From Microbotryomycetes sp. JL201 (Eukaryota; Basidiomycota; Microbotryomycetes), in NCBI GenBank assembly GCA_033819885.1, contig JAQYUZ010000013.1, forward strand, positions 124,001-188,000: DNA of 64,000 bases, given 5' to 3'. This document shows positions 1 through 64,000 of this stretch, one piece after another. The stretch's first letter is position 1. Each line of letters opens with the position of its first letter. Position numbers and translations under genes: made by a program. Below the pieces are notes generated by a model. That model worked only from the letters and a program-made list of their open reading frames with translations. It had not been told where the DNA came from and did not search any database.

Positions 1-2263
1 CTTCCCTTGAAGGGTCTGTTGGCATCTTGATCAAACGGACGCATTCGTCCGAATGGCGCCGGACTGTTTGTTCCAGCCGCAGCTGCGAACGGTTTCGACA
101 TTGTCGGAGGACTCGAGCTTAGCTGAGACGACGCAAATGAGCCATTCGAGAACAGGCTGTTGCTGGTATTTGAGCTTTGTGATGACACGCTTGTCTGGTT
201 CGAATGGGCTTGAAAGAACGCAGGAATGCCCGGACCAAGCGGCGGGTAGTCGGATGACGGTGCCGTGTCGGCCCGTTTCCTGTTGGGTGACTGAAGAGGA
301 CGGTCGAGCGGAATCGTCGGAAGTGAAGGCGACGTCGGCACTGGGACTGGATTGGACGTGGGCGGCACTTCTCGCGAATCGTGGCTCATGAACGAAGACG
401 AGCCCCAGTCTTCGTCACCGAATGGTGCCGAAGTGCCAGCACTCGCTCCACCGAAATTCAGCTTGGTCGGTTGCTGCTGCTGTAGCCAGCTGAAAGGTTG
501 CGACCGGATCGTTGCCGGGGTCATCAAATCTTCGACAATGGCCAGATTGATTCCACTCGACGGGTTCGAATCGTAGAAATCATTGGCGTCGTCGAGCGAC
601 GGAATCGATATAGTCGGACGGACGGTGTCTACCGGTCCACTGGGCAGGTTAATCGTCATTTCTAGTTTGGGCGCCGAGTATGCATTCGAATCTTCGTCAA
701 AGAGTCTCATAAGCGGATGACTGCGGGGCAGGACTGGACGAGGCGTATGGTCAGTTGGACGGTAATGCTTTTCGAGTCTCTGACTCACTTTGCTTTGGCG
801 GTCGCTTGTTGTTGGCAGCTGCTTGCGCGTCGAGCGATCGTGGCGGCTCATCTCCCAGCGTTTCGACGGGTGCAAAAGGCTCGTCCTGCCCGTAATGCCG
901 TGAGCTGTGCCCTTTCAGGCTCGAAAACGCATTTGTGGGCTGACCTGTACGTCATCAAAGTCCCACGAGTCCTCCTCGATGTCGAACGTGTCTTCTCTCG
1001 CGAGACTCTCTACGCCTGCCAGACTTGCTCGCTGACCACCCCTCTGGACCCAATTGACGTATCGGTTGATGAGCTCTCTCATGATTGTCATTGGCACTTT
1101 TGAAGCCGCTTTAATCCACTTGTGACGAGCGAGTTCGTCTGCCGTTGGTCGCTGCGTGATGTCAAATTGTTTTGAGTGCCCGCTTGATCAACAAGTGGTG
1201 CATCGAGAGTCGAGCTCACCGAGGTAGGGTCAATCTGTAAGCATTGAGCCAAAAAGTCTCTCATCGGAGTCGACCATGAGCCGCCTTCGAGTCTCGCCGG
1301 TGTGCTCCGTGGGATTAAAGCGCAAGCCCTCAATGGTTCCATGCCAAAGTAAGGCGGATTGCCCGTCGCGATCTCGTAGCACGTAATTCCCAGACTCCAA
1401 ATGTCTGCTTTTGTGTCGTACAGCTTGCCGTCGGTGATGACTTCGGGTGCCATCCACAGAGGCGTGCCGATAAAGGTCGACCGTTTGTTGTTTGTTTGCA
1501 AGTGAGCGGCGACGCCAAAATCGCACAAAAGGATTTGACCCGCTTGAGTGAGCAAGACGTTTGCGGCTGTCGAAAGAGGAAAGGATTAGCATGAGCGTTC
1601 CAGACGGTGATCGGCGAGGTGGTACATGCCTTTGACGTCTCTGTGAATGATACCTTGCCTGTCCAGGAACGACAACGCGACGAGAACTTCTCTGATGATG
1701 ACGACAATGTACTTTTCCTCGATTGAGCCCGACTTCATCTGCAGGACTCGCACCTGATCAGCAGTCTGGTTGTCGGTTGCTTTGCCTTTGTTTGGCTGAC
1801 CAATGTTCTTATGCTGCCGCCACTGGCAAAGTCCATTGCAATCCAAAGCTCATGACCGGATAGGTAGCAGCCATGGTAGAGTGTGATGTTGTGTCTGGCC
1901 GCGTCTCTCATCTCGCTCAGCAAGGCGACTTCTTTTTGGATCTCGCTAATGTCATCGTCGGGCGTGTCGAGGTCGATGACCTAGAGATGAAAGTGTCCCG
2001 TCACAGAAGATGTCAACTTTGACGGTCGCGCTTCAGGGATGGCTGCGCGTACCTTGAGCGCAACGACGAGTCCGGTCGGCTTGTGCACGCCCTGCGAGCA
2101 GCCGTGTCGTCAGCGAGGGTGCTCTCTCGTCCGATTCAAGCTGCCGGCGTGCCCTGACCTTGTACACGCCGCCGTATGCGCCTTTGCCGACGAGTTCCTT
2201 GCGCTCAAACAGTTCGTCGACGGGCACGCCGCGCTGCTGGTGCGCCAGGATGACGCTCGACAT
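1..2263 (-). CDS. GCKIII/Ste20-like protein kinase (Kic1/Nak1/MST3 type), C-terminus off the left edge
   Basis: Serine/threonine kinase of the germinal-centre family, expected in the morphogenesis (RAM/SIN-like) network; that role is inferred from the family. The Met at 2263 is followed by the glycine loop GKGAYGGVYK. A short intron follows, then VALK (ATP lysine), HRDVKG, ANVLL, DFG and GTPLWMAPEV, so the catalytic core is complete in at least five exons. After the kinase domain comes an acidic stretch (EEDSWDFDDVQ). A long low-complexity Ser/Pro/Asn/Gln-rich tail then reads openly to base 1. Fungal Kic1/Nak1 kinases have such tails. The start lies 211 bp from the divergent gene at 2475, so the two probably share a promoter region. 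The family call is firm, but the exact subgroup (Kic1 versus Sid1) is not settled. The stop codon lies outside the window. Confidence 0.85.
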
Positions 2264-2474
2264 TGCGCGTTGTGCCTGATCACGGTCGGGGTGGTATTAT
2301 CGAGGCGGCGGTGCGCATAGGCCTGCGTGTGTGGCAAGAGCCGGAAAGTGGAGCGGCGCGGCGCGGCGCGCAGCACGGACAAGTCTGCATGCGCTCTTGC
2401 GTCCAGCCCTGCTTCTCGCTTGTCACCTTTGAGGCCGCTTTGGAACACACGCCCCCCCCTGCTGAGACTGCCAC

Positions 2475-5343
2475 ATGGACGGCAGCGCGTATCGCTCGGG
2501 AGCGGCAGCGCCGGTCCGAACGCGCGCAAGCTCGCAAACGACCGGGGATCGCACCACACAAGCCGACACATCCCAACCAACCCAGCAACACGCGACAGTA
2601 GAACATCCCGAGGCACGACTCTTGCCAATAGGAACGGCTGCCAACGAGCGCGAGTCGAACGTTCAATCGAGCGACGGCGAGCAAACGCCACGCCCGAGCA
2701 TCATCGTATTGTCCCCGCGACAATCCCCAACGCCCCAACCACATCCCCCTCAACGACCTCTCTCGCCGCATGCACCGGGAGGACCGAGACTGAATCCATT
2801 AAACCGTCCGACGACGCCACCCGATTCGGGCGAAGACGATCCTGCTGACGCGGTCGAGACAATGTTGAGAGCAGGCCTCGCAGCATCAGCTCGCAGACGT
2901 CAGACTCGACCGCGGACGAGACTCGAGCCGAGACCTGCGCGCGTCAACGACTCGACATCACTCGACCGCTCCGAAGCCTTTTCAACCGGTCGCACCACCT
3001 GGACAGAGTTTTTGTCTGGAATCTTCCGAGCAGGCGACGGCGGCGACGAGGAAGGCGATGACGATCAAGGGGCACACGAGCTGGAAGCTTTGTTTGGTCA
3101 GAGAGACGTAGCGTCCTCGTCGGACGACGACGACGACGACTATTGGAACATGGAGTTGTCGGCAACGGTAACAAGGCACAGCGGTGATCGTCCAAGACTC
3201 GAGTCCCGCCCCCCTGACAGCGACGAATCGGCATTATTCGACGAGCTCGGCTGGACAGGCTTGGCGCAGGAGGAGGGCGCACTGGATGACCCGCTGTGGC
3301 GCGTAGGCACGGGAGTATGGATGGTAAGCTGTCATCGCACCAAATACGTCAATCCTCTAGCCTTCTCACTAACCATGTCTGCCTTTGTGTCTGTCGCAGA
3401 ACGAACCTGTCGACGTCGAACGCCGAGATCGCGTTCCCCGAGGTGGCGCTCGCGTGCCGAGTGCCATCACGAACGGATCTCGGGAATCAGATCGCGCCGT
3501 CTCGGTTGGAGAACGAGCTATGCGTGTGTTGCTAGCCGATCCGCGTTCGCCACCGCCGAATCAACCTCGTCGTATTAATGTCAGGCAAGCTTTCGACTCT
3601 GCCACAAACTCTGGGCAGAGGTCGGCCAACAATGATTCCACCGTTTCGGATGCGTTTCTCGAGAGAGGGTATGTCACTCGTCCTCGACCTTTCCCAACTT
3701 TCCGTTCGGGTCGTACGTCTACAGATTCCCAACCGGTTCACAGCCCGAGAACAAGACGTCAAGCGACGACTCATGCTCTCATGGGAAGAACAATGCGCAT
3801 GAAAAGAGACTGCTTGCTGCTGTACTGTGGTGGATCGCCAACCAGATCCCTCGACGAGAATGGAAATGGAGGTCAAGATGATCTGCCACCTGGATTTCAT
3901 TGGCGAGCGGGAGAGGGATCAGGTCCGAAAACAGACTCGACGACGACGAAAGGGTGCGGCAAATTACTTTGCGCAAGAGGCTACGGATCAGATTCAATTT
4001 CTCCGATGAACGGTTTGAGCGTCATGACGCCGCACAATTGGCCAGAACGCACGACCCAAAAGTTTTGGGCGAGTGATGTGCCTGTGAGAGCCGAAGACGT
4101 TGCAGATGTTGGTCAAGAGCAGCAAGAAAGTCCTCTAGGCGTCGCACAGAGGCAGAAAGGGTTCTGCAGATGGTGCAGGAGTCGAGAGATTGGTTGTCGC
4201 GACTGGTCAGTTTGAATGCCTATGTTCTTTCAAGAGAGCGTATAGCTCTGACGCAAACTTTTGTCAGTGGAAACACGATCGGATACCGTGTATTAAAGTT
4301 CTGCGGCTCGTGCCAAAAGTCAAACCACGTCGAACTTGAGGGGATGCTGTGGAGGTTCTGGCAGCACGCCGTGACGAGTCGCCCGCGCCTCGTTGGTGTT
4401 CCACCAGCTTCTCACGTGGATGAAGCGGTGTCTGCCGTTGTGTCGTCCAAGGAAATCAAACCAAATCAAAGCGACAGGCGCGAAAGGATAGAGCCCAAGT
4501 TGCCGGTTCGTGGGGCAAAGATGCGATGGGGCCAGTTGCCACACCCTCAGGCAAGTTCTCTTTCCTTTTGTGTCTGACTGGATCGATATTATCGCGGACG
4601 AGCAGGGCCTGATTCAAGTCCCTTTGCAGATTGATTACGAACATGCCTTGGCCGGGGAACCTCGAGATTGGCTCGATGGGTCAAAAGATGAGGAAGACTG
4701 GTGGCTATCACACAGCGTCAATATCCATTGTCAAGAACGTTTGTCGAGGCGCGACGAGTCGACGGGCGACTTTGGCTCGGACAACACGGTCCTGCCTCGG
4801 AGTTTCGACGGCGATGCTCTCGGTTGGTACGGGGATTTGACCATGGACATGTCATTATCGGACACCTTGGGCTCTTACGACCGTCTGCCTGTTTCTGTCG
4901 AAGCGTCAAACGACTACCAAGGTTTGCGTACTCCAGAACGTCAGAACCCTGGGCTGGAAGATTCGCCTCTTGGTTCGAGCGGCGGCAGCAATTCGTTGCG
5001 CAGATCAGGAGCGATTCGTTTGCCTCCGAGGAGAATGTTGCGACGGTCAAACCGGAGAGACGAAGAGGAGCAACAGAACGCGGCAGGACGAGAACGAGGC
5101 GAGGACGGGTCGGGTCAAGACGGCAGACGAGTCAGGACGAGGTTGGACGAGGCGGGCTCATACAGCAGGAGAGATGATGTTGACGGCGCGTCTTCGGTAA
5201 TCCGTGACGTCGAAGTCGGATACGGTGCTCGCCACGTTGGCAGGACTGACCGTGTGGCTAGGATGCGAAGATTGTCTTCGATGCCGTTCATGACGGAATT
5301 GGATGTCGCAGACACGGCTGGTCAAGCTCGCGCCGGACGTTGA
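2475..5343 (+). CDS. Long acidic protein with a FAM72-like zinc-binding domain
   Basis: Model: 2475-3323, 3400-4205, 4268-4550, 4630-5343, giving 883 aa with consistent phases. The first 280 residues are disordered, rich in Pro/Ser/Arg, with acidic runs (SSSDDDDDDY). A cysteine-rich part follows: CGKLLCARG, then CRWCRSREIGC, then across a splice DCGNTIGYRVLKFCGSC and a WRFWQHAV motif. The spacing resembles FAM72 proteins (CxC, CGN-x-IGY, CxxC, a hydrophobic AV end). The match is from memory and only the second half is convincing. FAM72 proteins are about 150 aa, so the long flanks are odd. The C-terminal third is again low complexity, with basic clusters. The third intron (4551-4629) starts GCAAGT, a GC-AG intron that joins two phase-0 exons. 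Function unknown; DNA-repair links of human FAM72A should not be transferred. Confidence 0.6.
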
Positions 5344-5458
5344 TGGCTTGTTGGTTGACAATTTGAAAGCTGGCTGTTCCTGAACGCGTAGATCTCGTCG
5401 CGGCACCAGTAACCAAACTGTGCATGGTCTCGTACAAGTAGGAGTGGGATTACACTTG

Positions 5459-5965
5459 TCATGCCCTCGATACAACCTTGAATCCTCTCTCTTCGCCTCT
5501 GGCCCTCTCTGAGCCGACCCTGATGACGCTCAAATCTGTTCCGCTAGCCCTGATGCCGCTCCCTCTCCTACCTTGGCCTTCCCGCTCCCTCCACTGCCTC
5601 GTCAAGCTCTTGTGGTCGGCATTTGCAGCGTCAAACGGCTGTACGTGCACGAGTTCTTTGACTGCGAGCAACGCTCCGACGTTTTGAGACGTGTTGGGCA
5701 CGATAGTTGTCGAGAGTCGTTTGTGCAAGCCGAGAGTAGAGCAGGTCGCCTTTACTGATTTGGGCAAATGCAGTGGACTTCTTGTCAAGGTGACTATAAA
5801 GTGCGTCGTGCCGGCGGCCGACGTTGAAGCGACAGGCTCGGCGTCCTGTACCGGTGATGGTGCAGACGTCTGGCGTGTAGTAATTGTGCGTGCTTGTGCT
5901 GCTGCTGAACAGCATGCTGTAGGTCGTATGAACGAACGGACAGCGGCGGCGAGAGCGGCTTGCAT
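5459..5965 (-). CDS. MRPL33: Mitochondrial ribosomal protein uL30m (MRPL33 family)
   Basis: Single-exon gene of 168 aa. After an Ala/Arg-rich N-terminus (MQAALAAAVRSFIRP) that looks like a mitochondrial targeting sequence comes the uL30 core: HFIVTLTRSPLHLP, then LGLHKRLSTTIVPN, then VGALLAVKELVHVQ. This is the beta-alpha-beta pattern of L30 with the conserved 'T..R..I....P.....G.L..VK.LV.V'. A longer open frame runs upstream to 6217, but it crosses the first exon of the divergent eIF4B gene, so I chose the internal Met at 5965. It is a structural protein of the mitochondrial large subunit. The start is only 157 bp from the eIF4B start at 6123, so they probably share a promoter. The C-terminal tail (about 60 aa, Arg/Gly/Glu-rich) is longer than in bacterial L30, as is common in mitochondrial versions. 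Confidence 0.85.
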   Translation of the reverse strand: MQAALAAAVRSFIRPTACCSAAAQARTITTRQTSAPSPVQDAEPVASTSAAGTTHFIVTLTRSPLHLPKSVKATCSTLGLHKRLSTTIVPNTSQNVGALLAVKELVHVQPFDAANADHKSLTRQWREREGQGRRGSGIRASGTDLSVIRVGSERARGEERGFKVVSRA

Positions 5966-6122
5966 TGGCGCGAGTGTGGTCAAGAGTGACACTGTTGCTT
6001 GTTTCGATCTTTGTTGAGGAAGATGACAGTCTATTCGCGGGCTGAGCGAGGTTGGTGTGTATGTGTTTGTGTGGAGAATGCAACCAGAGAAAAGCGCGGG
6101 CGCGTCTTTTCGGTCATCCACC

Positions 6123-7972
6123 ATGGCACCAAAGGTAACGCGCACGCACACACCCGGTTCTCTGTGCGTTAGTTGCTGTACTGACTGTGCTCGCTTGCCC
6201 TCGTGCCTCCCTCGCATGCGCTCCCGTACAGAAAAAGGGACAAAAGCTCGCGCTGGGCGACTTTTTGGCAGACTCGTGTACGTCCATCACGTGCACGCCC
6301 AATGGCATGACCCGGGAAACCTCAAGGCTGATCATATCAACTCCTCTCCCCATCGCTGTTGCGCGTTCGTCTCGCCGTCGCGTCCATCCGCGTGCGCAGC
6401 CACTGGCGGAGGCTCATGGGCTGATGACATGGAAGATTTGCCCACCGGCCGTGAGTAACGAGAGCTGTTCGCTGGGTGCCGAGCGCGTCTGGCTAACTTG
6501 GCCTTCCTCTTCAGCCTCGGGCGACTCGTTGCCGTCTGGACCGGGCTTGGGCGGCTCTCACTTGTCGCGTAACGCACGCGAAGGGGGTCAGTCACCGTCC
6601 ACATGTTAGACATCTGGCTACGGTGTCGCTGACAAGCTGGATCTGCACCACCGGCCCGCAGGCTTTGGAGGTTTCGATAGGCCTGAGCGACCCGAAGTGC
6701 CGTTCCCAAAAGCGCCGCCGTACACAGCTTTTGTTGGCAACCTGACCTTCGAGATTGTTGATGACGACCTGCGCGACTTTTTCAACGGCCTCGAAGTCAC
6801 TTCCGTTCGTCTCGTATCTGGCCAGGACGGACGCCCGAAAGGTTTCGGTTACGTCGAGTTTGCAAAGGCAGACGACTTGCGACAAGCGCTCACTATGACG
6901 GGCATGGACCTCGGAGGACGCGTCACGCGCATCTCGGTTGCCGAGCCAGCTTCCCAACGTGAAGGCCGTGCAGACGCTGAATCGACCTGGACTCGCCAAG
7001 GTCCTCTCGCACCTCTGCCCGGTCGATCAGGAGGTTTCGGTGGCGGATTTGGCGGTGCTCGCTCTGGTGGCTTTGACCGTGCCGGCGAACCCGACGTTGA
7101 GCGCGAAGGCCCGATCCGTGGTGGCAAGTTCACGCCCTCGGGCCCGGCCGAGCCTCGTCGAACCGGCGGATTCGGTGGCGGCGCGGGAGGTTTTGAACGT
7201 CGCCCGTTTGAACCTGCCCCTGAAGTTGAGCGCGACGCGCCCATCCGTGGTGGCAAGTTTGCGCCAACAGCAGCCCCCGCAAGTCGTTTTGGTGGCGATC
7301 GCAAAGAACCTAGCCGAGCGGATGAGGAAAGGACCTGGACAAGGTCCGGTCCTTTGCCGCCTGCGCCTTCCCAACAACGCTCTTCAAGCTTTGGAAAATC
7401 TTGGGGTGACCGCACTCGTCAGTCTTTGCTTTTTGTCGAGTCCGCGATGCACTTTTTACTGCGGTTCCTGACAATTCGTGTTGTTAGCCCCTACCGAGCC
7501 GCCGACAAGGCAGCGACTGCAACTCTCTGGCCGCACCACTGGTTCGAACGAAGGTTCACCTTCAGCCTCGCCCGCTCCCCAACAATCTCGACCGAATCCG
7601 TTCGGTGCCGCCAAACCTGTTGACGTGGCCGAACGCGAACGTGAAATCGAATCCAAACTCGCAAAGGACAGACAAGCCGCCGCTGCCAAAGCCACTTCGC
7701 CTCCACCTTCCGCCGCTGCTGCTTCAAAGACGACTGCGGCGAATGAGAAAGCTCAAGCTTTGGAGGACAGAATCTCTAAAGCGAGATTTGGCAACACGTC
7801 ACCTGCCGCCGCAACCACCGCCGCTCCTGCCGCAGCAAGTAACGCGGCAGACGATGACGAATGGACTACAGTATCGAAAGGAACAAACGCAAATGCAACG
7901 ACAGCCTCAAACGATGAAAAGTCGAAATCGATCGTAACTGACAAGTTTGGAGCGCTCAAACTGGACGAGTGA
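6123..7972 (+). CDS. TIF3: Translation initiation factor eIF4B (Tif3-like)
   Basis: RNA-binding factor that stimulates eIF4A helicase during mRNA scanning. Exons: 6123-6134, 6232-6277, 6400-6450, 6515-6586, 6662-7417, 7488-7972, giving 473 aa; every junction keeps frame and uses GT-AG. The spliced N-terminus MAPKKKGQKLALGDFLAD followed by GGSWADDMEDLP is the eIF4B signature. One RRM follows (YTAFVGNLTF as RNP2, KGFGYVEF as RNP1). Then come repeats with a WTRxGPL motif (residues STWTRQGPL and RTWTRSGPL) and two IRGGKF motifs, equivalent to the 7-repeats of yeast Tif3. An Ala-rich charged C-terminus ends with DDDEWTTV and FGALKLDE. The first coding exon is only 12 nt. It is divergently transcribed from uL30m. 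Confidence 0.93.
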
Positions 7973-8264
7973 GAGAAAAAGAGACCAAAACTCGTTCACG
8001 TCTCGAACAAGTCGGTTCGTCATGTTGTTTCTCTGTTTGTTATCCCTTTCTTCAAAAGCTTTAGAGGATTATCCGACCTCGTTTGTGTCTTGGATGTAAA
8101 ACCACTTTAAAAAACTTTGTCAGAGCTAAACGATCGAAACAAGCAGAGAGTACACTGTTGGACAAGTATATCGAGGTACAGCACAACAAGCTTTTACAAA
8201 CTAGGCCCCCAAAAATGCAAGCACATCTCAACAAACTGAATTTTTCTCGTGCACATGAACGAGA
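7973..8264. other. Convergent intergenic spacer between eIF4B and POT1
   Basis: About 290 bp holding the 3' ends of two convergent genes. It is AT-richer than the flanking genes and contains A/T-rich stretches compatible with two poly(A) regions. One open frame starts at 8083, but its first codons fall in this AT-rich part and it runs over the POT1 last exon in antisense, so I do not call it. Nothing else is seen. Confidence 0.5.
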
Positions 8265-11200
8265 TCAAAGCGGACTTTCGACCGTCATCTTTGACTCTGC
8301 CCAAAACCAATCGACAGCGTCTCGTCCAGTCGATCCTTCAGCAGGTTCGATCGATACTTGAAAGTCAAAGTCTGGACCGTGAGCGACTCGAGTGATGGGT
8401 TTGTGATGACGTTTCAGTTGTTCAAGGTGACCGAGCAATGGACGCCATCGACCAGCAAACTCGCGGAACGCGGCCGTGTCTTCGTTACGAACGCGGTCCG
8501 AGGCAGACAATTCCAAGCCGGCGAGGGATTTTTTCTGTGTGAAATGCAAAGCAATGGTGTGAGGCGCCATGACTGAATCTGCGTCAGCTTGAACTTACCG
8601 GATCGCACAAGGACAATCGTATAGGCACTGGTTGACTGATCGAGTCGTCTTGAATGTACAAAATGGCGTGCACGTACACTTCGACCTCGGCTCGCGAGTG
8701 AGCGAGACATCCAATCAAGCCAGGTTCGAGTCTGTGGACGATCGGCAAGTGAGTGCGAAGACGCATACCTTCGCAAAAAGGCTGTAGCCCTACAATTCAC
8801 TGCACTCTGAGCAGAAGGCGACGATCCAGTCCCGCAAGTCTGGCGGCGAGTAGTCGACGACTCTGCCGCGCACAGTGTGATTACCGACAGCTTCGGCCGT
8901 CGGTGCTTTCAAGAGAGAACCAATGGACTTGACTGGCAAGCTGATGCCGTCGACAATTCTGACGTGCGACGAATTGGGGACCTTGCCGCTTGCAGACGCG
9001 ACAGGCATCAATGTCGCAGACGGCAGAGCGAGTGACACGGGTGGCTCGTGTGCTGATGTCGAAGAACGTGGTTCCGGCAACGTTGAGGTCTGTCCTTGCA
9101 AGGTCTTTAACCGCCTGTGGCTCGCTCTCGTCAGCTTCGTGCATCGTGTTGCTAAGGATTACCAGCTCCTTACGCTCGAATCGCTTGTATGTGCTCGTCG
9201 CAGTCGGGAGGGAAGATTCGGCGTACGTCAACGGTGTGGGAGCGCATTTTGTCTTCGTGCAAGCGCGCTTCCAGGAAGTTGTTGGTATTGTAGCGCCCAA
9301 CAATATTTCGAAAGAACACGGGTTCGTTTAATGGGCATCCAGCGAGCACGTCAATGTTGCGCTTGCCAAACACTGAGATTTGCAAGACGCGCTGATCTTT
9401 CAGTTCGGGTGGAGGAAAGTCGGAATCACAGTCGTAGCTGTACAGCTCGTCATTCTTGGAATAGTCCGTCACGAACACCGACAGCGGGCCTTCGAAATAG
9501 CAGTCTGAGCGCGCCCATTCTGTTTGCGGCGGGAAGAAGCGGAGCGGCTGTCGGAAATCGCTTTCAGCGTCTTACAGACATGGAATGTTCAAGGAGCAAG
9601 GCGCTACTTACAATGGCGACAAGGTCGATGAATTGCATATCATGAAGCGCTTCCACGGGCACAGTTCGTCTGGCGCTGACCTTTGAGGCTCGAGTAAACA
9701 ATCCACTGCGCTCTGCAGCACCGGCCGGAGCGTCCCTCGATGAGACTGGAGCGAATGTACCGTTCGGGGTATCGCGAGACTTGGTCCACTTGAAGATTTT
9801 CCTGGCCAAATCAATCTCCTTTGCAGTTACGTCGGCGAACTTGTTGTATGGCGTTGGCAGAGGCAGTTGTGGCAGGATGTTCTTTGCAGAGGAGAACATC
9901 TCGGGAGTGATCACCGTGCACCTCCACTTCGTTGAATAACCCGAAAAACAGCGCTTTCCTTTGTTGTACTGCGATTGTAGCAAATGGAATAGATGTGTCA
10001 GCGTCGCATGGATAGCCAAGTCTAGCGGAGAAGCACACATTGACGTTTTGTAGCACGAGCACGTCTTGTTCTGTGTATTGTGGCATGTCTCCGGCGTTTT
10101 TGAAGAACAGTCTACAGTCTTGGCACGTCTCCTGTTTCAAAACCCGACTTTCTTCGTCAAAACAAGTCACGTCAAACAGACGCAAGGACAAGAAAAAGTC
10201 TGATGTTAGGTTCGTCGAGTCAGCGCAGCCGGTCGATCAGATCCTCACAGGGACCTTACCATTGCCGAATTTTCCACCTCCTGGCTCATGCTCGCCGGCA
10301 GCCCGGCATATGATATTGTGTGTCGAATTTGTGGCTCCAAGGTCGATGAGTGCGAGCGGCTCATAGAGAACGCGGTCCTTGCGCATTGCAGCATAAGCAG
10401 ACCGCCGCACCTAGCGTACGGACCTGTCAGTCTGGCGAGCTCTTAGGAGGACTGAGCGCCTCACGTCATCCATGACAAACTCGTGGTGTGCGGGCCATTT
10501 ATTTTTGTTGCCGTTAGCAGCAGCAGCAGCAGCAGCAGCCTTAGGCCGATTCTTGTTGCCGCGTTTTGTCGTCTGGTGCAGAGACTTGGTCTGCCGTTCC
10601 ACTCCATTCGAAGCGTGGGAAGGGGAGAGGATTCCCGCGACTTTCTCCATCTGTTCAGATGATTCCGTTGAACTGGCGTGCACTTCGTTCAAAGAGCTCG
10701 ATGAGACAAGGTTCTGTTCTGGATCCGAACGCTGCTTTTTCTTAGAGCGTTCGGTAGGCTGCGGTGTCTCCTCGCGCGAAGCTTCTCCGGTGGATGTCGC
10801 GCTGGCCAGCTGGCGCTTGCCTGAGGTTAATTGCGATTCTACGATTCATCAAATGATCAAGAATCAGCGCGGCGCTTCTACGGACGGGACTTTGCGGCTG
10901 ACCTCCAAGCTCAAAGGGTTCGTCATCCTCTTCGTCTCCGTCTCGTGATAGCAAGACACCTTTGAACACAGACTGGAACCCGAGGCCGTATGTTGGGAGC
11001 GTTTTCGAGTCTTTCGGTTGGCGCTCCGGAAACAGGGCTAGACCTACAAGGAAGACTCTGATCCTTCGTCCAATCTTGCTATGCAACAGATGGTGAGCGT
11101 CCGACGCGAGCGGGCCTTTGACCAGGACAGTCGTCGGACGGCGGCCAACATCCTTGAGAGCTCGCAAACCCAAGCGCAGCACCGAATCCGACTCTTTGAA

Positions 11201-11308
11201 GTTGATTGACTCGATCGTGCCGCGCACGTAGCAGCGTGGACCGTACTGCGATGCCGGCGGGTCGAGACCAAACAAAGGTAGCTCGTCGGGGTCGAAAGCT
11301 TGAGACAT
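8265..11308 (-). CDS. POT1: POT1-like telomere end-binding protein
   Basis: Single-stranded telomere-binding shelterin subunit. Placed exons on the minus strand: 10903-11308, 10465-10820, 10260-10410, 9970-10199, then from 9926 down through several more to the stop at 8265. The first telomere-binding OB fold spans the junction GGKFGND/FFLSLRLFDVTC and continues through YTEQDVLVLQNVNV. Later come FVTDYSKNDEL, VLQISVFGKRNI, HTVRGRVVDYSPPDL, and a Cys pair (CSECSE) typical of the POT1 C-terminal part. The first 135 residues form an additional beta-rich domain (CYVRGTIESINF, VGLALFP) that is not in the human N-terminus. A linker with nine alanines comes from a GCA repeat near 10517-10540. The intron at 9927-9969 is only 43 nt. 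Identity rests on motif order, not on a search. Confidence 0.8.
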
Positions 11309-11625
11309 GGCGAGTTTGACGACTCGATGATTGGTACAGACGTGTCAAACAGGTGCAAATTGGTGTTGTGAAGGTGGTGGGACGTATCGCGAGCCCCGAA
11401 GAAGCAAAAGATCGAATGGGAGCGGCTGCGACGCGGGGGAAACTCACGCGACTGGTTTTGGGAAACTGCTGTTACAACATTCCAGGCGATGCAAGTGATC
11501 TATTCTCTATCCAATGAACGCTCTCTGACATTGACGAACCCATCACCAACCCACTTTAGCCTCCTGTCACTCGAGGATGCCCAGCCTCGTTCGAAGACCT
11601 GCCAGCGGAGTCAGTCAGCTGCTCG

Positions 11626-13488
11626 TCATTCGGTCTGTTTCAAAACGCTTACGCTCATGAGCCCACCAATGAACGCCTCCTCTATCGCGCCTCCGGGACT
11701 CGGTAAGCAGTATCGTGAGCAGTCACCGCTCGCCGCACTTCGCAAACCGACATCCGACGCCGGGCGACGTGTGGAGCTCTGATCGACGAGACTGCCGACG
11801 AATGGTGCGGACGCAGAACTGCCAACCATGCCAGAGCGCCAAACGCTCAGGCTCGTTTCGAGGTCGAGGAAAGGCACGCCGAATGCAGGCGCAATGATTG
11901 TTCGCACGACATGATTCTGTAATATGGTCTGCAGATTAAAGAAGAGCGTGTGTGCGTTGACGAGCGACCGAGTCTCTTTGCCGTCCACCATATCGGTCTT
12001 GAACAGCAACTTTGACAATGAAGGCTGCAACGTGTTCGGTGGCGGTCCGTCACCAGAAATCGTCCGCCAAGCCTTCCAAGCTGACGCCGGGTCCCCATCT
12101 GGCAGTGCAGGTGTACTACAGTCATGATGCGACCTCCAGCCACCACGGTAGAGAACGAGTTGGTCGAGCGGCGAGGGCGGCGCCCGAATCACGCGCAATG
12201 TGTCGAGCAGCTCTGGCAGCCATACGTCTTCTGTCATCCGCCATGCTGCTTCGAGAATTCTCAGACCCTGCTCCTCCAGAGCCAGCGCTGGGTCCGGTGC
12301 GAACAAATCGTCCCATGTTTCGTTGTGACCTCTGAGCGGTAGCGGTATCGGTGCCTTGCTGATGATGACGATATCTGACCTTCGTGAGTCGGCCATCCAT
12401 TGTTGATTGATCTCGCGGATGCCCGTCGATGGGTTCACGTAGGTCGGCGCCGTCTGAGCCGATGCATGGCGAAGGCCGTCGGCGCGCCTGTAGCGCAACA
12501 TTGTGCCGTATGATGGCGAGGTATACTTGTCGCCTTGACGATGCGCCAAGGGTGCCGTGAGTGCCTCTGCTTCTCTCTTGCTAATTGCTAGTGGCGGTTT
12601 CGGGAGCTGATGGAAGACGCGCTCGTCGAGGTCGCCGCTTTCGACAGACCGAGAAGAGCGAAGAATATCGCCACACAGTGAGTGCTCCTTGCAGTACAGG
12701 TCACCGTAGCATGTTTGCGATTTGAGAGAAGTCCAGTCGAGCAGCAGGTCATGCAACGAGAATTGCGGCGTATCGCCGACAAGCAGAGTCGACTTGTGAG
12801 CTATCAATTCGCAAAAACGGTGTCGAGAGAGCCTTTCGGTCGGAGAAGATCCGCTCGTTGCGCTTAAATCGCACGAGGGTGAGGGGACCCAGCGCCACTT
12901 GAGGGATTCGCGCACGTGCCAAGCGCCGCGATCGGCTGATGCCTCTCTACCTTTGTAGAAGCGTTTGTCGCAAGTTGCGTACACGGCCTCTTGCTTGTGC
13001 ACGAGCAGACCCGATTTGCCTGTCCCGGACCCGTCATAAACCCATTCGCCTTGGCCGCTCATACAGTCAAGATGCGTTTGAAGGACGTCTGCTTCGTCTT
13101 GATCTTTGATAGCAGTTCCAGGTACGCCGACGATGCTGCTCTTCAGCCCTGCGCGCTTTAGAGAAGAGCTTGTCTCGAGCTGAGCTGCTTCGGTCAAAGT
13201 ACTGAGCGCTTTGTCCCACGTTTCGAGTAATGTTGAGGGCAAGTGCAGAGTCGAAGGCAGCTTGTCTGATATCCTGATTGGCTCGTACGATGCTTGGTCA
13301 TGATGGTTTGTGGCGCGCTTGAGCAGTTTGCGGACCGCCTTATGTTGTCTGAGCGGCGCGTACAGCGGTGACGGCAACGACGTGGCCATGCCGACAGTCG
13401 AAAATACGCCTCGAGCAACGGTGAGCAGACAGCACAGCGCCAGCGCCGTGGTGCACATGATTGCATAGGCCACTGTGCGTTTGGCCAT
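11626..13488 (-). CDS. PC-esterase/TBL-like type II membrane protein with altered catalytic motifs
   Basis: Single-exon 620 aa protein. A signal anchor lies at residues 8-26 (IMCTTALALCCLLTVARG), so the bulk should face the Golgi lumen. The body has the layout of fungal PC-esterase proteins, the SGNH-like family that includes plant TBL polysaccharide O-acetyltransferases: a Cys-containing block before WRWVPSPSCDL, then KSTLLVGDTPQFSLHD, later a tryptophan-rich middle, and at the end GDCSRYCLPSPGG. In active family members the first motif is GDS and the last is DxxH (DCSHxCLP). Here they read GDT and DCSR, so the nucleophile Ser and the His are both replaced, although the frame is intact. It may be a pseudoenzyme or use Thr. 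The family call is moderate, made from motif memory. It is divergent to HSBP1 (320 bp). Confidence 0.65.
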   Translation of the reverse strand: MAKRTVAYAIMCTTALALCCLLTVARGVFSTVGMATSLPSPLYAPLRQHKAVRKLLKRATNHHDQASYEPIRISDKLPSTLHLPSTLLETWDKALSTLTEAAQLETSSSLKRAGLKSSIVGVPGTAIKDQDEADVLQTHLDCMSGQGEWVYDGSGTGKSGLLVHKQEAVYATCDKRFYKGREASADRGAWHVRESLKWRWVPSPSCDLSATSGSSPTERLSRHRFCELIAHKSTLLVGDTPQFSLHDLLLDWTSLKSQTCYGDLYCKEHSLCGDILRSSRSVESGDLDERVFHQLPKPPLAISKREAEALTAPLAHRQGDKYTSPSYGTMLRYRRADGLRHASAQTAPTYVNPSTGIREINQQWMADSRRSDIVIISKAPIPLPLRGHNETWDDLFAPDPALALEEQGLRILEAAWRMTEDVWLPELLDTLRVIRAPPSPLDQLVLYRGGWRSHHDCSTPALPDGDPASAWKAWRTISGDGPPPNTLQPSLSKLLFKTDMVDGKETRSLVNAHTLFFNLQTILQNHVVRTIIAPAFGVPFLDLETSLSVWRSGMVGSSASAPFVGSLVDQSSTRRPASDVGLRSAASGDCSRYCLPSPGGAIEEAFIGGLMSVSVLKQTE

Positions 13489-13807
13489 GCTTGGGGCCGT
13501 GCAGTCGAGTCACGCTGGGGCAGCAGTTGCTGTCAGGCGGGTCGCGTGACATGTGGTGGATAACTCACGTGCGGCAGAGTGTGTTGACCGGCCAGCTATG
13601 ACCAGCGCTGGCAGCTGGACGATCGTCAAGGCACGCGTCGCGACGCGGCCGGCTAGACTCCAGCTACCGACTCGTTGCATGAGCGCATACCGACAGTCAT
13701 ATTGGTCGACTGAGCGTGTGTAGTCCGGCCTTGACCAGCGCCACTTTGCTGCACCTCCTGTTGAATGAACGACGTCTCCTCTCTCGCAAGCGCCCTGCAC
13801 GCTAAGC

Positions 13808-14348
13808 ATGACATCGCTGCGACCGCTGTCTGTGAGCTCACCGCGATCTCTGACATCTCCCAAGCCGTCGTACTCGTCTACGCATTCGACGTCGCCGCGA
13901 CTTGGTTCGTCGACAGCGAGCGATGCGGCAAACAACAGACCAGCTGGGTCACCCAGCCTCGGCGCAGCATCAAGCCAAGCACAGAGCTCGTCAAAGGCTA
14001 TCGGCTTGGGCTTAGGTGTTGCCGTTGCTGAGGACGCCAAGGCAGAGGTGACGAGCCCTGTTGAGCTGACACAATTCGTGCGTGACTGGGCTTGATGTTC
14101 ATACAAGAGTGCTGACAAGGACCAACCCAGGTCGACAACTTGCTCAACGACCTAGAATCGCGGTTCGATGCCATCTCGTCCGACGTACTCTCTCGACGTG
14201 AGCTTGATCAATCGGACTGTGACAGCGCCATGCTGACTTTGATTCAGTCAACTCGTTGTCTACTCGTGTCGATTCGCTCGAGTCGTCTTTGAGTGAGCTC
14301 ATGTCTGGCAACAGCTCGGCGCCACCTCGGCCAGATTCAAAGGCGTAG
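13808..14348 (+). CDS. HSBP1: Heat shock factor-binding protein 1 homologue with N-terminal extension
   Basis: Exons 13808-14077, 14131-14197, 14248-14348 give 145 aa. The last 60 residues are a clear HSBP1 coiled coil: VELTQFVDNLLNDLESRFDA, then ISSDVLSRLNSLSTRVDSLE, then SSLSELMSG, with the conserved ELTQFV...LL...QxRF...S pattern and heptad leucines. HSBP1 forms small trimeric or hexameric coiled coils and binds the HSF trimerisation domain in animals; it is also linked to WASH assembly. The usual protein is about 75 aa, so the first 85 residues (Ser/Ala/Pro-rich, no recognised domain) are an addition. Another Met in this part could be used, but none lies immediately before the coiled coil in exon 1. 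All splice junctions are GT-AG and keep frame. Confidence 0.85.
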
Positions 14349-14864
14349 AGTCGTGAAATCTTGTGTTTCATCTTTGGAAACATTGTTGTGTGTATTTTAC
14401 GATCATTTGAGAGAGTCTGTTGCGGTCCGTGGACTAGTTGCTGGTCTCCGTAGTAGCATCTTCGCCAGTATTTGTGGACAAAGGACAAAATTCGTCTTTC
14501 GCTGCTTGATTGTTGATTGATATGCGCTTGTTAGCTAGTAAGATCGCTTCATCAGATCCAGCTCAATGTCATGTGCGACGTCTCGTTTTGGAGAAGCGAT
14601 CTACACAAAACCGAAAACACATTGGAACCGCGACCGGCCCGCCCCGACCACCTTGCAAAACTTCAGAGGCGAGTATGCGTCGCGTGTGTACCTCTCGTAT
14701 GTAGCAATCCGCCGTAGCTACTCAAAAATAGACGTCGGCTCTGTGTCTTCCAGGGCGGGAAACGCTGCCCCGAAAGGCTCCCTAAACGCGGGGAAATAAA
14801 GTTGATCGCGATGGTCGTTGCAGTCAGTCTCTGAGCTCAGTTAACTTCAAGGAGTCTTTCGATC
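14349..14864. other. Intergenic region upstream of the P450 locus
   Basis: About 515 bp between HSBP1 and the P450 start. Short open frames on both strands have no recognisable content. A C/G-rich palindrome-like stretch lies near 14750-14800, just before an AAATAAAG. I see no RNA gene or repeat. Confidence 0.4.
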
Positions 14865-17205
14865 ATGTTGGCCAAAGAGATACACACTCAAATCGAAGCT
14901 TATTCGGCGACGGTGTCGCCCTGGCACGCAGGACTGGTGGCGTTTACAGTCTATCTGATCCTGCGCACAATATATTTGGTCACGCTGCACCCTCTCGCTA
15001 GTGTTCCTGGACCTTGGCTCGCTAGGATCTCCGACGTCTGGAAAGCTCGTGAAACGGCGAAAGGTCGCTATGTGACTTCGCTGCGGCGAGCACACGAAAA
15101 GTGGGGCCGTATCGTGCGTATCGGGCCGAATGAAGTCTCTGTCGTGGCACCAGAAGATCTCAAACAGATGTATGGCCACGGTACTAGATGGACCAAAGGT
15201 ACATCCGACGCGAGACGAGAGGTCCTCCTGGTTGATCATCTCCGCCCTTGCAGGCCCATTTTATCCGGCATGGTCCATCGGCGAGCGAGGCCACTTTTCA
15301 CACACCGACCCTCACCTTCATGGCCTAGGCCGACGAGCTGTTGCAGCAGCCTACTCGACCAACAACCTACTCGGACTAGAGGAGTTCGCGGACAATAACT
15401 GTTACAGACTGAGATCTTTGACTGTGCTGGGTCGGCGGACTTGGATCGCCGGTGGCGCTGAATTCTGTTCTCTGAGATTCTTTCGGATTCCCGATAGCTT
15501 AGTCATCTTCTCACGCTTGGTGTAGCTTCTTATAGCTGTCGGGGAGGCGTTCTCTTGTTCTCCCTCAGATCGTTTACTCTGTGTATCCGCTCTGACTGAG
15601 AAGCTTCCTGACAGGTCAGTGCAACCTCAGATCGTTTACTCTGTGTATCCGCTCTGACTGAGAAGCCTCCTGACAGTGCACAGCATCAATAACCCGGCCA
15701 AATTGTTTGGCTATTTTGAGCGGGCCGCTTTGTCAAACTCGGTGGCCGATCTGACACAGTTGGTCGAATGTGAGTTTGTCTGATGAGATTCCTCATTCGA
15801 CAAGCTCAAAGGTGTGACGGACAGGGTTCGCTTACGATACTGTTAGCGAGATGAGCTGTGGAAAACCGTTCGGTGAGATAGTCCGGGTCTATGTGGTTCT
15901 CTTTGATCTTGAACGTTCTCGATCCTACGTAGGCTTTCTCGATTCCGGTTCGGGGAATTCTCCCCGTGCTTGCGGACGGCACAGCATTCCTCGTGCTTAC
16001 CTCTTGCTTCAGTGATTGGAGCTGGATCGTTCCGACCGCTCCTTTCCATATGCTCCTACAAACACTGCTGGGTGACAAGGGTCCGGTTTTGTTCGTCAAG
16101 TTCTCGACAGCTCTCGTGAACGAACGCCTTCGCCTGAGAGAGAACGATCCCGAGGCATTTGCAGACAGTGCGTTTACTCGCCTTGTCACTTCAGCACTTC
16201 TCTGTAATCCTGAGCGAGTCGCTGGAACCTCGCAGAGACCGACATGCTGTCGCATCTTTTGAAGGCCGTTGACCGTCAACCAAGCAACTCATCACCAAGA
16301 ATCGGGTCATGAACGTGCGCATGGCCCCCTGGATGTTTTTTTTTCTCGAAGACGCTGACTCATTTTGGCTTCTGTAATATAGGAGTGCTCCACTTTGGTG
16401 TGAGTACAGAGACTTCTCGTGGGTTCCAGGGTTGCATGGATACTGACACAATCGCTTGCAGCATAGCAGGGGCAGATACGACAAATACGAGCATGTGCGC
16501 CTTTCTTGGCTACGTGTACGATCCGCAGAACGCCACGACGCTTCAGAAACTGCGTGACGAGGTCGCGCAAGCGATCGACGAAGGCAAGCTGAGCTTCCCC
16601 GTGCCTTATGCTCAAGGCGCCAACCTCGAGTTCATGCAAGCATGCATCAAGGAAGCCAACCGCATGCATCCCGCTGTCGGAATGACGTTGCAACGAGTTG
16701 TGCCACAAGGCGGAGCGCACGTCGGTGGTCGATTTTAAAAGGAAGGAACGCTCGTTGGTCAATCTGCATGGCAGGTGCATTACGACGAGCGAGCGTACGG
16801 CAAAGATGCACACTTGTGGAGACCGGAGCGGTGGCTCGAAGAGGAAGCCAAATCCGATCTTTCAAAGTACAACCTCGCGGTGAGTCTGGATGTGCCATCA
16901 CATCTCACTGAAAAAAAAACCCCCCCGATGCTCATACCTTGGAAACGGCAGTTTGGACAAGGCTCGCGAATCTGCCTGGGCAAGAACATTTCCATTCTCG
17001 AGATGCTTAAACTGCTGCCTGTGAGACTGTGTGGTTCACTCGCGTGTTCATTCAGGCAATCTGATAGCTCATTATCAACCTGCAGTCGCTCGTTTGGCAT
17101 TGGGACTTGATCTTTGAAGACTACGAGAAGCCATTTACGGTGAACGAGAGCTGGTTCACGGTGCCGAGCGAGTTAAAATGTCGCTTGCGCAAGCGAGATG
17201 TGTAG
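14865..17205 (+). pseudogene. Cytochrome P450 (pisatin demethylase-like), decayed
   Basis: Homology runs from the membrane anchor to the end of the fold: Met at 14865, HAGLVAFTVYLILRTIYLV, the PGP hinge (SVPGPWLARI), then GPFYPAWSIGERGHFS across a normal intron. Later come YDTVSEMSCGKPFGFLDSG, a DMLSHLLKAVD helix, the IAGADTT helix I, the EANR ExxR helix, WRPERWL, and the heme loop FGQGSRICLGK. It is interrupted in several ways. There is an in-frame TAA at 16736-16738 in the GRF-KEGT loop, and reading resumes in the same frame. Frames shift near 15955 and near 16275. A 52-nt segment is duplicated at 15563-15676, in a part where I find no P450 reading. Heme and ExxR residues are intact, so decay looks recent. 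Sequencing errors could explain one break but hardly all. Confidence 0.8.
15563..15676 (+). repeat. Tandem duplication of 52 nt with a 10-nt spacer inside the P450 pseudogene
   Basis: Copy 1 is 15563-15614 and copy 2 is 15625-15676, separated by GTCAGTGCAA. They differ at one position (aagcTtcc versus aagcCtcc). Each copy ends in CTGACAG, a usable 3' splice site, and the spacer begins GTCAGT, a usable 5' splice site. The near identity points to a recent duplication. Confidence 0.9.
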
Positions 17206-17356
17206 TCTCAAAGCTATTCCGTGCATTATTGTATCAAACGTGAAATTCAATCGCCTATGGTGTTTGCGTGGCGATGCTTGGAACGTCGTGCAGCTGGGAT
17301 CCTTTCTTTTTCTGCCACGCATCCTCAGCTCCTTTGATCAAATTCCTGATCGAGCT

Positions 17357-19372
17357 TCAGTGACGGAAGGGATCCGCGTACAAGTCGCCAACGCGGTCGC
17401 TCCTGCCACTCTGGCCGCCTCTCGTCTCGCCCAACCAAGTTCGAATTTTCTCGCCTTCAATCGGACGGCTCGCCTGCCCGTCTGCCGCTGATGGGGAGGA
17501 GGGGAACACTGTTGCAGGGCGCGTAAGCCATGAGCGACGCGCTCACGCCGCTGCGACAGGCACTTACTGACGCGCAGGGTCGTCGCAAGCCCACGCTTGA
17601 AACTGTCGCTGCGACTTCTTGGTCTCTGTCCAGCTGTTGAGGATTTTTCGCGATGACGCAGAGTCTGGCCTGCGATAGGTGGCTTGGACGACTTGATGGA
17701 CGGCTTGTAAGGCAGGACTGAAGACACTTCCTCCGAGGAAGACGAGATTGCGTTGGTAATCTTGGTCTCATCGAGAGGCGCCGCGAAAGACACTGTCTTG
17801 GACTCTGCCGAATCGTTGGTTGGCGTTGATGCGGCGGGCGTGTTGCTTTTGGATTGGGACAACGAGCGACTCAATCGCCTCGTTCGAGTCCACAATGATG
17901 GTTTGGGTGGAATTGTTTCCAAGTCAGACTTGTGCGCCGCGACGTGAGCATCGATGCGGCGCTTGGCTTTTGAGATTTTACGTGTGCGGTGAGCGGGCTC
18001 TGCAATTGTTGCATTCGAAGGCTTGCTGCCACGAAGGGCGTCAATGTCAAAACTTTCAATAATTGATTTGGGTGCGGGTGCGTGATGAGCTGGCGAAGAC
18101 GCGATCAAAGTGCTAGGGCTCTGTGTCAACGGCCGCTTCGACAGCAATTCTAGCATGTCTTGCGCAATCTACGGGAAATGTCAGCCCGATGCTTTGGATA
18201 TTGCACGTTAACGCACTTCGGGATCGAGGTCGTACGCTGTTTCGAGTTCTTGCTTGATCTGCTCGAGCTCCTTCCTGAGCTCGCCGATCTCTCCGTCTTG
18301 GTTGACAATCCGCTCGGCGTATCTACGGGTACTTGTGAGTAATTGTAACCTCACAAATCCGCGTCGACTGACTTGTGCTCGACGTTCGTAGTTTCTCGAA
18401 CGAGGTAATCGATCTGGACGGATATCAGCCACCGGAGCGTCATGAAAACAAGTGAAATCGACGCACTTCTGTTTCTGCAGACAAGATCTCCTCTTCGTAC
18501 AGCGTGTTACGGCGACGTTCACTTTTTACTGCATCGGCGAGATCTCGCAAAAGCTGGTCCTTGCTGAGCGTGCTAGCGTTCAGTGAATATGCGGAATTTC
18601 CGCTTGTCGTGCGCTGGCGCAATGTACCGAATCGCGTGTTCCCAGCCACTGGGGGTCCACCAGTACACCCTTCACTCGTCGATCGACCAGCCGAACGGAA
18701 AGGAGAGGCCAACCCTGCAGCCATTCCCGTGTTGATGCCGTCCTGCCTCGCGTCAGCTTCGAGCTGTTCATTTTCTGCGCTTGCTCGCCTAGTCAACTCG
18801 CGCATCGAGCCTTCCATATTGATCCACGGCTGGTCTGGCGACTCGCTAGGAGCGTTGTAGCTTGCACCTGGTGGCAAACTCCTCGTCCCCTGACCAGTGT
18901 TGGTGGCAGACGACTGGGTCGTGACAGGCTGAGCTTGTCGAACGACGTCTGAAGCAACAATGCGAGCACCTTCCTTGCGACCAATGACGGCATGTCGTAG
19001 CTCGAATGGAGAAGCTGGAGTCACGGGTGGGCTCATGCTTTGTCGATTTGGTACAGCAGGATGCTCGACGTGTGCGAGTGGTGGAGATGACATCGTCGTT
19101 GATTCTGGTCGCGTCAACGCAGTATCGTATGAAGTTGACCGTGATCTGTTGTTTGTTGCGGTTGTGTCGGACCACGCAGATGTCAAATGTGCTTGCGACT
19201 TCCCTTTGTCTTGATTGCCGAGATGCACGGGAGACGCGATCTGGGCCGCTGGCGTCGAACCAGGAGCGCAATCAGACAGATAAGATGCAAGTGTTTGCGA
19301 GAATGAGCTGATGCTGGTGAGCTCGAGCGGCGGCGGTCGATGCCGTGAGGGCACGGCAGGGAAGCGCGACAC
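17357..19372 (-). CDS. Coiled-coil protein of unknown function
   Basis: At least five exons, all GT-AG. The Met at 19372 opens a 302-codon first exon (18467-19372), Ser/Thr/Pro-rich and probably disordered, ending in a charged helix (KDQLLRDLADAVKSERRR and YEEEILSAETE). The following exons continue the coiled coil: IDYLVRETTNVEHK, YAERIVNQDGEIGELRKEL, EQIKQELETAYDLDPE. A basic Ser-rich region follows (RTRKISKAKRRIDAH). A short last exon ends EGEKIRTWLGE...DLYADPFRH at 17357. I do not recognise the family. The architecture (disordered head, about 90-residue coiled coil, basic tail) is common to cytoskeleton- and polarity-related fungal proteins, but that is not evidence of function. An open frame reaches 19521 in another frame, so an extra 5' exon is possible. 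Confidence 0.6.
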
Positions 19373-19730
19373 GTCAATGCTTGACGGTGGCGACGAGGTG
19401 AGCGTCTCGTCGCCACTTGCAGCGGCAGTACAGCTTGGTATGGTGGACGTGAGGGCGAGAGGGAAAGAGCGCGGTAGACCCTTAACGGTTCACTTAGAGA
19501 CAACTCAGGAGCCATGGTCACTCAACACGCCCGACGGGTGCGACGAATCAACAAGTAGAGCGCTTCGGAGCCACACGCTTCGCACGCCGAGACTGGACGG
19601 ATGGCCAACGCAGCTCACTATTAAATTTTGGCTATGCGAACATAACGGTCCCCGCTAGCCTGAAGCTGAGCCTAGCGCACGGCGAGGTCTGACTACACGG
19701 GCTACAAGGTTTAAAATTTCAAGCGACAGA

Positions 19731-20618
19731 TTACTTTGAAAGGAGCTTGTTCCACTTGTTTGACCTTTTGTGCAGCTCGTCATGGCCAAGAATGATTTGC
19801 GACAAGGACTCTTGATCTGCCGTGTCGCCATATTCGCTGTCGGATGCGACACGGCTGTACTCTAGCCCAGGGTCATTTGACGTGCTCTCGATCTTGATTT
19901 TCGATGCGTGGTGGCTTGCAAAGTCGAGTGTGCGATTCACGCGCTCGTCGAGACGACGAAGCTTTTCTTGCGTACGAGCTTGCGCTCCAGTAGCCGTCAA
20001 AGTTTTTGGCTCTCGACGAGGGCTTCGTGGCGTGATCAAAGGTGGACCGAAGGTTTGAGTGCTGCCGCGTGATTGCTTGACCACGCTGATTTGATGCGCG
20101 TCAGAACGAGAACTTGCAGCTCCTGGGTCCATTGGTGAATCTTTGACGAGCCTTTGTTTGGCGTTACTAGCGCGCCACTCGGCGAGCTTGTCCCTCACGC
20201 ACGACTGTGTCTGCTTGCTCCCCACCTCTGATTCACCTTTCAACAGGCTGAGGTACTGCTGCGCCTCTGCTTCACCGCAAGACAATGCGCTGTCTAACTG
20301 CTCTCGAACTCGCGCCACCTCTCGTCTCAAATGCGTCAAGATTGCTTCGTTTCTTCGGTATTCTTGCTCGTAAGTTCCTTCGACGAGCAACAAGTGTTCA
20401 TGTTTCGCGTTCAGCTGAACGAAAAAAGAAGGACGTATCAGAAACGAATCTGAGGCTGCGACGCAATGGCGACGCGCCTGCTGCTCCGTTGCCTCGACTT
20501 CGCGAGCCAATTCGACGCCTCTCGCCTTCTCCTTTCTCAGCTCGGCAGCGAGCGCTCGCAGCAAGTCTTCCTTTGACGTGCGAGCTTGCGCGACTGGATT
20601 TGAACCCTGAAGCGTCAT
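19731..20618 (-). CDS. Coiled-coil protein of unknown function (second)
   Basis: Open from the Met at 20618 (MTLQGSNPVAQ) to 19731, about 295 codons. A stretch in the middle (DSFLIRPSFFVQ) is flanked by GTCGCA and TTCAG and is hydrophobic, unlike its surroundings. It is probably a 51-nt intron that happens to keep frame, leaving about 278 aa. Helices on both sides then join as one coiled coil: RKEKARGVELAREVEATEQQ and NEAILTHLRREVARVREQL. The rest is Ser/Arg-rich, with one more helix (EKLRRLDERVNRTLDF). No family recognised. It lies in the same orientation as the preceding coiled-coil gene, 359 bp away, but the two sequences are not obviously paralogous. An alternative start at 20669 is non-ATG and I reject it. 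Confidence 0.55.
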   Translation of the reverse strand: MTLQGSNPVAQARTSKEDLLRALAAELRKEKARGVELAREVEATEQQARRHCVAASDSFLIRPSFFVQLNAKHEHLLLVEGTYEQEYRRNEAILTHLRREVARVREQLDSALSCGEAEAQQYLSLLKGESEVGSKQTQSCVRDKLAEWRASNAKQRLVKDSPMDPGAASSRSDAHQISVVKQSRGSTQTFGPPLITPRSPRREPKTLTATGAQARTQEKLRRLDERVNRTLDFASHHASKIKIESTSNDPGLEYSRVASDSEYGDTADQESLSQIILGHDELHKRSNKWNKLLSK

Positions 20619-20759
20619 GATGAGGAGCCCGCTTTGTCCAAGCTTGCAGTCTGTTGCACGCAAGCACACAGTCCTCGGACACGAACTCCTGGCAGATACC
20701 GGCGAGAATGAGCATATCTTCGTTATCAGAGCCTATGTGCAAATGTATTGTACAACTGA

Positions 20760-23756
20760 TCATTCGTCATCGTCAATCGTCCGCAGAGTGAAAGCGCTGT
20801 CCTTGTGCTTTGTTTGCCTCGCCGTTTCTCTGGACGGCAGCTCGTCCTCCCGGATATCCTCTTCGTCCGCCCTAGCTTTCCTCAGTCTGACGAGCAACAT
20901 TGAGCAGAAACTGACGACAAACACGCCAGCGCCGACCCAGAAAATTGTCTCTGGCGCCGTACCGACTGTCGAAATGAAAATCGATCCAAACAATAAAGGA
21001 CCGATGATTGAGCTCATGACGCTCGACAAGACCGACAAGCTGGCGAAAAGGCGACCTGCGTCTCGAGGAGAGGCGTGTGCAAGGGCGAGACTTTGAATGG
21101 CTGGCATTGCTCCGCCGCCGAGGCACGAGAACGCAGTGGCGGCCAAGAATCGAGCAGGCGATCCGCCGTTCAGCGCGAGCATGGCGTACGCTATCATGTC
21201 AATGGCCATCGAGATTCGAGCCAAGAACAAGTCAAAACCTGAATTCGACGAGTGTCAGCTGCGTGTCTGAAACACAGATTTGCATGACTGACGGGAATCA
21301 TGGACAACTCGGAGCCATGTCTCTTCCTTGTCCCATGCCTTTTGTTCGTCTGAAAGCTCGTTCGGATCGCCAGCCGTATCATGCTCAGGCCGAGGACGTG
21401 AAGGCTTCGGAGGGGGTTTTCGAAGCAACTTGATGAATGTCGGCAAAAGGACAATGAGGACGATGACGCGACAGACGCCGAGGAAGCTGAGATACTTTCC
21501 ATTCTGCTCGTAGCCCCAGTCAAAGACATTCGAAGCGTACACTGCATATGAGATCGTTAGGAAGCAGCTTTCAAACATTTCCAAGAAAGCTCACGAAGCT
21601 TGAACGCAATCATGGCCTGATCGGAGACGTTGGAACAATCAGCGCTGGAGTAGCCATCTAGCTCAATGTCTCGCTCTCTCACCATTGCGAGACCGTAGCA
21701 GCCGGCCGCGATACCAATCTTGACGAGAGAAAAGTCCCACCCTTGGGCTGGTTTGCCCATTGCATCAATGACTGGTCTATCTTCTTCCGATTCGTCCAGT
21801 GCCCTTTTGCGAGGTAACAACATCTTGAGCGGTTTGAGAAAGCTCCATGGTCTGACTGCCAACCGTCTCCCTTTGGTAAATATGACAGCTGCCGGTCCTC
21901 GCTCGCGAGCTGCGGCGTCTTCCTCTTTATCTTGCTCTTTGCGCTTCTCGAGCTCGACTCGGTGGCGCTCTCGCGCTTCGTACTGTCGCTCTTTCGTAAG
22001 CGATTCGGGCACGAAAGCAAGAGCGACGATGAGGTACAACAGGTGCATGACCAGCGCGGCATAGAATGGAGCCAACACATTGCCGCTCGCCTTGATAAGA
22101 TAGGCTCCAAGCAGAGGGCCGGCTGCGATTCCGAGAAACATCATGCCTCTGTTCGCTTCTGCGTCAGCCACACTCGAAGACAATGATGGCATGGTGGACG
22201 AACCCTAGGACAGAGAATATACGTGCACTGCAGATGCACAAGGTAAGCGCATTTACACGTTGGTGCCGCGCGCGGCTTACCGAGACCCCGCTTCAGTGCA
22301 ATCGGACAAATAGGCGTTTCCGGTAGCTTGTGCGGTGCTATGGCACAGACAACGTCAGCTTTCGCTCAAGTCTACTCCTTGCTGGCTGATGCTTACGCAA
22401 AACCGCCCAGCAAGCCGTCGAGAATAGGTCCCATGAAGAGGAAGCGGTAGCCGACGACGTCGTGGAAGGCAACAGTCCTGCGGTGACCCTGATCAGCGAA
22501 GGTTCAGGCACCGTATGTCAGTGTACGTACACGAGAAAGACAATATCCATCAAGTTAAGTCCGAGGAGGGCGGCTCCCAGCACAGGCTTCCTGCCGTGGC
22601 GGTCCGACAGCGATCCCCACCAGCCGGTTGTGAGCGCCGATAGGCAGCCCATTACAAATGTCAGGAGCGTGTTCTGCGGGTATCAGCCCAGTCAGTGCCA
22701 ATTGGTCGAGAAGCCTTGTGGAGCATAGACGTGCCAGCGATGTGACAGCCTTTGAAACTGTTGCCGATTTGTGGCATTGCTTCATCCATGACTCGTCGTC
22801 GCCTGAATCGTCGATAACGAGTTTCCACCGCGATGATCGAGCTGGAGGCGCCGGGATCGGCAACTCGGACGGCTGGTGCGGCTGAGGTAAGTCTATATCC
22901 TCTGGAGTGGACAGGGACTTTGCGATGAAGGCTTGCACAACATCGACATCCCTAGAGCTTGAGTGATACAAGGTCGCTGTCATGCTTGGCGGCAAACGCG
23001 ACCGACCTGGATCAACTGGTGGTGGCACGACCACGGGATCGCGCGCCGGCATGGTTTGCTGTGGTCCGATGGCCTTGCAGACGAGCTGATAATAGATCTC
23101 TAGCTTCGGACTCGAGGTTGCGCTCATTGACAGCGTCATGATGAGCGTCCCTGGGATGAACCAGATTGGCGAGGGGCGCTTGTGCCATGGTAGGCGGTCT
23201 CGCTTGCGGTGTCCTGCAGGTCATTGGCGTTAGAGATACGAGTCTCGACCGAACACAATGTTTGCACTGACGCGATCGCGAGCTCGATCCTGTCGAAGCA
23301 ACAGGCATGGATCGTCAGCACTCGCTCTGGGAGGTCACGTGCCGCTTCGCCGCTCGGCTGCTGCCACCTCGCGGTCAGCGCTCGAGGCGGCCGCATGGAC
23401 TGACGGCTCGGACGCGCGAGATCGTCGTCGCTGAGCTCGCTTTCTGTGTCTTGACCATTCAGTAGTGACTCTGACTCGTCTCTGGCGAGTGCCGAATGTG
23501 TTGTGTGGTGCTCGGATCGGGTGCCGTCGTCTGTCAGCACTTGTAGCAACGACGGGCGCGGACTGTGGCTCGCAGACCGCCGTTGGCCATCTGACGGGCG
23601 CAGAGACTGGTTGTGTGGATGCAATAGTCTGTCCGCGAGTACGCTTGGCGGCGTCTCGTACACGGCTTCCTCCGTATTGGCGCTCGGAGGCAACGTCTGC
23701 TCAAACAGATCGGGCTCGACAGGCCTCTCGGCGCGCTCTTGCGGGTGCGCCGCCAT
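20760..23756 (-). CDS. MFS transporter (TetA/ZRT-like, drug:H+ antiporter type)
   Basis: Membrane transporter with 12 predicted helices spread over about eight exons. The first 130 residues are a disordered cytosolic head (Ser/Glu-rich). The first membrane segment is WFIPGTLIMTLSMS, followed by KLEIYYQLVCK, as in tetracycline-resistance-like fungal MFS proteins. Motif A appears as GWWGSLSDRHGRKPVLG. Further pieces are VVGYRFLFMGPILDGLLGGF, ATGNAYLSDCTEAGS and GMMFLGIAAGPLLGAYL (motif C-like). A basic central loop (EARERHRVELEKRKEQ) follows, then the C-terminal half ending SIIGPLLFGSIF and FVVSFCSMLLVRL, with an acidic tail. Junctions I checked use GT-AG. The exon between the head and helix 1 (around 23150-23280) could not be phased with confidence. 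Substrate unknown. Its start is 245 bp from the divergent GEP4 start. Confidence 0.8.
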
Positions 23757-24001
23757 CGTGATCTGGATCGAAGCGTGCGATGTGCTATCGCTCGCGTGCA
23801 CGGAAGCGCTGTGTGGCGAGCAGTCGGCGGACGGAGGGGGGCAGCGATCGCTTGCGCAGCGTTGGCCTGTTTGACCTCGGCACTGACGACATCTTTGCTC
23901 GGACTGCCTCGCAACAGCTTACATTTCGTCAAATTTCAGGGATCATATTGTTGATCGCCGTAATATACACTGCACTCTATCAGTCTCGCTCGCGGAACGA
24001 C

Positions 24002-24902
24002 ATGGCCAACTGGGCCGGCATTGGAGCGTCACTGCAGGCTATACTTCGACCTCGCATCTTGCAACCTACACTCAAAGTGCCAAGCATTGCATCCTTGCGC
24101 TTTGATGCGCTCAAACAGCGAGGGATCACCGGCATTGTCATCGACAAGGACAATTGCATCGTCAGTAGGCTCCCTAGCTGCACCACATTTACTCAGCAAG
24201 CTGACTTGACCGAGTTCAGACAAGACCGCTCGTCGACGATCTCGATCCGTCTCTGCACAACGCGTGGCATGATCTCGTCGCGACCTTTGGCCCTGAAAAT
24301 GTGCTCGTTGTGTCAAACTCGGCAGGAACGCTCGCAAAAGATTCAATGCTGTTACAAGTACAACCGCAAGCTTCACTGACTGCTTGCGAGAGAATGCTGA
24401 CCACGAAATCGCTCATGACCAGGCCGAGTCCGTCAGCCGAAACCTAAGAGTGCCTGTGCTTGTACACAAGACGCCCAAGCCAGGCAAAGCGTGCGCTACT
24501 GCTGTCATCAACCACTTTTCGCCTTCTTCAGCACGAGGCTACAAGCCATCACAGGTGGTGTGGTCCGCAAGAGCTCGAGCCGGAACCGGCAGTCCGCACG
24601 AGAATCTACCTAGACCGACGCCGGAACCCAATCCTAGACTACTGGTCGTCGGAGACCGAGTGACAACCGACATGGTACTGGCGCACCGGATAGCGAGCCT
24701 TCGAAAAGATGATTCACAAATACGCACCGTGTCTGTCTTGACGACAAAGCTGCTCGCAAGAGAAGGGCTGGGCACCATGTTGATGAGATGGCTCGAGAAG
24801 GCTGCTGTAACTCTGTACGAGCGGCGCCATCGGACGCGGACAAGAGATAAAGAAGACTGGACAGACTGCATTTTTGTAGAATCCAAATCGTCATGGAGGT
24901 AA
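24002..24902 (+). CDS. GEP4: Mitochondrial phosphatidylglycerophosphatase Gep4
   Basis: HAD phosphatase that dephosphorylates PGP to PG in mitochondrial cardiolipin synthesis. Exons 24002-24160, 24220-24357, 24423-24902 give 258 aa, all phase 0 and GT-AG. It starts MANWAGIGASLQAILRPRIL, close to the Gep4 N-terminus, and continues VPSIASLRFDALKQRGITG. HAD motifs are in order: DKDNCI (motif I, nucleophile Asp), VLVVSNSAGT (motif II Ser), KPGKACATA (motif III Lys), and GDRVTTDMVLAHR (motif IV Asp). About 30 residues lie between motif III and IV (SARARAGTG...), slightly longer than in yeast. The tail is basic. An open frame upstream to 23780 would cover the divergent MFS 5' region, so I start at the conserved MANW. 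Confidence 0.9.
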
Positions 24903-25238
24903 TGTATGCATTCATCAGACAACATTTGTGAACAATCTCCTGCTGCAACGATGGCGAACAGAAGCACCCACGTCATCTTCACGTGACTCCGGTCCGATTC
25001 GGCTCCGTGCTCGGCACCCCGCAGTCATTCACTGTGACTCATTTCGCCGCCGGCACAACGGACCTGACAAGCTTTGTGGGACTTCTGAGCACCGGGTCTC
25101 GCATCGCCGAGGACAAGAGCCGGACGCCAAGGAGTCGGCTCGCACAGCCCACTGTCCAGAGCCTGTCCGTCGCAGGTCTATAGCCAACTTTAGCCCCACC
25201 CTTCCTTGCTATTTCTTTCTCCTTCCTGCTCGAGAGAC

Positions 25239-27289
25239 ATGCCACCTTCTTCAGTCACCAACACGCTCGTAGCAGACGAGAACCAACTACATCACCGTGA
25301 TTCGGGCGAGCATTCGTTCCCATCGAAAGGCAAAGGTCATGTGCCTCCGGCTCTCGACCCCCCTCAAGCGAGCACGTCGTTCCTCGAAAATGGATCAAGA
25401 AGCCTCAAGAATATTGATCGGCCATTCTTTGTCATGATTGATCCCCACAAAGGTGGCTTGGTCGGCGCGATTCAAAAGCTGGACCAAGAACTCGTCGCAG
25501 CTGGTCACGGGAAGCTCATTTCGGGCAAAAATCCCTTCACTTGGACAGGTCGAACCGTCTTGCCTGGAGAAGTCGGATTGTACTCTCATGGAGCTGTTCC
25601 TCGTATCATCCTTCAGCCTGGACGATATCCGACTTTCCCTTTGGGATGGTGGTGGGCTCGCGACTGGCATAGGACGCAAGAGCTCGCATCCACCGTCTTT
25701 TCGTTCAACGGTTTAATCTGGGCTCAGGTCAGCCAGAACCAAGCGGCAGTCGTCTGCGATCCATCGAATCAAGTTTTTATCCTCAAGAGTGGGTTTCAGA
25801 AATGAATGGCTTGTCTGACTTTGCGTGACTGAGTTGTTTCTGTGACAGACGCCGGCTTTGCTGCCATGTCGCTCGAAGGATCTTATCGAGTACTCAGTGT
25901 CGTCGACACGGTCAACCTCAAGGTCCCGGTGATAGATCCGCTCGGCGGTACAAAGGAAGCGAGGACCCTGGGACACTACGAACAGTAAGTTCCTCGTTCG
26001 GCCATATGGCATTGTAAAATCTCAGTGTTTTTATTCTGCAGAGTCGAGATGGTCACAAACGACAAGAAGTTCGTGGTCGCCACATTCCTCGGTGAGACTG
26101 TGACAAATAAGACTTGGGAAGCGAGTGAGGCACTGACAGAGCTCCTTCAGACATCCCTGCGAACAATTGCGCTATTCTTCAACGCGGAGATGACCTGGAG
26201 ATGCTGCCCGCCGGACAACATTGCATCACGACTCCGAATGTGACCATCCGAGGCTACTTCAGTCGTGGAGAGAACCAGCTCGAGGTGCAAACTCGCGACA
26301 TGTACACTCGGGACCAAGTACCTCTCCAGCTCCGCATGTTCCTGAGATGGCAACTTATCGACCCGCTCAAGCTGTGCTACCATGGTCAGCTTGAACTTGT
26401 AACGAGCGGCAAGTCACGTCGCTGATTTTGTCTTGCAGGCTACTCGACGCCTTATGCCGCGCTTCAGGACAAGACGCTATCTGTGCTGACGCAACTTGTC
26501 AGCCATCGTGAGCTGTTCCTAATTCAAGACTAGAGAAACGTTCACTGATGCTCCTGATGCCACAGTCGAATACGCCAGTCTCGTGAAGCAGCGTGCTTTT
26601 GCGGCAGGCGACGACATTTCTTCCGGCAACACGAACGAGAACGCTGCGTTCCTTGATGCCCTCCGGACTCGAGCCATGGACGAGCTTGAACATGCCGCTC
26701 GAGAGTACGGTATCACGCTGAAAGAAGTTGCTGTGCTGGACCGACAATTCAAGGGCAAGATTGCAGAGCAAATGGACAACTTGACCACCAGGTCATTGCA
26801 AGCTCAGGTCGAGGCTTCCAACGTCGACAGGGAAAACATGAATCGAGTCAGAGCGCAAGAAGGTCAGCTCCAGGTTGCTCAAGTGCAAGCTCAGCAGCGT
26901 CAGGTGAGATTGCTTCCCGAGCAAGGTCTTGCATGAGCTGACTCGCAGGCTTTCCTCAGACCGAGGCAGACGCGATGGCGTATACGACACTTGCCGAGGC
27001 ACGCGCCAAAGCTGAAGCCATCACGATCAAAGCTCGCGCCGAGGCAGAAGCAATGTGTATAGCAGCAGAGGCAGAAGCACGGGCGATCGAAGCACGAAAC
27101 ACTGCAGACTCGAACGTCAAAGACTCTCAAGCTCGTGCCATGCAATTGGCAAGAACAGAAGTCCAGCGCGTGTCGGCTTACGGTAGCAAGACTGTCTTCG
27201 TGCCGACTAGCGAGGCGACGGGCGTCAGTCAGAACCTCGTGGCGGGTTACGCAATCGCAAGTGGCGTTTCGGCTCGGTCTAATCAATAG
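25239..27289 (+). CDS. SPFH/Band 7 domain protein
   Basis: Multi-exon gene; the splice sites I placed are GT-AG (for example AAGA/gtgggt to cag/ACGCC). After a polar head of about 65 residues come a hydrophobic segment containing DRPFFVMIDPHKGGLVG and a beta-rich block (GEVGLYSHGAVPRIILQPGRY, TVFSFNGLIWAQVSQNQ). The SPFH core is next: VQTRDMYTRDQVPLQLRMF, LRWQLIDPLKLCYHG, then a DELEHAAREYGITLKEVAVLD strand-helix. It ends in a long Ala/Glu coiled coil (ARAKAEAITIKARAEAEAM) like those of flotillin and prohibitin relatives, and a short C-terminal segment (NLVAGYAIASGVSA). SPFH proteins form membrane-associated rings. I cannot assign it to stomatin, flotillin or prohibitin, and its head lacks a clear signal peptide. 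Confidence 0.8.
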
Positions 27290-27744
27290 TCCGCGGTAGA
27301 TTGGAGACCATGTATAGTACTCAGTTCAATGCAAATCTAATTGTCGGTGCAACTAGCTCGTTTATGATTCAACACGCCGACCCGGTTGGGGTCGAAGAGT
27401 GCAAATGCAAGTCGGGGGCGGGAACAAATTCCTGATGATAGACTTGCAAACCCAAATCGGCGTCCATGCCCTCATGCTCACGGCCTGAGCAGCGGTTGCA
27501 AGCGTCCAGTCAGCGAGGCAGCATTGACTCAAGGTCGAAAACGCGTGTCGGTCGAGGGCCTTACGAGGATTGCAAGGTGTTTTTCAACGTCCGAATCGCA
27601 AGCTCGTTCGGATCAGCCTCACATCAGGAATGATTTACTGTATCAGGAATGATTTGCTGTTCAAGACAACCGAGCATTGACGGGTACAGCCATGTCATTT
27701 CAAAGGTCGGATCGAATGATAAATCGAGATGCAATCTCTGTACA
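27290..27744. other. Convergent intergenic region with a 19-nt tandem repeat
   Basis: About 450 bp between two convergent gene ends. At 27623-27660 a 19-nt unit (ATCAGGAATGATTTACTGT) occurs twice in direct tandem with one mismatch. No other structure is visible. Short open frames at 27386 and 27649 lack any recognisable content. Confidence 0.5.
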
Positions 27745-28792
27745 TTACGTCTCGTCCATCGCAGATGTGTCTGTACTCTGTTGTGGAGGAGCCGCTTCCT
27801 CGATTGTCTGAACCGCCTTCTTGGACTTTCTTCTAGACCTGACTCGCTTCCTCTTCTTCTTCTCTGTGATTGCTACCGACTGGTTTCCTTGAGCTGGATT
27901 TGGCATTGTTTCTGACGCCTCATTTGATCTGTCTCCGAGTGGCTGATTTGGGACGGCGAGATGTTTCTTGCTCCGCCGAGCAGGCCGTTGCGATCTACAA
28001 GCCATTTGACCGTTAGCTGCATTCAACTGATAATAAAGCATGACTAACGTGAAGCCGGGAAACTTTGCAAGAACTCTGGACGGCTTGATTGTCAAAACGA
28101 CGACAAGGAATGGCGTGTGTCGCATTCGGGGTCTGTACAGCGTTGTGATCAGTCACCTCGTAGTGTGTTCAAACTCGAACCAGGCCCACCGCTTGTTGGA
28201 CCCAGCCAGACCTCCAAGCCATTGCAATGCGAGTCGTTCTTGCCTTGCCTCGTCCGATTCTTCCTGTCCGTCGCTAAACCCGACGTCCTCGAGTGCACCG
28301 AGGTACATATACTGATACAATCCGAGACCTTGCTTGCGCTTGCCCTTTTTGTCTGCCGGATCGTCGATGGGCGTGAATTGTCGTTTGATGATTTCGGCAA
28401 CGGAGACGAGTTTGGCGAGAGTTGCGCTTTGGGTCGCGGATGCTTTTTTAGGCGGTGTCTCCACCTGACTCGGGTCAGGAATTGGAAGAGGTGCTGCCGT
28501 GGACGTGCTCGGCTGTGTTGAAGTGAGAGGCCCGTCCGACGAACGACAACTTGGCCCTGTCAAAGGCAGAGTGTGCAATACGACAGGCACTGCAGGAGCC
28601 AGCTGCATACGAAGGGTCAGTTAGATAACAATCCATTGCAGAAAATGAGAACGAGAGCGTGCTCGCCTTGAGTTGGTCTTGCGCCTGTTGGATCAGCTTG
28701 TTCATCGCAGCCTGCATCGTCACGCGAAGCTCATAGTGCTCGAATGCGTCCGGTAAAAGCGTTTTAAGAGTTGTGTTGCCCTCGTGCGACAT
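27745..28792 (-). CDS. Alba-like nucleic-acid-binding protein (Rpp25/Pop6-like)
   Basis: Four exons. The first is 28667-28792, the second begins at 28602, and the later junctions are ACTACGAG/gtgact and GGCTTCAC/gttagt. The N-terminal piece LLPDAFEHYELRVTMQAAM and, later, SATLAKLVSVAEIIKRQF fit the Alba fold (AxxKAVxVAEIIKR), as does the hairpin strand TPFLVVVLTIKPS. A disordered Ser/Pro insert of about 50 residues sits between the first strand and the helix. The tail is strongly basic (KKKRKRVRSRRKSKK) and probably nuclear. Fungal Alba-like proteins of this type are subunits of RNase P/MRP; for this gene that is inference. The first intron (28603-28666) begins GCGAGC after AAG. No GT in the neighbourhood gives a workable frame, so it is a GC-AG intron. 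It is divergent to the BRCT gene, 132 bp away. Confidence 0.6.
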
Positions 28793-28924
28793 TGTCAAAG
28801 GTCGGCTGTCGATGACGTCTCTCGCAAAGACGCGTCGAAAACGCGCCGCGCGTCGCGCGCAGCTCTTGTCCACTCGAGCGCCTCATCCACGGCCCAAGAC
28901 GGACACTCGAGCGCGCATACAAAC

Positions 28925-31900
28925 ATGGCTCCTTTCAGCAAAGGCCGGTTCCCGCCAGGCAAGAAGGGTATGCGCCAGAACAATGGCAAAAAGCCAAGTA
29001 TTCGCTTGAAGCCCAGGCCAAACGCGCCCGCTCATGTGACAGCAGCAGCGAACGGGGACGGACAACGCGGCTTACGGGACGGAATGGATACAGAGAATGA
29101 CGACGATGAACAGTCTGCCGCTGAAGATGAGGAAGACGAGGGATCCAAGCCGCTCGCAGGCGTCGTCTTGACCGTCTCTGGCTGTGGACAGTACAAGACG
29201 GCATTGCTCGACTTGGCAGAGCAGCTCGGAGCAGTATCAGACATCAACATGACGCACGAGACGACCCACTTGATCACGGACAGCGCCGGATCGCCCAAAT
29301 ACGAGGTTCGGTGGCACAAGAATCTCAGACGGTGCCTTGCAGCTGACATTCGGGTTTCGCGCATGTTCAGATGGCGGTCAAGCGACGATTCAAGATCATG
29401 ATGCCGTCTTGGCTCGAGGCTGTGCGGCAGCGATGGACTTCGGCAGAATCTCTCGATTTGGATCAGGTGGGGCAGCTCTCGCCTACGGAAGCGTCTTGCG
29501 CTGACAGAAGGCGTTTATCAGATATATGAAGAGCATAAATTCAAGCCTTTTCAAGGCGTCGTGCTGTCTCTGACACAATTCCAGTCGGGTCCGTCGCCAC
29601 TCGTTTCTTTCATCAAACACTTACATTGACCTTCTCTTAACAACTCTAGGCCCATACAAGAAGGAGCTTATGATGAAGTTGGCCGGACTCGGCGCAGACG
29701 TGCGCAATAAACTATACAAGGAAGCTACTCACCTGGTCGTGGCTTCATCGACCTCGCCTCATTCGCCACAACAGAATCAAGCCAAGCTCGAATCTGCTCT
29801 TCAGCTGCAAGCAGAATTCCCTCGATTGGCCATCGTTTGGGAGAAATGGCTGAATGAAGTCATCAATCTTGGCGGTCAACTCAAAGAACGACAAGATTTT
29901 TGGACGTGGCAACGGGGCATCGACGAGCCTGAAGACGATCCGCTTCAGGAGTATCCATTAGAGGAAAGGAGCAAGAAAAGGCTTTTGCCCCAGAATTCGA
30001 CAGTCTTGACGGTATTGACTGATCAAAACGACCCGCTGATGCCGGCGCACAAAAAGGCAAAGACCAGACCAGCATTGCATGAGGACAATGTTGAGGCTCT
30101 GATCGAAAGATACAGGGCGAACGAGGCTGGGCCGTCGACCGCTAAGCCTGTCGAAGAGCCCAAAGCTATGACGATGGAGATGCGAGCGGAAGGCATGGCG
30201 TTGGGCGCACGAAGCAAATCCGTCATCAAGGCGCTTGCAACGAGCAAATCGGCTGTCTTGTCTACCTCCAACGAGGCGCGCGCCCGACAGGCTAAGCAGC
30301 TGAAGCCACGATCAATGCTCAATCCAAATGCGTCTGCAAAAGATGATTCGGCATTCTTTGAAGAAGTTTCGGAAATCGTGAATGACGAAACGAGAATAGA
30401 GGACGTTCGCCAAGCATATTTGGCCACCTCCACTGTTGCTACAGACGAGAGTCTGTCAATACTTAGTGGCGTCAAAGTCTGGCTCGGTCTGAGAGATGCA
30501 GCGATGAATTCGAAAGCCGCACAGCTGGTCTCCGATTTGGGTGGGGATGTGGTCAACGACATACAGAGCGCAATGAGGGTAATCGTCGACGTGACAAGGT
30601 GAACAAGGCGCTTGAGGGTTCCCGTCACAAAGCTGACTGATGATATTCGCAAGTCCCTGGCCGGCGGAAGTCGAGATGAGTGACGATCGAGTCCGGACTG
30701 CAGTTTGGTTTCAGCACTACTGCGACTTGTCAGACTCGACTCAGGCCGATGCATGCCCGCTCGCTCGACCTTTGGCATATGAAGGGGCCATCGATGGTGC
30801 TCGCAAGCTCAAATTGTACTTTTCGCAATCTTACGTGGACGACAGTAGCCGAGATCACGAGCGTACGCATGTGCAACAGTTCTGTGAACACTATGGCGAG
30901 TTCGGCGAGTAGAGGTAGCATGTCGAGACTGACATTACATGCATGCAGGGTTCCGACGGGTCGACGCTCTGCGAACGACTGTCACCCATTTTGTACATCC
31001 GCTAGGCGACTCTGGTGACCTGCTTGATGACCCTCGCCGGGAGGAGATGGAACGGCACGGCATCGAGATCGTTGGGATGAACTTTATGAGGCGGTGGATC
31101 GCATCTCACAGTAGGCCGATCGTCGCCAGGCTGCCGCCACGAACAGCATCCACTGGTGTGACATCAAAAATTAAAAGCGAGGTCCGAACAGAATTTGCCC
31201 GCAGCGACTCCAAAGGTGAACTACTTGGACATTGCAAGGTCATGTTCACACCCAAAATTTCTGTAAGCGGGCGAACGTTTTCCTCTCTGCGGCAGTGTCT
31301 CAGACAGTTCGGTCTCATTATAGTCATCAGAGCGACAAAGATTGGCCGACTTGGCAGTCGAGCTGGGAGCAACTCATGTTAAAGCACTGGAGGACGATCC
31401 GACACATCTCATTCATATCGGCTCACGAGTGAACGACTTGAGCGCGCTTGTCAAGCAAGCGCGCAAAGCTGGCGTTCATGTCGTCCATCCAGCTTGGATT
31501 GAAAAGGTCGGTCCGAAAAGGTTGTGCGCGTCAACCGGACTCAACCCACATCTTGCGCAGTGCTACGCGGACGACGCTTGCGTCAAAGAAGCCGAATTCC
31601 CGCACACACTCGACCCGAGGAAAGGCTTGCAACTGAGCGGCTTTGTCTCGTCTCAGGTCGGCGACCATCAAGAACCTTCTACAGATGATACAGGTCTAGA
31701 AGTGGATGCGGCGCAGCTGAGATTGCGAGCATCTCAGGACAGGAAAACTCGAGAAAGGCCAAGTCCCGTTGTTCTGGAGAGCATGACCAACATTCCTCGC
31801 GCGACGAACAAGGCCAACGAAGCGCGTACCGTCACAAGATCTCCGTCGCCTCTAGGGGATGAGGGAAGTCGGGCTGCAGCGGCGGCAATTCTGCAATCGA

Positions 31901-32581
31901 CTGCCCGCAACGCTTCTGCGACGATTCCCTCGCCAAAAATGTCTCCGATCGCACGAACGGGCCGTTCGAGCACTCCAGAGTCGCCGGCTGATGGTGATTT
32001 GGAGACTGTCGGCAACGTTGCTGCGCCATCAATGGCGGAACAAGCATATTCAGCAGCAGCTCCGACGTCAAAGACTTTGTTGAAGGAACAAACGTCGCTC
32101 TTGCTCGCACAACTTGCCAAGGACAGCCATGTCAACAAGCAGAGTCGGACCGTGCGGAGAAAGGTAAGGGAGCGACTGATGCTATAACAACATACGTATT
32201 GAGCTGACTTGGGTTATTGTTCAGCCGAATCATACAGGATCGACGGCTTCACCTACGACCAATATTCTGTCGGGCGCAGTTGGTAGTCCACATGCCGAAC
32301 CCAACTTTATACCTCCTCAAACGTTCATTAGGAATCGTTTACCCGATGTGTTCGATAATCTCGACACTCAGAGCCAAACGATGCATGACGAGTCGTTGTA
32401 CGTCAAGTTTGAAGATCCTGAAGAAGTCAAGGCGAGGGAGGAGATTCGTAGAAAGTTGGATTTGGGTGGCAAAGGAAGCAAGCGATCACCTAGGTCGTCA
32501 AGGTTTGGTAGGAAAACTCAAGAGACTCAGGGCGATGATTCGCAGACTCCGTTGCGCAGAAGTTCTCGCAAGAGTCGATGA
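28925..32581 (+). CDS. Four-BRCT checkpoint/replication protein (Dpb11/Rad4/TopBP1-like)
   Basis: About 1,080 aa in several exons. The basic start MAPFSKGRFPPGKKGMRQ is followed by an acidic run. BRCT1: LAGVVLTVSGCGQYKTALLD to HETTHLITDSAGSPKYE and, across a splice, MPSWLEAVRQRW. BRCT2: KPFQGVVLSLTQFQSG to ATHLVVASS and AIVWEKWLNEVINLGG. BRCT3: LSGVKVWLGL to VTHFVHPLGD and GMNFMRRWIASH. BRCT4: from CKVMFTPKISVSG to THLIHIGSRV and HVVHPAWIEK. A long Ser/Pro/Thr-rich C-terminal region follows, with a basic end (SRFGRKTQ). Two N-terminal BRCTs plus two more is the layout of yeast Dpb11 and fission yeast Rad4, scaffolds that bind phosphorylated Sld3/Rad9 in replication initiation and checkpoint signalling. 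Orthology is likely but not proven. Confidence 0.75.
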
Positions 32582-32709
32582 GGGTTATGTTTGCATATGG
32601 TGTACTGTCCTGTTGTGGTGTCGTGCTATTTATTGCATTGCATGGGTATCGAACTGTAGTCACAAGGGTACACACAACATTGAGGCAATCTTGAGGGAAT
32701 TCGAAACAA

Positions 32710-33736
32710 TCACAAACTGCGAACATCTCTGGGTAACTCCTCCTGCTCCTCGGTCGCTTGACCTGCACCTCCAATCACCTTGCGGAACGTCGCTTTTGCG
32801 TCGTCGTTCAAGTTGAGCTTTTGGATTTCCTCTTCGATCGTTCCCTGCATGTCTGCCGTTGGCGGTCTCCTCTGCTTGATACCCTTGCTCAGGAATGGAC
32901 TCCGTTCGGCAAGCAAGTCGGCAAGCAAGTCGATGTAGGTCTTGAGAGTCGAATGTCTGGTCAGTGCGGCTAGTGCAGCCTCGATAGGCTCGTTATCTGC
33001 GACGCCATATTGGTGACCGGCCCGATCTAAAACTCGAGCGGCCGCATAAGCCAACGTGGCTGCCGTAGGCTGACAAACGAGTTTGTTCCTTAGATTCGTT
33101 CGCGAAAAGATGTCAACTTTGTCCAAAACTCACTCTCGTCTTGTACACCCGAGCCCATTCGACGACTTCTTTGTCAACCTCGTCCAGCTTGAGCGCACTC
33201 CTCATGACGGCGTCCAACACTTGCACGTCTTCAATCGAAGCCGATCCATCTTTGCTCAGCGACCTATGTTCTCGACCAGCTTCGTTCCCGTGTCGGTCGT
33301 TCAAGAAATCTAAACCTCGTCGCTTGACCAGATCGTATCGACCGAGCAAGTAGTAATGCTCGAGGGCAAACAGCTCTGGTCGTACTGTAGGTCTCGGACC
33401 TTCGTATGATTGCGTAGATTCCTCGTCGAGATACCACTGTGTATCATTCAAGTGACTGGATGTCAGTTTACACCGCCGCCTCGCAAAGAACCGCGGGCAT
33501 CCTGACGAGCCAATGAGAGCTGTATGCGAGCAAGCTTGGCTCGATGGCGACCAGATCTATACTTGTAGACGAACCTGAGGCTCTTCCATTTTGGCTTTGT
33601 ACGATGATGCGGCCAGACGGGCGGCTTCAATCCTTCGATCGCGCGCCGTCTGCGCGTCGTCCGGGCCACCTTGATCATCATCAGACGAGTCGTACGTCGG
33701 TAAAGACTGCAGCAAGTCGCTGGTCGTTGACGTCAT
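32710..33736 (-). CDS. Small protein of unknown function
   Basis: The first exon is well defined, 33575-33736 (54 codons): MTSTTSDLLQSLPTYDSSDD then ARDRRIEAARLAASSYKAKM. Later exons carry an alpha-helical region: FALEHYYLLGRYDLVKRRGL, VLDAVMRSALKLDEVDKEVV, then AYAAARVLDRAGHQYGVA, EAALAALTRHSTLKTYIDLL, and a C-terminal helix (EEEIQKLNLND) ending at 32710. The join between exon 1 and the helical part (33450-33520) could not be phased by eye. The pattern of short paired helices looks TPR-like, but I recognise no family. It is tail to tail with the BRCT gene (128 bp). Confidence 0.55.
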
Positions 33737-33897
33737 TGGCCTGAGATTGACTCGCGAGTTGAAAGCGCAAGAGGGGCTCGAGCGCGCGCTCGCCCAGCCA
33801 AGGGAAACAAAGCGGTCAGGTCACGTGAGCAGAGAGCGTGGTAATGACAACAAGAGTTTTTCGCGACAAGTTCAGATCTATCCAAGTCAGTCGGCGT

Positions 33898-35421
33898 CTA
33901 TTGCTGCTGACATCCAGGCGGACCTCCTGCCTCGTCTTCGTCACCAGTGTCGGGTCTCGTCCAGTACTCTTGCTTCGGCTTGGAGCTCTCTTCGACGTCT
34001 TGCATCTTTACTTCATCCGTCTCTTCAGGATTCTCGACGTCGGCCCTCTTAGGAGGCAACAGCCTTTCTAGGTCGCCCAACCCATCCATGACCTCGCGCA
34101 ATTTGAACGCCCACTCTTCATTTGGCATTTCGACTTTGATTTCGACGATGAGATCGCCTCTTTGTGTCTTTCTGAACATGCCTTGACCTTTGATGACGAA
34201 CTTGTCGCCAGTTTGAAACACTCGCCAACCAGGTTCGCCCGGCTTTGGCGCGGTGTGTCGAAGTCCTTTGCCGTCGAGGTGAATCAAGATCAATCTTGAG
34301 AACCCGAGAAGCGACTCTGACAATGTCAAGGACAAGGTCGTACGGAGATTCCATGGCGCATATGTCGAATATGCGTCCGGAGGCGAAAGCGTAAATGTTG
34401 GATGTGGAAGCGCTACTAAGCTGATGTGCAAGTCGCCAGGCTCGGTCGCTTCAAGCTGTGACAGGAATTGCAAGGAATTCTTGAATATGGCACGTCGTCA
34501 TGCAAAAATGAGTCTACTCACCGACTCGTCGCCTTCACCTCGTAACACGACCTTTTCGCCATCCACACTGCCCCTCGGAACGTGCACATCCAGCTTCTTC
34601 TTTTCTTTGACCATCTTTTGTCCTTGGCACTTTTTGCACGCGTCTTGCTCCCTAAAGGTGAATCCGTCGCCGTCACATGTCGGGCAGACAGTCTGTGACC
34701 TCGACATGAACGGTCCCATCTGTTGCAGAACATTGATGAATCCTTGGCCCTTGCACTTGACGCAACCCCTCCGCTGAGCTCTGGCTTTAGCTCCCGTGCT
34801 GCGCGTTCGAGTCTTGGATGAGACGTCAATGCGTTACGATAGAGAGCCGTCTCAGCCTTACCCTTTGCACAAACCGCAAGATCTCGTTCGCTCGAGTGCT
34901 ATCGTTTTTGTGACGCCCTTGTACAGTTCTTCCAATCGAACATACAATTGAGTCTCGCTCGGTCTTGCCTGTCCTCTGCGTTTCTGCGGCTTAGATGGTT
35001 TGCCACCGTGTCCAGCTCTACCGTGACCCATGCCAGGTCCCGGACCGCCGCCGCCTCCGAAAAACTCTCCAAAAAAGTCATCCATGAAATCCGCGTTCAT
35101 ATGGCTGTGATTTTTGCGGTCGGATTCCTTGCCAAAGTCGTCATAGTCACGCCTCTTGTCTTCGTCGCTCAACGTCTCGTACGCTTCTTGAATCGCTTGA
35201 AACTTTGCGGGATCGGCATCTTGCTGTTGCGCTTGTTTGTCTGGATGGTGAATCAGACACAAGCGTCTGTATGCTCGTTTGATCTCGGCCGACTGGGAAG
35301 GACAGAACGCTCAGGACACTGGACACCATCTTGGGTTGTGCGGTGAAGCTGGGTCGGCCTGGCTTACTGTTGCTGAAACAGACACTTCGAGAGTGTCGTA
35401 GTATGCCGTGTCGGCCACCAT
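33898..35421 (-). CDS. Type I Hsp40 (DnaJ/Ydj1/Xdj1-like) with C-terminal CaaX
   Basis: Co-chaperone that stimulates Hsp70 ATPase and delivers substrates. The first exon encodes MVADTAYYDTLEVSVSAT. The next continues the J domain with IKRAYRRLCLIHHPDKQ (HPD present) and AYETLSDEDKRRDYDD. A Gly-rich linker (FFGEFFGGGGGPGPG) leads to the C-terminal domain I and zinc finger: CGLCK split by an intron, then CVKCKGQG, CPTCDGDG and CKKCQGQK. In the spliced reading the first repeat continues CKAKA, so its usual GxG is lost. Domain II follows (GDLIVEIKVEMP). The protein ends GGPPGCQQQ, a CaaX box whose final Gln favours farnesylation, like Ydj1. This suggests a membrane-attached cytosolic pool. Its tail carries an acidic stretch (EETDEVKMQDVEE). 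Confidence 0.85.
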
Positions 35422-35656
35422 CGCCTGTCCGAATCGACAGTACTCGGAGTGATCTCTAAAAGTTGCGAGGCAGAGACTGCCGCACTATAAAACGGCGGGA
35501 GAGCCAGTGGGCCGAGTCACGAATCTGGCCCTGAAGATTTCGTTCGTTGCGATGGATACGGGTGTCGTCCGGACAGAGCGTCGGCTCGGGTGCGAGCAAT
35601 GACGAAAGAGACGAAGACGACACTCTGGCTTGTCCCACTCACAAGCGTCTGCCACA

Positions 35657-36996
35657 ATGGCGTCAGACGCGCATGGTGAACGAGTCACAAAGCGCAAGAT
35701 TGAAACTGTCATAAGTGCGCTCGATTCTAGCTTGGCGCTCAATGCTGGCGACGGAGTTTCCTCGATGCTCGGCAAGCGCAAGCGTCGTACAACGTGAGCA
35801 GTCACACGACACCTGCGGCATAATCCCTGATCACTTTGCACGAGCCCAGTGACGTCGACAAGGGCATCTCGACCCCGCTGCTCGTGTCGCTGCTGCCGAC
35901 TCGCCCGTCACGTGCCCCCGCCGCCACGCCACCACCTTCCTACAACACAACCTCGCTATCTCAACTCGTCGACAGGATTTCAACTTTCAAGCTGACAACG
36001 TTCACGGCTCCGAAACCAAGGTCGTTGTCTGCAGCGGCGTGCGCCATGCTCGGCTGGCAGTCGGCGTCGCCTGGCAGAGACAGAATACAATGCGTCACGT
36101 GTCACGCGACTCTGGTCATTGAATGTGGACAGTCTGGGTGGTCTTCCGCTGCCGGAATCAGGCTCAAAGCAGAGCTCGAGAAGCAATTAAGGTTAAAGCA
36201 CCTCGACACTTGTCCATGGAGGATGAGAGCGTGTGCGCCCGGATTATACAAGCTTGCGATAGCTCACAGGGCAAAGGAATTGGAAGGCGTCAGGACGAGG
36301 GCACGCAACATTGCGAGAGCTGGGCTTGGCAAGGTCAAAGCGGCAAGTCTCGACAGTGTCGCATCAACAGATCTGGATCAGCTGGTCGACATCGTTACAT
36401 CAACTGCTGAGGATAATAAAGCCGAGGTTGAGAGCGACGTTACAACCGACGCCATCGTACTTGCATTGCTTGGCTGGGATACGCCAATAAACACCCCTCC
36501 GCAACCGAGCGGCTCGAGCTTTCAAACCTTGTCTTGCCAATGGTGTTGCCGCCGCGTCTTGGCGTCAACATATCTGCCCCAAGAGTCGTCTTTGGCGGCA
36601 AAGTCATTCGACGCCGTATCACAGCATCAGTCCTTTTGTCCTGTAGTCGATCCCCTCGCCGGTCACTGGTCGTTTTCGAGCACAAATGGGCCTCTGAACG
36701 ACGCAGCGCCAGATCTTGAACCGGCTTGGAAGCAACGTTTGAACGTGTTGCTGCAAAGGGACGTGCGCCGACGAACAAGTTCAAACTCACTCGCCAGTCT
36801 ACTGTCGATGGAAGGCATTGCAGGCGAAACTATAGCTGAAAAGCAACGCAACAAGGTTAGTTTCGTGTATGTGGCCATTGTCTGAATTCCTCCGCTCACG
36901 CTGACGTGGCGTCGACGTGTTATCCAGTCGAAAGCGATCATGTCGTACGTGCGCAAGCTGCTTGGTCCGGCACACGCAGCAAAGCGACAACGGTAG
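35657..36996 (+). CDS. Rsm1/NIPA-like C3HC zinc-finger protein
   Basis: Exons 35657-35793, 35850-36855, 36928-36996 give 403 aa. The C3HC zinc finger is visible: SAAACAMLGWQS, RDRIQCVTCHATLVI, then LKHLDTCPWR, matching the NIPA/Rsm1 pattern of Cys pairs followed by H-x3-C-x-W. A second, partial repeat follows in the C-terminal half (LALLGWDT, LSCQWCCRRV, HQSFCPVVDP), as in Rsm1-like proteins, which usually have two related modules. A basic KRKRR near residue 45 and KRQR at the very end could be nuclear signals. In fission yeast Rsm1 is connected with mRNA export and in mammals NIPA with SCF-dependent ubiquitylation and the nuclear basket; both are transfers from family knowledge. Junctions are all GT-AG. 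Confidence 0.75.
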
Positions 36997-37151
36997 ACGC
37001 GTCTGTATTGTTGGCACCGTGTACATGCCATGAACCTGTTGCAATCGTATCCGGATGTCCGTGCTGGTCTAAAATTAGCATTCCGATCGAGTTGAGGAGA
37101 TCTGAGCGGTGCCGAGCGCTGTCGTCTGCTTCTGCCCTCGTCAGCGAAAAT

Positions 37152-39792
37152 ATGTCTGAGGAGCAGCATGGCCTGCTCGAAGATGAGCCTGCGTATACAC
37201 GCCCGAGGCGAGCGTCCTCCAAGCCGCGGCGGCGGACAAGCATGTGTGTCCTGTGCGCGTTTCTTTGTATGGCCGCCGTCGTTCTCTTAGCCGGCGTTGG
37301 CGCGTGGTTTGTCGCCAAAGGCCTCAGCGCCTTTTGGAAAGATCTCAATCACCCTCATGCCAACGTGTTTCACCAAAACCCGATCGATGGCTCGCGCGAG
37401 GCGCTCATCGTCGACCAAGAATCGTCCGTCAACTTGACGGCAAAGGACGTCGTCAAACCCTTGTTCGGCCCGGCAGGTATTGGCGCATTCCAGAAGTTTG
37501 ACATGAGCGCCGCAATATGGGCCGTCGTGCCAGACTTTGAGTACGTGGCCGAATCAGAGACGGCGGCATCGGCACCGTCGTCGGCAGCGAACAACTTGTA
37601 TTCGTTGGACGACTTGATGCTCAGCGAGGCAGACAAAAACGTCAAGGCAAAGTACACACAAGACCTTGACAAGTTCAGGTGGCAACTCGTCTTCTCGGAC
37701 ATTGTTTTACGGGATGTCGGCATCGACACGAGGCTGACCTCGGCAACGGCACATGTGACGATTCCGCGCGAGGTACTGTGAGTCGGGTTGCTCAGGCTGT
37801 TTCTATACCGTCCGAGCTCACTGCGTCATCTTCAGTGATCAAACTCTGTTCCATGGGGCAACGCCACCGACCTTGATGGCTCAATTTTCGATGCTGCCTC
37901 CGGCGACAGCCATATCATCGTCTCAGCTGCTCTTGAACAACGTGACAACTCTCAGGCGCCCTCACCGGTTCGGACTGAAAGCACTCTGGCCCCCGCTTCC
38001 ACGAAACCTTTCGGACGGCGATCGCCAAGAGACAAATCACAAAGTTGCGAACGATGTCCAACTATTCTCGTCCGTCTTGCAACATATGATTGTCTTGCCA
38101 AGACCGTCGACCAAGTCGAACGGAACGACGGTCCCGGTGTTTCAGCCGTATCTCACGACGCGAACGAGGGCCTCGTACGTGCCGGATTTCCACACTTATC
38201 GCAAAGTCTTGTATCTCAAGCGCCAAAGCTGGAGGCAGGCCTGGAGGGTGAGGACATAGCTTGATGTTCAAAATTCGTGGGAACTGGCTGACCGAAGCCT
38301 CTCGTTCAAAGGAAAGGCAATGTCCAGATTGGTCACGCAGCATGAATTGCAAGCGCACGTTCAAGGAAGATGGTCCGTTCGAGACGTTTATCGAATCAAA
38401 AAATATGTCGGAAGGGCAAAACCAGGAAGCGTTCCTGTTTGGACCGTACATGACCACCCGGGCTCAGTTTCCCGGTCCTAGCGACTTCATCAGGCTCGCC
38501 AACTCGTCAGAGTCTTTGAAAGACGGTAGGGCGAGCTTTCAACTAAGCCTTGCCAGGGAACTCGCTGACCGACCATCACACGCGTTCACATAGACTTGTC
38601 GTTCGATTGGCACATCATCTGGGCTGCCGACAAAACGGCAAAGTTCGACTTTGTCAATGACATGAGTGCAAATGCCCTCGACACGGCTCCTCCTTTCAAC
38701 ATGACCAGCGATGAAATGAAAGGCGCGCAAGGGGCTGTGGATTTCAACAGATCTTTGTTTGGCACTCATCCAGAACATGACTCGAAGCATGCTAAATACA
38801 CATTCAGCATGCTTCTTGCTGGCTTTTTCGGGTTCCTGTGTCACCCGTCAGTCGCGTTCAATCTTGCCTTGGTCGTTCGAAGCCAAAAGTTATTGACATC
38901 CGATCTTTCAGTCTCATTTTGCATTATTGGTACACAAGACGGGTGGCCACCGGTATTTCTCTGGGAACATGTGTTGCCGACCACGTCTGGGGCTTCCTCG
39001 CCGGAACGTACAGTCTTCTCAAGCTGGTTCGCAAGAGCGGCGTCGGCATTGATTTTGGATTGTCGGTTCCATCACTATTGTACAGGGCTGCTACACTGTG
39101 GCCCATCATTCTCCTCTACATGAGGATTGAATGGCAATGGGGAGGACCGGGCGGAGTTTGGCCGGTGGTTGTAGGCAGACGTCAGTGGACGCACCGAGAA
39201 CGAGCGTCTCAACGTACAGATCAGATGTTTGACTGGAGGATAAAGGTGGCAGTGCGTTGACTGCAAATCGCTCAGTATTCGCTCCTATTGACGGTATGGA
39301 CTAACAGATTGGTGTCGCCTACGCTGGCTGGAGCTTGTTTGGACCGACTTTGCCGACGTTGCTCGAGCTCGGACCGAGTTTTATCGGCGAGAGAGAAGAG
39401 GAAAAGTCGCATAGGACGATCGAAAGCACGTTGCACGTTCTTGGTGCTGCCTTCTCTTTTGTCAACATTGTGTCTCAGGTAAGCAGACCTGATTCAACTG
39501 TTGCCGCCGTGTGAGCGCTAAATGACCTGTCCGCTATTTCTCGACGCAGTCAATCGTCAATCATCGGCAACGCACGTTCGCCGGAGATCACCGGCTCACA
39601 ATTTACCTCTTGTTTGCCTCGCTCTTTGCTTGGGCGATTCCCATCTTGCTATCGTTCAAAGATGAAGCGTGGCGTAAAGTAGGCGATCCTGTCCCGTTGG
39701 AGGTTGTCGGTCAATGGTTGACGCTGATAGTCGTAGTGTCCCAAGCCATGACTCTACCTTCTGTGCCTCAAGTAGAAGACTCGGAAGATTAA
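37152..39792 (+). CDS. Polytopic membrane protein of unknown function
   Basis: The Met at 37152 opens a cytosolic basic head (RPRRASSKPRRRTS), then one membrane anchor (VLCAFLCMAAVVLLAGVGAW). A long, probably lumenal, domain of about 430 residues follows, with several N-x-S/T sites (NLTAKD, NVTTLR, NLSDGD, NMTSDE) and recurring aromatic-rich strands (DKFRWQLVFSDIVL, FDWHIIWAADKTAKF). The C-terminal third is polytopic: FSMLLAGFFGFLCH, WGFLAGTYSLLKLV, LYRAATLWPIILLYM, a segment with VAYAGWSLFGPTLP, LGAAFSFVNIVSQS, LTIYLLFASLFAWAIP, and a last helix WLTLIVVVSQAM, ending with an acidic tail at 39792. Exon borders are GT-AG where I placed them. It is not CLPTM1, which has a similar one-plus-many layout but different motifs. 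Probably a secretory-pathway protein. Confidence 0.65.
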
Positions 39793-39923
39793 TTTGATTT
39801 TTATCAATGTATACGCCACTTTTCGCCGAACCAGTTCAGGAGCGTTCTGCGAGTATCCGTGGACTTGGTTGCGAATACGTCCACTTGAAGCACTTTAGAG
39901 GTCTAAGGTTTGCTTGAGTGTCC

Positions 39924-41560
39924 ATGAGAAACTCGTCTGATGAATGGTTGAAGAGACTGCAAGCTTGTCGGCCGATCGACCCGGTCTTGTTTCGTCACCA
40001 CGAGCTCGAGTTTCCCGATCTCAAAGACTCGACATCGGACTTGGCCACTGACGAAAGCCGAGTCGGTCGAGAAGGATCTCTTAGAGGATTGGTACACTTG
40101 GTCAGGAAAGACAAGCTGCATCGCCAACAGGTGAGATCTAGGGCTCTTCTTTTTTGGCTTGGCCGCAAACACTCGTTCCTCACGATGCCAAATGAGAGTT
40201 GAGGGTAAATTCTTTCTGCGGTACAGGACCAAGTGCACCCGAGGTGGAAGACTCTCATTGCAACATGTCGAGGAACAGATCCGGTGCTTGAAGACGAGGC
40301 GAGTGTTCTCACCCAGTCGCGAACTGGATCGTGACTGCACTAAGACTTTTTGCATCGGTGACAGTACATGCCGTTGGACGTGAGATGGGGAATGCACGTA
40401 CTGTTTAGCTACAGCTCGGCAGGCGAGCTATCTAAGACGAGGGTTCTGAAGGTGCATAGACGCCCCCAAAAAGGGAATGAGTCTGCAGGAGCTAACAAGG
40501 CGGCTCGGTGGACAGGCTTTCGAGCAATGGTCAAAGAGGACAGGAAGACGGTTCAACTCTACTCGGCACGCCCACATCCAGATAATGCACTTTGTCAAGA
40601 AGTACTCAAGTCCGTTATGGATTGCTTTCAGGATGCCGACCGCTCTACTCGAGTGCTGACAGACTCTTGCAAACCACAGTCAATGTCTCCCCGGAGGAGC
40701 TTGCAGAGCCAGACCTGAATGCCTACCGCACCTTCAACGAGTTTTTTCACCGCCGGCTGCATCCTCTTGCTCGAAGCTTGGCCGAGCCCGGCAACGACGC
40801 CGTCATCTCGTCTCCGGCTGACTGTAGGATGGTCGTGTACGACAATGTTGACCTGGCGCGTCGCTTATGGATCAAGGTGAACCCAGAGAAATTCTCCAAT
40901 CCACACACATTTGACAATTCAAGGGCTGTCAGGGAAGACACTTTACGCTGAAAGGATTGCTTATCGATTCGACACGCGCCGAGTACTTTCGAGGCGGCTC
41001 AATCGTTGTCGCGCGTCTTGCTCCAGCAGACTATCACCGCTTTCATTCGCCAGTCGACGCCGATTTGATCGGAAGCGTGCCTGTTAGCGGGTCATTGTTG
41101 ACCGTTAATCCTGTCGTTGTCAACAACAAACAATTTGATGTGTTTACGAGTAACAAAAGAGTGGTGACGTACTTGCGAGCTACGAGAACAGGAGAGATGG
41201 TGGCGTTTGTGCAGGTCGGTGCGTTACTCGTGGGCAGTATTGAGCAGACGGTGCAGCCGGGGCAGCCTGTACACAGAGGCCAAGAGCTCGGTTACTTTGG
41301 TACAGTCGACCGAATGTCCGAGACTGTGTACCGGAATCCGTACTGACCCTCCTCCTTTAGCGTACGGTGGATCGACCATTGTGATCGTGTTCAGGCAAGG
41401 ACAAGTCAAGTTCGACCAAGACTTGTTGTGCAATTCGCTCGAGTCTATCGAAACAAAGATCGAGGTGCGTGAACGTGCAACAAGGTGAATTGAGGCCTAG
41501 AGCTCAGATAGGTATTCTTGAACTTTGCAGGTCAAGGATAGGATTGGGTCGTTTCTTTAA
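39924..41560 (+). CDS. PSD2: Phosphatidylserine decarboxylase (PSD2-type, GGST)
   Basis: Converts phosphatidylserine to phosphatidylethanolamine, with a pyruvoyl group made by self-cleavage. Placed exons include 39924-40130, 40227-40298, 40365 onward, and a last exon 41531-41560 (VKDRIGSFL). Motifs: YRTFNEFFHRRLHPLAR, ISSPADCRMVVY, then after a splice GRHFTLKGLLI, GGSIVVARLAPADYHRFHSP (catalytic His), VGALLVGSIEQTV and GYF/AYGGSTIVIVF. The cleavage site reads GGST, as in Psd2-type enzymes, not LGST as in mitochondrial Psd1. No C2 domain or targeting peptide is seen in the 70-residue head. The second intron (40299-40364) begins GCGAGT: a GC-AG intron joining VLEDE to YMPLDVRWGMH in phase 0. 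The section 40440-40640 contains one very short apparent intron and is less certain. Confidence 0.85.
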
Positions 41561-41747
41561 GCTGATAGCGAATTGTGATGCAATACTCTCGGTCGTTTAT
41601 GGGGCGTGCACTCGTTCGAATGTAATTTCGCGAGCGCCGTTTTCCTTTGCCCTTTGACCGCACTCGTTCGATGCGCTCGTGTCGCGGGCGGTAACACGAC
41701 CGGGCAGAGGCCGAGCTACTGGAAGCTCAGAAGCGAGCATTGACGCC

Positions 41748-42445
41748 ATGGCATCAGTAGCGGCGGCTAGCTCGGGCGCGGCCGGCGCAGGCTCGTCCAC
41801 GTCGATTCCGCCGCGGCAGACGGACGTCAGGCGCCGAGCTGTCTTGCCAAAAACGTTGCAAAATATGCAGCAAACGCAGGCAAGCTTGAGCGCGTCGTCT
41901 AATCCGCTCTTGGCCGCGTTGGACTTGCCGTCGGACGAGTATTTGGACAAGCTCGAGGAGGAACTCAACAGGAGAGTTGACCAAGATACAGAAACACTCG
42001 TCGAAGGCATGGCCGACCTTGTCAAGATGGCGCACGTGAGTCTTCACCTCGACTTTTGCGTTTTTCCTCGTCTCCGAACTGCTTTTCGTCGTGTTATATG
42101 CCATGATACTGATGTACCTGGCACGTCACCAGATCGAAGGAAAGGATCACTACAGAGTGGCGCAAGATGCTTTCCACGCCAACGTCAGAACAGAGTCGAT
42201 GGTGAGCGGCTCTCCCCCGAATGTCAGCGAATTCAGTTTCCCACGCTAATCATGGACTGGTACAGATCCGTGCCGCACACTCGCTCATCTCGCTCTCTCA
42301 CACACTCAAACTGCTGCATTTGTTCTCCGACACTGCGACGGCCGAAGAGACGAGAGAACGACTTGCGAAGCAGCTCGATACTGACATCGAAACTGCAAAG
42401 GCTCAAGTACGCAGCCTTGTCAGCGGCACAAAACCGTCTGGTTAA
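41748..42445 (+). CDS. MED22: Mediator complex subunit 22 (Surf5/Srb6 family)
   Basis: Exons 41748-42035, 42133-42201, 42266-42445 give 178 aa, all phase 0, GT-AG. After a Ser/Ala-rich head comes the Med22 core: YLDKLEEELNRRVDQDTETL, VEGMADLVKMAH, then the short exon HYRVAQDAFHANVRTESM, then IRAAHSLISLSHTLKLLHLF. This matches the family pattern L-x4-NxR-x2-D-x5-L...IIK-A...A..I..A...L..L...LK. Med22 sits in the Mediator head module and pairs with Med11. An in-frame GTG exists upstream at 41679, but the first in-frame ATG is 41748. The third intron border is preceded by a clear TGGTACAG. Confidence 0.88.
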
Positions 42446-43507
42446 ACCTGTGAGTGAACGCTTTACACAACGACGAGAATGCTCTGTCGCGAGTCACGTC
42501 GGAAACATTGGCGTGCCGCGCCGCGCATTCGAAAACAGAAAGTGGGAGATGAGGAACAAGAGTCTAGACGACTCGACTATCTTAACCCAGCTCAGCTAGC
42601 GTTACCCCGTCCCGCAAAGAGCTCTTTTCGAAGGCACTTTAGGAGCGAGGGCAAACTGTGCGCGGAAAACCGAGACCAAAATGGCGACTGATCCCCCTTT
42701 CTTGTCCGATGTGGGAGCGCGCGCGGCGGCCTTTGTCTTCGACCTTGACTCGCGAATTGCGCGTGTATTGGCTAAAAGCAGGCTCTGACTACGTTTGCCC
42801 TGTGGCACCCAGGAAGCTACAAGAATGACAAAGCAGTCCGATCATCGTTTGTTGTTGTAAAGAGCAGTAAAGGTCGCTTCTGTCCCAATCAGTGGTCGCC
42901 AATGCAAAGCGGTGAAAAGTTCTGGTCCGTAACGAGTCTGTCTCGATCAATGCTTTCCTGATTCAGAGTCAGTCACAAAAACAATTTCAAGTTCCTTGGC
43001 TCGATGGAGCATGGGTAATTTCAATGACTCTGGTCGATCTCTTGCCTCAACTTGGACTGCTCAAGGTAATCCGACTTGCGGACTCTATCGCTCACCGTCG
43101 CACTGAAATACGTCAGCATTCAATGAAGATGAGTATATGCGCATCTTTTGTTCATCTCGGCCCGTTCTAAGATGGGATGTCGTCGATTCCTGCGAGCGTT
43201 TTTTCGTGGGCGCACTGTTGAGCAGCCTGCCTAAGAGTTTCCGAGTTTGCACAAACAAAAGTGACTGCGATAAGCATGCATTCGTGGCAAGCTCGACTCG
43301 AGACAAGAGTGTTGATCGTGAAACCTTTCTGAATTTGCTGAATAAACGCGCGCGAGACAAAGCCGAAAGTGCAGTTGCAGACATGGTTGCATTGGCTTAT
43401 TGTTACATTTTCCTTTTCGCTTTTCAAGAAGTCAATCTACGAAATGAGGCAGATCCTCAGTTTTGATGTTTCAGACGCGCCCAGTGCGCCCGCCATGCAC
43501 GTCCGCC
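42446..43507. other. 1.06-kb spacer between Med22 and U2AF
   Basis: Convergent gene ends. Open frames on both strands at 43085-43466 (about 100 codons) overlap each other in antisense, have no recognisable motif and lack a supporting context, so I do not call a gene. No repeat or RNA gene was recognised. This is the second-largest gene-free stretch in the window. Confidence 0.4.
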
Positions 43508-45590
43508 TCACGCCAATTCCAAAAACTCTTCCAATGGAGCATAAGCGCAGATACACACGCGGCCTGGTTTCCACGTGAGCGTATCAGCGTCCCTGCGTTT
43601 GACGGTGAATCACACATGGAAAGAGGCATAAAGCTCACCTCCAAATTGCCTGCCTGCAATCGCTTTAAGCGCCGCCGTCGTCTCTTCAGGTTGTTGAAAC
43701 AAGACAAACACTTTGCCCAAATGTTTGACAGATTCGCTCGCTTTGGCGTCAACTCTTCCTTTATCATTGACGACAGGCCTTGGAATCTTGATCTCGTCCA
43801 CGTGGCCAAACTTTGTGCATTCATCTTTGATGTCTTCGACGATTTCAGTGTAATCTTGGTCGTTTGTAAGTTCCTCTGGCGAAACCATGTTGAGGATTTG
43901 CAAGACTCGAGTGGGTTGATTGTCTTGGGCGGCTTGAAGAATCGTCGAAGTCGGTGCCATCGGGCCGACGCCGAACGAGTCGCCTGCACCAGCTCCAGGA
44001 CCGCCAAACTGGTCACGACGAGCGTTCTGACCGAGGGCGGCACGTTGGACGACGAGGAAACGGTCTCCAAGTTCCATTCCGTTGAGACCTTGACAAGCAA
44101 CTTCGGTCACGCTGGGATCAACGTATTCACAAAACGCAAAGCCCTGCGTGAACAATGTCCGACCTAGATGAGCTTTCCGAAAGCCATGGTGCGCTTCTCG
44201 AAGATCGAAAAAGAGACTCAGACTCACCTTTGATTGACCGGTGCCACCCTCTTTGACGAGATTGAAAGCTCGCAACTCTCCGAAACTCTTCAACAATTCA
44301 ATCACTTGATCATCCGTCAAATAACTTGGCAAACCTCCGATAAAGATCTTGTTTGGCGTGTCGGGAACGTTGGTAGAAATGACGCCGGGCACGTGGGGCG
44401 CTTGCTCGTTATCTGCACCGATGTAATCCTTTGGTCGGCGAATCTTGAGCGCACTGTTCTGGAAAATGATGCCGTCAAATCCGAGAGCGTTCGTGGCTTC
44501 TTCGGCGTTGCGGAACTGAGAACGCCATCATTAATAATTCGCAACTCTGCAATGGCGCTGAACCACTCACCTCGACGAAAGCATAATTCTTCTCGTAATT
44601 GAGGTGGACGGAGATGACAGGCTCGTCGCCCTTCAAGCCGAGACCGTGCAGGTCGTCTCCGAGCTTGCCGTCGCTCAGCAAGCCCATCTCGGTCAACTTT
44701 GAATTGAAAAAGTGACGAATAATCTCTTCGGTAGCCTCGGTCGTAATATTGCCGACATACAAGCGACGAGATTGGCGGGCGAAGGAACCGATTGGAGCGG
44801 GAATGTTGACGCCGCCTGGGCCTTGAGCCATTGGCAAACCCATGCCGGACGGCATCATCGGACGACTTTGACCGGGCAAGTTGAACAAGCCTGCGGGAAT
44901 TTTTACGTGAGAAACAGAAAGACTAGTTAAAGGCGTCAATGAAACTGACCCGTCATTTTTGCCTGTTCGGCCGTGTACTGCTCGAACCCAGGAGGCTTGA
45001 CATCCCAGGCCGTGAACTGACGTTTGCGCTTGGAAATGGGAATAGTGTCCTCTGGCGTCGCGCTTCTGCGTTCCCGTTCGTTTGCAAAGCCTTCGAACAC
45101 GCGAGCGCCTCGACCTCCACCGCCGCCTCCGCGACCGGGCGGAGGTCTGCCATAATCGCCGCCGCGGTTGTCCCGACGTCCACCGCCGCTGTAGCGATCG
45201 TATCCACGATCATAGCCTCCACCAGCTCGCCTTTCATAGTCGTCCCGTCTGGCGCCACCACCACCACCACCTCCTCCTCCTCCGTAGCCGCGATCGTACC
45301 TGTCATAGCCGTCATCCCTGCGCCTTCTCGAGTCGTGGTCGTAATCGTCGTGATCGCGTTCGCGCGGCCTGGACGACCTCGAGCTGCTGCTGTTGTAGTG
45401 GCCCGAGCGCGATCCTCCATCGCGGCCGTCGGCATCATCATCGTACTGATGCCTGCTTGAGCGGTGACGAGGCGAGCGTGACCTACTGCGACGCCTGCGC
45501 GACGATGAGCCAGCGTCGTCGTAATGTCGCGAAGAGCGGCGATCTGTATCGCGCGCGCGAGCCCGAGGATCGCGATGAGAGTACAGCCAT
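43508..45590 (-). CDS. U2AF large subunit (U2AF59/65)
   Basis: Splicing factor that binds the polypyrimidine tract and recruits U2 snRNP. After an RS/RD- and glycine-rich head comes RKRQFTAWDVKPPGFEQYTA, equivalent to the W-containing ligand motif and linker before RRM1. RRM1 follows (RRLYVGNITTEATEEI, KNYAFVEFRNAEEA), then RRM2 (NKIFIGGLPSYLTDDQV, GFAFCEYVD), and the C-terminal UHM (VLQILNMVSPEELTNDQDY, KVFVLFQQPEETTAAL, GRVCICAYAPLEEF) ending ELA at 43508. In the UHM the expected R-x-F position lies in AGRQFGG, followed by the last exon. The start codon is unresolved: the open frame continues to 46225 without a convincing Met, and the Met at 45590 is out of frame, so a short 5' exon is likely. 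It is divergent to Nup96. Confidence 0.87.
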
Positions 45591-46016
45591 GGGTGATGAG
45601 AAGCCAGGGAGTCAGTCAGTGTGCGTGTGGCAGCATGTGACGGTGACAAAGGGAGGCCGGGCACGCATTGGGACCGCCTGCGACATTGCAGGCCGAATGC
45701 AGCGGAGTGGCAAGCAGAGAAGCACAGCTCGCTATGCGCACAAGAGGACATGTGTCTGCTCGTGCACGGTACCGCAGAAGGGAACGGGAACTGCGGCAGG
45801 TCACGCAAACACAGAGGGCAGACGAAGGGCGCGACGCTCACCGTCATGTGACAAGTCGTGGGCGACAGTGTCCAAGAAGCTGTTTGCCCTGTCGTCCGAC
45901 ATGATATTGGCAGGACGAAGAGGGGACAGTGGGCGAGGAGGGGCGAAAGCAAACGAATGAAAGCGCGCGCGCGCGCTGCTCTGTCCAACTCAACTGCGCT
46001 CCCTCGCCGCGGTCGC

Positions 46017-49000
46017 ATGGCACGGTTCGGCCTGAGCGACTCTGAATCAGAGTCGTCGACCGATGGGCGGCGAGCCTCGTCGTCGACCTCGGCCGCCGCC
46101 GCCGCGAGCGAACGCCCGTCACCTTCGCCGTCGACGTCGTCTGCAGCGCAGCACCAACATCGACCCGTCACCCGCTCACGGCGGCAGCAACAGCAACAAC
46201 GGACGACGCGGCAGAGCAAACTCAAGCGCGCCGAGGATGCTGCAGAAGCGCCGCCCCGTGCGTCGCTCGCCTATTCGGACGAGGACAACGACGACGAGGA
46301 CAATACGCCGCAGATGGACCAGGACAGCGATCAGGAAGACATGTCTGACCACGACAGAACCCAATCCTCCGGCATGGACGAAGACGAGGACGAGGACGAG
46401 TCGCTCAACAGCGTCGATGGCGACGACGACAACGAGCAACTTGACGAGACGGGCAGTACTAGCACTCGGTCGACATCTTCGAGCTCGCAACACGTGACCG
46501 CCCACAGGCCAGGGCCCAGGCTACCGCAGCCGTGGGGCCCAAAGACACTCAACCTCGAACCCAAGCGCGTTGCAGTCATGCAGGCCAGCTTCTTCCAGCA
46601 GCCACAAGTACTACAAACGGGCGCTACTGTCAAGCCGGACGCAGCATTGCCAGTCCGCAACCCATTTCAAAACACGAGTAATTTGCCTGAGCACGCCAGC
46701 TCGTCTTTTATGGCTGTCAGTACAACCACACGTCGTTTTTGCAAGAGCCATGCTCACAAAACTTTTGCAGACTCGACCGGCACACTCGCCCCAGGTCAAC
46801 GCCCCCGTGGCAGCGCCCCCGATCGATCCGACGCCGTTCAGACAGCTGCGCGAGTACGAACGAGTACCGCTCTCGCGCTCAGTCACACATAATAGGCAAG
46901 GCGATCTCGTCGATCTCGGCCTCGCTTTTGGACGGTCGTTCAAGCCCAGCTGGGGCCCGCATGGCGAAATCGTTCACTTTGGCGCTCTGTACCAATCAAA
47001 AGCGCAAAATAAGGCTAACGAGCTCATGGTCGAGCAATTAAAAACAACGCAGGTTCGCCAGTCTCCTCGAAATTCCAAGTCTCTGCAGTGATCCTTGCTG
47101 ATGCCTTTATCGTCTGTTGCAGTCTTTCAATGTTCAGCTTGCAGAAGAGACTTTGCATCTACAGCTTCAACATACCTTGATCGAGGTCGACCAGAATTCG
47201 TCTGCACCTGTCGCAACTCCGGACGATAATTTGCGCTTCCACCACTTTGCCTCGTCGCTACCAAATTCCGACAGGTCAACGGAGGCGCACCTCTGGAGAC
47301 TTGGACATGCCTTGTTTGACGAGATTGCCGACCTCGACTTGCCTTTGCCGACAGATTCGGCTGCAACCGATTCTACCACGGCGCGATATATCGAATCGCT
47401 CAGGAGACGAGGCCGCCTCGAAGCATGGTTGGCGGACGTGGTGCGGACTGACGTCGAGGAGGATTTGCGGTCAATCGGTGGCAGCATATCCGAACAATCT
47501 TCCGCTTCCGCTGGCGCAAAACGTGTTTTTGCATTGCTGACGGGTCATCAGATTGAGAGGGCCTGCGAGGCTGCTGGCGATGCTGGCGATCTCCGATTGG
47601 CGACGCTAGTAGCACAAGCTGGTGGGGACGACGACTTCAGAGAGGACGTGTTCCTACAACTTGCAAAATGGAGAGAATATCGCGTCGACTCGCACATTGA
47701 TCCGGCTCTACGGAGGGTGTACGAGTTGCTGTGTGGCAACTTGGGAGTGTCAGAGGGTCGAGCAAAAGGCGACGTTGTCGACGACGTTGCAGAGTTTCAC
47801 GTGGCAGAAGGACTTGACTGGAAGCGAGCTTTCGGCCTGCACTTGTGGTACGGCACGTTTCAAACTTCGGTGGCGACAGCGGTAGAGCGGTACGAGGCAG
47901 CGTCCAGTCTCGCTGCAGACCGTGTTGCCCCACCGAATCCGGAATACGTCCTGCAGTCAACGTCAAAAGCTGAGGACAGCGAGACGCGTTGGCGCAACCT
48001 GGACAGGGAAACTGGTCCGAGCGATCCGCTGTTTCAACTCATCAAATTGTTCACGTCGTCCACTCACTCGCTCGAGGAAGCATTGCTGCCTCGCAACTTT
48101 AGCTCGTCACCTTTGGATTACCGGTTACCTTGGCACTTGTACATACTCTTCTCACGTGTGCTTCGCAAGCGGGATTTCGAAGACAGGGTCATCGTCGGCG
48201 CAGAGCAAGGCAGCGACGACGCCATGAACGATGGCAATATTGAAGGCAACAGCGTTAGGGCAGACATGATGACGGAATCGTACGCTACGCAACTTGAACT
48301 GGCGGGACTATGGCAGTGGAGCGTGTTCATCTTGCTTCACCTCGAACTACCAGCTGGGTGAGTCGTGACGTGTGGGCGGCAGCATGCTGTTGGCGCTGAC
48401 GGCAAAACTGCGATCAGACGAGAGACTGCCATTCGTCAAATGTTGACGCGACACGCTGCCGAACTTGACGACGATGTCAAGTTTGGTTTCCTGGTCGACA
48501 CATTGCACGTTCCAGCGACTTGGATCTACTCTGCCCAAGCGACGTACGAGCATTACCGAGGCAATGTCTTTGCCGAGTTTAAACTGCTCATCATGGCCGA
48601 GCAATGGTCCGCCGCTCACGAGATCGCAGTTCTCGAACTCGCACCAGAAGCCGTCGTCCGTGGAGATCTACTACTCGTCAAAAAACTATTGGAGCCGTTC
48701 AATCCTAGACGAGTGCCTGATTGGCAAGAAGGTGCTCAGGCAAGTGCATTTCTGTTTTTCAATATCGATGAAAGCGGCTCATGTGATCTTTGACAGACAT
48801 ATCTCGATTACGCTTCTTGTCTCGAACAACAGATATCGGCGCAGAAATCAACTTCGACAGCTGCATCAACGACACGGTCACTCGTGCTCAAAACGATCGA
48901 CTCTGTCCAAAAGTTGGCAACTACGAGTCGATCTTACCACAATTCCAAGTTCAAACTCGCAATGACGGAAATGCTGAGTCGATTAACGGTCGTTTCAAAA

Positions 49001-49230
49001 TCTGTTGACGAGGTCAGTTTTCCACCCTTGTTTCCCTTATCTCTCTTATCTTTCCTGATGCCTGTTTGATCATAATTATTTTTTGCTGACTTTGATGGCA
49101 AACGCTTGCCACTTTCTAGTATCTGACGAGGATTCGACCGTCAAGTTTACAAGACTCTGACAGGCTCGTTTGGGTTCGAGGAATGAATTCAAACTTTTTA
49201 GACAAAGCTCTCGAAAGCGCCATGGCCTGA
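46017..49230 (+). CDS. NUP96: Nucleoporin Nup96 (Nup145C-like), encoded alone
   Basis: Scaffold nucleoporin of the Y complex. The Met at 46017 begins MARFGLSDSESES, resembling the mature Nup96 N-terminus. A long acidic disordered region follows (DQDSDQEDMSDHD, DEDEDEDE). The conserved block GDLVDLGLAFGRSFKPSWGP leads into the alpha-solenoid: RVFALLTGHQIERACEAAGD, LQLAKWREYRVDSHID, GLDWKRAFGLHLWYGTFQTS, PLDYRLPWHLYILF, AGLWQWSVFILLHLELPAG. After further introns come LHVPATWIYSAQATY, TYLDYASCLEQQ and a C-terminal exon ending LDKALESAMA at 49230. No Nup98 part (GLFG repeats, autoproteolytic domain) precedes it; the upstream DNA is the U2AF promoter. Nup98 should therefore be a separate gene elsewhere. 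Confidence 0.88.
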
Positions 49231-49688
49231 TCGTTTTCTCTCGAGAGAGAGACCTGTTTGCAATCAATCCGCACAGAGAATGGGACCTTGTGACACGAAA
49301 AAAACTAGAAGGACATAGTCAAGTAGAACGCGCACTTGGACCAAATTCGAGTCGGTTCCGAATCGAGCGTTTGTGCTGCACCTTCGTCAGGCTTCTGCGT
49401 ACGCAGTATCAAATCATGAGCCATTTGAGAGTCGATCGATCAGACGGTCTGATCTCATCGCGGACTTGTCAATTGGCTCGGGATCTGCGAATCGGTCCTG
49501 TAGTGCGCTCATCAAAAGAGGGCCCCAAAAGGTTCAAAGAACTCGTGTGTCGGTGTTGGAATCGTATGATAGGTCGACGATTGATTGCTTGAAGCGTTTT
49601 AGGCCAGACAGTCGGAACGAGCGGCAAACTGTAACGTTTGGCGAGGTGTGAGACTCTGGAAGATGAACGGGTGGATTCTGTTGAGCGG
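49231..49688. other. Convergent spacer between Nup96 and the I-BAR-like gene
   Basis: About 460 bp. An open frame at 49170-49592 begins inside the last Nup96 exon in another frame and shows no recognisable content. No repeats seen. Confidence 0.4.
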
Positions 49689-51189
49689 TCAATTTCCAGT
49701 TCGGAAGCTGTTGTCAGTAAGCTGCGAGTGACAGGCGAGGGACACGCTTGCTTCTGAGTTAGCCATTCCGGGTGCTTGAGACTGGGCTTGAGTTTGCTCC
49801 GCTTCCTGTTGCGCATTCACGGCTCTCATTCTGGCAACAAAGCTTTTCTCGCTAGATGTTGTGTCACTGCGGGTCATCATAGCCGAATAATCTCGATCCT
49901 GGGCGCTACCGGATGTTGGCGAGTGGCGAGCAGAAGGTCGAGTGAGAGGGCCTTGCGTCTTGGTAACGGTTCGGAGATCGACTTCACAGTCGCAAACGTC
50001 ATTTGTGACCTTTACGGGTGGTTCAGCAGTCAAATCATGAGGGGACGATGACTGCTGAGTACGATCTGCCAAACGAGTGGACGCGAAAGCCGACCTCATG
50101 CTGTCTACCGACGGTTCAAACAGGGTCCTACGTCCGGACGAGGTCGTGCTGTTTGAGTATTGCTGTCCTGTGACTCGAGGCTGGTCATTGGTGGCAGGCG
50201 GTCTGGGACCGCGCAAAGTTGATTGACGAGGCGGACTCGGTAGCGAACCATGCACTGGCTCTGCAATCTCGACCCCGCCAGGCTTGTCCAAGAAGACAGC
50301 TTCTCTCATGCCAGATTCACACCACGTGCCCTTGTCAATCACAATGCCAACCTTGTCTCCGGCCTTTCTCGAGCCATCAAGTTTGGATCTACACGCTGCT
50401 TCGGCCAAAGCACACATGGTCCTGCCTGCCTCTCGCGCAATCTGGTTTCTTTTTTCGCCCATAGCAGCACCGTGCTTTTCTTTGAGAGCGTTAATCGAGT
50501 TTGACAATATCGACATTGACTGGATATACTCGTCGTGATGCTCGGCGCCCTTACGAATCTGGTTCGGTGTGCGAGGCGTGCCATGTGCACGCGTCTTGTC
50601 GTTCTGCGCGGATGTCTTGTTCATATTGTGGTCTAACGCAGCGAGCGCTTCTTCCAAAGCTCGTTCCTCTTTCTGTGACGTCGGAAAGGACGAATCAAGA
50701 CTCGGGGTGGCGAGTTTCTGCTCAAAACTAGGCACTTGAAGGGAGGGCTCAGCTTACGGCCGCATTCCGCATAAACTTGTCAACGTGCTCCGTAAATGGT
50801 TCGACAACGCTCTTGATTGCCTTGGTGTGGTTTCATCGACCTGGCTCAAAAGTCTCGTTCAACTGTGCAGCCGCTTTCACCGCCATCGCTGTACGAGTTG
50901 AGCCCTTGCTCAACCTAGTCTTGAGCATCAGGTGATGATTTGACTTACAAACGACCTCGCTCCTCGCATCAGGCTCTACCTTTGAACCGAAACAGCTCGC
51001 AAAAGTTTTTGTCGCTTGGGTCAACTTGTCTTGCGCTTTCGATTGAGCGTTGACGGCTTGTTTGTAAGCTTCTACCGCACTCTTCAGCTCTTTTAAAGCT
51101 CCGACGGTCTTGATCAATGTTGTTTTGTCAACCTTTGAGTGTCCCTTAGGCAACAGCGCCCGCAAAGTCGGCAAATCGTGGCCCGCCAT
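49689..51189 (-). CDS. I-BAR/IMD-like protein (Ivy1-like, tentative)
   Basis: Helical N-terminal domain: LIKTVGALKELKSAVEAYKQ, AVNAQSKAQDKLTQATKTFA, then after an intron TRTAMAVKAAAQLNETFEPG, then HTKAIKSVVEPFTEHVDKFM, EERALEEALAALDHNMNKTS, ILSNSINALKEKHGAAMGEK, ARE...ALAEAA. The order of helices and the 'A..L....A..Y..A......A...FA..L..C' start resemble the inverse-BAR membrane-bending domain of Ivy1. The C-terminal 200 residues are Ser/Thr/Pro-rich and disordered. I take the Met at 51189 (MAGHDLPTLRALLP) as start; a further exon up to 51486 is possible. Family assignment is by eye and uncertain, but the gene itself looks real, with three or more exons. Confidence 0.5.
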
Positions 51190-51890
51190 GCCACCACTGA
51201 GGGCCGAAGAGTCCAAAACTGAGCCGGACTCGGAAAGCTGTCCATACACGAGACAAGGACCTGCGTCAAGAGGCAAGTCTGTCGCACTTTAAGACAGAAC
51301 GTTCCACGGCTGCTGCGGCGGATCTCTGGCAGCCTCGAAAGGCGCAGCCATAGCTGCATTGCTGCTGTAATGAGGCAGTTGCAACGTGTCTTGCGAGCTT
51401 TCCCATGATAGCCGCTTGAGCGTGCTCTTCATGTAACGTACACAATCTTGAAGGAGAGTTTTTAGGCACTCAAGTTGAGCGCACAATGCGTGCGGGGACC
51501 CAGAGGCCCATGCATCGATTCATGTGCAACGAAACACTCGAACAAATATCCTCAGGAGAGAACAAGTGACACATGGTGCACCCGCTACTCTCCCTCGTCG
51601 TCTCAGTTGCAAAGAGCAAATCAAGAACTCGAACAGAGAAGATTTATAATTTGAGCGGAAAAAAAAAGTTGGCAAGTATTTTGAGTGTGGTTATTGAGAG
51701 GGTGAAAGATCAAACAAGGCCACGATCCGTCCGCCTCTGCGCCGTCGACTTGCCGGACATGAGAGAAGAGAAGGAAAGGTGGGCGCGGCAGGGAGACGTG
51801 AACGCGACCAAGCTCGATCTGGCCCGCGCAATTGAGCCGTACATCCTCTCGAGCAGAAGAACAAAAGGATGTCGAGCAGTACGTGACTGC
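51190..51890. other. Region between the I-BAR-like gene and uS11
   Basis: About 700 bp. It holds the possible 5' exon of the I-BAR-like gene (open frame 51289-51486, minus) and the uS11 3' region. A run of ten A residues lies at 51659-51668, near the uS11 poly(A) region. The open frame on the plus strand at 51573-52142 is antisense to uS11 exon 4 and is not called. Confidence 0.4.
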
Positions 51891-52735
51891 TTAGAGACGG
51901 CGACCGCGGCGACCACCCTTGCGGCGGGTCGAGTCGGAGGGGACAGGCGTCACGTCCTCGATGCGGCCGATGCGCATGCCGGCACGAGCGAGCGCACGAA
52001 GAGCCGACTGGGCACCAGGACCGGGGGTCTTGGTGCCGACACCACCAGTGGCGCGGATCTTGATGTGCAGGGCCGTGATGCCGACTTCCTTGCACTTGGC
52101 GGCAACATCCTGAGCGGCCAACATGGCGGCGTAGGGCGATGACTCATCACGATCGGCCTTGACCTTCATGCCACCTACAATGCCGACATGTCAGCGCCGG
52201 GATCCAGTCGTAGCTGGAGCTGCTGCGACGATGCGGCCAGCGACTTGACGGTCACATAGCACAAAGATCAGGGACGCAAACTAGCCCATTGCAAGCGTGA
52301 TCGATGGGATAGTGTCGTCGTCGTCGCTGGCACAAGCGCAGCAGCGTCCATAGCTGAATGAAGGGCCATCGAATCACTCACCAGTGACACGCGAGATGGT
52401 TTCCTTGCCAGACAAATCAGTGACATGGACAAAGGTGTCGTTGAATCTGTCACATGATTAGTGATCAGCGATGTCGGATCCATCAAGAGCTCTTGCATCG
52501 CTTTAGACTGACGAGGCAAAGATGTGAGCAACACCAAAGACCAATTGGCCATCGGTGAGCTGATCAGCCAGGGTGGGGACCTGTGTCGTTCGTGGTTTCG
52601 TAGCAGAATCGACGCGAGGAAAAAAGTTGACGAGAGCGGGCAAAGCACACTTTCAGCGGATGAACGCGAGCATACAGCCAATACAGGGCAGCTTACAGCA
52701 GCCTTGGGCTCGGTGGAAACCTTCTTGGGGGCCAT
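51891..52735 (-). CDS. RPS14: 40S ribosomal protein uS11 (RPS14)
   Basis: Cytosolic small-subunit protein at the platform, required for 20S pre-rRNA processing. Exons on the minus strand: 52697-52735, 52513-52559, 52382-52446, 51891-52174, giving 144 aa with all phases consistent. Sequence: [13 protein letters not shown], then [76 protein letters not shown], and the basic end [16 protein letters not shown], nearly identical to eukaryotic uS11. Two introns (52560-52696, 137 nt; 52175-52381, 207 nt) are clearly longer than most in the window. This is typical of ribosomal protein genes and sometimes marks regulatory or snoRNA-bearing introns. I found no convincing C/D or H/ACA boxes in them. Confidence 0.97.
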
Positions 52736-52906
52736 TGTTGGGGTGGAACGTGCGCGGACGAGTTTAAAATACCAGGCCGCCGCAGCCGGCGGTCATTCGG
52801 TCCTCGACAGGGGTCGTCACGAAAGTACATGCGTGGGCTGACATAGACTTGCACCCCGCCTTTCTCGATCAATACAACAGATGGTAATGTCTCTAAGTTT
52901 CGTTAA

Positions 52907-55543
52907 CTAGAAGCCCAACAATGTTGCCACGTCTTCCTTTGATCGCCTCAGCAACGTCGACTTCGCCTCGTACCTGTTTCGATCGTCCATTATGGCATCG
53001 AAAACGTCACTGTACGCCTTGCTGACCCGATCCAGCGCTGCACGGTGGATCAACGCGGCGTAACGTGGCGGCAACAACGAAAGTCGGGGAGAAGACAGCG
53101 TATCGACGGTCGAGAGGAACTCTGAAAAAACAGACAGCGCTTGAGACACCATCTGAGGCGATGTAGCCGAGAGTTGAGACAATGGCGCCTGTACGATAAG
53201 CTCGTCAGTAAAAGTCTGATCCGCGGTCCACAGGCTCGTTCCTCACGTCGGCATCCTTGTCATGCATGGCCGACACGATAGGCTTCAGGCCAGAGTCTTC
53301 CAACAAATGACCAAACTAGCACCACACAAAGCGGGTGAGCGGGCCGCCGTGCGCCTCCCGACGAATAGACTACTTACGTGCTCGACCGTCAGACTTTCGA
53401 CGTGGACAGCTTCCTCTTCTTCTAAGTTTTTGACTCTTGATGACGTGAAACCAAAACCCTCTAGTGCAGTCAAGCATGTCTCGATGCAATTGACTTTGAA
53501 AACCGCCCGGTCCCATTCGCTGGGCCTTAGCTCTGCCATCTTGTTGCACATGTCAAGAGCCGGATCCAATGCAGCGTCAAGAACGTCTTGAAACTCGGTT
53601 TCACGTTGCTTGAACGAGACTAGTTCGGCGTCGTCAAGCAATGAGGACGAGTAGACGGCCATGATCTCGCGCAAAGTTGCCAGCGACTCTCGAAGCTGCG
53701 TCGGTGGCGAAAGTGCCGCCGCGGGTGGCTGAGACAGGAATTTGTCAGCGATGCGCGGTCATATCTGTTCGTACAGCCCGTCGGCGCACCTGGATGAAAC
53801 GCAGCAAAGATTTGGCCTGTGCAGACAAGGTCTCGAAAAACGCGCCATACGCGCTGTCTGTGATCCTGCAGACACGTTGACGCGTCAACCGTGTATCACT
53901 GATAATTTGGCATTTCCACTCACTCTGCCAAGACTTTCGACATAAGCGCGTCTTCGCCGATCGTCCGCTCCATTGTTACGCGGTAAAAATGAATCAAAGT
54001 TGCGATTCTGTAGGCCATGATGCTGCCCTCTTGACTCTTGATTGTCTGTTGCACTCGAATCTTGAGGGGTCGTCCGCACGCTTCCATGTCTTTGTCGAGC
54101 AAAGCCCGGAGCCTATCCTCATCGTCTTCTTCTTGATGACCACCTTGCTTTCTCTTGTACACTCGAACGCTACCAACCCACCGACCATCCTCTTTGATGC
54201 CAAAGAGACTTTCCAAGAACTCGCGCTCGGTGGCCATCATTTGATGAATCCAAGCGAGCATGTCTCCCACGTACCGAATCGGATCGTGTGCATGGAGTTC
54301 GATAGGTCGAGGGAGACCATTTGGCCCTCCTCGTGTCAATGCATCGAGGAACAAGTTCAGAATGGCGGTCGATCTTGTCGTGCCCAACAATGTCAGGACC
54401 TCGCTGCGGAACGAACACTTGACGATCAGAATGACTGATGTATGCGCTCCTAACAAGTCGAACTGACTTGAGCAAATCTGGTCTCGCTTTCAGGCGATAA
54501 ATAGCAGCGCGCATTGTAGAGGACACTTCGAGCACGTTCTTTTTAAATCCTCGGGCCTCAAAGCTGCACCATTTGAAGATTTTGTTGTACCCGGCTTCCA
54601 ACTGCTCGCTACTGTACTCCATGATGTCCATGCTGATGGATAAATAGACCGCGTCGGTCAGCAATCGAGGAAGCCTTTGATACATGCAACTGCGAGCCTG
54701 ACCCTGCCTGCGTCCCTTCGCCGAGCTCGCCGCTGAGTAACGATCGGCAATCTCTTCGTATCCGCTCAGTCTTGTCCATGGCTGCAAACAATTCTGGACC
54801 AACCGGCACGTCTTGTGAATTGAGCGCTCGAACCTCAGCGTCCGAGAGTGTGAATCGCGTCAAAAACAAGTGCACGAGCGACTGCTGAGTTGTTGCCGTT
54901 GCGCTGGAAACATGACGAGGCCAAGTCAGATACTGCAGGAGAGCTTGCATGCGGCGCGACGATAGCAACTTGCCGTTGTTGCCTCAAGCCCTCGGCATGT
55001 TCGAGCAAGTACTTTGTGCCCGTGTTTGCTTTTTCGAGTTGAGCTTGGACCTGGTCGCAGCATACGTGCATGGCGTCCAAATGTGACTGCAAGACACTTA
55101 ATTTCTGCACGGACGCACGCCACGTATGTCAGCGGCGGATAGTTTAAGAACACGACCAGGCGAGTTTGTCCTACGTCGTTGACTTGACCGAACGCTTCCA
55201 AGAACTCTTGACTGCCTTGAGCCATCTTGTTCTCGACTTGTTTGCGCAGTCCGCCGCGTTTCAGTGCATGTGGGCTTGCTCGTCGATTGCTCGCTTGCGC
55301 CGTCGTCGTCCCTGCGGCGACATTGCCATCTTCGCCGGTGTCGTCGAGCTGAAGACGATCATTCTGAAACTCTCCGAGCGTGTCGAGAGCGGCCTTTGTG
55401 CCTGCGTCGTCAAAGTTGGCGCTCAAGAGGCGGTTGACCTTGACGAGGAGCGGATTGCGAGACGATGCAGACGACGATGGCACAGAGTAAGACATGATAG
55501 ACCCATGTGGTGACAATGACGGCCGCTCCGGCGCCGCTGCCAT
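52907..55543 (-). CDS. COG6: Conserved oligomeric Golgi complex subunit 6
   Basis: Subunit of the COG tether (lobe B) for retrograde intra-Golgi traffic. The start MAAAPERPSLSPHGSIMSYS is followed by the family hallmark RNPLLVKVNRLLSANFDD and AALDTLGEF. Then come the N-terminal coiled coil (KLSVLQSHLDAMHVCCDQVQ, YLLEHAEGLRQQR) and a helical body: SLVHLFLTRFTLSDAEVRAL, YQRLPRLLTDAVYLSI, KIFKWCSFEARGFK, PIRYVGDMLAWIHQMMATER, GSIMAYRIATLIHFYRVTME. The C-terminus is around RRSKEDVATLLGF at 52907. It is split into about ten exons, only some of which I phased. The body matches COG6 in order and spacing. It is head to head with thymidylate synthase (236 bp). Confidence 0.87.
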
Positions 55544-55779
55544 GTTGCGCCCCGCCGTGTGGACAATAGTAGAGCTTGGTCACGCTACACCGGACAAGAG
55601 TGTCTATAATTCGATAAACGATGGGAGCCGCAGAGCTTTCAAACGCTCGTGTTTGCAATTCGGACGCTGAAGGCAGCCTGTGTCAGCGCGATTTTCATGT
55701 AATTCTCGCCGCTGACTGACGAAACGCGTCGCAACGCGCCCTGTCCTTGCTCTGCCTGCGCCCCTGAGCTCTCAGGATC

Positions 55780-56871
55780 ATGACGGCCCCGCAGATCTCA
55801 CAATCTCATACGGCATCCGGGTCAGCGAGTGCTGGCACACGGCGCCCTCATGAAGAGTTGCAGTACCTCGAGCTCGTACGCGACATTCTCGAGCGCGGCA
55901 GCAGCAGACCAGACCGCACGGGCACCGGCACCGTCTCGCTGTTTGCACCCCCACAGCTACGATTCTCGCTATCTCGAGCCGCGAGTGGCAACGGCACTGG
56001 CGACAGCAACGAAACCAACGAGCTCGTGTTGCCATTGCTCACGACGAAACGCGTTTTTACGCGGGGCATCATCGAAGAACTACTCTGGTTCGTCAAAGGA
56101 TCGACCGACTCCAAGTTATTGTCGGACAAGGGCGTGCACATCTGGGACGGCAACGGGTCACGTGAATATCTGGACAAAGTCGGCTTGAGTCACAGGCGTG
56201 AGGGCGATTTGGGACCCGTGTACGGCTTCCAATGGCGACACTTCGGAGCTCAGTATAGGACCTGTGACGACGACTACTCGGGCGAGGGCGTTGACCAGTT
56301 GGCCGAAGTCATTCGCAAGATTAAAGAGAACCCGACAGACAGGCGCATCATCCTCAGCGCGTGGAACCCGGCAGGTGAGTACGAACGGCACTCGACCAGG
56401 CGTCAACGACGTGTACTGACTCTGTCGTCCCCGCAATGGCCGTCAGATATGCCCAAAATGGCGTTGCCACCGTGCCACATGTTTTGCCAATTTTACGTGA
56501 CCCTGCCGCCGCCTGATGCGCCCTTGGGCACAAAGTCAAAGCTGTCGTGCATCATGTATCAGCGGTCGGCCGATCTCGGACTCGGCGTCCCATTCAACAT
56601 CGCATCATACTCGCTCCTCGTGCACATGATTGCGCTCGTCACCGACACGATCCCGCACGAATTTATCCTTCAAATTGGAGATGCTCACGTGTACAGGGAT
56701 CATGTTGAAGCTTTGAAAGAGCAACTAGATCGGCGACCTTTCGAGTTTCCGGCCCTGCGTTTCCGACGTCCAAGGGAGGACGTTGGCAACATTGATGGAT
56801 TCCAGCTAGAGGACTTTGACATTGTCGGTTATCAGTGCCACAAGCGAATTGACATGAAGATGAGCGTCTGA
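55780..56871 (+). CDS. CDC21: Thymidylate synthase
   Basis: Makes dTMP from dUMP with methylene-THF. Exons 55780-56374 and 56447-56871 give 339 aa. Conserved blocks: [20 protein letters not shown] (the DRTGT phosphate-binding Arg), [46 protein letters not shown] joined to [18 protein letters not shown] (PPCH, nucleophile Cys), [20 protein letters not shown], and [18 protein letters not shown]. It ends [11 protein letters not shown]. The single intron (56375-56446, 72 nt, gtgagt to gtcag) is a multiple of three without stops, so it reads through as coding. I remove it because [14 protein letters not shown] is invariant in the family. The first 20 residues are a non-conserved Ser/Thr-rich head. 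Confidence 0.95.
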
Positions 56872-56999
56872 TTCTCTGGCTTGCAAGCCTGGTTTAACCC
56901 TTTCATTTGTAACTTTTATTGAACGTGTCTCCATGTTGCAACAAGTCTTCAACAACAACATCAATGATTCCGGCGTCTTCGGTCTATCACGCAACGTAT

Positions 57000-57965
57000 T
57001 CATGCTTTTGTGTCTTTCGTGTCTTTCGTAGTCTGCTTCGACTTGCGAGCCGCCTTCATCATTTCGAGCTTGCGCTTGAGCGCGGAAACTTTTTCGTCAG
57101 CCATTTTTTGCTCGAGCTCTTCTTCTTCTATCCTCTGCATAATCTCCTCTTTCTCTTCTCTGTCGATTCGTGCCAGGCGTTCTTCTTCCGTCTCTTCCGT
57201 CTCTGGCTCTTCATCGTCCGCTGGCGCTTGTTCATCGTCCTCGCCCTCTACCTTTGGCGCCCCAAATTCGTACTCTACGGGTGCCGCAGAGATTGTTGCA
57301 GATGGTGCCGTCGTCAAAGGTCCATCGTTCGGACGAGTCGGTCCTTCGCGCAGAGCTGCTTCGAAAGCAGCCCACTCTGGGTCGTCACCTTCTGCTGTGC
57401 TGTGGCCGTCATGTGCGCCGCCGTCAACCTCATCGTCTTCGTCGTCACTCTGTTCCTGTGCGACAGGTGCCTGGCTCGGATCTGCGAAAAAATCCGAAGG
57501 CAAACCGCCTTTCGTGACGCTAGATGCTGCTTCGCCAGCTTGCGTATCTTGCTGCTCTTGACTGTCATCTCGCTTCCTTTTGGTCGCATTCTCGTCTGAG
57601 GAGTCGTGTGCTTGTCCATCTACATCACTACCAGTCTCATCCAACTTGCGCTTCTGTCCGGACACGCGTGCGCCTTCTGCATCCTGTTGCTGTTGCTGCT
57701 GTTGCTGCTTTTGTACGTTTGAACGATGCGCCTGTCATGTTGTGAATGTCCGTGTCAGTCTGGTGGATGCGTCGCTGTTTCGCAACGCCGATGAACAGCA
57801 GACACTCGCCTTTGACTGCAGATGCGGGCCAAACAAGGCGGCCGACTTGATTTGGACGTGGCAGATGTTGCAGCTGAGTTGACCTCTGGCGTCGTACCTT
57901 GCGTTGGGGTGCGTCAGGCGAGCAGACGCTTGCTTGGCCTTGATCAACGCTTTCAGGTCCGGCAT
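57000..57965 (-). CDS. ZNF830/CCDC16-like C2H2 zinc-finger protein
   Basis: Exons 57810-57965 and 57000-57731 give 295 aa. The start MPDLKALIKAKQASARLTHP NARYDA is followed by LSCNICHVQIKSAALFGPHL and, across the junction, QSK/AHRSNVQ, completing a matrin/U1-like C2H2 finger (C-x2-C-x12-H-x5-H). A run of eight Gln follows, then a basic GQKRKLDE, an acidic middle, GLPSDFFAD (a motif of this family), and a C-terminal coiled coil (EERLARIDREEKEEIMQRIE, KRKLEMMKAARKSK). ZNF830 proteins associate with the spliceosome (XAB2/Syf1 complex) and the DNA-damage response. The intron (57732-57809) begins GCGAGT after AAG and ends ATGACAG, a GC-AG intron with phase-0 borders; no GT donor fits. Confidence 0.8.
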
Positions 57966-58316
57966 TCTCGTCGAAGCGGTGCAAGGGTAGCGGCAGGTGC
58001 TAGAGGTGTCCTGGCCAATCTGATGAACGACCTTGGCTCTCAACGAGGACGAAGCAGTCTGTTCCGTTTGTTCTGGATAGAAGGAAACCCGCGTGCGCTG
58101 CGCTCGCGCCTCTCGTTTCTCGTCCCGCTTCACGCATCCAATTCAGACATCAACGCCAGCCGTACTTCGCAGACAAACATTGACCCCGAAGAGTCTGCCT
58201 GGCAGGCCCGTCACTTGGCTTTCGACAGGGTCACGCGCGCCAGACTATCATTGAACGTAACCTCGTCCGCAACTGCAAGCAACGTACACGTACAGTAGGC
58301 CCCGCCGAATATCACG

Positions 58317-59540
58317 ATGCTGTGAGTTTTGACAACCCTCAGCAAGCGAGTAACGCGTTACTGCGCGCGTTTTAGAACCTTAGAACGGGCACACAGGCCC
58401 GAGCTCAATCCAATTCCGCTGCGGTGGAAATATTCGTCGAAAGGTGTGACGGGAAACGTGTCGACAACGGGCTTGCCGCGCGCAGACATATACGCGCTGT
58501 CTGCCCATGACAGCCGAGACCGACGCTGATCACCCCGAGTATCGAGCAAGACACAGGAATCTGACACTGCCTCCCAATCTGTTCGCAGGCGAGAGTACAA
58601 GGTCGTCGTGATGCAAGTGAATCCTCATTATATCGCATACGTAATTCTGACAAGAATTTTGGCGCTCATAGGGGCAGCGGTGGCGTAGGCAAATCTGCCA
58701 TCACCGTCAGATTCGTGCACAGCTTGTTCGGTAAGGCTGGCAAATGGTCTCATTCAACACTAGCTACATGCAGCAATTTGCTGACTCATAGTGACCTTTC
58801 CTCAGTGGAGAAGTACGGCAAGTCCCTCTTGTGCTCTCATTCAACAGCCCTCGTATGCCCTCGAAGCTGATATCCCCGCTATGCGGTGGCAGACCCGACA
58901 GTCGAAGACAGCTACAGAAGGCTTGTCACAGTCGACAACATTACGGTGTCTCTTGAAATCTACGACACTGCAGGCACTGAACAATTCATGGCCTTGCACT
59001 CGATGTACATGAAAAGCGGTGACGGTTTCTTGCTCGTATTTAGCTTGACAAATATGGAGAGTATCGCAGAGCTCAAGAGCGCAAGTCTGCGAGCTTGAGC
59101 AGCACGAAGGATGCGGAGAAACTGATTCGGTTTCTTGCCTGGTACAGATTCGGGATCAGATCAACAGGATCAAAGAAGTACCTACAGGCAGAGTGAGATT
59201 CGAACATTTCCGGCCTGTCCCCCTCGAACACCTTGCTCACGTTCGTGTCGGCATGCAGCGAGTTCCACTCGTACTTATTGGCAACAAATGCGACTTGACA
59301 AGTGAAAGACAAGTTCCACGAGACGTAGCTATACGCTTGTCACAAAGTTGGGGAGGCGTACCTTATTATGAGACGTCGGCTCGAAGAGAGATCAACGTTC
59401 AGGACGTTTTCGAAGACATAATCAGGCAAATGATCAAGGCTGGAGCCGGTGGAGGTGCTGGGAGATCGAGAATGGACGGATCGGGCGCACATGACTCTGA
59501 AGGAAGGAAAAAATCCAGAAGGAAATGTACAATATTGTGA
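58317..59540 (+). CDS. RSR1: Rsr1/Bud1-like (Rap1-type) Ras GTPase
   Basis: Polarity GTPase. Seven coding exons: 58317-58321, 58589-58612, 58672-58730, 58806-58817, 58893-59080, 59148-59192, 59259-59540 (204 aa). Spliced sequence: MLREYKVVVMGSGGVGKS (P loop; Rap-type GSGGVGKS), then FVEKYDPTVEDSYR (effector loop), IYDTAGTEQF (switch II), GNKCDL, ETSAR, and a Lys/Arg tail KKSRRKCTIL. The CaaX ends in Leu, predicting geranylgeranylation, and CTIL is the same ending as yeast Rsr1. Rap-type switch II has Thr after G, as here (GTEQF). Three of six introns are GC-AG, starting GCAAGT at 58613, 58818 and 59081. The first exon has 5 coding nt and the fourth 12 nt. All seven pieces are needed to make a standard Ras fold. 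Confidence 0.9.
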
Positions 59541-59940
59541 TGAAGCTTTATGGGGAACAAAGGTGGCGCTAAGCTCCGGTAGCGAGAACACTTGAATGTG
59601 GACAGCAGAGACGTCTGGGTTTCTAATGGGACGACTTTTGTCATGCGATTCCTTGCTGCATGGATGCCCAGACAGGTTGAGGTCGATAAGCTGCCTGCCT
59701 GTTGTGGCGGGCATTCCGGCGAACGGTGCGAAATAGCAGAGCCGAGATCCACAAATCAAGTGCAAGTGCAGCGACATGTCGCGAGGCTTCGCCGGTCGCG
59801 GACACACGGCAGAGCGTTGACGCCTCGTGGATCATGTAGTTCTTTCCCAGATGCGTCAACGGAGTCTCCACGGTAAGACATTACAACATTGAAACACGAT
59901 GGACTTGATGGGTATCCCTTCTTCGAGTCAATGTAAGGTC
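59541..59940. other. Convergent spacer between RSR1 and the CBM1 gene
   Basis: About 400 bp between two stop codons (59540 plus; 59941 minus). Antisense and sense open frames of 70-95 codons here have no recognisable content. No repeat seen. Confidence 0.4.
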
Positions 59941-62009
59941 TCATTTGCCACACACAGAGTTGCACTGCACAGACAGCATTGACAATCAGCTTCAGACGAG
60001 GACAAAAGAACGCGCGATCCAAACCAACTCACAACTGGTCGCTGTCCACCTTCGCCGTAATGCTGATTGTAAGCGTCGAGCTGTACCCACGTCACACAGA
60101 AACCGTTAGGGAACGCGGCCTGTGCCAATCCCCAGTCAAATGTCGATTTTCCAATATATGCTCCACCCGGCTGATTATTGTACGGATCGAAATGCATGCC
60201 AAAGGACTGTGGAGTCCAGTTTGATCCAGGGTTTAGATACGTTTGTCCTTTGGAGCTGTCGTATTGAGAGCACGGTATCGCTTGATAGTTGACATGGCCG
60301 TTGGCTTGGAACGTCGTGCCAACGGGAAGGACGACACCGCTCGGAGTGACGGAATAAGGAGTGCACGAATCGGATCCCGAACCGGCCGTGCAGGTTTTTG
60401 TCGGAGCTGCTGCACTTGATGTCGAAGTGCTCGATGCTCTCGTTGTAGTCGTTGTCGCGCTCGATGGTTGACATTGGCTGTAGAAAGCATTTGAAGCGAT
60501 ACAAGAGTAACCTGAAGGGCAGCACGTTGCGCCTAACCAAGCCAAGCCGCCGCACTGGCCCCAAGCACCGGCTGAACCCGAACACGCAGGCAGGACAGGC
60601 GTCGTTTGTGTCGGTGCCGCGCTAGAAGTAGTGCTGCTACTTGTCGTCTTGCTTGTCGTCGAAGTAGACGTCATCGAGCTGGTACTGCTGCTCGAGCCAC
60701 TGCCAGCCAAGCATTGCGAGTACGAGGCCGAACTGAAAGTGCAAGTATACCCGGACTGGCAGCAGTTCGAGTAGCCGGCAGGTAGGATGAAGCCAAGACC
60801 GGCACATTGAGCCCACGCGGGCAGAGGATTCGTGCACGTAGACTGCGGTGGCGGCGCAGACGACGATGTCGTTTTTGTCGAGCTGGACGGAGATGTGGAA
60901 GGCGCCGATCCAGGCACGCACTGAGAATACCAGTCATTAGAGTAGGAGCAGTAGTATCCCGAGGTGCAGCTCTGACACCCTGTGTAGCCCGAGCCTCCAC
61001 ATTGCCCATAAGCTGCAACAGAGCAAGCCGGTGCAGAGCTAGTTGGAGCAGCTGAAGTTGACGTGGAAGAAGATGTTGGAATTTTTGATGTCGTGGAAGA
61101 GGTCGTTGGCGCCTGGGAGCTTGATGGCGCCACGCTTGAAGCTTTCGTCGTTGACGAAGAGCTCTGCGGTGAACTCGAAGCAGTCCATGGGAGGTCGGAT
61201 TGGGCGCCAATCACACAGCTTGACCACCACTCTGAAGATGCGACACATGCAGATCCAACTGGGCCTGCAGAGACAAGAAGGTCAGCAACCATAGGAAGGA
61301 AGTTGACTGTACGATGAACTTGCAGCATGTTGATCCGGTCCATCCAGAGCCACCACACCTGTCATTGAACGCATTCGTACAGACTGTAGTTGAAGGTAGG
61401 CACTGCGAGTCTGGTTGCAAAGCTCTGTGAGCCCGAGAACTCTTGTGTGCCTCGGGAGAAAAGCTCACAATAATCATTCGAGTACGTGCATGTCCACCCA
61501 GTTCCACAACACATTGGACTGCCGTTGTTAAAGCCAGTCCCCGCACATTGACCATAGTTGCTAGCTTGCCCCGAGCACGGAATGGCAGATGCCTGCGCAC
61601 GCTTGGCCGGTCGCTCGCTGCGATGGTCCCAATGCCATGCAGCCTGACGCGGATTGGTCACTTGACGTTTGCGAATGTGCGACCCGTCGTGTCCTGTCCA
61701 TCAAACCCCATGAGAAAGAACGTTCTTTTGTCAGTGTTCCCGCCGTGACGAAACTGAGACCTCTGATCCTTCTCGACGCGCTCGGGCCTCAAAAAAGTTA
61801 GGCTTACCTCGCAGGCCCCGCCTGTGTGCCATGTGAGGTCGTGGTGCGCTCGCTGCATGGCTCGAGCGATTTGTAACGTTTCTTGGCACCTTGACGAGCG
61901 CATCATACGGCACGAACGCCCGAAAGTCGTTGTCTGCAGTCCTACGATCCGCCGTCGTCGCAGTGGCGACGGTCGCCAAAAATGCGATCGCAAGCACGCT
62001 CACAGTCAT
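59941..62009 (-). CDS. Secreted protein with five CBM1 modules and a novel C-terminal domain
   Basis: Exons (minus): 61808-62009, 61469-61693, 61324-61410, 60033-61264, 59941-59964; 589 aa. Signal peptide [20 protein letters not shown]. The propeptide-like stretch holds two dibasic sites (RKR, AKR) fit for Kex2. Five fungal cellulose-binding modules (CBM1) follow; each has the Q/R-C-G-G/A-G...C-x-Y/W...C pattern, for example [15 protein letters not shown] and [15 protein letters not shown], with aromatic residues near the end (YYSQCL, EWWSSCV, WYSQCV, SYSQCL, FYSQCQ). Ser/Thr linkers separate modules 2-5. The C-terminal 115 residues ([68 protein letters not shown]) match nothing I know. The last exon (CNSVCGK) adds two Cys. 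Intron 61265-61323 starts GCAAGT and restores CBM1 number 2. Confidence 0.85.
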
Positions 62010-63121
62010 GGCGTGTACACAACACTCGTTTGCTGCTGTTGTGTGACAGGGCGGCTAGACAGCCAAAAAGCGTTCAAGATCAAGCCGAGTCGGTGCAAGG
62101 CCGGTATCTCTGCGCTTGGGCTGCTGGGCCTGACAGGCGTTTGTGCGCTTCTGCGCAGAAACAATAGGCCCGGGTTCACGATTTTGACTTGAACTGTTCT
62201 CAAAGCGGGAGGGAATATCAGCTGCGCTATCCCTCTGCAGGAGCGCAGTCCACCCAGACACTCGGCGGCACGGCCAGCCTCCGCAACTGAGACATCGCCG
62301 GATCCGAATGCGCGGGTCGATTGACGATCTCGAGCGAAATCGTCCCCATCTATGCGCGGCAGACAGACTTCTGAGACCGCTGTGCTGGGGCATCATGCCC
62401 GTCTCACAAGTCTTGTACATCCCTCCCAGACTTCGGCGGCCCGAGCTGACTCAAGAAGGACGTCCGGAGAAAGTATGCAGGAGAATGCCAAGACTAATGG
62501 AGAATGGAGATACACCGTAAGTACAGCATTCCAATACGAGTTGTTTTAAATATATCATAGCGGTGCATCGCTTGCAAGGAGGGGGTTGGGGGAGGGGGGG
62601 GGGGGAGCTTTTGTTTCGAAATCGTCGAAGCGAGCCTGTACAGCGATTGACACACACTCAACACTCCGTCCCCACATAGGGCGTGCATCAAAGCTGACAG
62701 GTTCTATCCTCTTGGCACCATCTGCTTGTAAAACTCTCTGGATCTAAGTACATGCCCGGAAGCGGGCCGGAACTGAGCAGGTCGTCGCCGAGTTTTGTCC
62801 GTTGCCTTCCGATCCAAATAGTGGTTAGGTTTCGCTGGATAGGGTTCAAGACGGATAATATACGCACTCGGGTCCCGCGATTAACCATACGTTTGTGTTC
62901 TTCTCTAGCTAGCGAGGTGGCAATTGCCACAAGCCACAGACCTTGAGAAGCGACGAGTCGGCTTTGGCCCTGCCATATGACTTCAATACATGATCTACAT
63001 CGAGCTTGCATCTCATGCACGGCTTGTATAACATTTTAATGGATCAGCGTCGTCGCCCCAGAGCGATTGCGATGGTCGATTTGCTCTCGTCCAAGCCTCC
63101 CACGAACGAGGGGGGCGGACT
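62010..63121. other. 1.1-kb intergenic region with a G-rich tract
   Basis: Upstream regions of the CBM1 gene and the Med19-like gene lie back to back. A G-rich tract sits at 62579-62609, including a run of twelve G. Short open frames (for example around 62308-62549 and 62752-62946) have no recognisable content. No RNA gene found. A GGTTCAAGAC at 62845 resembles a tRNA B box, but no tRNA fold goes with it. Confidence 0.45.
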
Positions 63122-64000
63122 ATGGACAACGATGTTGCATCATCGTCGGCTGCCAAGCCTTCTGCGGACGCTAATGTTGGCGCACAAGCGAGCACCTCCA
63201 AGCCGTCAGCCGTCGTTCCACGCGATTACCTAGTCGAGCCAGGCGGTGAGTTTGCGCCCTCAATGAACATCCAACAGTTGTCACGTAAAAGATTCCCGCT
63301 CACAACTTGCTGCAGGCCTGCGGCCGTCACCTTTGAGCGGTAGTCGCGATTTGGTCACACTCTTCGGACTCGAGTCAACGTACGACACGTACCTGAGACC
63401 GTACTTGCCCGAGTCGATTACGTCCGTCTCCGGTACCTCATCGAATGAAGTCGGCTTCAAGGGCAAGGGCAAGCAAGCTCAAGGTGACGGCGGGGAGGCG
63501 ACGTCTGTGTTCAAGGCTACCACCAGTGGCGGCATCGGCATTACATTGGGAGGCATCAAAATTGGAGAAGCTGGTACAGCGACAGGGACTGGCGATGTCG
63601 ATCAGAAGAAAGGCCCGGGCGGTGGCCGCCGTCTCAAGATGGAGAAGAACTATTCATACTTGGTACAGGACGTGCCTGGTGAGACCACAAACATGACGTT
63701 CCAGCTGCCGTCTTGCTGACACGGTTCGATATGCGATGTACAGGACGAAACACGATCAAGAAGGATCACTTTCTGCGAAACCTCGTCATGAATCCCGATT
63801 TTCAAGCTCCCGCTCCACTCGTTGCTGCAGCCAAGGCTCTGCAGAAGAAAAGGCACGAGCAAAAACATGCATTGGATCAAGCGGACGATGAGGATTCCGA
63901 CTCGATCGGCACTGCAGCGCGAGTGGCCGGCTTTGACGAGCAGACATTGAGGGAGGCTTTCACACTCAAAGCTGGGTTCCCGATACCAGGGTTCGACATG
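63122..64000 (+). CDS. Mediator subunit Med19/Rox3-like (tentative), cut by the right edge
   Basis: Exons 63122-63245, 63316-63678, 63744 to beyond 64000. The first exon is a Ser/Ala-rich head. Spliced, it continues GLRPSPLSGSRDLVTLFGLE, then YDTYLRPYLPESITS, a KGKGKQ stretch, a Gly/Thr-rich insert, MEKNYSYLVQDVPGRNTI, KKDHFLRNLVMNPDFQAPAP, FDEQTLREAFTLKAGFPIPG, then the window ends. The order 'LRPY ... KGKGK ... Y..L..D.PG ... FL..L..NP ... L..AF.L..G..PGFD' is how I remember basidiomycete Med19. The call rests on that recollection and needs a search. Med19 belongs to the Mediator middle module. Junctions are GT-AG, phase 1. The stop codon is not in the window. Confidence 0.5.

Follow-up and report, generated by a model that had tools for sequence, protein, structure and literature searches.

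GC-AG introns appear to make up about one in eight predicted introns in the basidiomycete Microbotryomycetes sp. JL201

In the basidiomycete Microbotryomycetes sp. JL201, GC-AG introns appear to be about twelve times as frequent among predicted introns as in the average fungus. We computed from the genome an excess of GC donors, an intron anatomy matching that of GT introns, a dependence between intron positions +2 and +3, canonical U1, U2 and U6 pairing stretches and a canonical start of U1-C. The account that we favour, and consider probable, is that roughly one intron in eight is an ordinary U2-type GC-AG intron read by a canonical U1, the mismatch at +2 being offset by pairing elsewhere in the donor.

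GC donors exceed every control dinucleotide

We applied a self-trained gene finder to 264 kb of JL201, the one fungal genome on which the pipeline was run. This sample comprised the window (the whole 64,000-nucleotide stretch of contig JAQYUZ010000013.1 that was analysed) and 20 other 10-kb pieces. In a 16-way model, all 16 donor dinucleotides were started at equal weight. At convergence this model called 353 GT and 59 GC introns in the 264 kb, and the other 14 dinucleotides drew 3-12 calls each. These controls average 6.6 calls, which we take as prediction noise, and GC calls stand about five-fold or more above every one of them. Median intron length was 63 for GC, 62 for GT and 56-122 for controls, and 47 of the 59 GC introns have an RAGY tail. 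Adding GC to GT as a donor improved the score by 379, compared with 165 for the next best dinucleotide.

Pairwise models that allow GT and one other donor gave a score gain of 782 for GC and 229-469 for controls, with 13-53 control introns each. These models probably overstate noise because a true GC intron that is denied its donor can land at a wrong site. Noise was therefore estimated from the 16-way model.

After correction for the controls, GC donors account for 12.0-14.6% of predicted introns in the 264-kb sample across 11 settings, well above the 2% that the first-pass annotation of the window had named as the mark of a genome-wide excess. The corrected share outside the window is 12.0% (raw counts of 44 GC and 290 GT), and the GC richness is thus no local accident. 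Rounded control-corrected counts (47 of 394) tested against a 1% rate give p = 7e-35 and a 95% interval of 8.9-15.5%. That rate, which the annotation had given for most fungi, agrees with the fungal mean of 1.009% in the available text of PMC7072748. An exact-site margin test gave slightly lower raw GC shares: 15/142 at a margin of at least 3 (GT 127, GC 15, all other dinucleotides together 7) and 3/36 at a margin of at least 6 (GT 33, GC 3); no site remained at a margin of 10.

GC-AG introns in the window

The eight GC-AG introns proposed by the first-pass annotation all begin with GC and end with AG in the sequence, with the donor hexamers that it reported (GCAAGT in five, GCGAGT in two and GCGAGC in one):

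4551..4629, plus strand: GC-AG intron, donor cagGCAAGT, in the gene modelled at 2475-5343; donor in both models (16-way and GT+GC)
28603..28666, minus strand: GC-AG intron, donor aagGCGAGC, gene 27745-28792; both models
40299..40364, plus strand: GC-AG intron proposed for a PSD-like region; in frame on translation, not confirmed
57732..57809, minus strand: GC-AG intron, donor aagGCGAGT, in a C2H2 (zf-met) finger, gene 57000-57965; both models
58613..58671, plus strand: GC-AG intron, first of three in an RSR1/Rap-like GTPase gene, P loop; GT+GC model
58818..58892, plus strand: GC-AG intron, second of three in the same gene, effector loop, between KY and D; GT+GC model
59081..59147, plus strand: GC-AG intron, third of three in the same gene; GT+GC model
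61265..61323, minus strand: GC-AG intron, donor gctGCAAGT, in a CBM1 domain; 16-way model

Either a gene model or homology bears out seven of the eight as introns, the exception being 40299-40364, which neither model predicts. The acceptor of the 4551 intron is ambiguous, as both models take 4605 instead of 4629. The 16-way model recovered four of the eight donors, the GT+GC model six and either model seven; neither was superior for all eight sites. In seven segments a branch-point-like CTRAY motif begins 18-27 bases upstream of the 3' end; 40299-40364 has none there. The models place more introns in the window than the roughly 65 counted earlier: 102 in the 16-way model (14 with a GC donor) and 104 in the GT+GC model (21 with a GC donor), with 11 GC introns common to both.

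Restoration of conserved domains, also claimed for these junctions, holds for the Ras-like GTPase, CBM1 and C2H2 finger, but the PSD-like assignment at 40299 was made by eye only. The zf-met match covers the 57732-57809 junction (residues 31-54, junction after residue 52; 22.3 vs 21.2 bits). The fragment joined across 61265-61323 matches CBM_1 at 34.5 bits (cut-off 20.6); at this site the GT+GC model prefers a GT donor, which breaks the CBM1 motif. At the RSR1/Rap-like locus the GT+GC model has all three GC introns and the 16-way model predicts no gene. The junctions at 58613, 58818 and 59081 are gap-free against Rap1b and against a 91% identical annotated relative, NB124-2. The spliced product of the gene containing 28603-28666 matches OIV83_002725, a public JL201 protein, with 100% identity and aligns to NB124-2 gap-free at the junction; distant relatives of this gene carry PF01918.

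We also identified the following GC-AG introns in the window:

1567..1629, minus strand: GC-AG intron, donor GCATGT, in the catalytic loop of an STE20-type kinase, between HRDVKA and ANVLL; GT+GC model only; gap-free against STK25
22674..22734, minus strand: predicted GC-AG intron, donor ctgGCACGT, MFS transporter; both models; reading frame only
48740..48796, plus strand: predicted GC-AG intron, donor cagGCAAGT, in a gene holding a Nup96 domain (found in ORF 47102-48361); both models
54904..54973, minus strand: GC-AG intron, donor acgGCAAGT, COG6; both models; within the COG6_N match

Residue-by-residue comparison with homologs agreed with 15 of 16 GC junctions tested in seven genes, and nine further GC junctions are located within Pfam matches. 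The homology-tested genes were picked for having predicted GC introns, and the tests cover the CBM1 intron and 24 of the 73 GC introns that the GT+GC model predicts. The one disagreement, a predicted GC intron at residue 810 of an HDAC, was a false call. Three of the ten proteins in the Pfam test gave no test of a GC junction. The KRR1 and MFS Pfam segments stop short of their GC junctions, and a THUMP-like protein has no family match. In SSL1 and in a Sec14-like gene, the first GC intron predicted falls outside conserved parts. A random draw of 12 GC and 12 control junctions, inspected by eye, enters no count in its own right.

The true share could in principle be about 1%, inflated by the earlier reading and by the gene finder. 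Calls at control dinucleotides and the false HDAC call fit such an artefact, but the five-fold or greater excess over controls, the GT-like lengths, the stability over 11 settings and the agreement with homologs make it exceedingly improbable.

Donor and branch point sequences

We compared the 73 GC and 433 GT donors of the GT+GC model. GC donors more often carry A at +3 (42/73, 58%, vs 106/433, 24%; p = 5e-8) and less often C (5/73 vs 98/433, 23%; p = 0.001). G at -1 shows a trend (59% vs 46%, p = 0.06), and we found no consensus gain at -2, +4 or +6; compensation is significant at +3 alone. GCAAGT (n=23) is about as common as GTAAGT (n=18), and GCCAGT is nearly absent (none in the GT+GC model, two in the converged 16-way model and 0-3 over settings). 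GTAAGT itself is under-used, with 18 seen against 41 expected from independent positions. The earlier suggestion that the 5' splice site is relaxed or specialised is right in that the site is relaxed at +2 (C in about 12-14% of introns) and at +3 (C in 23% of GT introns), rarely at both together, but the U1 pairing stretch is canonical.

Mutation or biased conversion towards G+C might change GT donors to GC without any particular tolerance for them. In extreme algae the GC-AG share goes with G+C richness (PMC3033335, available text), and the 23:18 ratio of GCAAGT to GTAAGT does not differ from the C:T ratio of introns (p = 0.64). Base composition alone is nonetheless quite unlikely as the cause: G+C is only 54.6% in the window and about 53% in intron interiors, the same authors describe the correlation as weak at less extreme values, and composition does not predict the preference of GC donors for A at +3.

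The GC junctions join coding exons in frame, the introns have the branch point type and length of GT introns, and their donor consensus beyond +2 is stronger (A at +3), all as in U2-type GC-AG introns. The branch point CTGAC is found in 59% of GC introns and 43% of GT introns (p = 0.01). Predicted U1 pairing is weaker in GC donors (mean -2.9 vs -5.1 kcal/mol), which would suit a regulated, poorly spliced subset. We judge this very improbable: several GC introns interrupt motifs for catalysis or binding (kinase loop, Ras P loop), so that retaining them would disrupt the protein, and the branch points of GC introns are no weaker, and perhaps stronger, than those of GT introns. The predicted GC junctions are presumably used in RNA.

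Other patterns were considered and rejected. U12-type introns would have an ATATCC-like donor and CCTTAAC, and here the donors are GCRAGY and the branch points CTGAC; a U6atac search was silent, as were its controls. GTCAG donors are not associated with CTGAC branch points (49/103 vs 178/403, p = 0.58). Very stable GT donors are fewer than in column shuffles (10.4% vs 17.3%, 0/300 shuffles as low). Selection against over-strong U1 pairing was set aside as an explanation, and enters only the extension on +2 given below, because a detection threshold can mimic it and GC donors alone show no narrower energy spread than shuffles.

U1 and the splicing machinery

The first-pass annotation had proposed examining the U1 5' end. 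At the only locus found this reads ATACTTACCTT, with a canonical pairing stretch; the locus scores 31.1 bits (Rfam cut-off 69.5). An Rfam search and a DNA search with the U1 gene (E up to 10) found no second or changed U1, a result that could miss a very divergent copy. The U2 and U6 pairing stretches are canonical, U1-C is canonical at its start when aligned to human U1-C, and nothing stands out in the stretches of LUC7 and Prp8 that were found.

Changed machinery might instead read GC donors specifically: a diverged copy of U1, a U1 with a modified base, or an altered protein of the U1 snRNP. The available text of PMC3033335, on Aureococcus and Micromonas, finds no explanation in canonical U1 alone and names base modification or U1 proteins, and the frequency of C at +3 in JL201 GT donors is also unusual. 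We consider changed machinery unlikely, given the single U1 locus with its canonical stretch, the ordinary protein stretches and the dependence of GC use on the +3 base, which is expected of a tolerated mismatch.

Most likely, the one canonical U1 snRNA found recognises the GC introns, and we infer that U1 pairing is what permits GC. C at +2 would be unable to pair with U1, and the loss would be offset by A at +3, A at +4 and G at +5, which pair well, with a trend towards G at -1. In a good +3 to +5 context C and T at +2 would be used about equally, and a second mismatch, at +3, would barely be tolerated alongside C at +2.

We tentatively raise, as a possible but doubtful extension, that +2 is effectively a pyrimidine site. 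Next to AAGT, C and T would follow intron composition; donors as a whole would keep to an intermediate strength of U1 pairing, having a single weak position, +2 or +3 (GCAAGT, GTCAGT, GTGAGT), and rarely two, with GTAAGT under-used. The near-invariant second intron base would then be mostly unconstrained under a canonical U1.

Relation to known GC-AG introns

The closest precedents are Aureococcus anophagefferens and Micromonas pusilla, with GC-AG shares of 39.6% and 22.2% (PMC3033335, available text). As in JL201, the share is far above about 1% and the U1 5' end is canonical. These species are algae with 65.9-69.5% G+C, whereas JL201 is a basidiomycete in which the share is lower and +2 and +3 visibly depend on each other; very high G+C, a suggested correlate in the algae with no strict requirement, is not found in its window. 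Ordinary fungal GC-AG introns (PMC7072748) are likewise U2-type with a GC donor and an AG acceptor, and about twelve times rarer. The GA-AG introns of Eurytemora affinis and Oikopleura dioica (PMC7072748) are similarly numerous for one non-GT donor type, but the donor differs and the U1 variant suggested there was not found in JL201.

Richness in GC donors may be a lineage trait. In the JL221 protein P0002, an insert of 19 residues that begins with GKS sits at the site of intron 58818-58892 and would fit an unspliced GC intron.

Hamamotoa singularis and Rhodotorula minuta are related basidiomycetous yeasts. Their bglA genes have GC-AG in 1/18 and 1/21 introns, respectively, by mRNA-to-gene comparison (PMC9142197, available text); these cases share GC-AG introns with JL201 and concern a single gene per species, not a genome-wide share. 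A Glaziozyma/Glaciozyma protease paper reports 8/18 introns as non-canonical, bordered for example by TT-GG (PMC4100274, available text); these look like misplaced boundaries and were set aside. Fungal U3 genes include two non-GT-AG introns (PMC5832005, available text), and the available text of the Microbotryum genome paper (PMC4469406) has nothing on donor types. Our literature search recognised no published GC-AG share for Microbotryomycetes or Pucciniomycotina among the papers listed, and the per-species table of PMC7072748 may hold a single high-share fungus.

Implications

Genes with GC introns are open to misreading by predictors that look for GT. At two GC sites, the public JL201 HDAC protein lacks a 12-residue exon and retains 23 intron residues, and the 120 matches listed of 646 RSR1 relatives include no JL201-named entry. 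If RNA confirms the predicted junctions, about one intron in eight would start with GC in a yeast-like fungus whose genome is 17 Mb, and the canonical-U1 question left by Aureococcus and Micromonas would become directly testable in JL201.

Genome sample and gene finder

The genome assembly of JL201, an unclassified member of the Microbotryomycetes (Pucciniomycotina), comprises 17.15 Mb in 92 contigs. The window (bases 124001-188000 of contig 5) has a G+C content of 54.6%. Our gene finder combines a codon-periodic Markov model with donor, branch-point, acceptor and length models. It was trained on 264 kb, a non-random 1.5% of the genome consisting of the window and 20 pieces of 10 kb taken at fixed offsets from the ten largest contigs. 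Signals were trained with GT donors only and then with all 16 donor dinucleotides at equal weight (16-way model); a second version admits GT and GC donors only (GT+GC model).

Share of GC donors

The 16-way model predicted 479 introns in its first pass (301 GT, 43 GC, 5-17 for each of the other fourteen dinucleotides) and 505 at convergence, including 353 with GT and 59 with GC. The fourteen control dinucleotides, which gauge prediction noise, then received 3-12 calls each, with a mean of 6.6. Adding GC to GT raised the score by 379, compared with 165 for the next best dinucleotide. The control-corrected GC share is 12.0-14.6% of predicted introns in the 264-kb sample over 11 settings, and 12.0% with the window left out. 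These values agree with the first-pass annotation, which had proposed a genome-wide share well above 2%. The reported mean for 130 fungal genomes is 1.009% (PMC7072748).

Predicted GC-AG introns in the window

Eight segments, each confirmed to start with GC and end with AG, had been proposed as introns:

4551-4629, plus strand: donor picked by both models, acceptor uncertain
28603-28666, minus strand: already in the public JL201 annotation
40299-40364, plus strand: proposed intron in a PSD-like region
57732-57809, minus strand: GC-AG segment
58613-58671, plus strand: RSR1/Rap-like GTPase
58818-58892, plus strand: RSR1/Rap-like GTPase
59081-59147, plus strand: RSR1/Rap-like GTPase
61265-61323, minus strand: GC-AG segment

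The 16-way model, which predicted no gene at RSR1, recovered four of the eight donors, the GT+GC model six, and either model seven. The proposal that these introns join conserved domains holds for the three GTPase junctions, which are gap-free against both Rap1b and an annotated relative (91% identical), and for two introns that restore a CBM1 domain and a C2H2 finger, respectively (Pfam matches). The spliced product of the 28603 gene is 100% identical to the public JL201 protein. The 40299 intron could not be confirmed, and neither model predicted it. PSD-like stretches lie over several frames at about 40300-41600 (plus strand) with no confident gene model, representing either a gene with many introns or a decayed one. 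The protein encoded at 59941-62009 (minus strand) contains several CBM1-like repeats with Ser/Thr-rich linkers between them.

The original list was incomplete: GC donors begin 14 of 102 window introns in the 16-way model and 21 of 104 in the GT+GC model, with 11 common to both. Predicted window introns include:

GC-AG intron within a STE20-type kinase, at its catalytic loop (GT+GC model)
GC-AG intron in COG6 (both models, Pfam match)

Homology tests

Residue-level comparison with homologs supported 15 of 16 GC junctions in seven genes. These tests inform precision rather than share, because the genes were picked for predicted GC introns.

GC junctions agreeing with homologs
RSR1: 3 of 3
Vps26: 1 of 1
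Proline iminopeptidase: 3 of 3
SSL1: 2 of 2 testable
STE20-type kinase: 1 of 1
HDAC: 4 of 5
Gene at 28603: 1 of 1

Nine more GC junctions lie within Pfam matches (CBM1, zf-met, COG6, Zn_clus, L16, two in DinB_2 and two in CRAL_TRIO). The HDAC intron called at residue 810 is a false call by the finder, as this stretch is exon in the 12 matches listed, which comprise the JL201 annotation and relatives. At one GC intron the public JL201 HDAC (P0121, compared with locus L020:531-4093) is missing an exon of 12 residues. At another it retains 23 residues of intron, where the remaining 11 matches listed side with the GC model. Similar annotation errors may affect other public proteins of this clade. 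At the position of intron 58818, the RSR1 protein of JL221 carries an insert of 19 residues, beginning with GKS, that would fit an unspliced GCAAGT intron.

Donor and branch-point anatomy

We compared 433 GT and 73 GC introns predicted by the GT+GC model. GC donors more often have A at +3 (42/73 vs 106/433, p = 5e-8) and less often C (5/73 vs 98/433, p = 0.001). The finder does not force the +3 A excess, because its shared donor matrix favours +3 G. G at -1 occurs in 59% of GC and 46% of GT introns (p = 0.06), and no difference was seen at -2, +4 or +6. GC:GT counts by donor tail are 23:18 for AAGT, 10:23 for AAGC, 10:71 for GAGT, 6:55 for GAGC and 0:61 for CAGT; in the 16-way model at convergence, AAGT stands at about 20:19 and CAGT at 2:62. 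CTGAC is the branch point of 59% of GC introns, against 43% for GT (p = 0.01). Among the 16-way predictions at convergence, 47 of 59 GC introns carry a RAGY tail, and median lengths are 63 for GC, 62 for GT and 56-122 for controls. C at +3 is common among GT donors as a whole (98 of 433). GTCAGT ranks second among donors in the 264-kb sample (61), and the U1-C gene as modelled (locus L022) has this sequence at three of its donors.

Splicing machinery

The single U1 locus found has the 5' end ATACTTACCTT and the canonical pairing stretch. Its Rfam score is weak (31.1 bits, cut-off 69.5) and its folding energy unexceptional (z = -1.65). Over its first 60 residues, U1-C aligns with the human protein without gaps, and stretches of LUC7 and Prp8 were detected. 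U6 (L024, G000:C63:52479-52661, 48.5 bits) carries the canonical ACAGAGA and is split by a 67-base GT-AG insert (GTAAGATT...ATTAG) between ACAGAGAA and GATTAGCATGG. U6 introns occur in red yeasts. Two U2 loci (L026, G000:C10:211142-211332, 136.2 bits; L027, G000:C42:45080-45268, 109.1 bits) both contain the branch-point-pairing GTAGTA, one read from the complementary strand.

We found no replacement for the lost +2 pair among U1, U1-C, LUC7, Prp8, U6 and U2. The simplest reading is thus that C at +2 would be tolerated and compensated by other donor bases. The earlier suggestion of a relaxed or specialised 5' splice site survives in this form, with no altered 5' end at the one U1 locus found.

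Relation to known GC-AG-rich genomes

The closest precedents are Aureococcus (39.6%) and Micromonas pusilla (22.2%), for which high GC-AG shares alongside canonical U1 are reported, with an origin that the authors call an enigma (PMC3033335). JL201 resembles them in its predicted share and in the pairing stretch of the one U1 locus found; unlike these G+C-rich algae, it is a fungus with 54.6% G+C in the window. Single GC-AG introns have also been described for bglA in two basidiomycetous yeasts (PMC9142197). JL201 would thus join the known GC-AG-rich genomes, to which it adds a clear dependence between donor positions +2 and +3.
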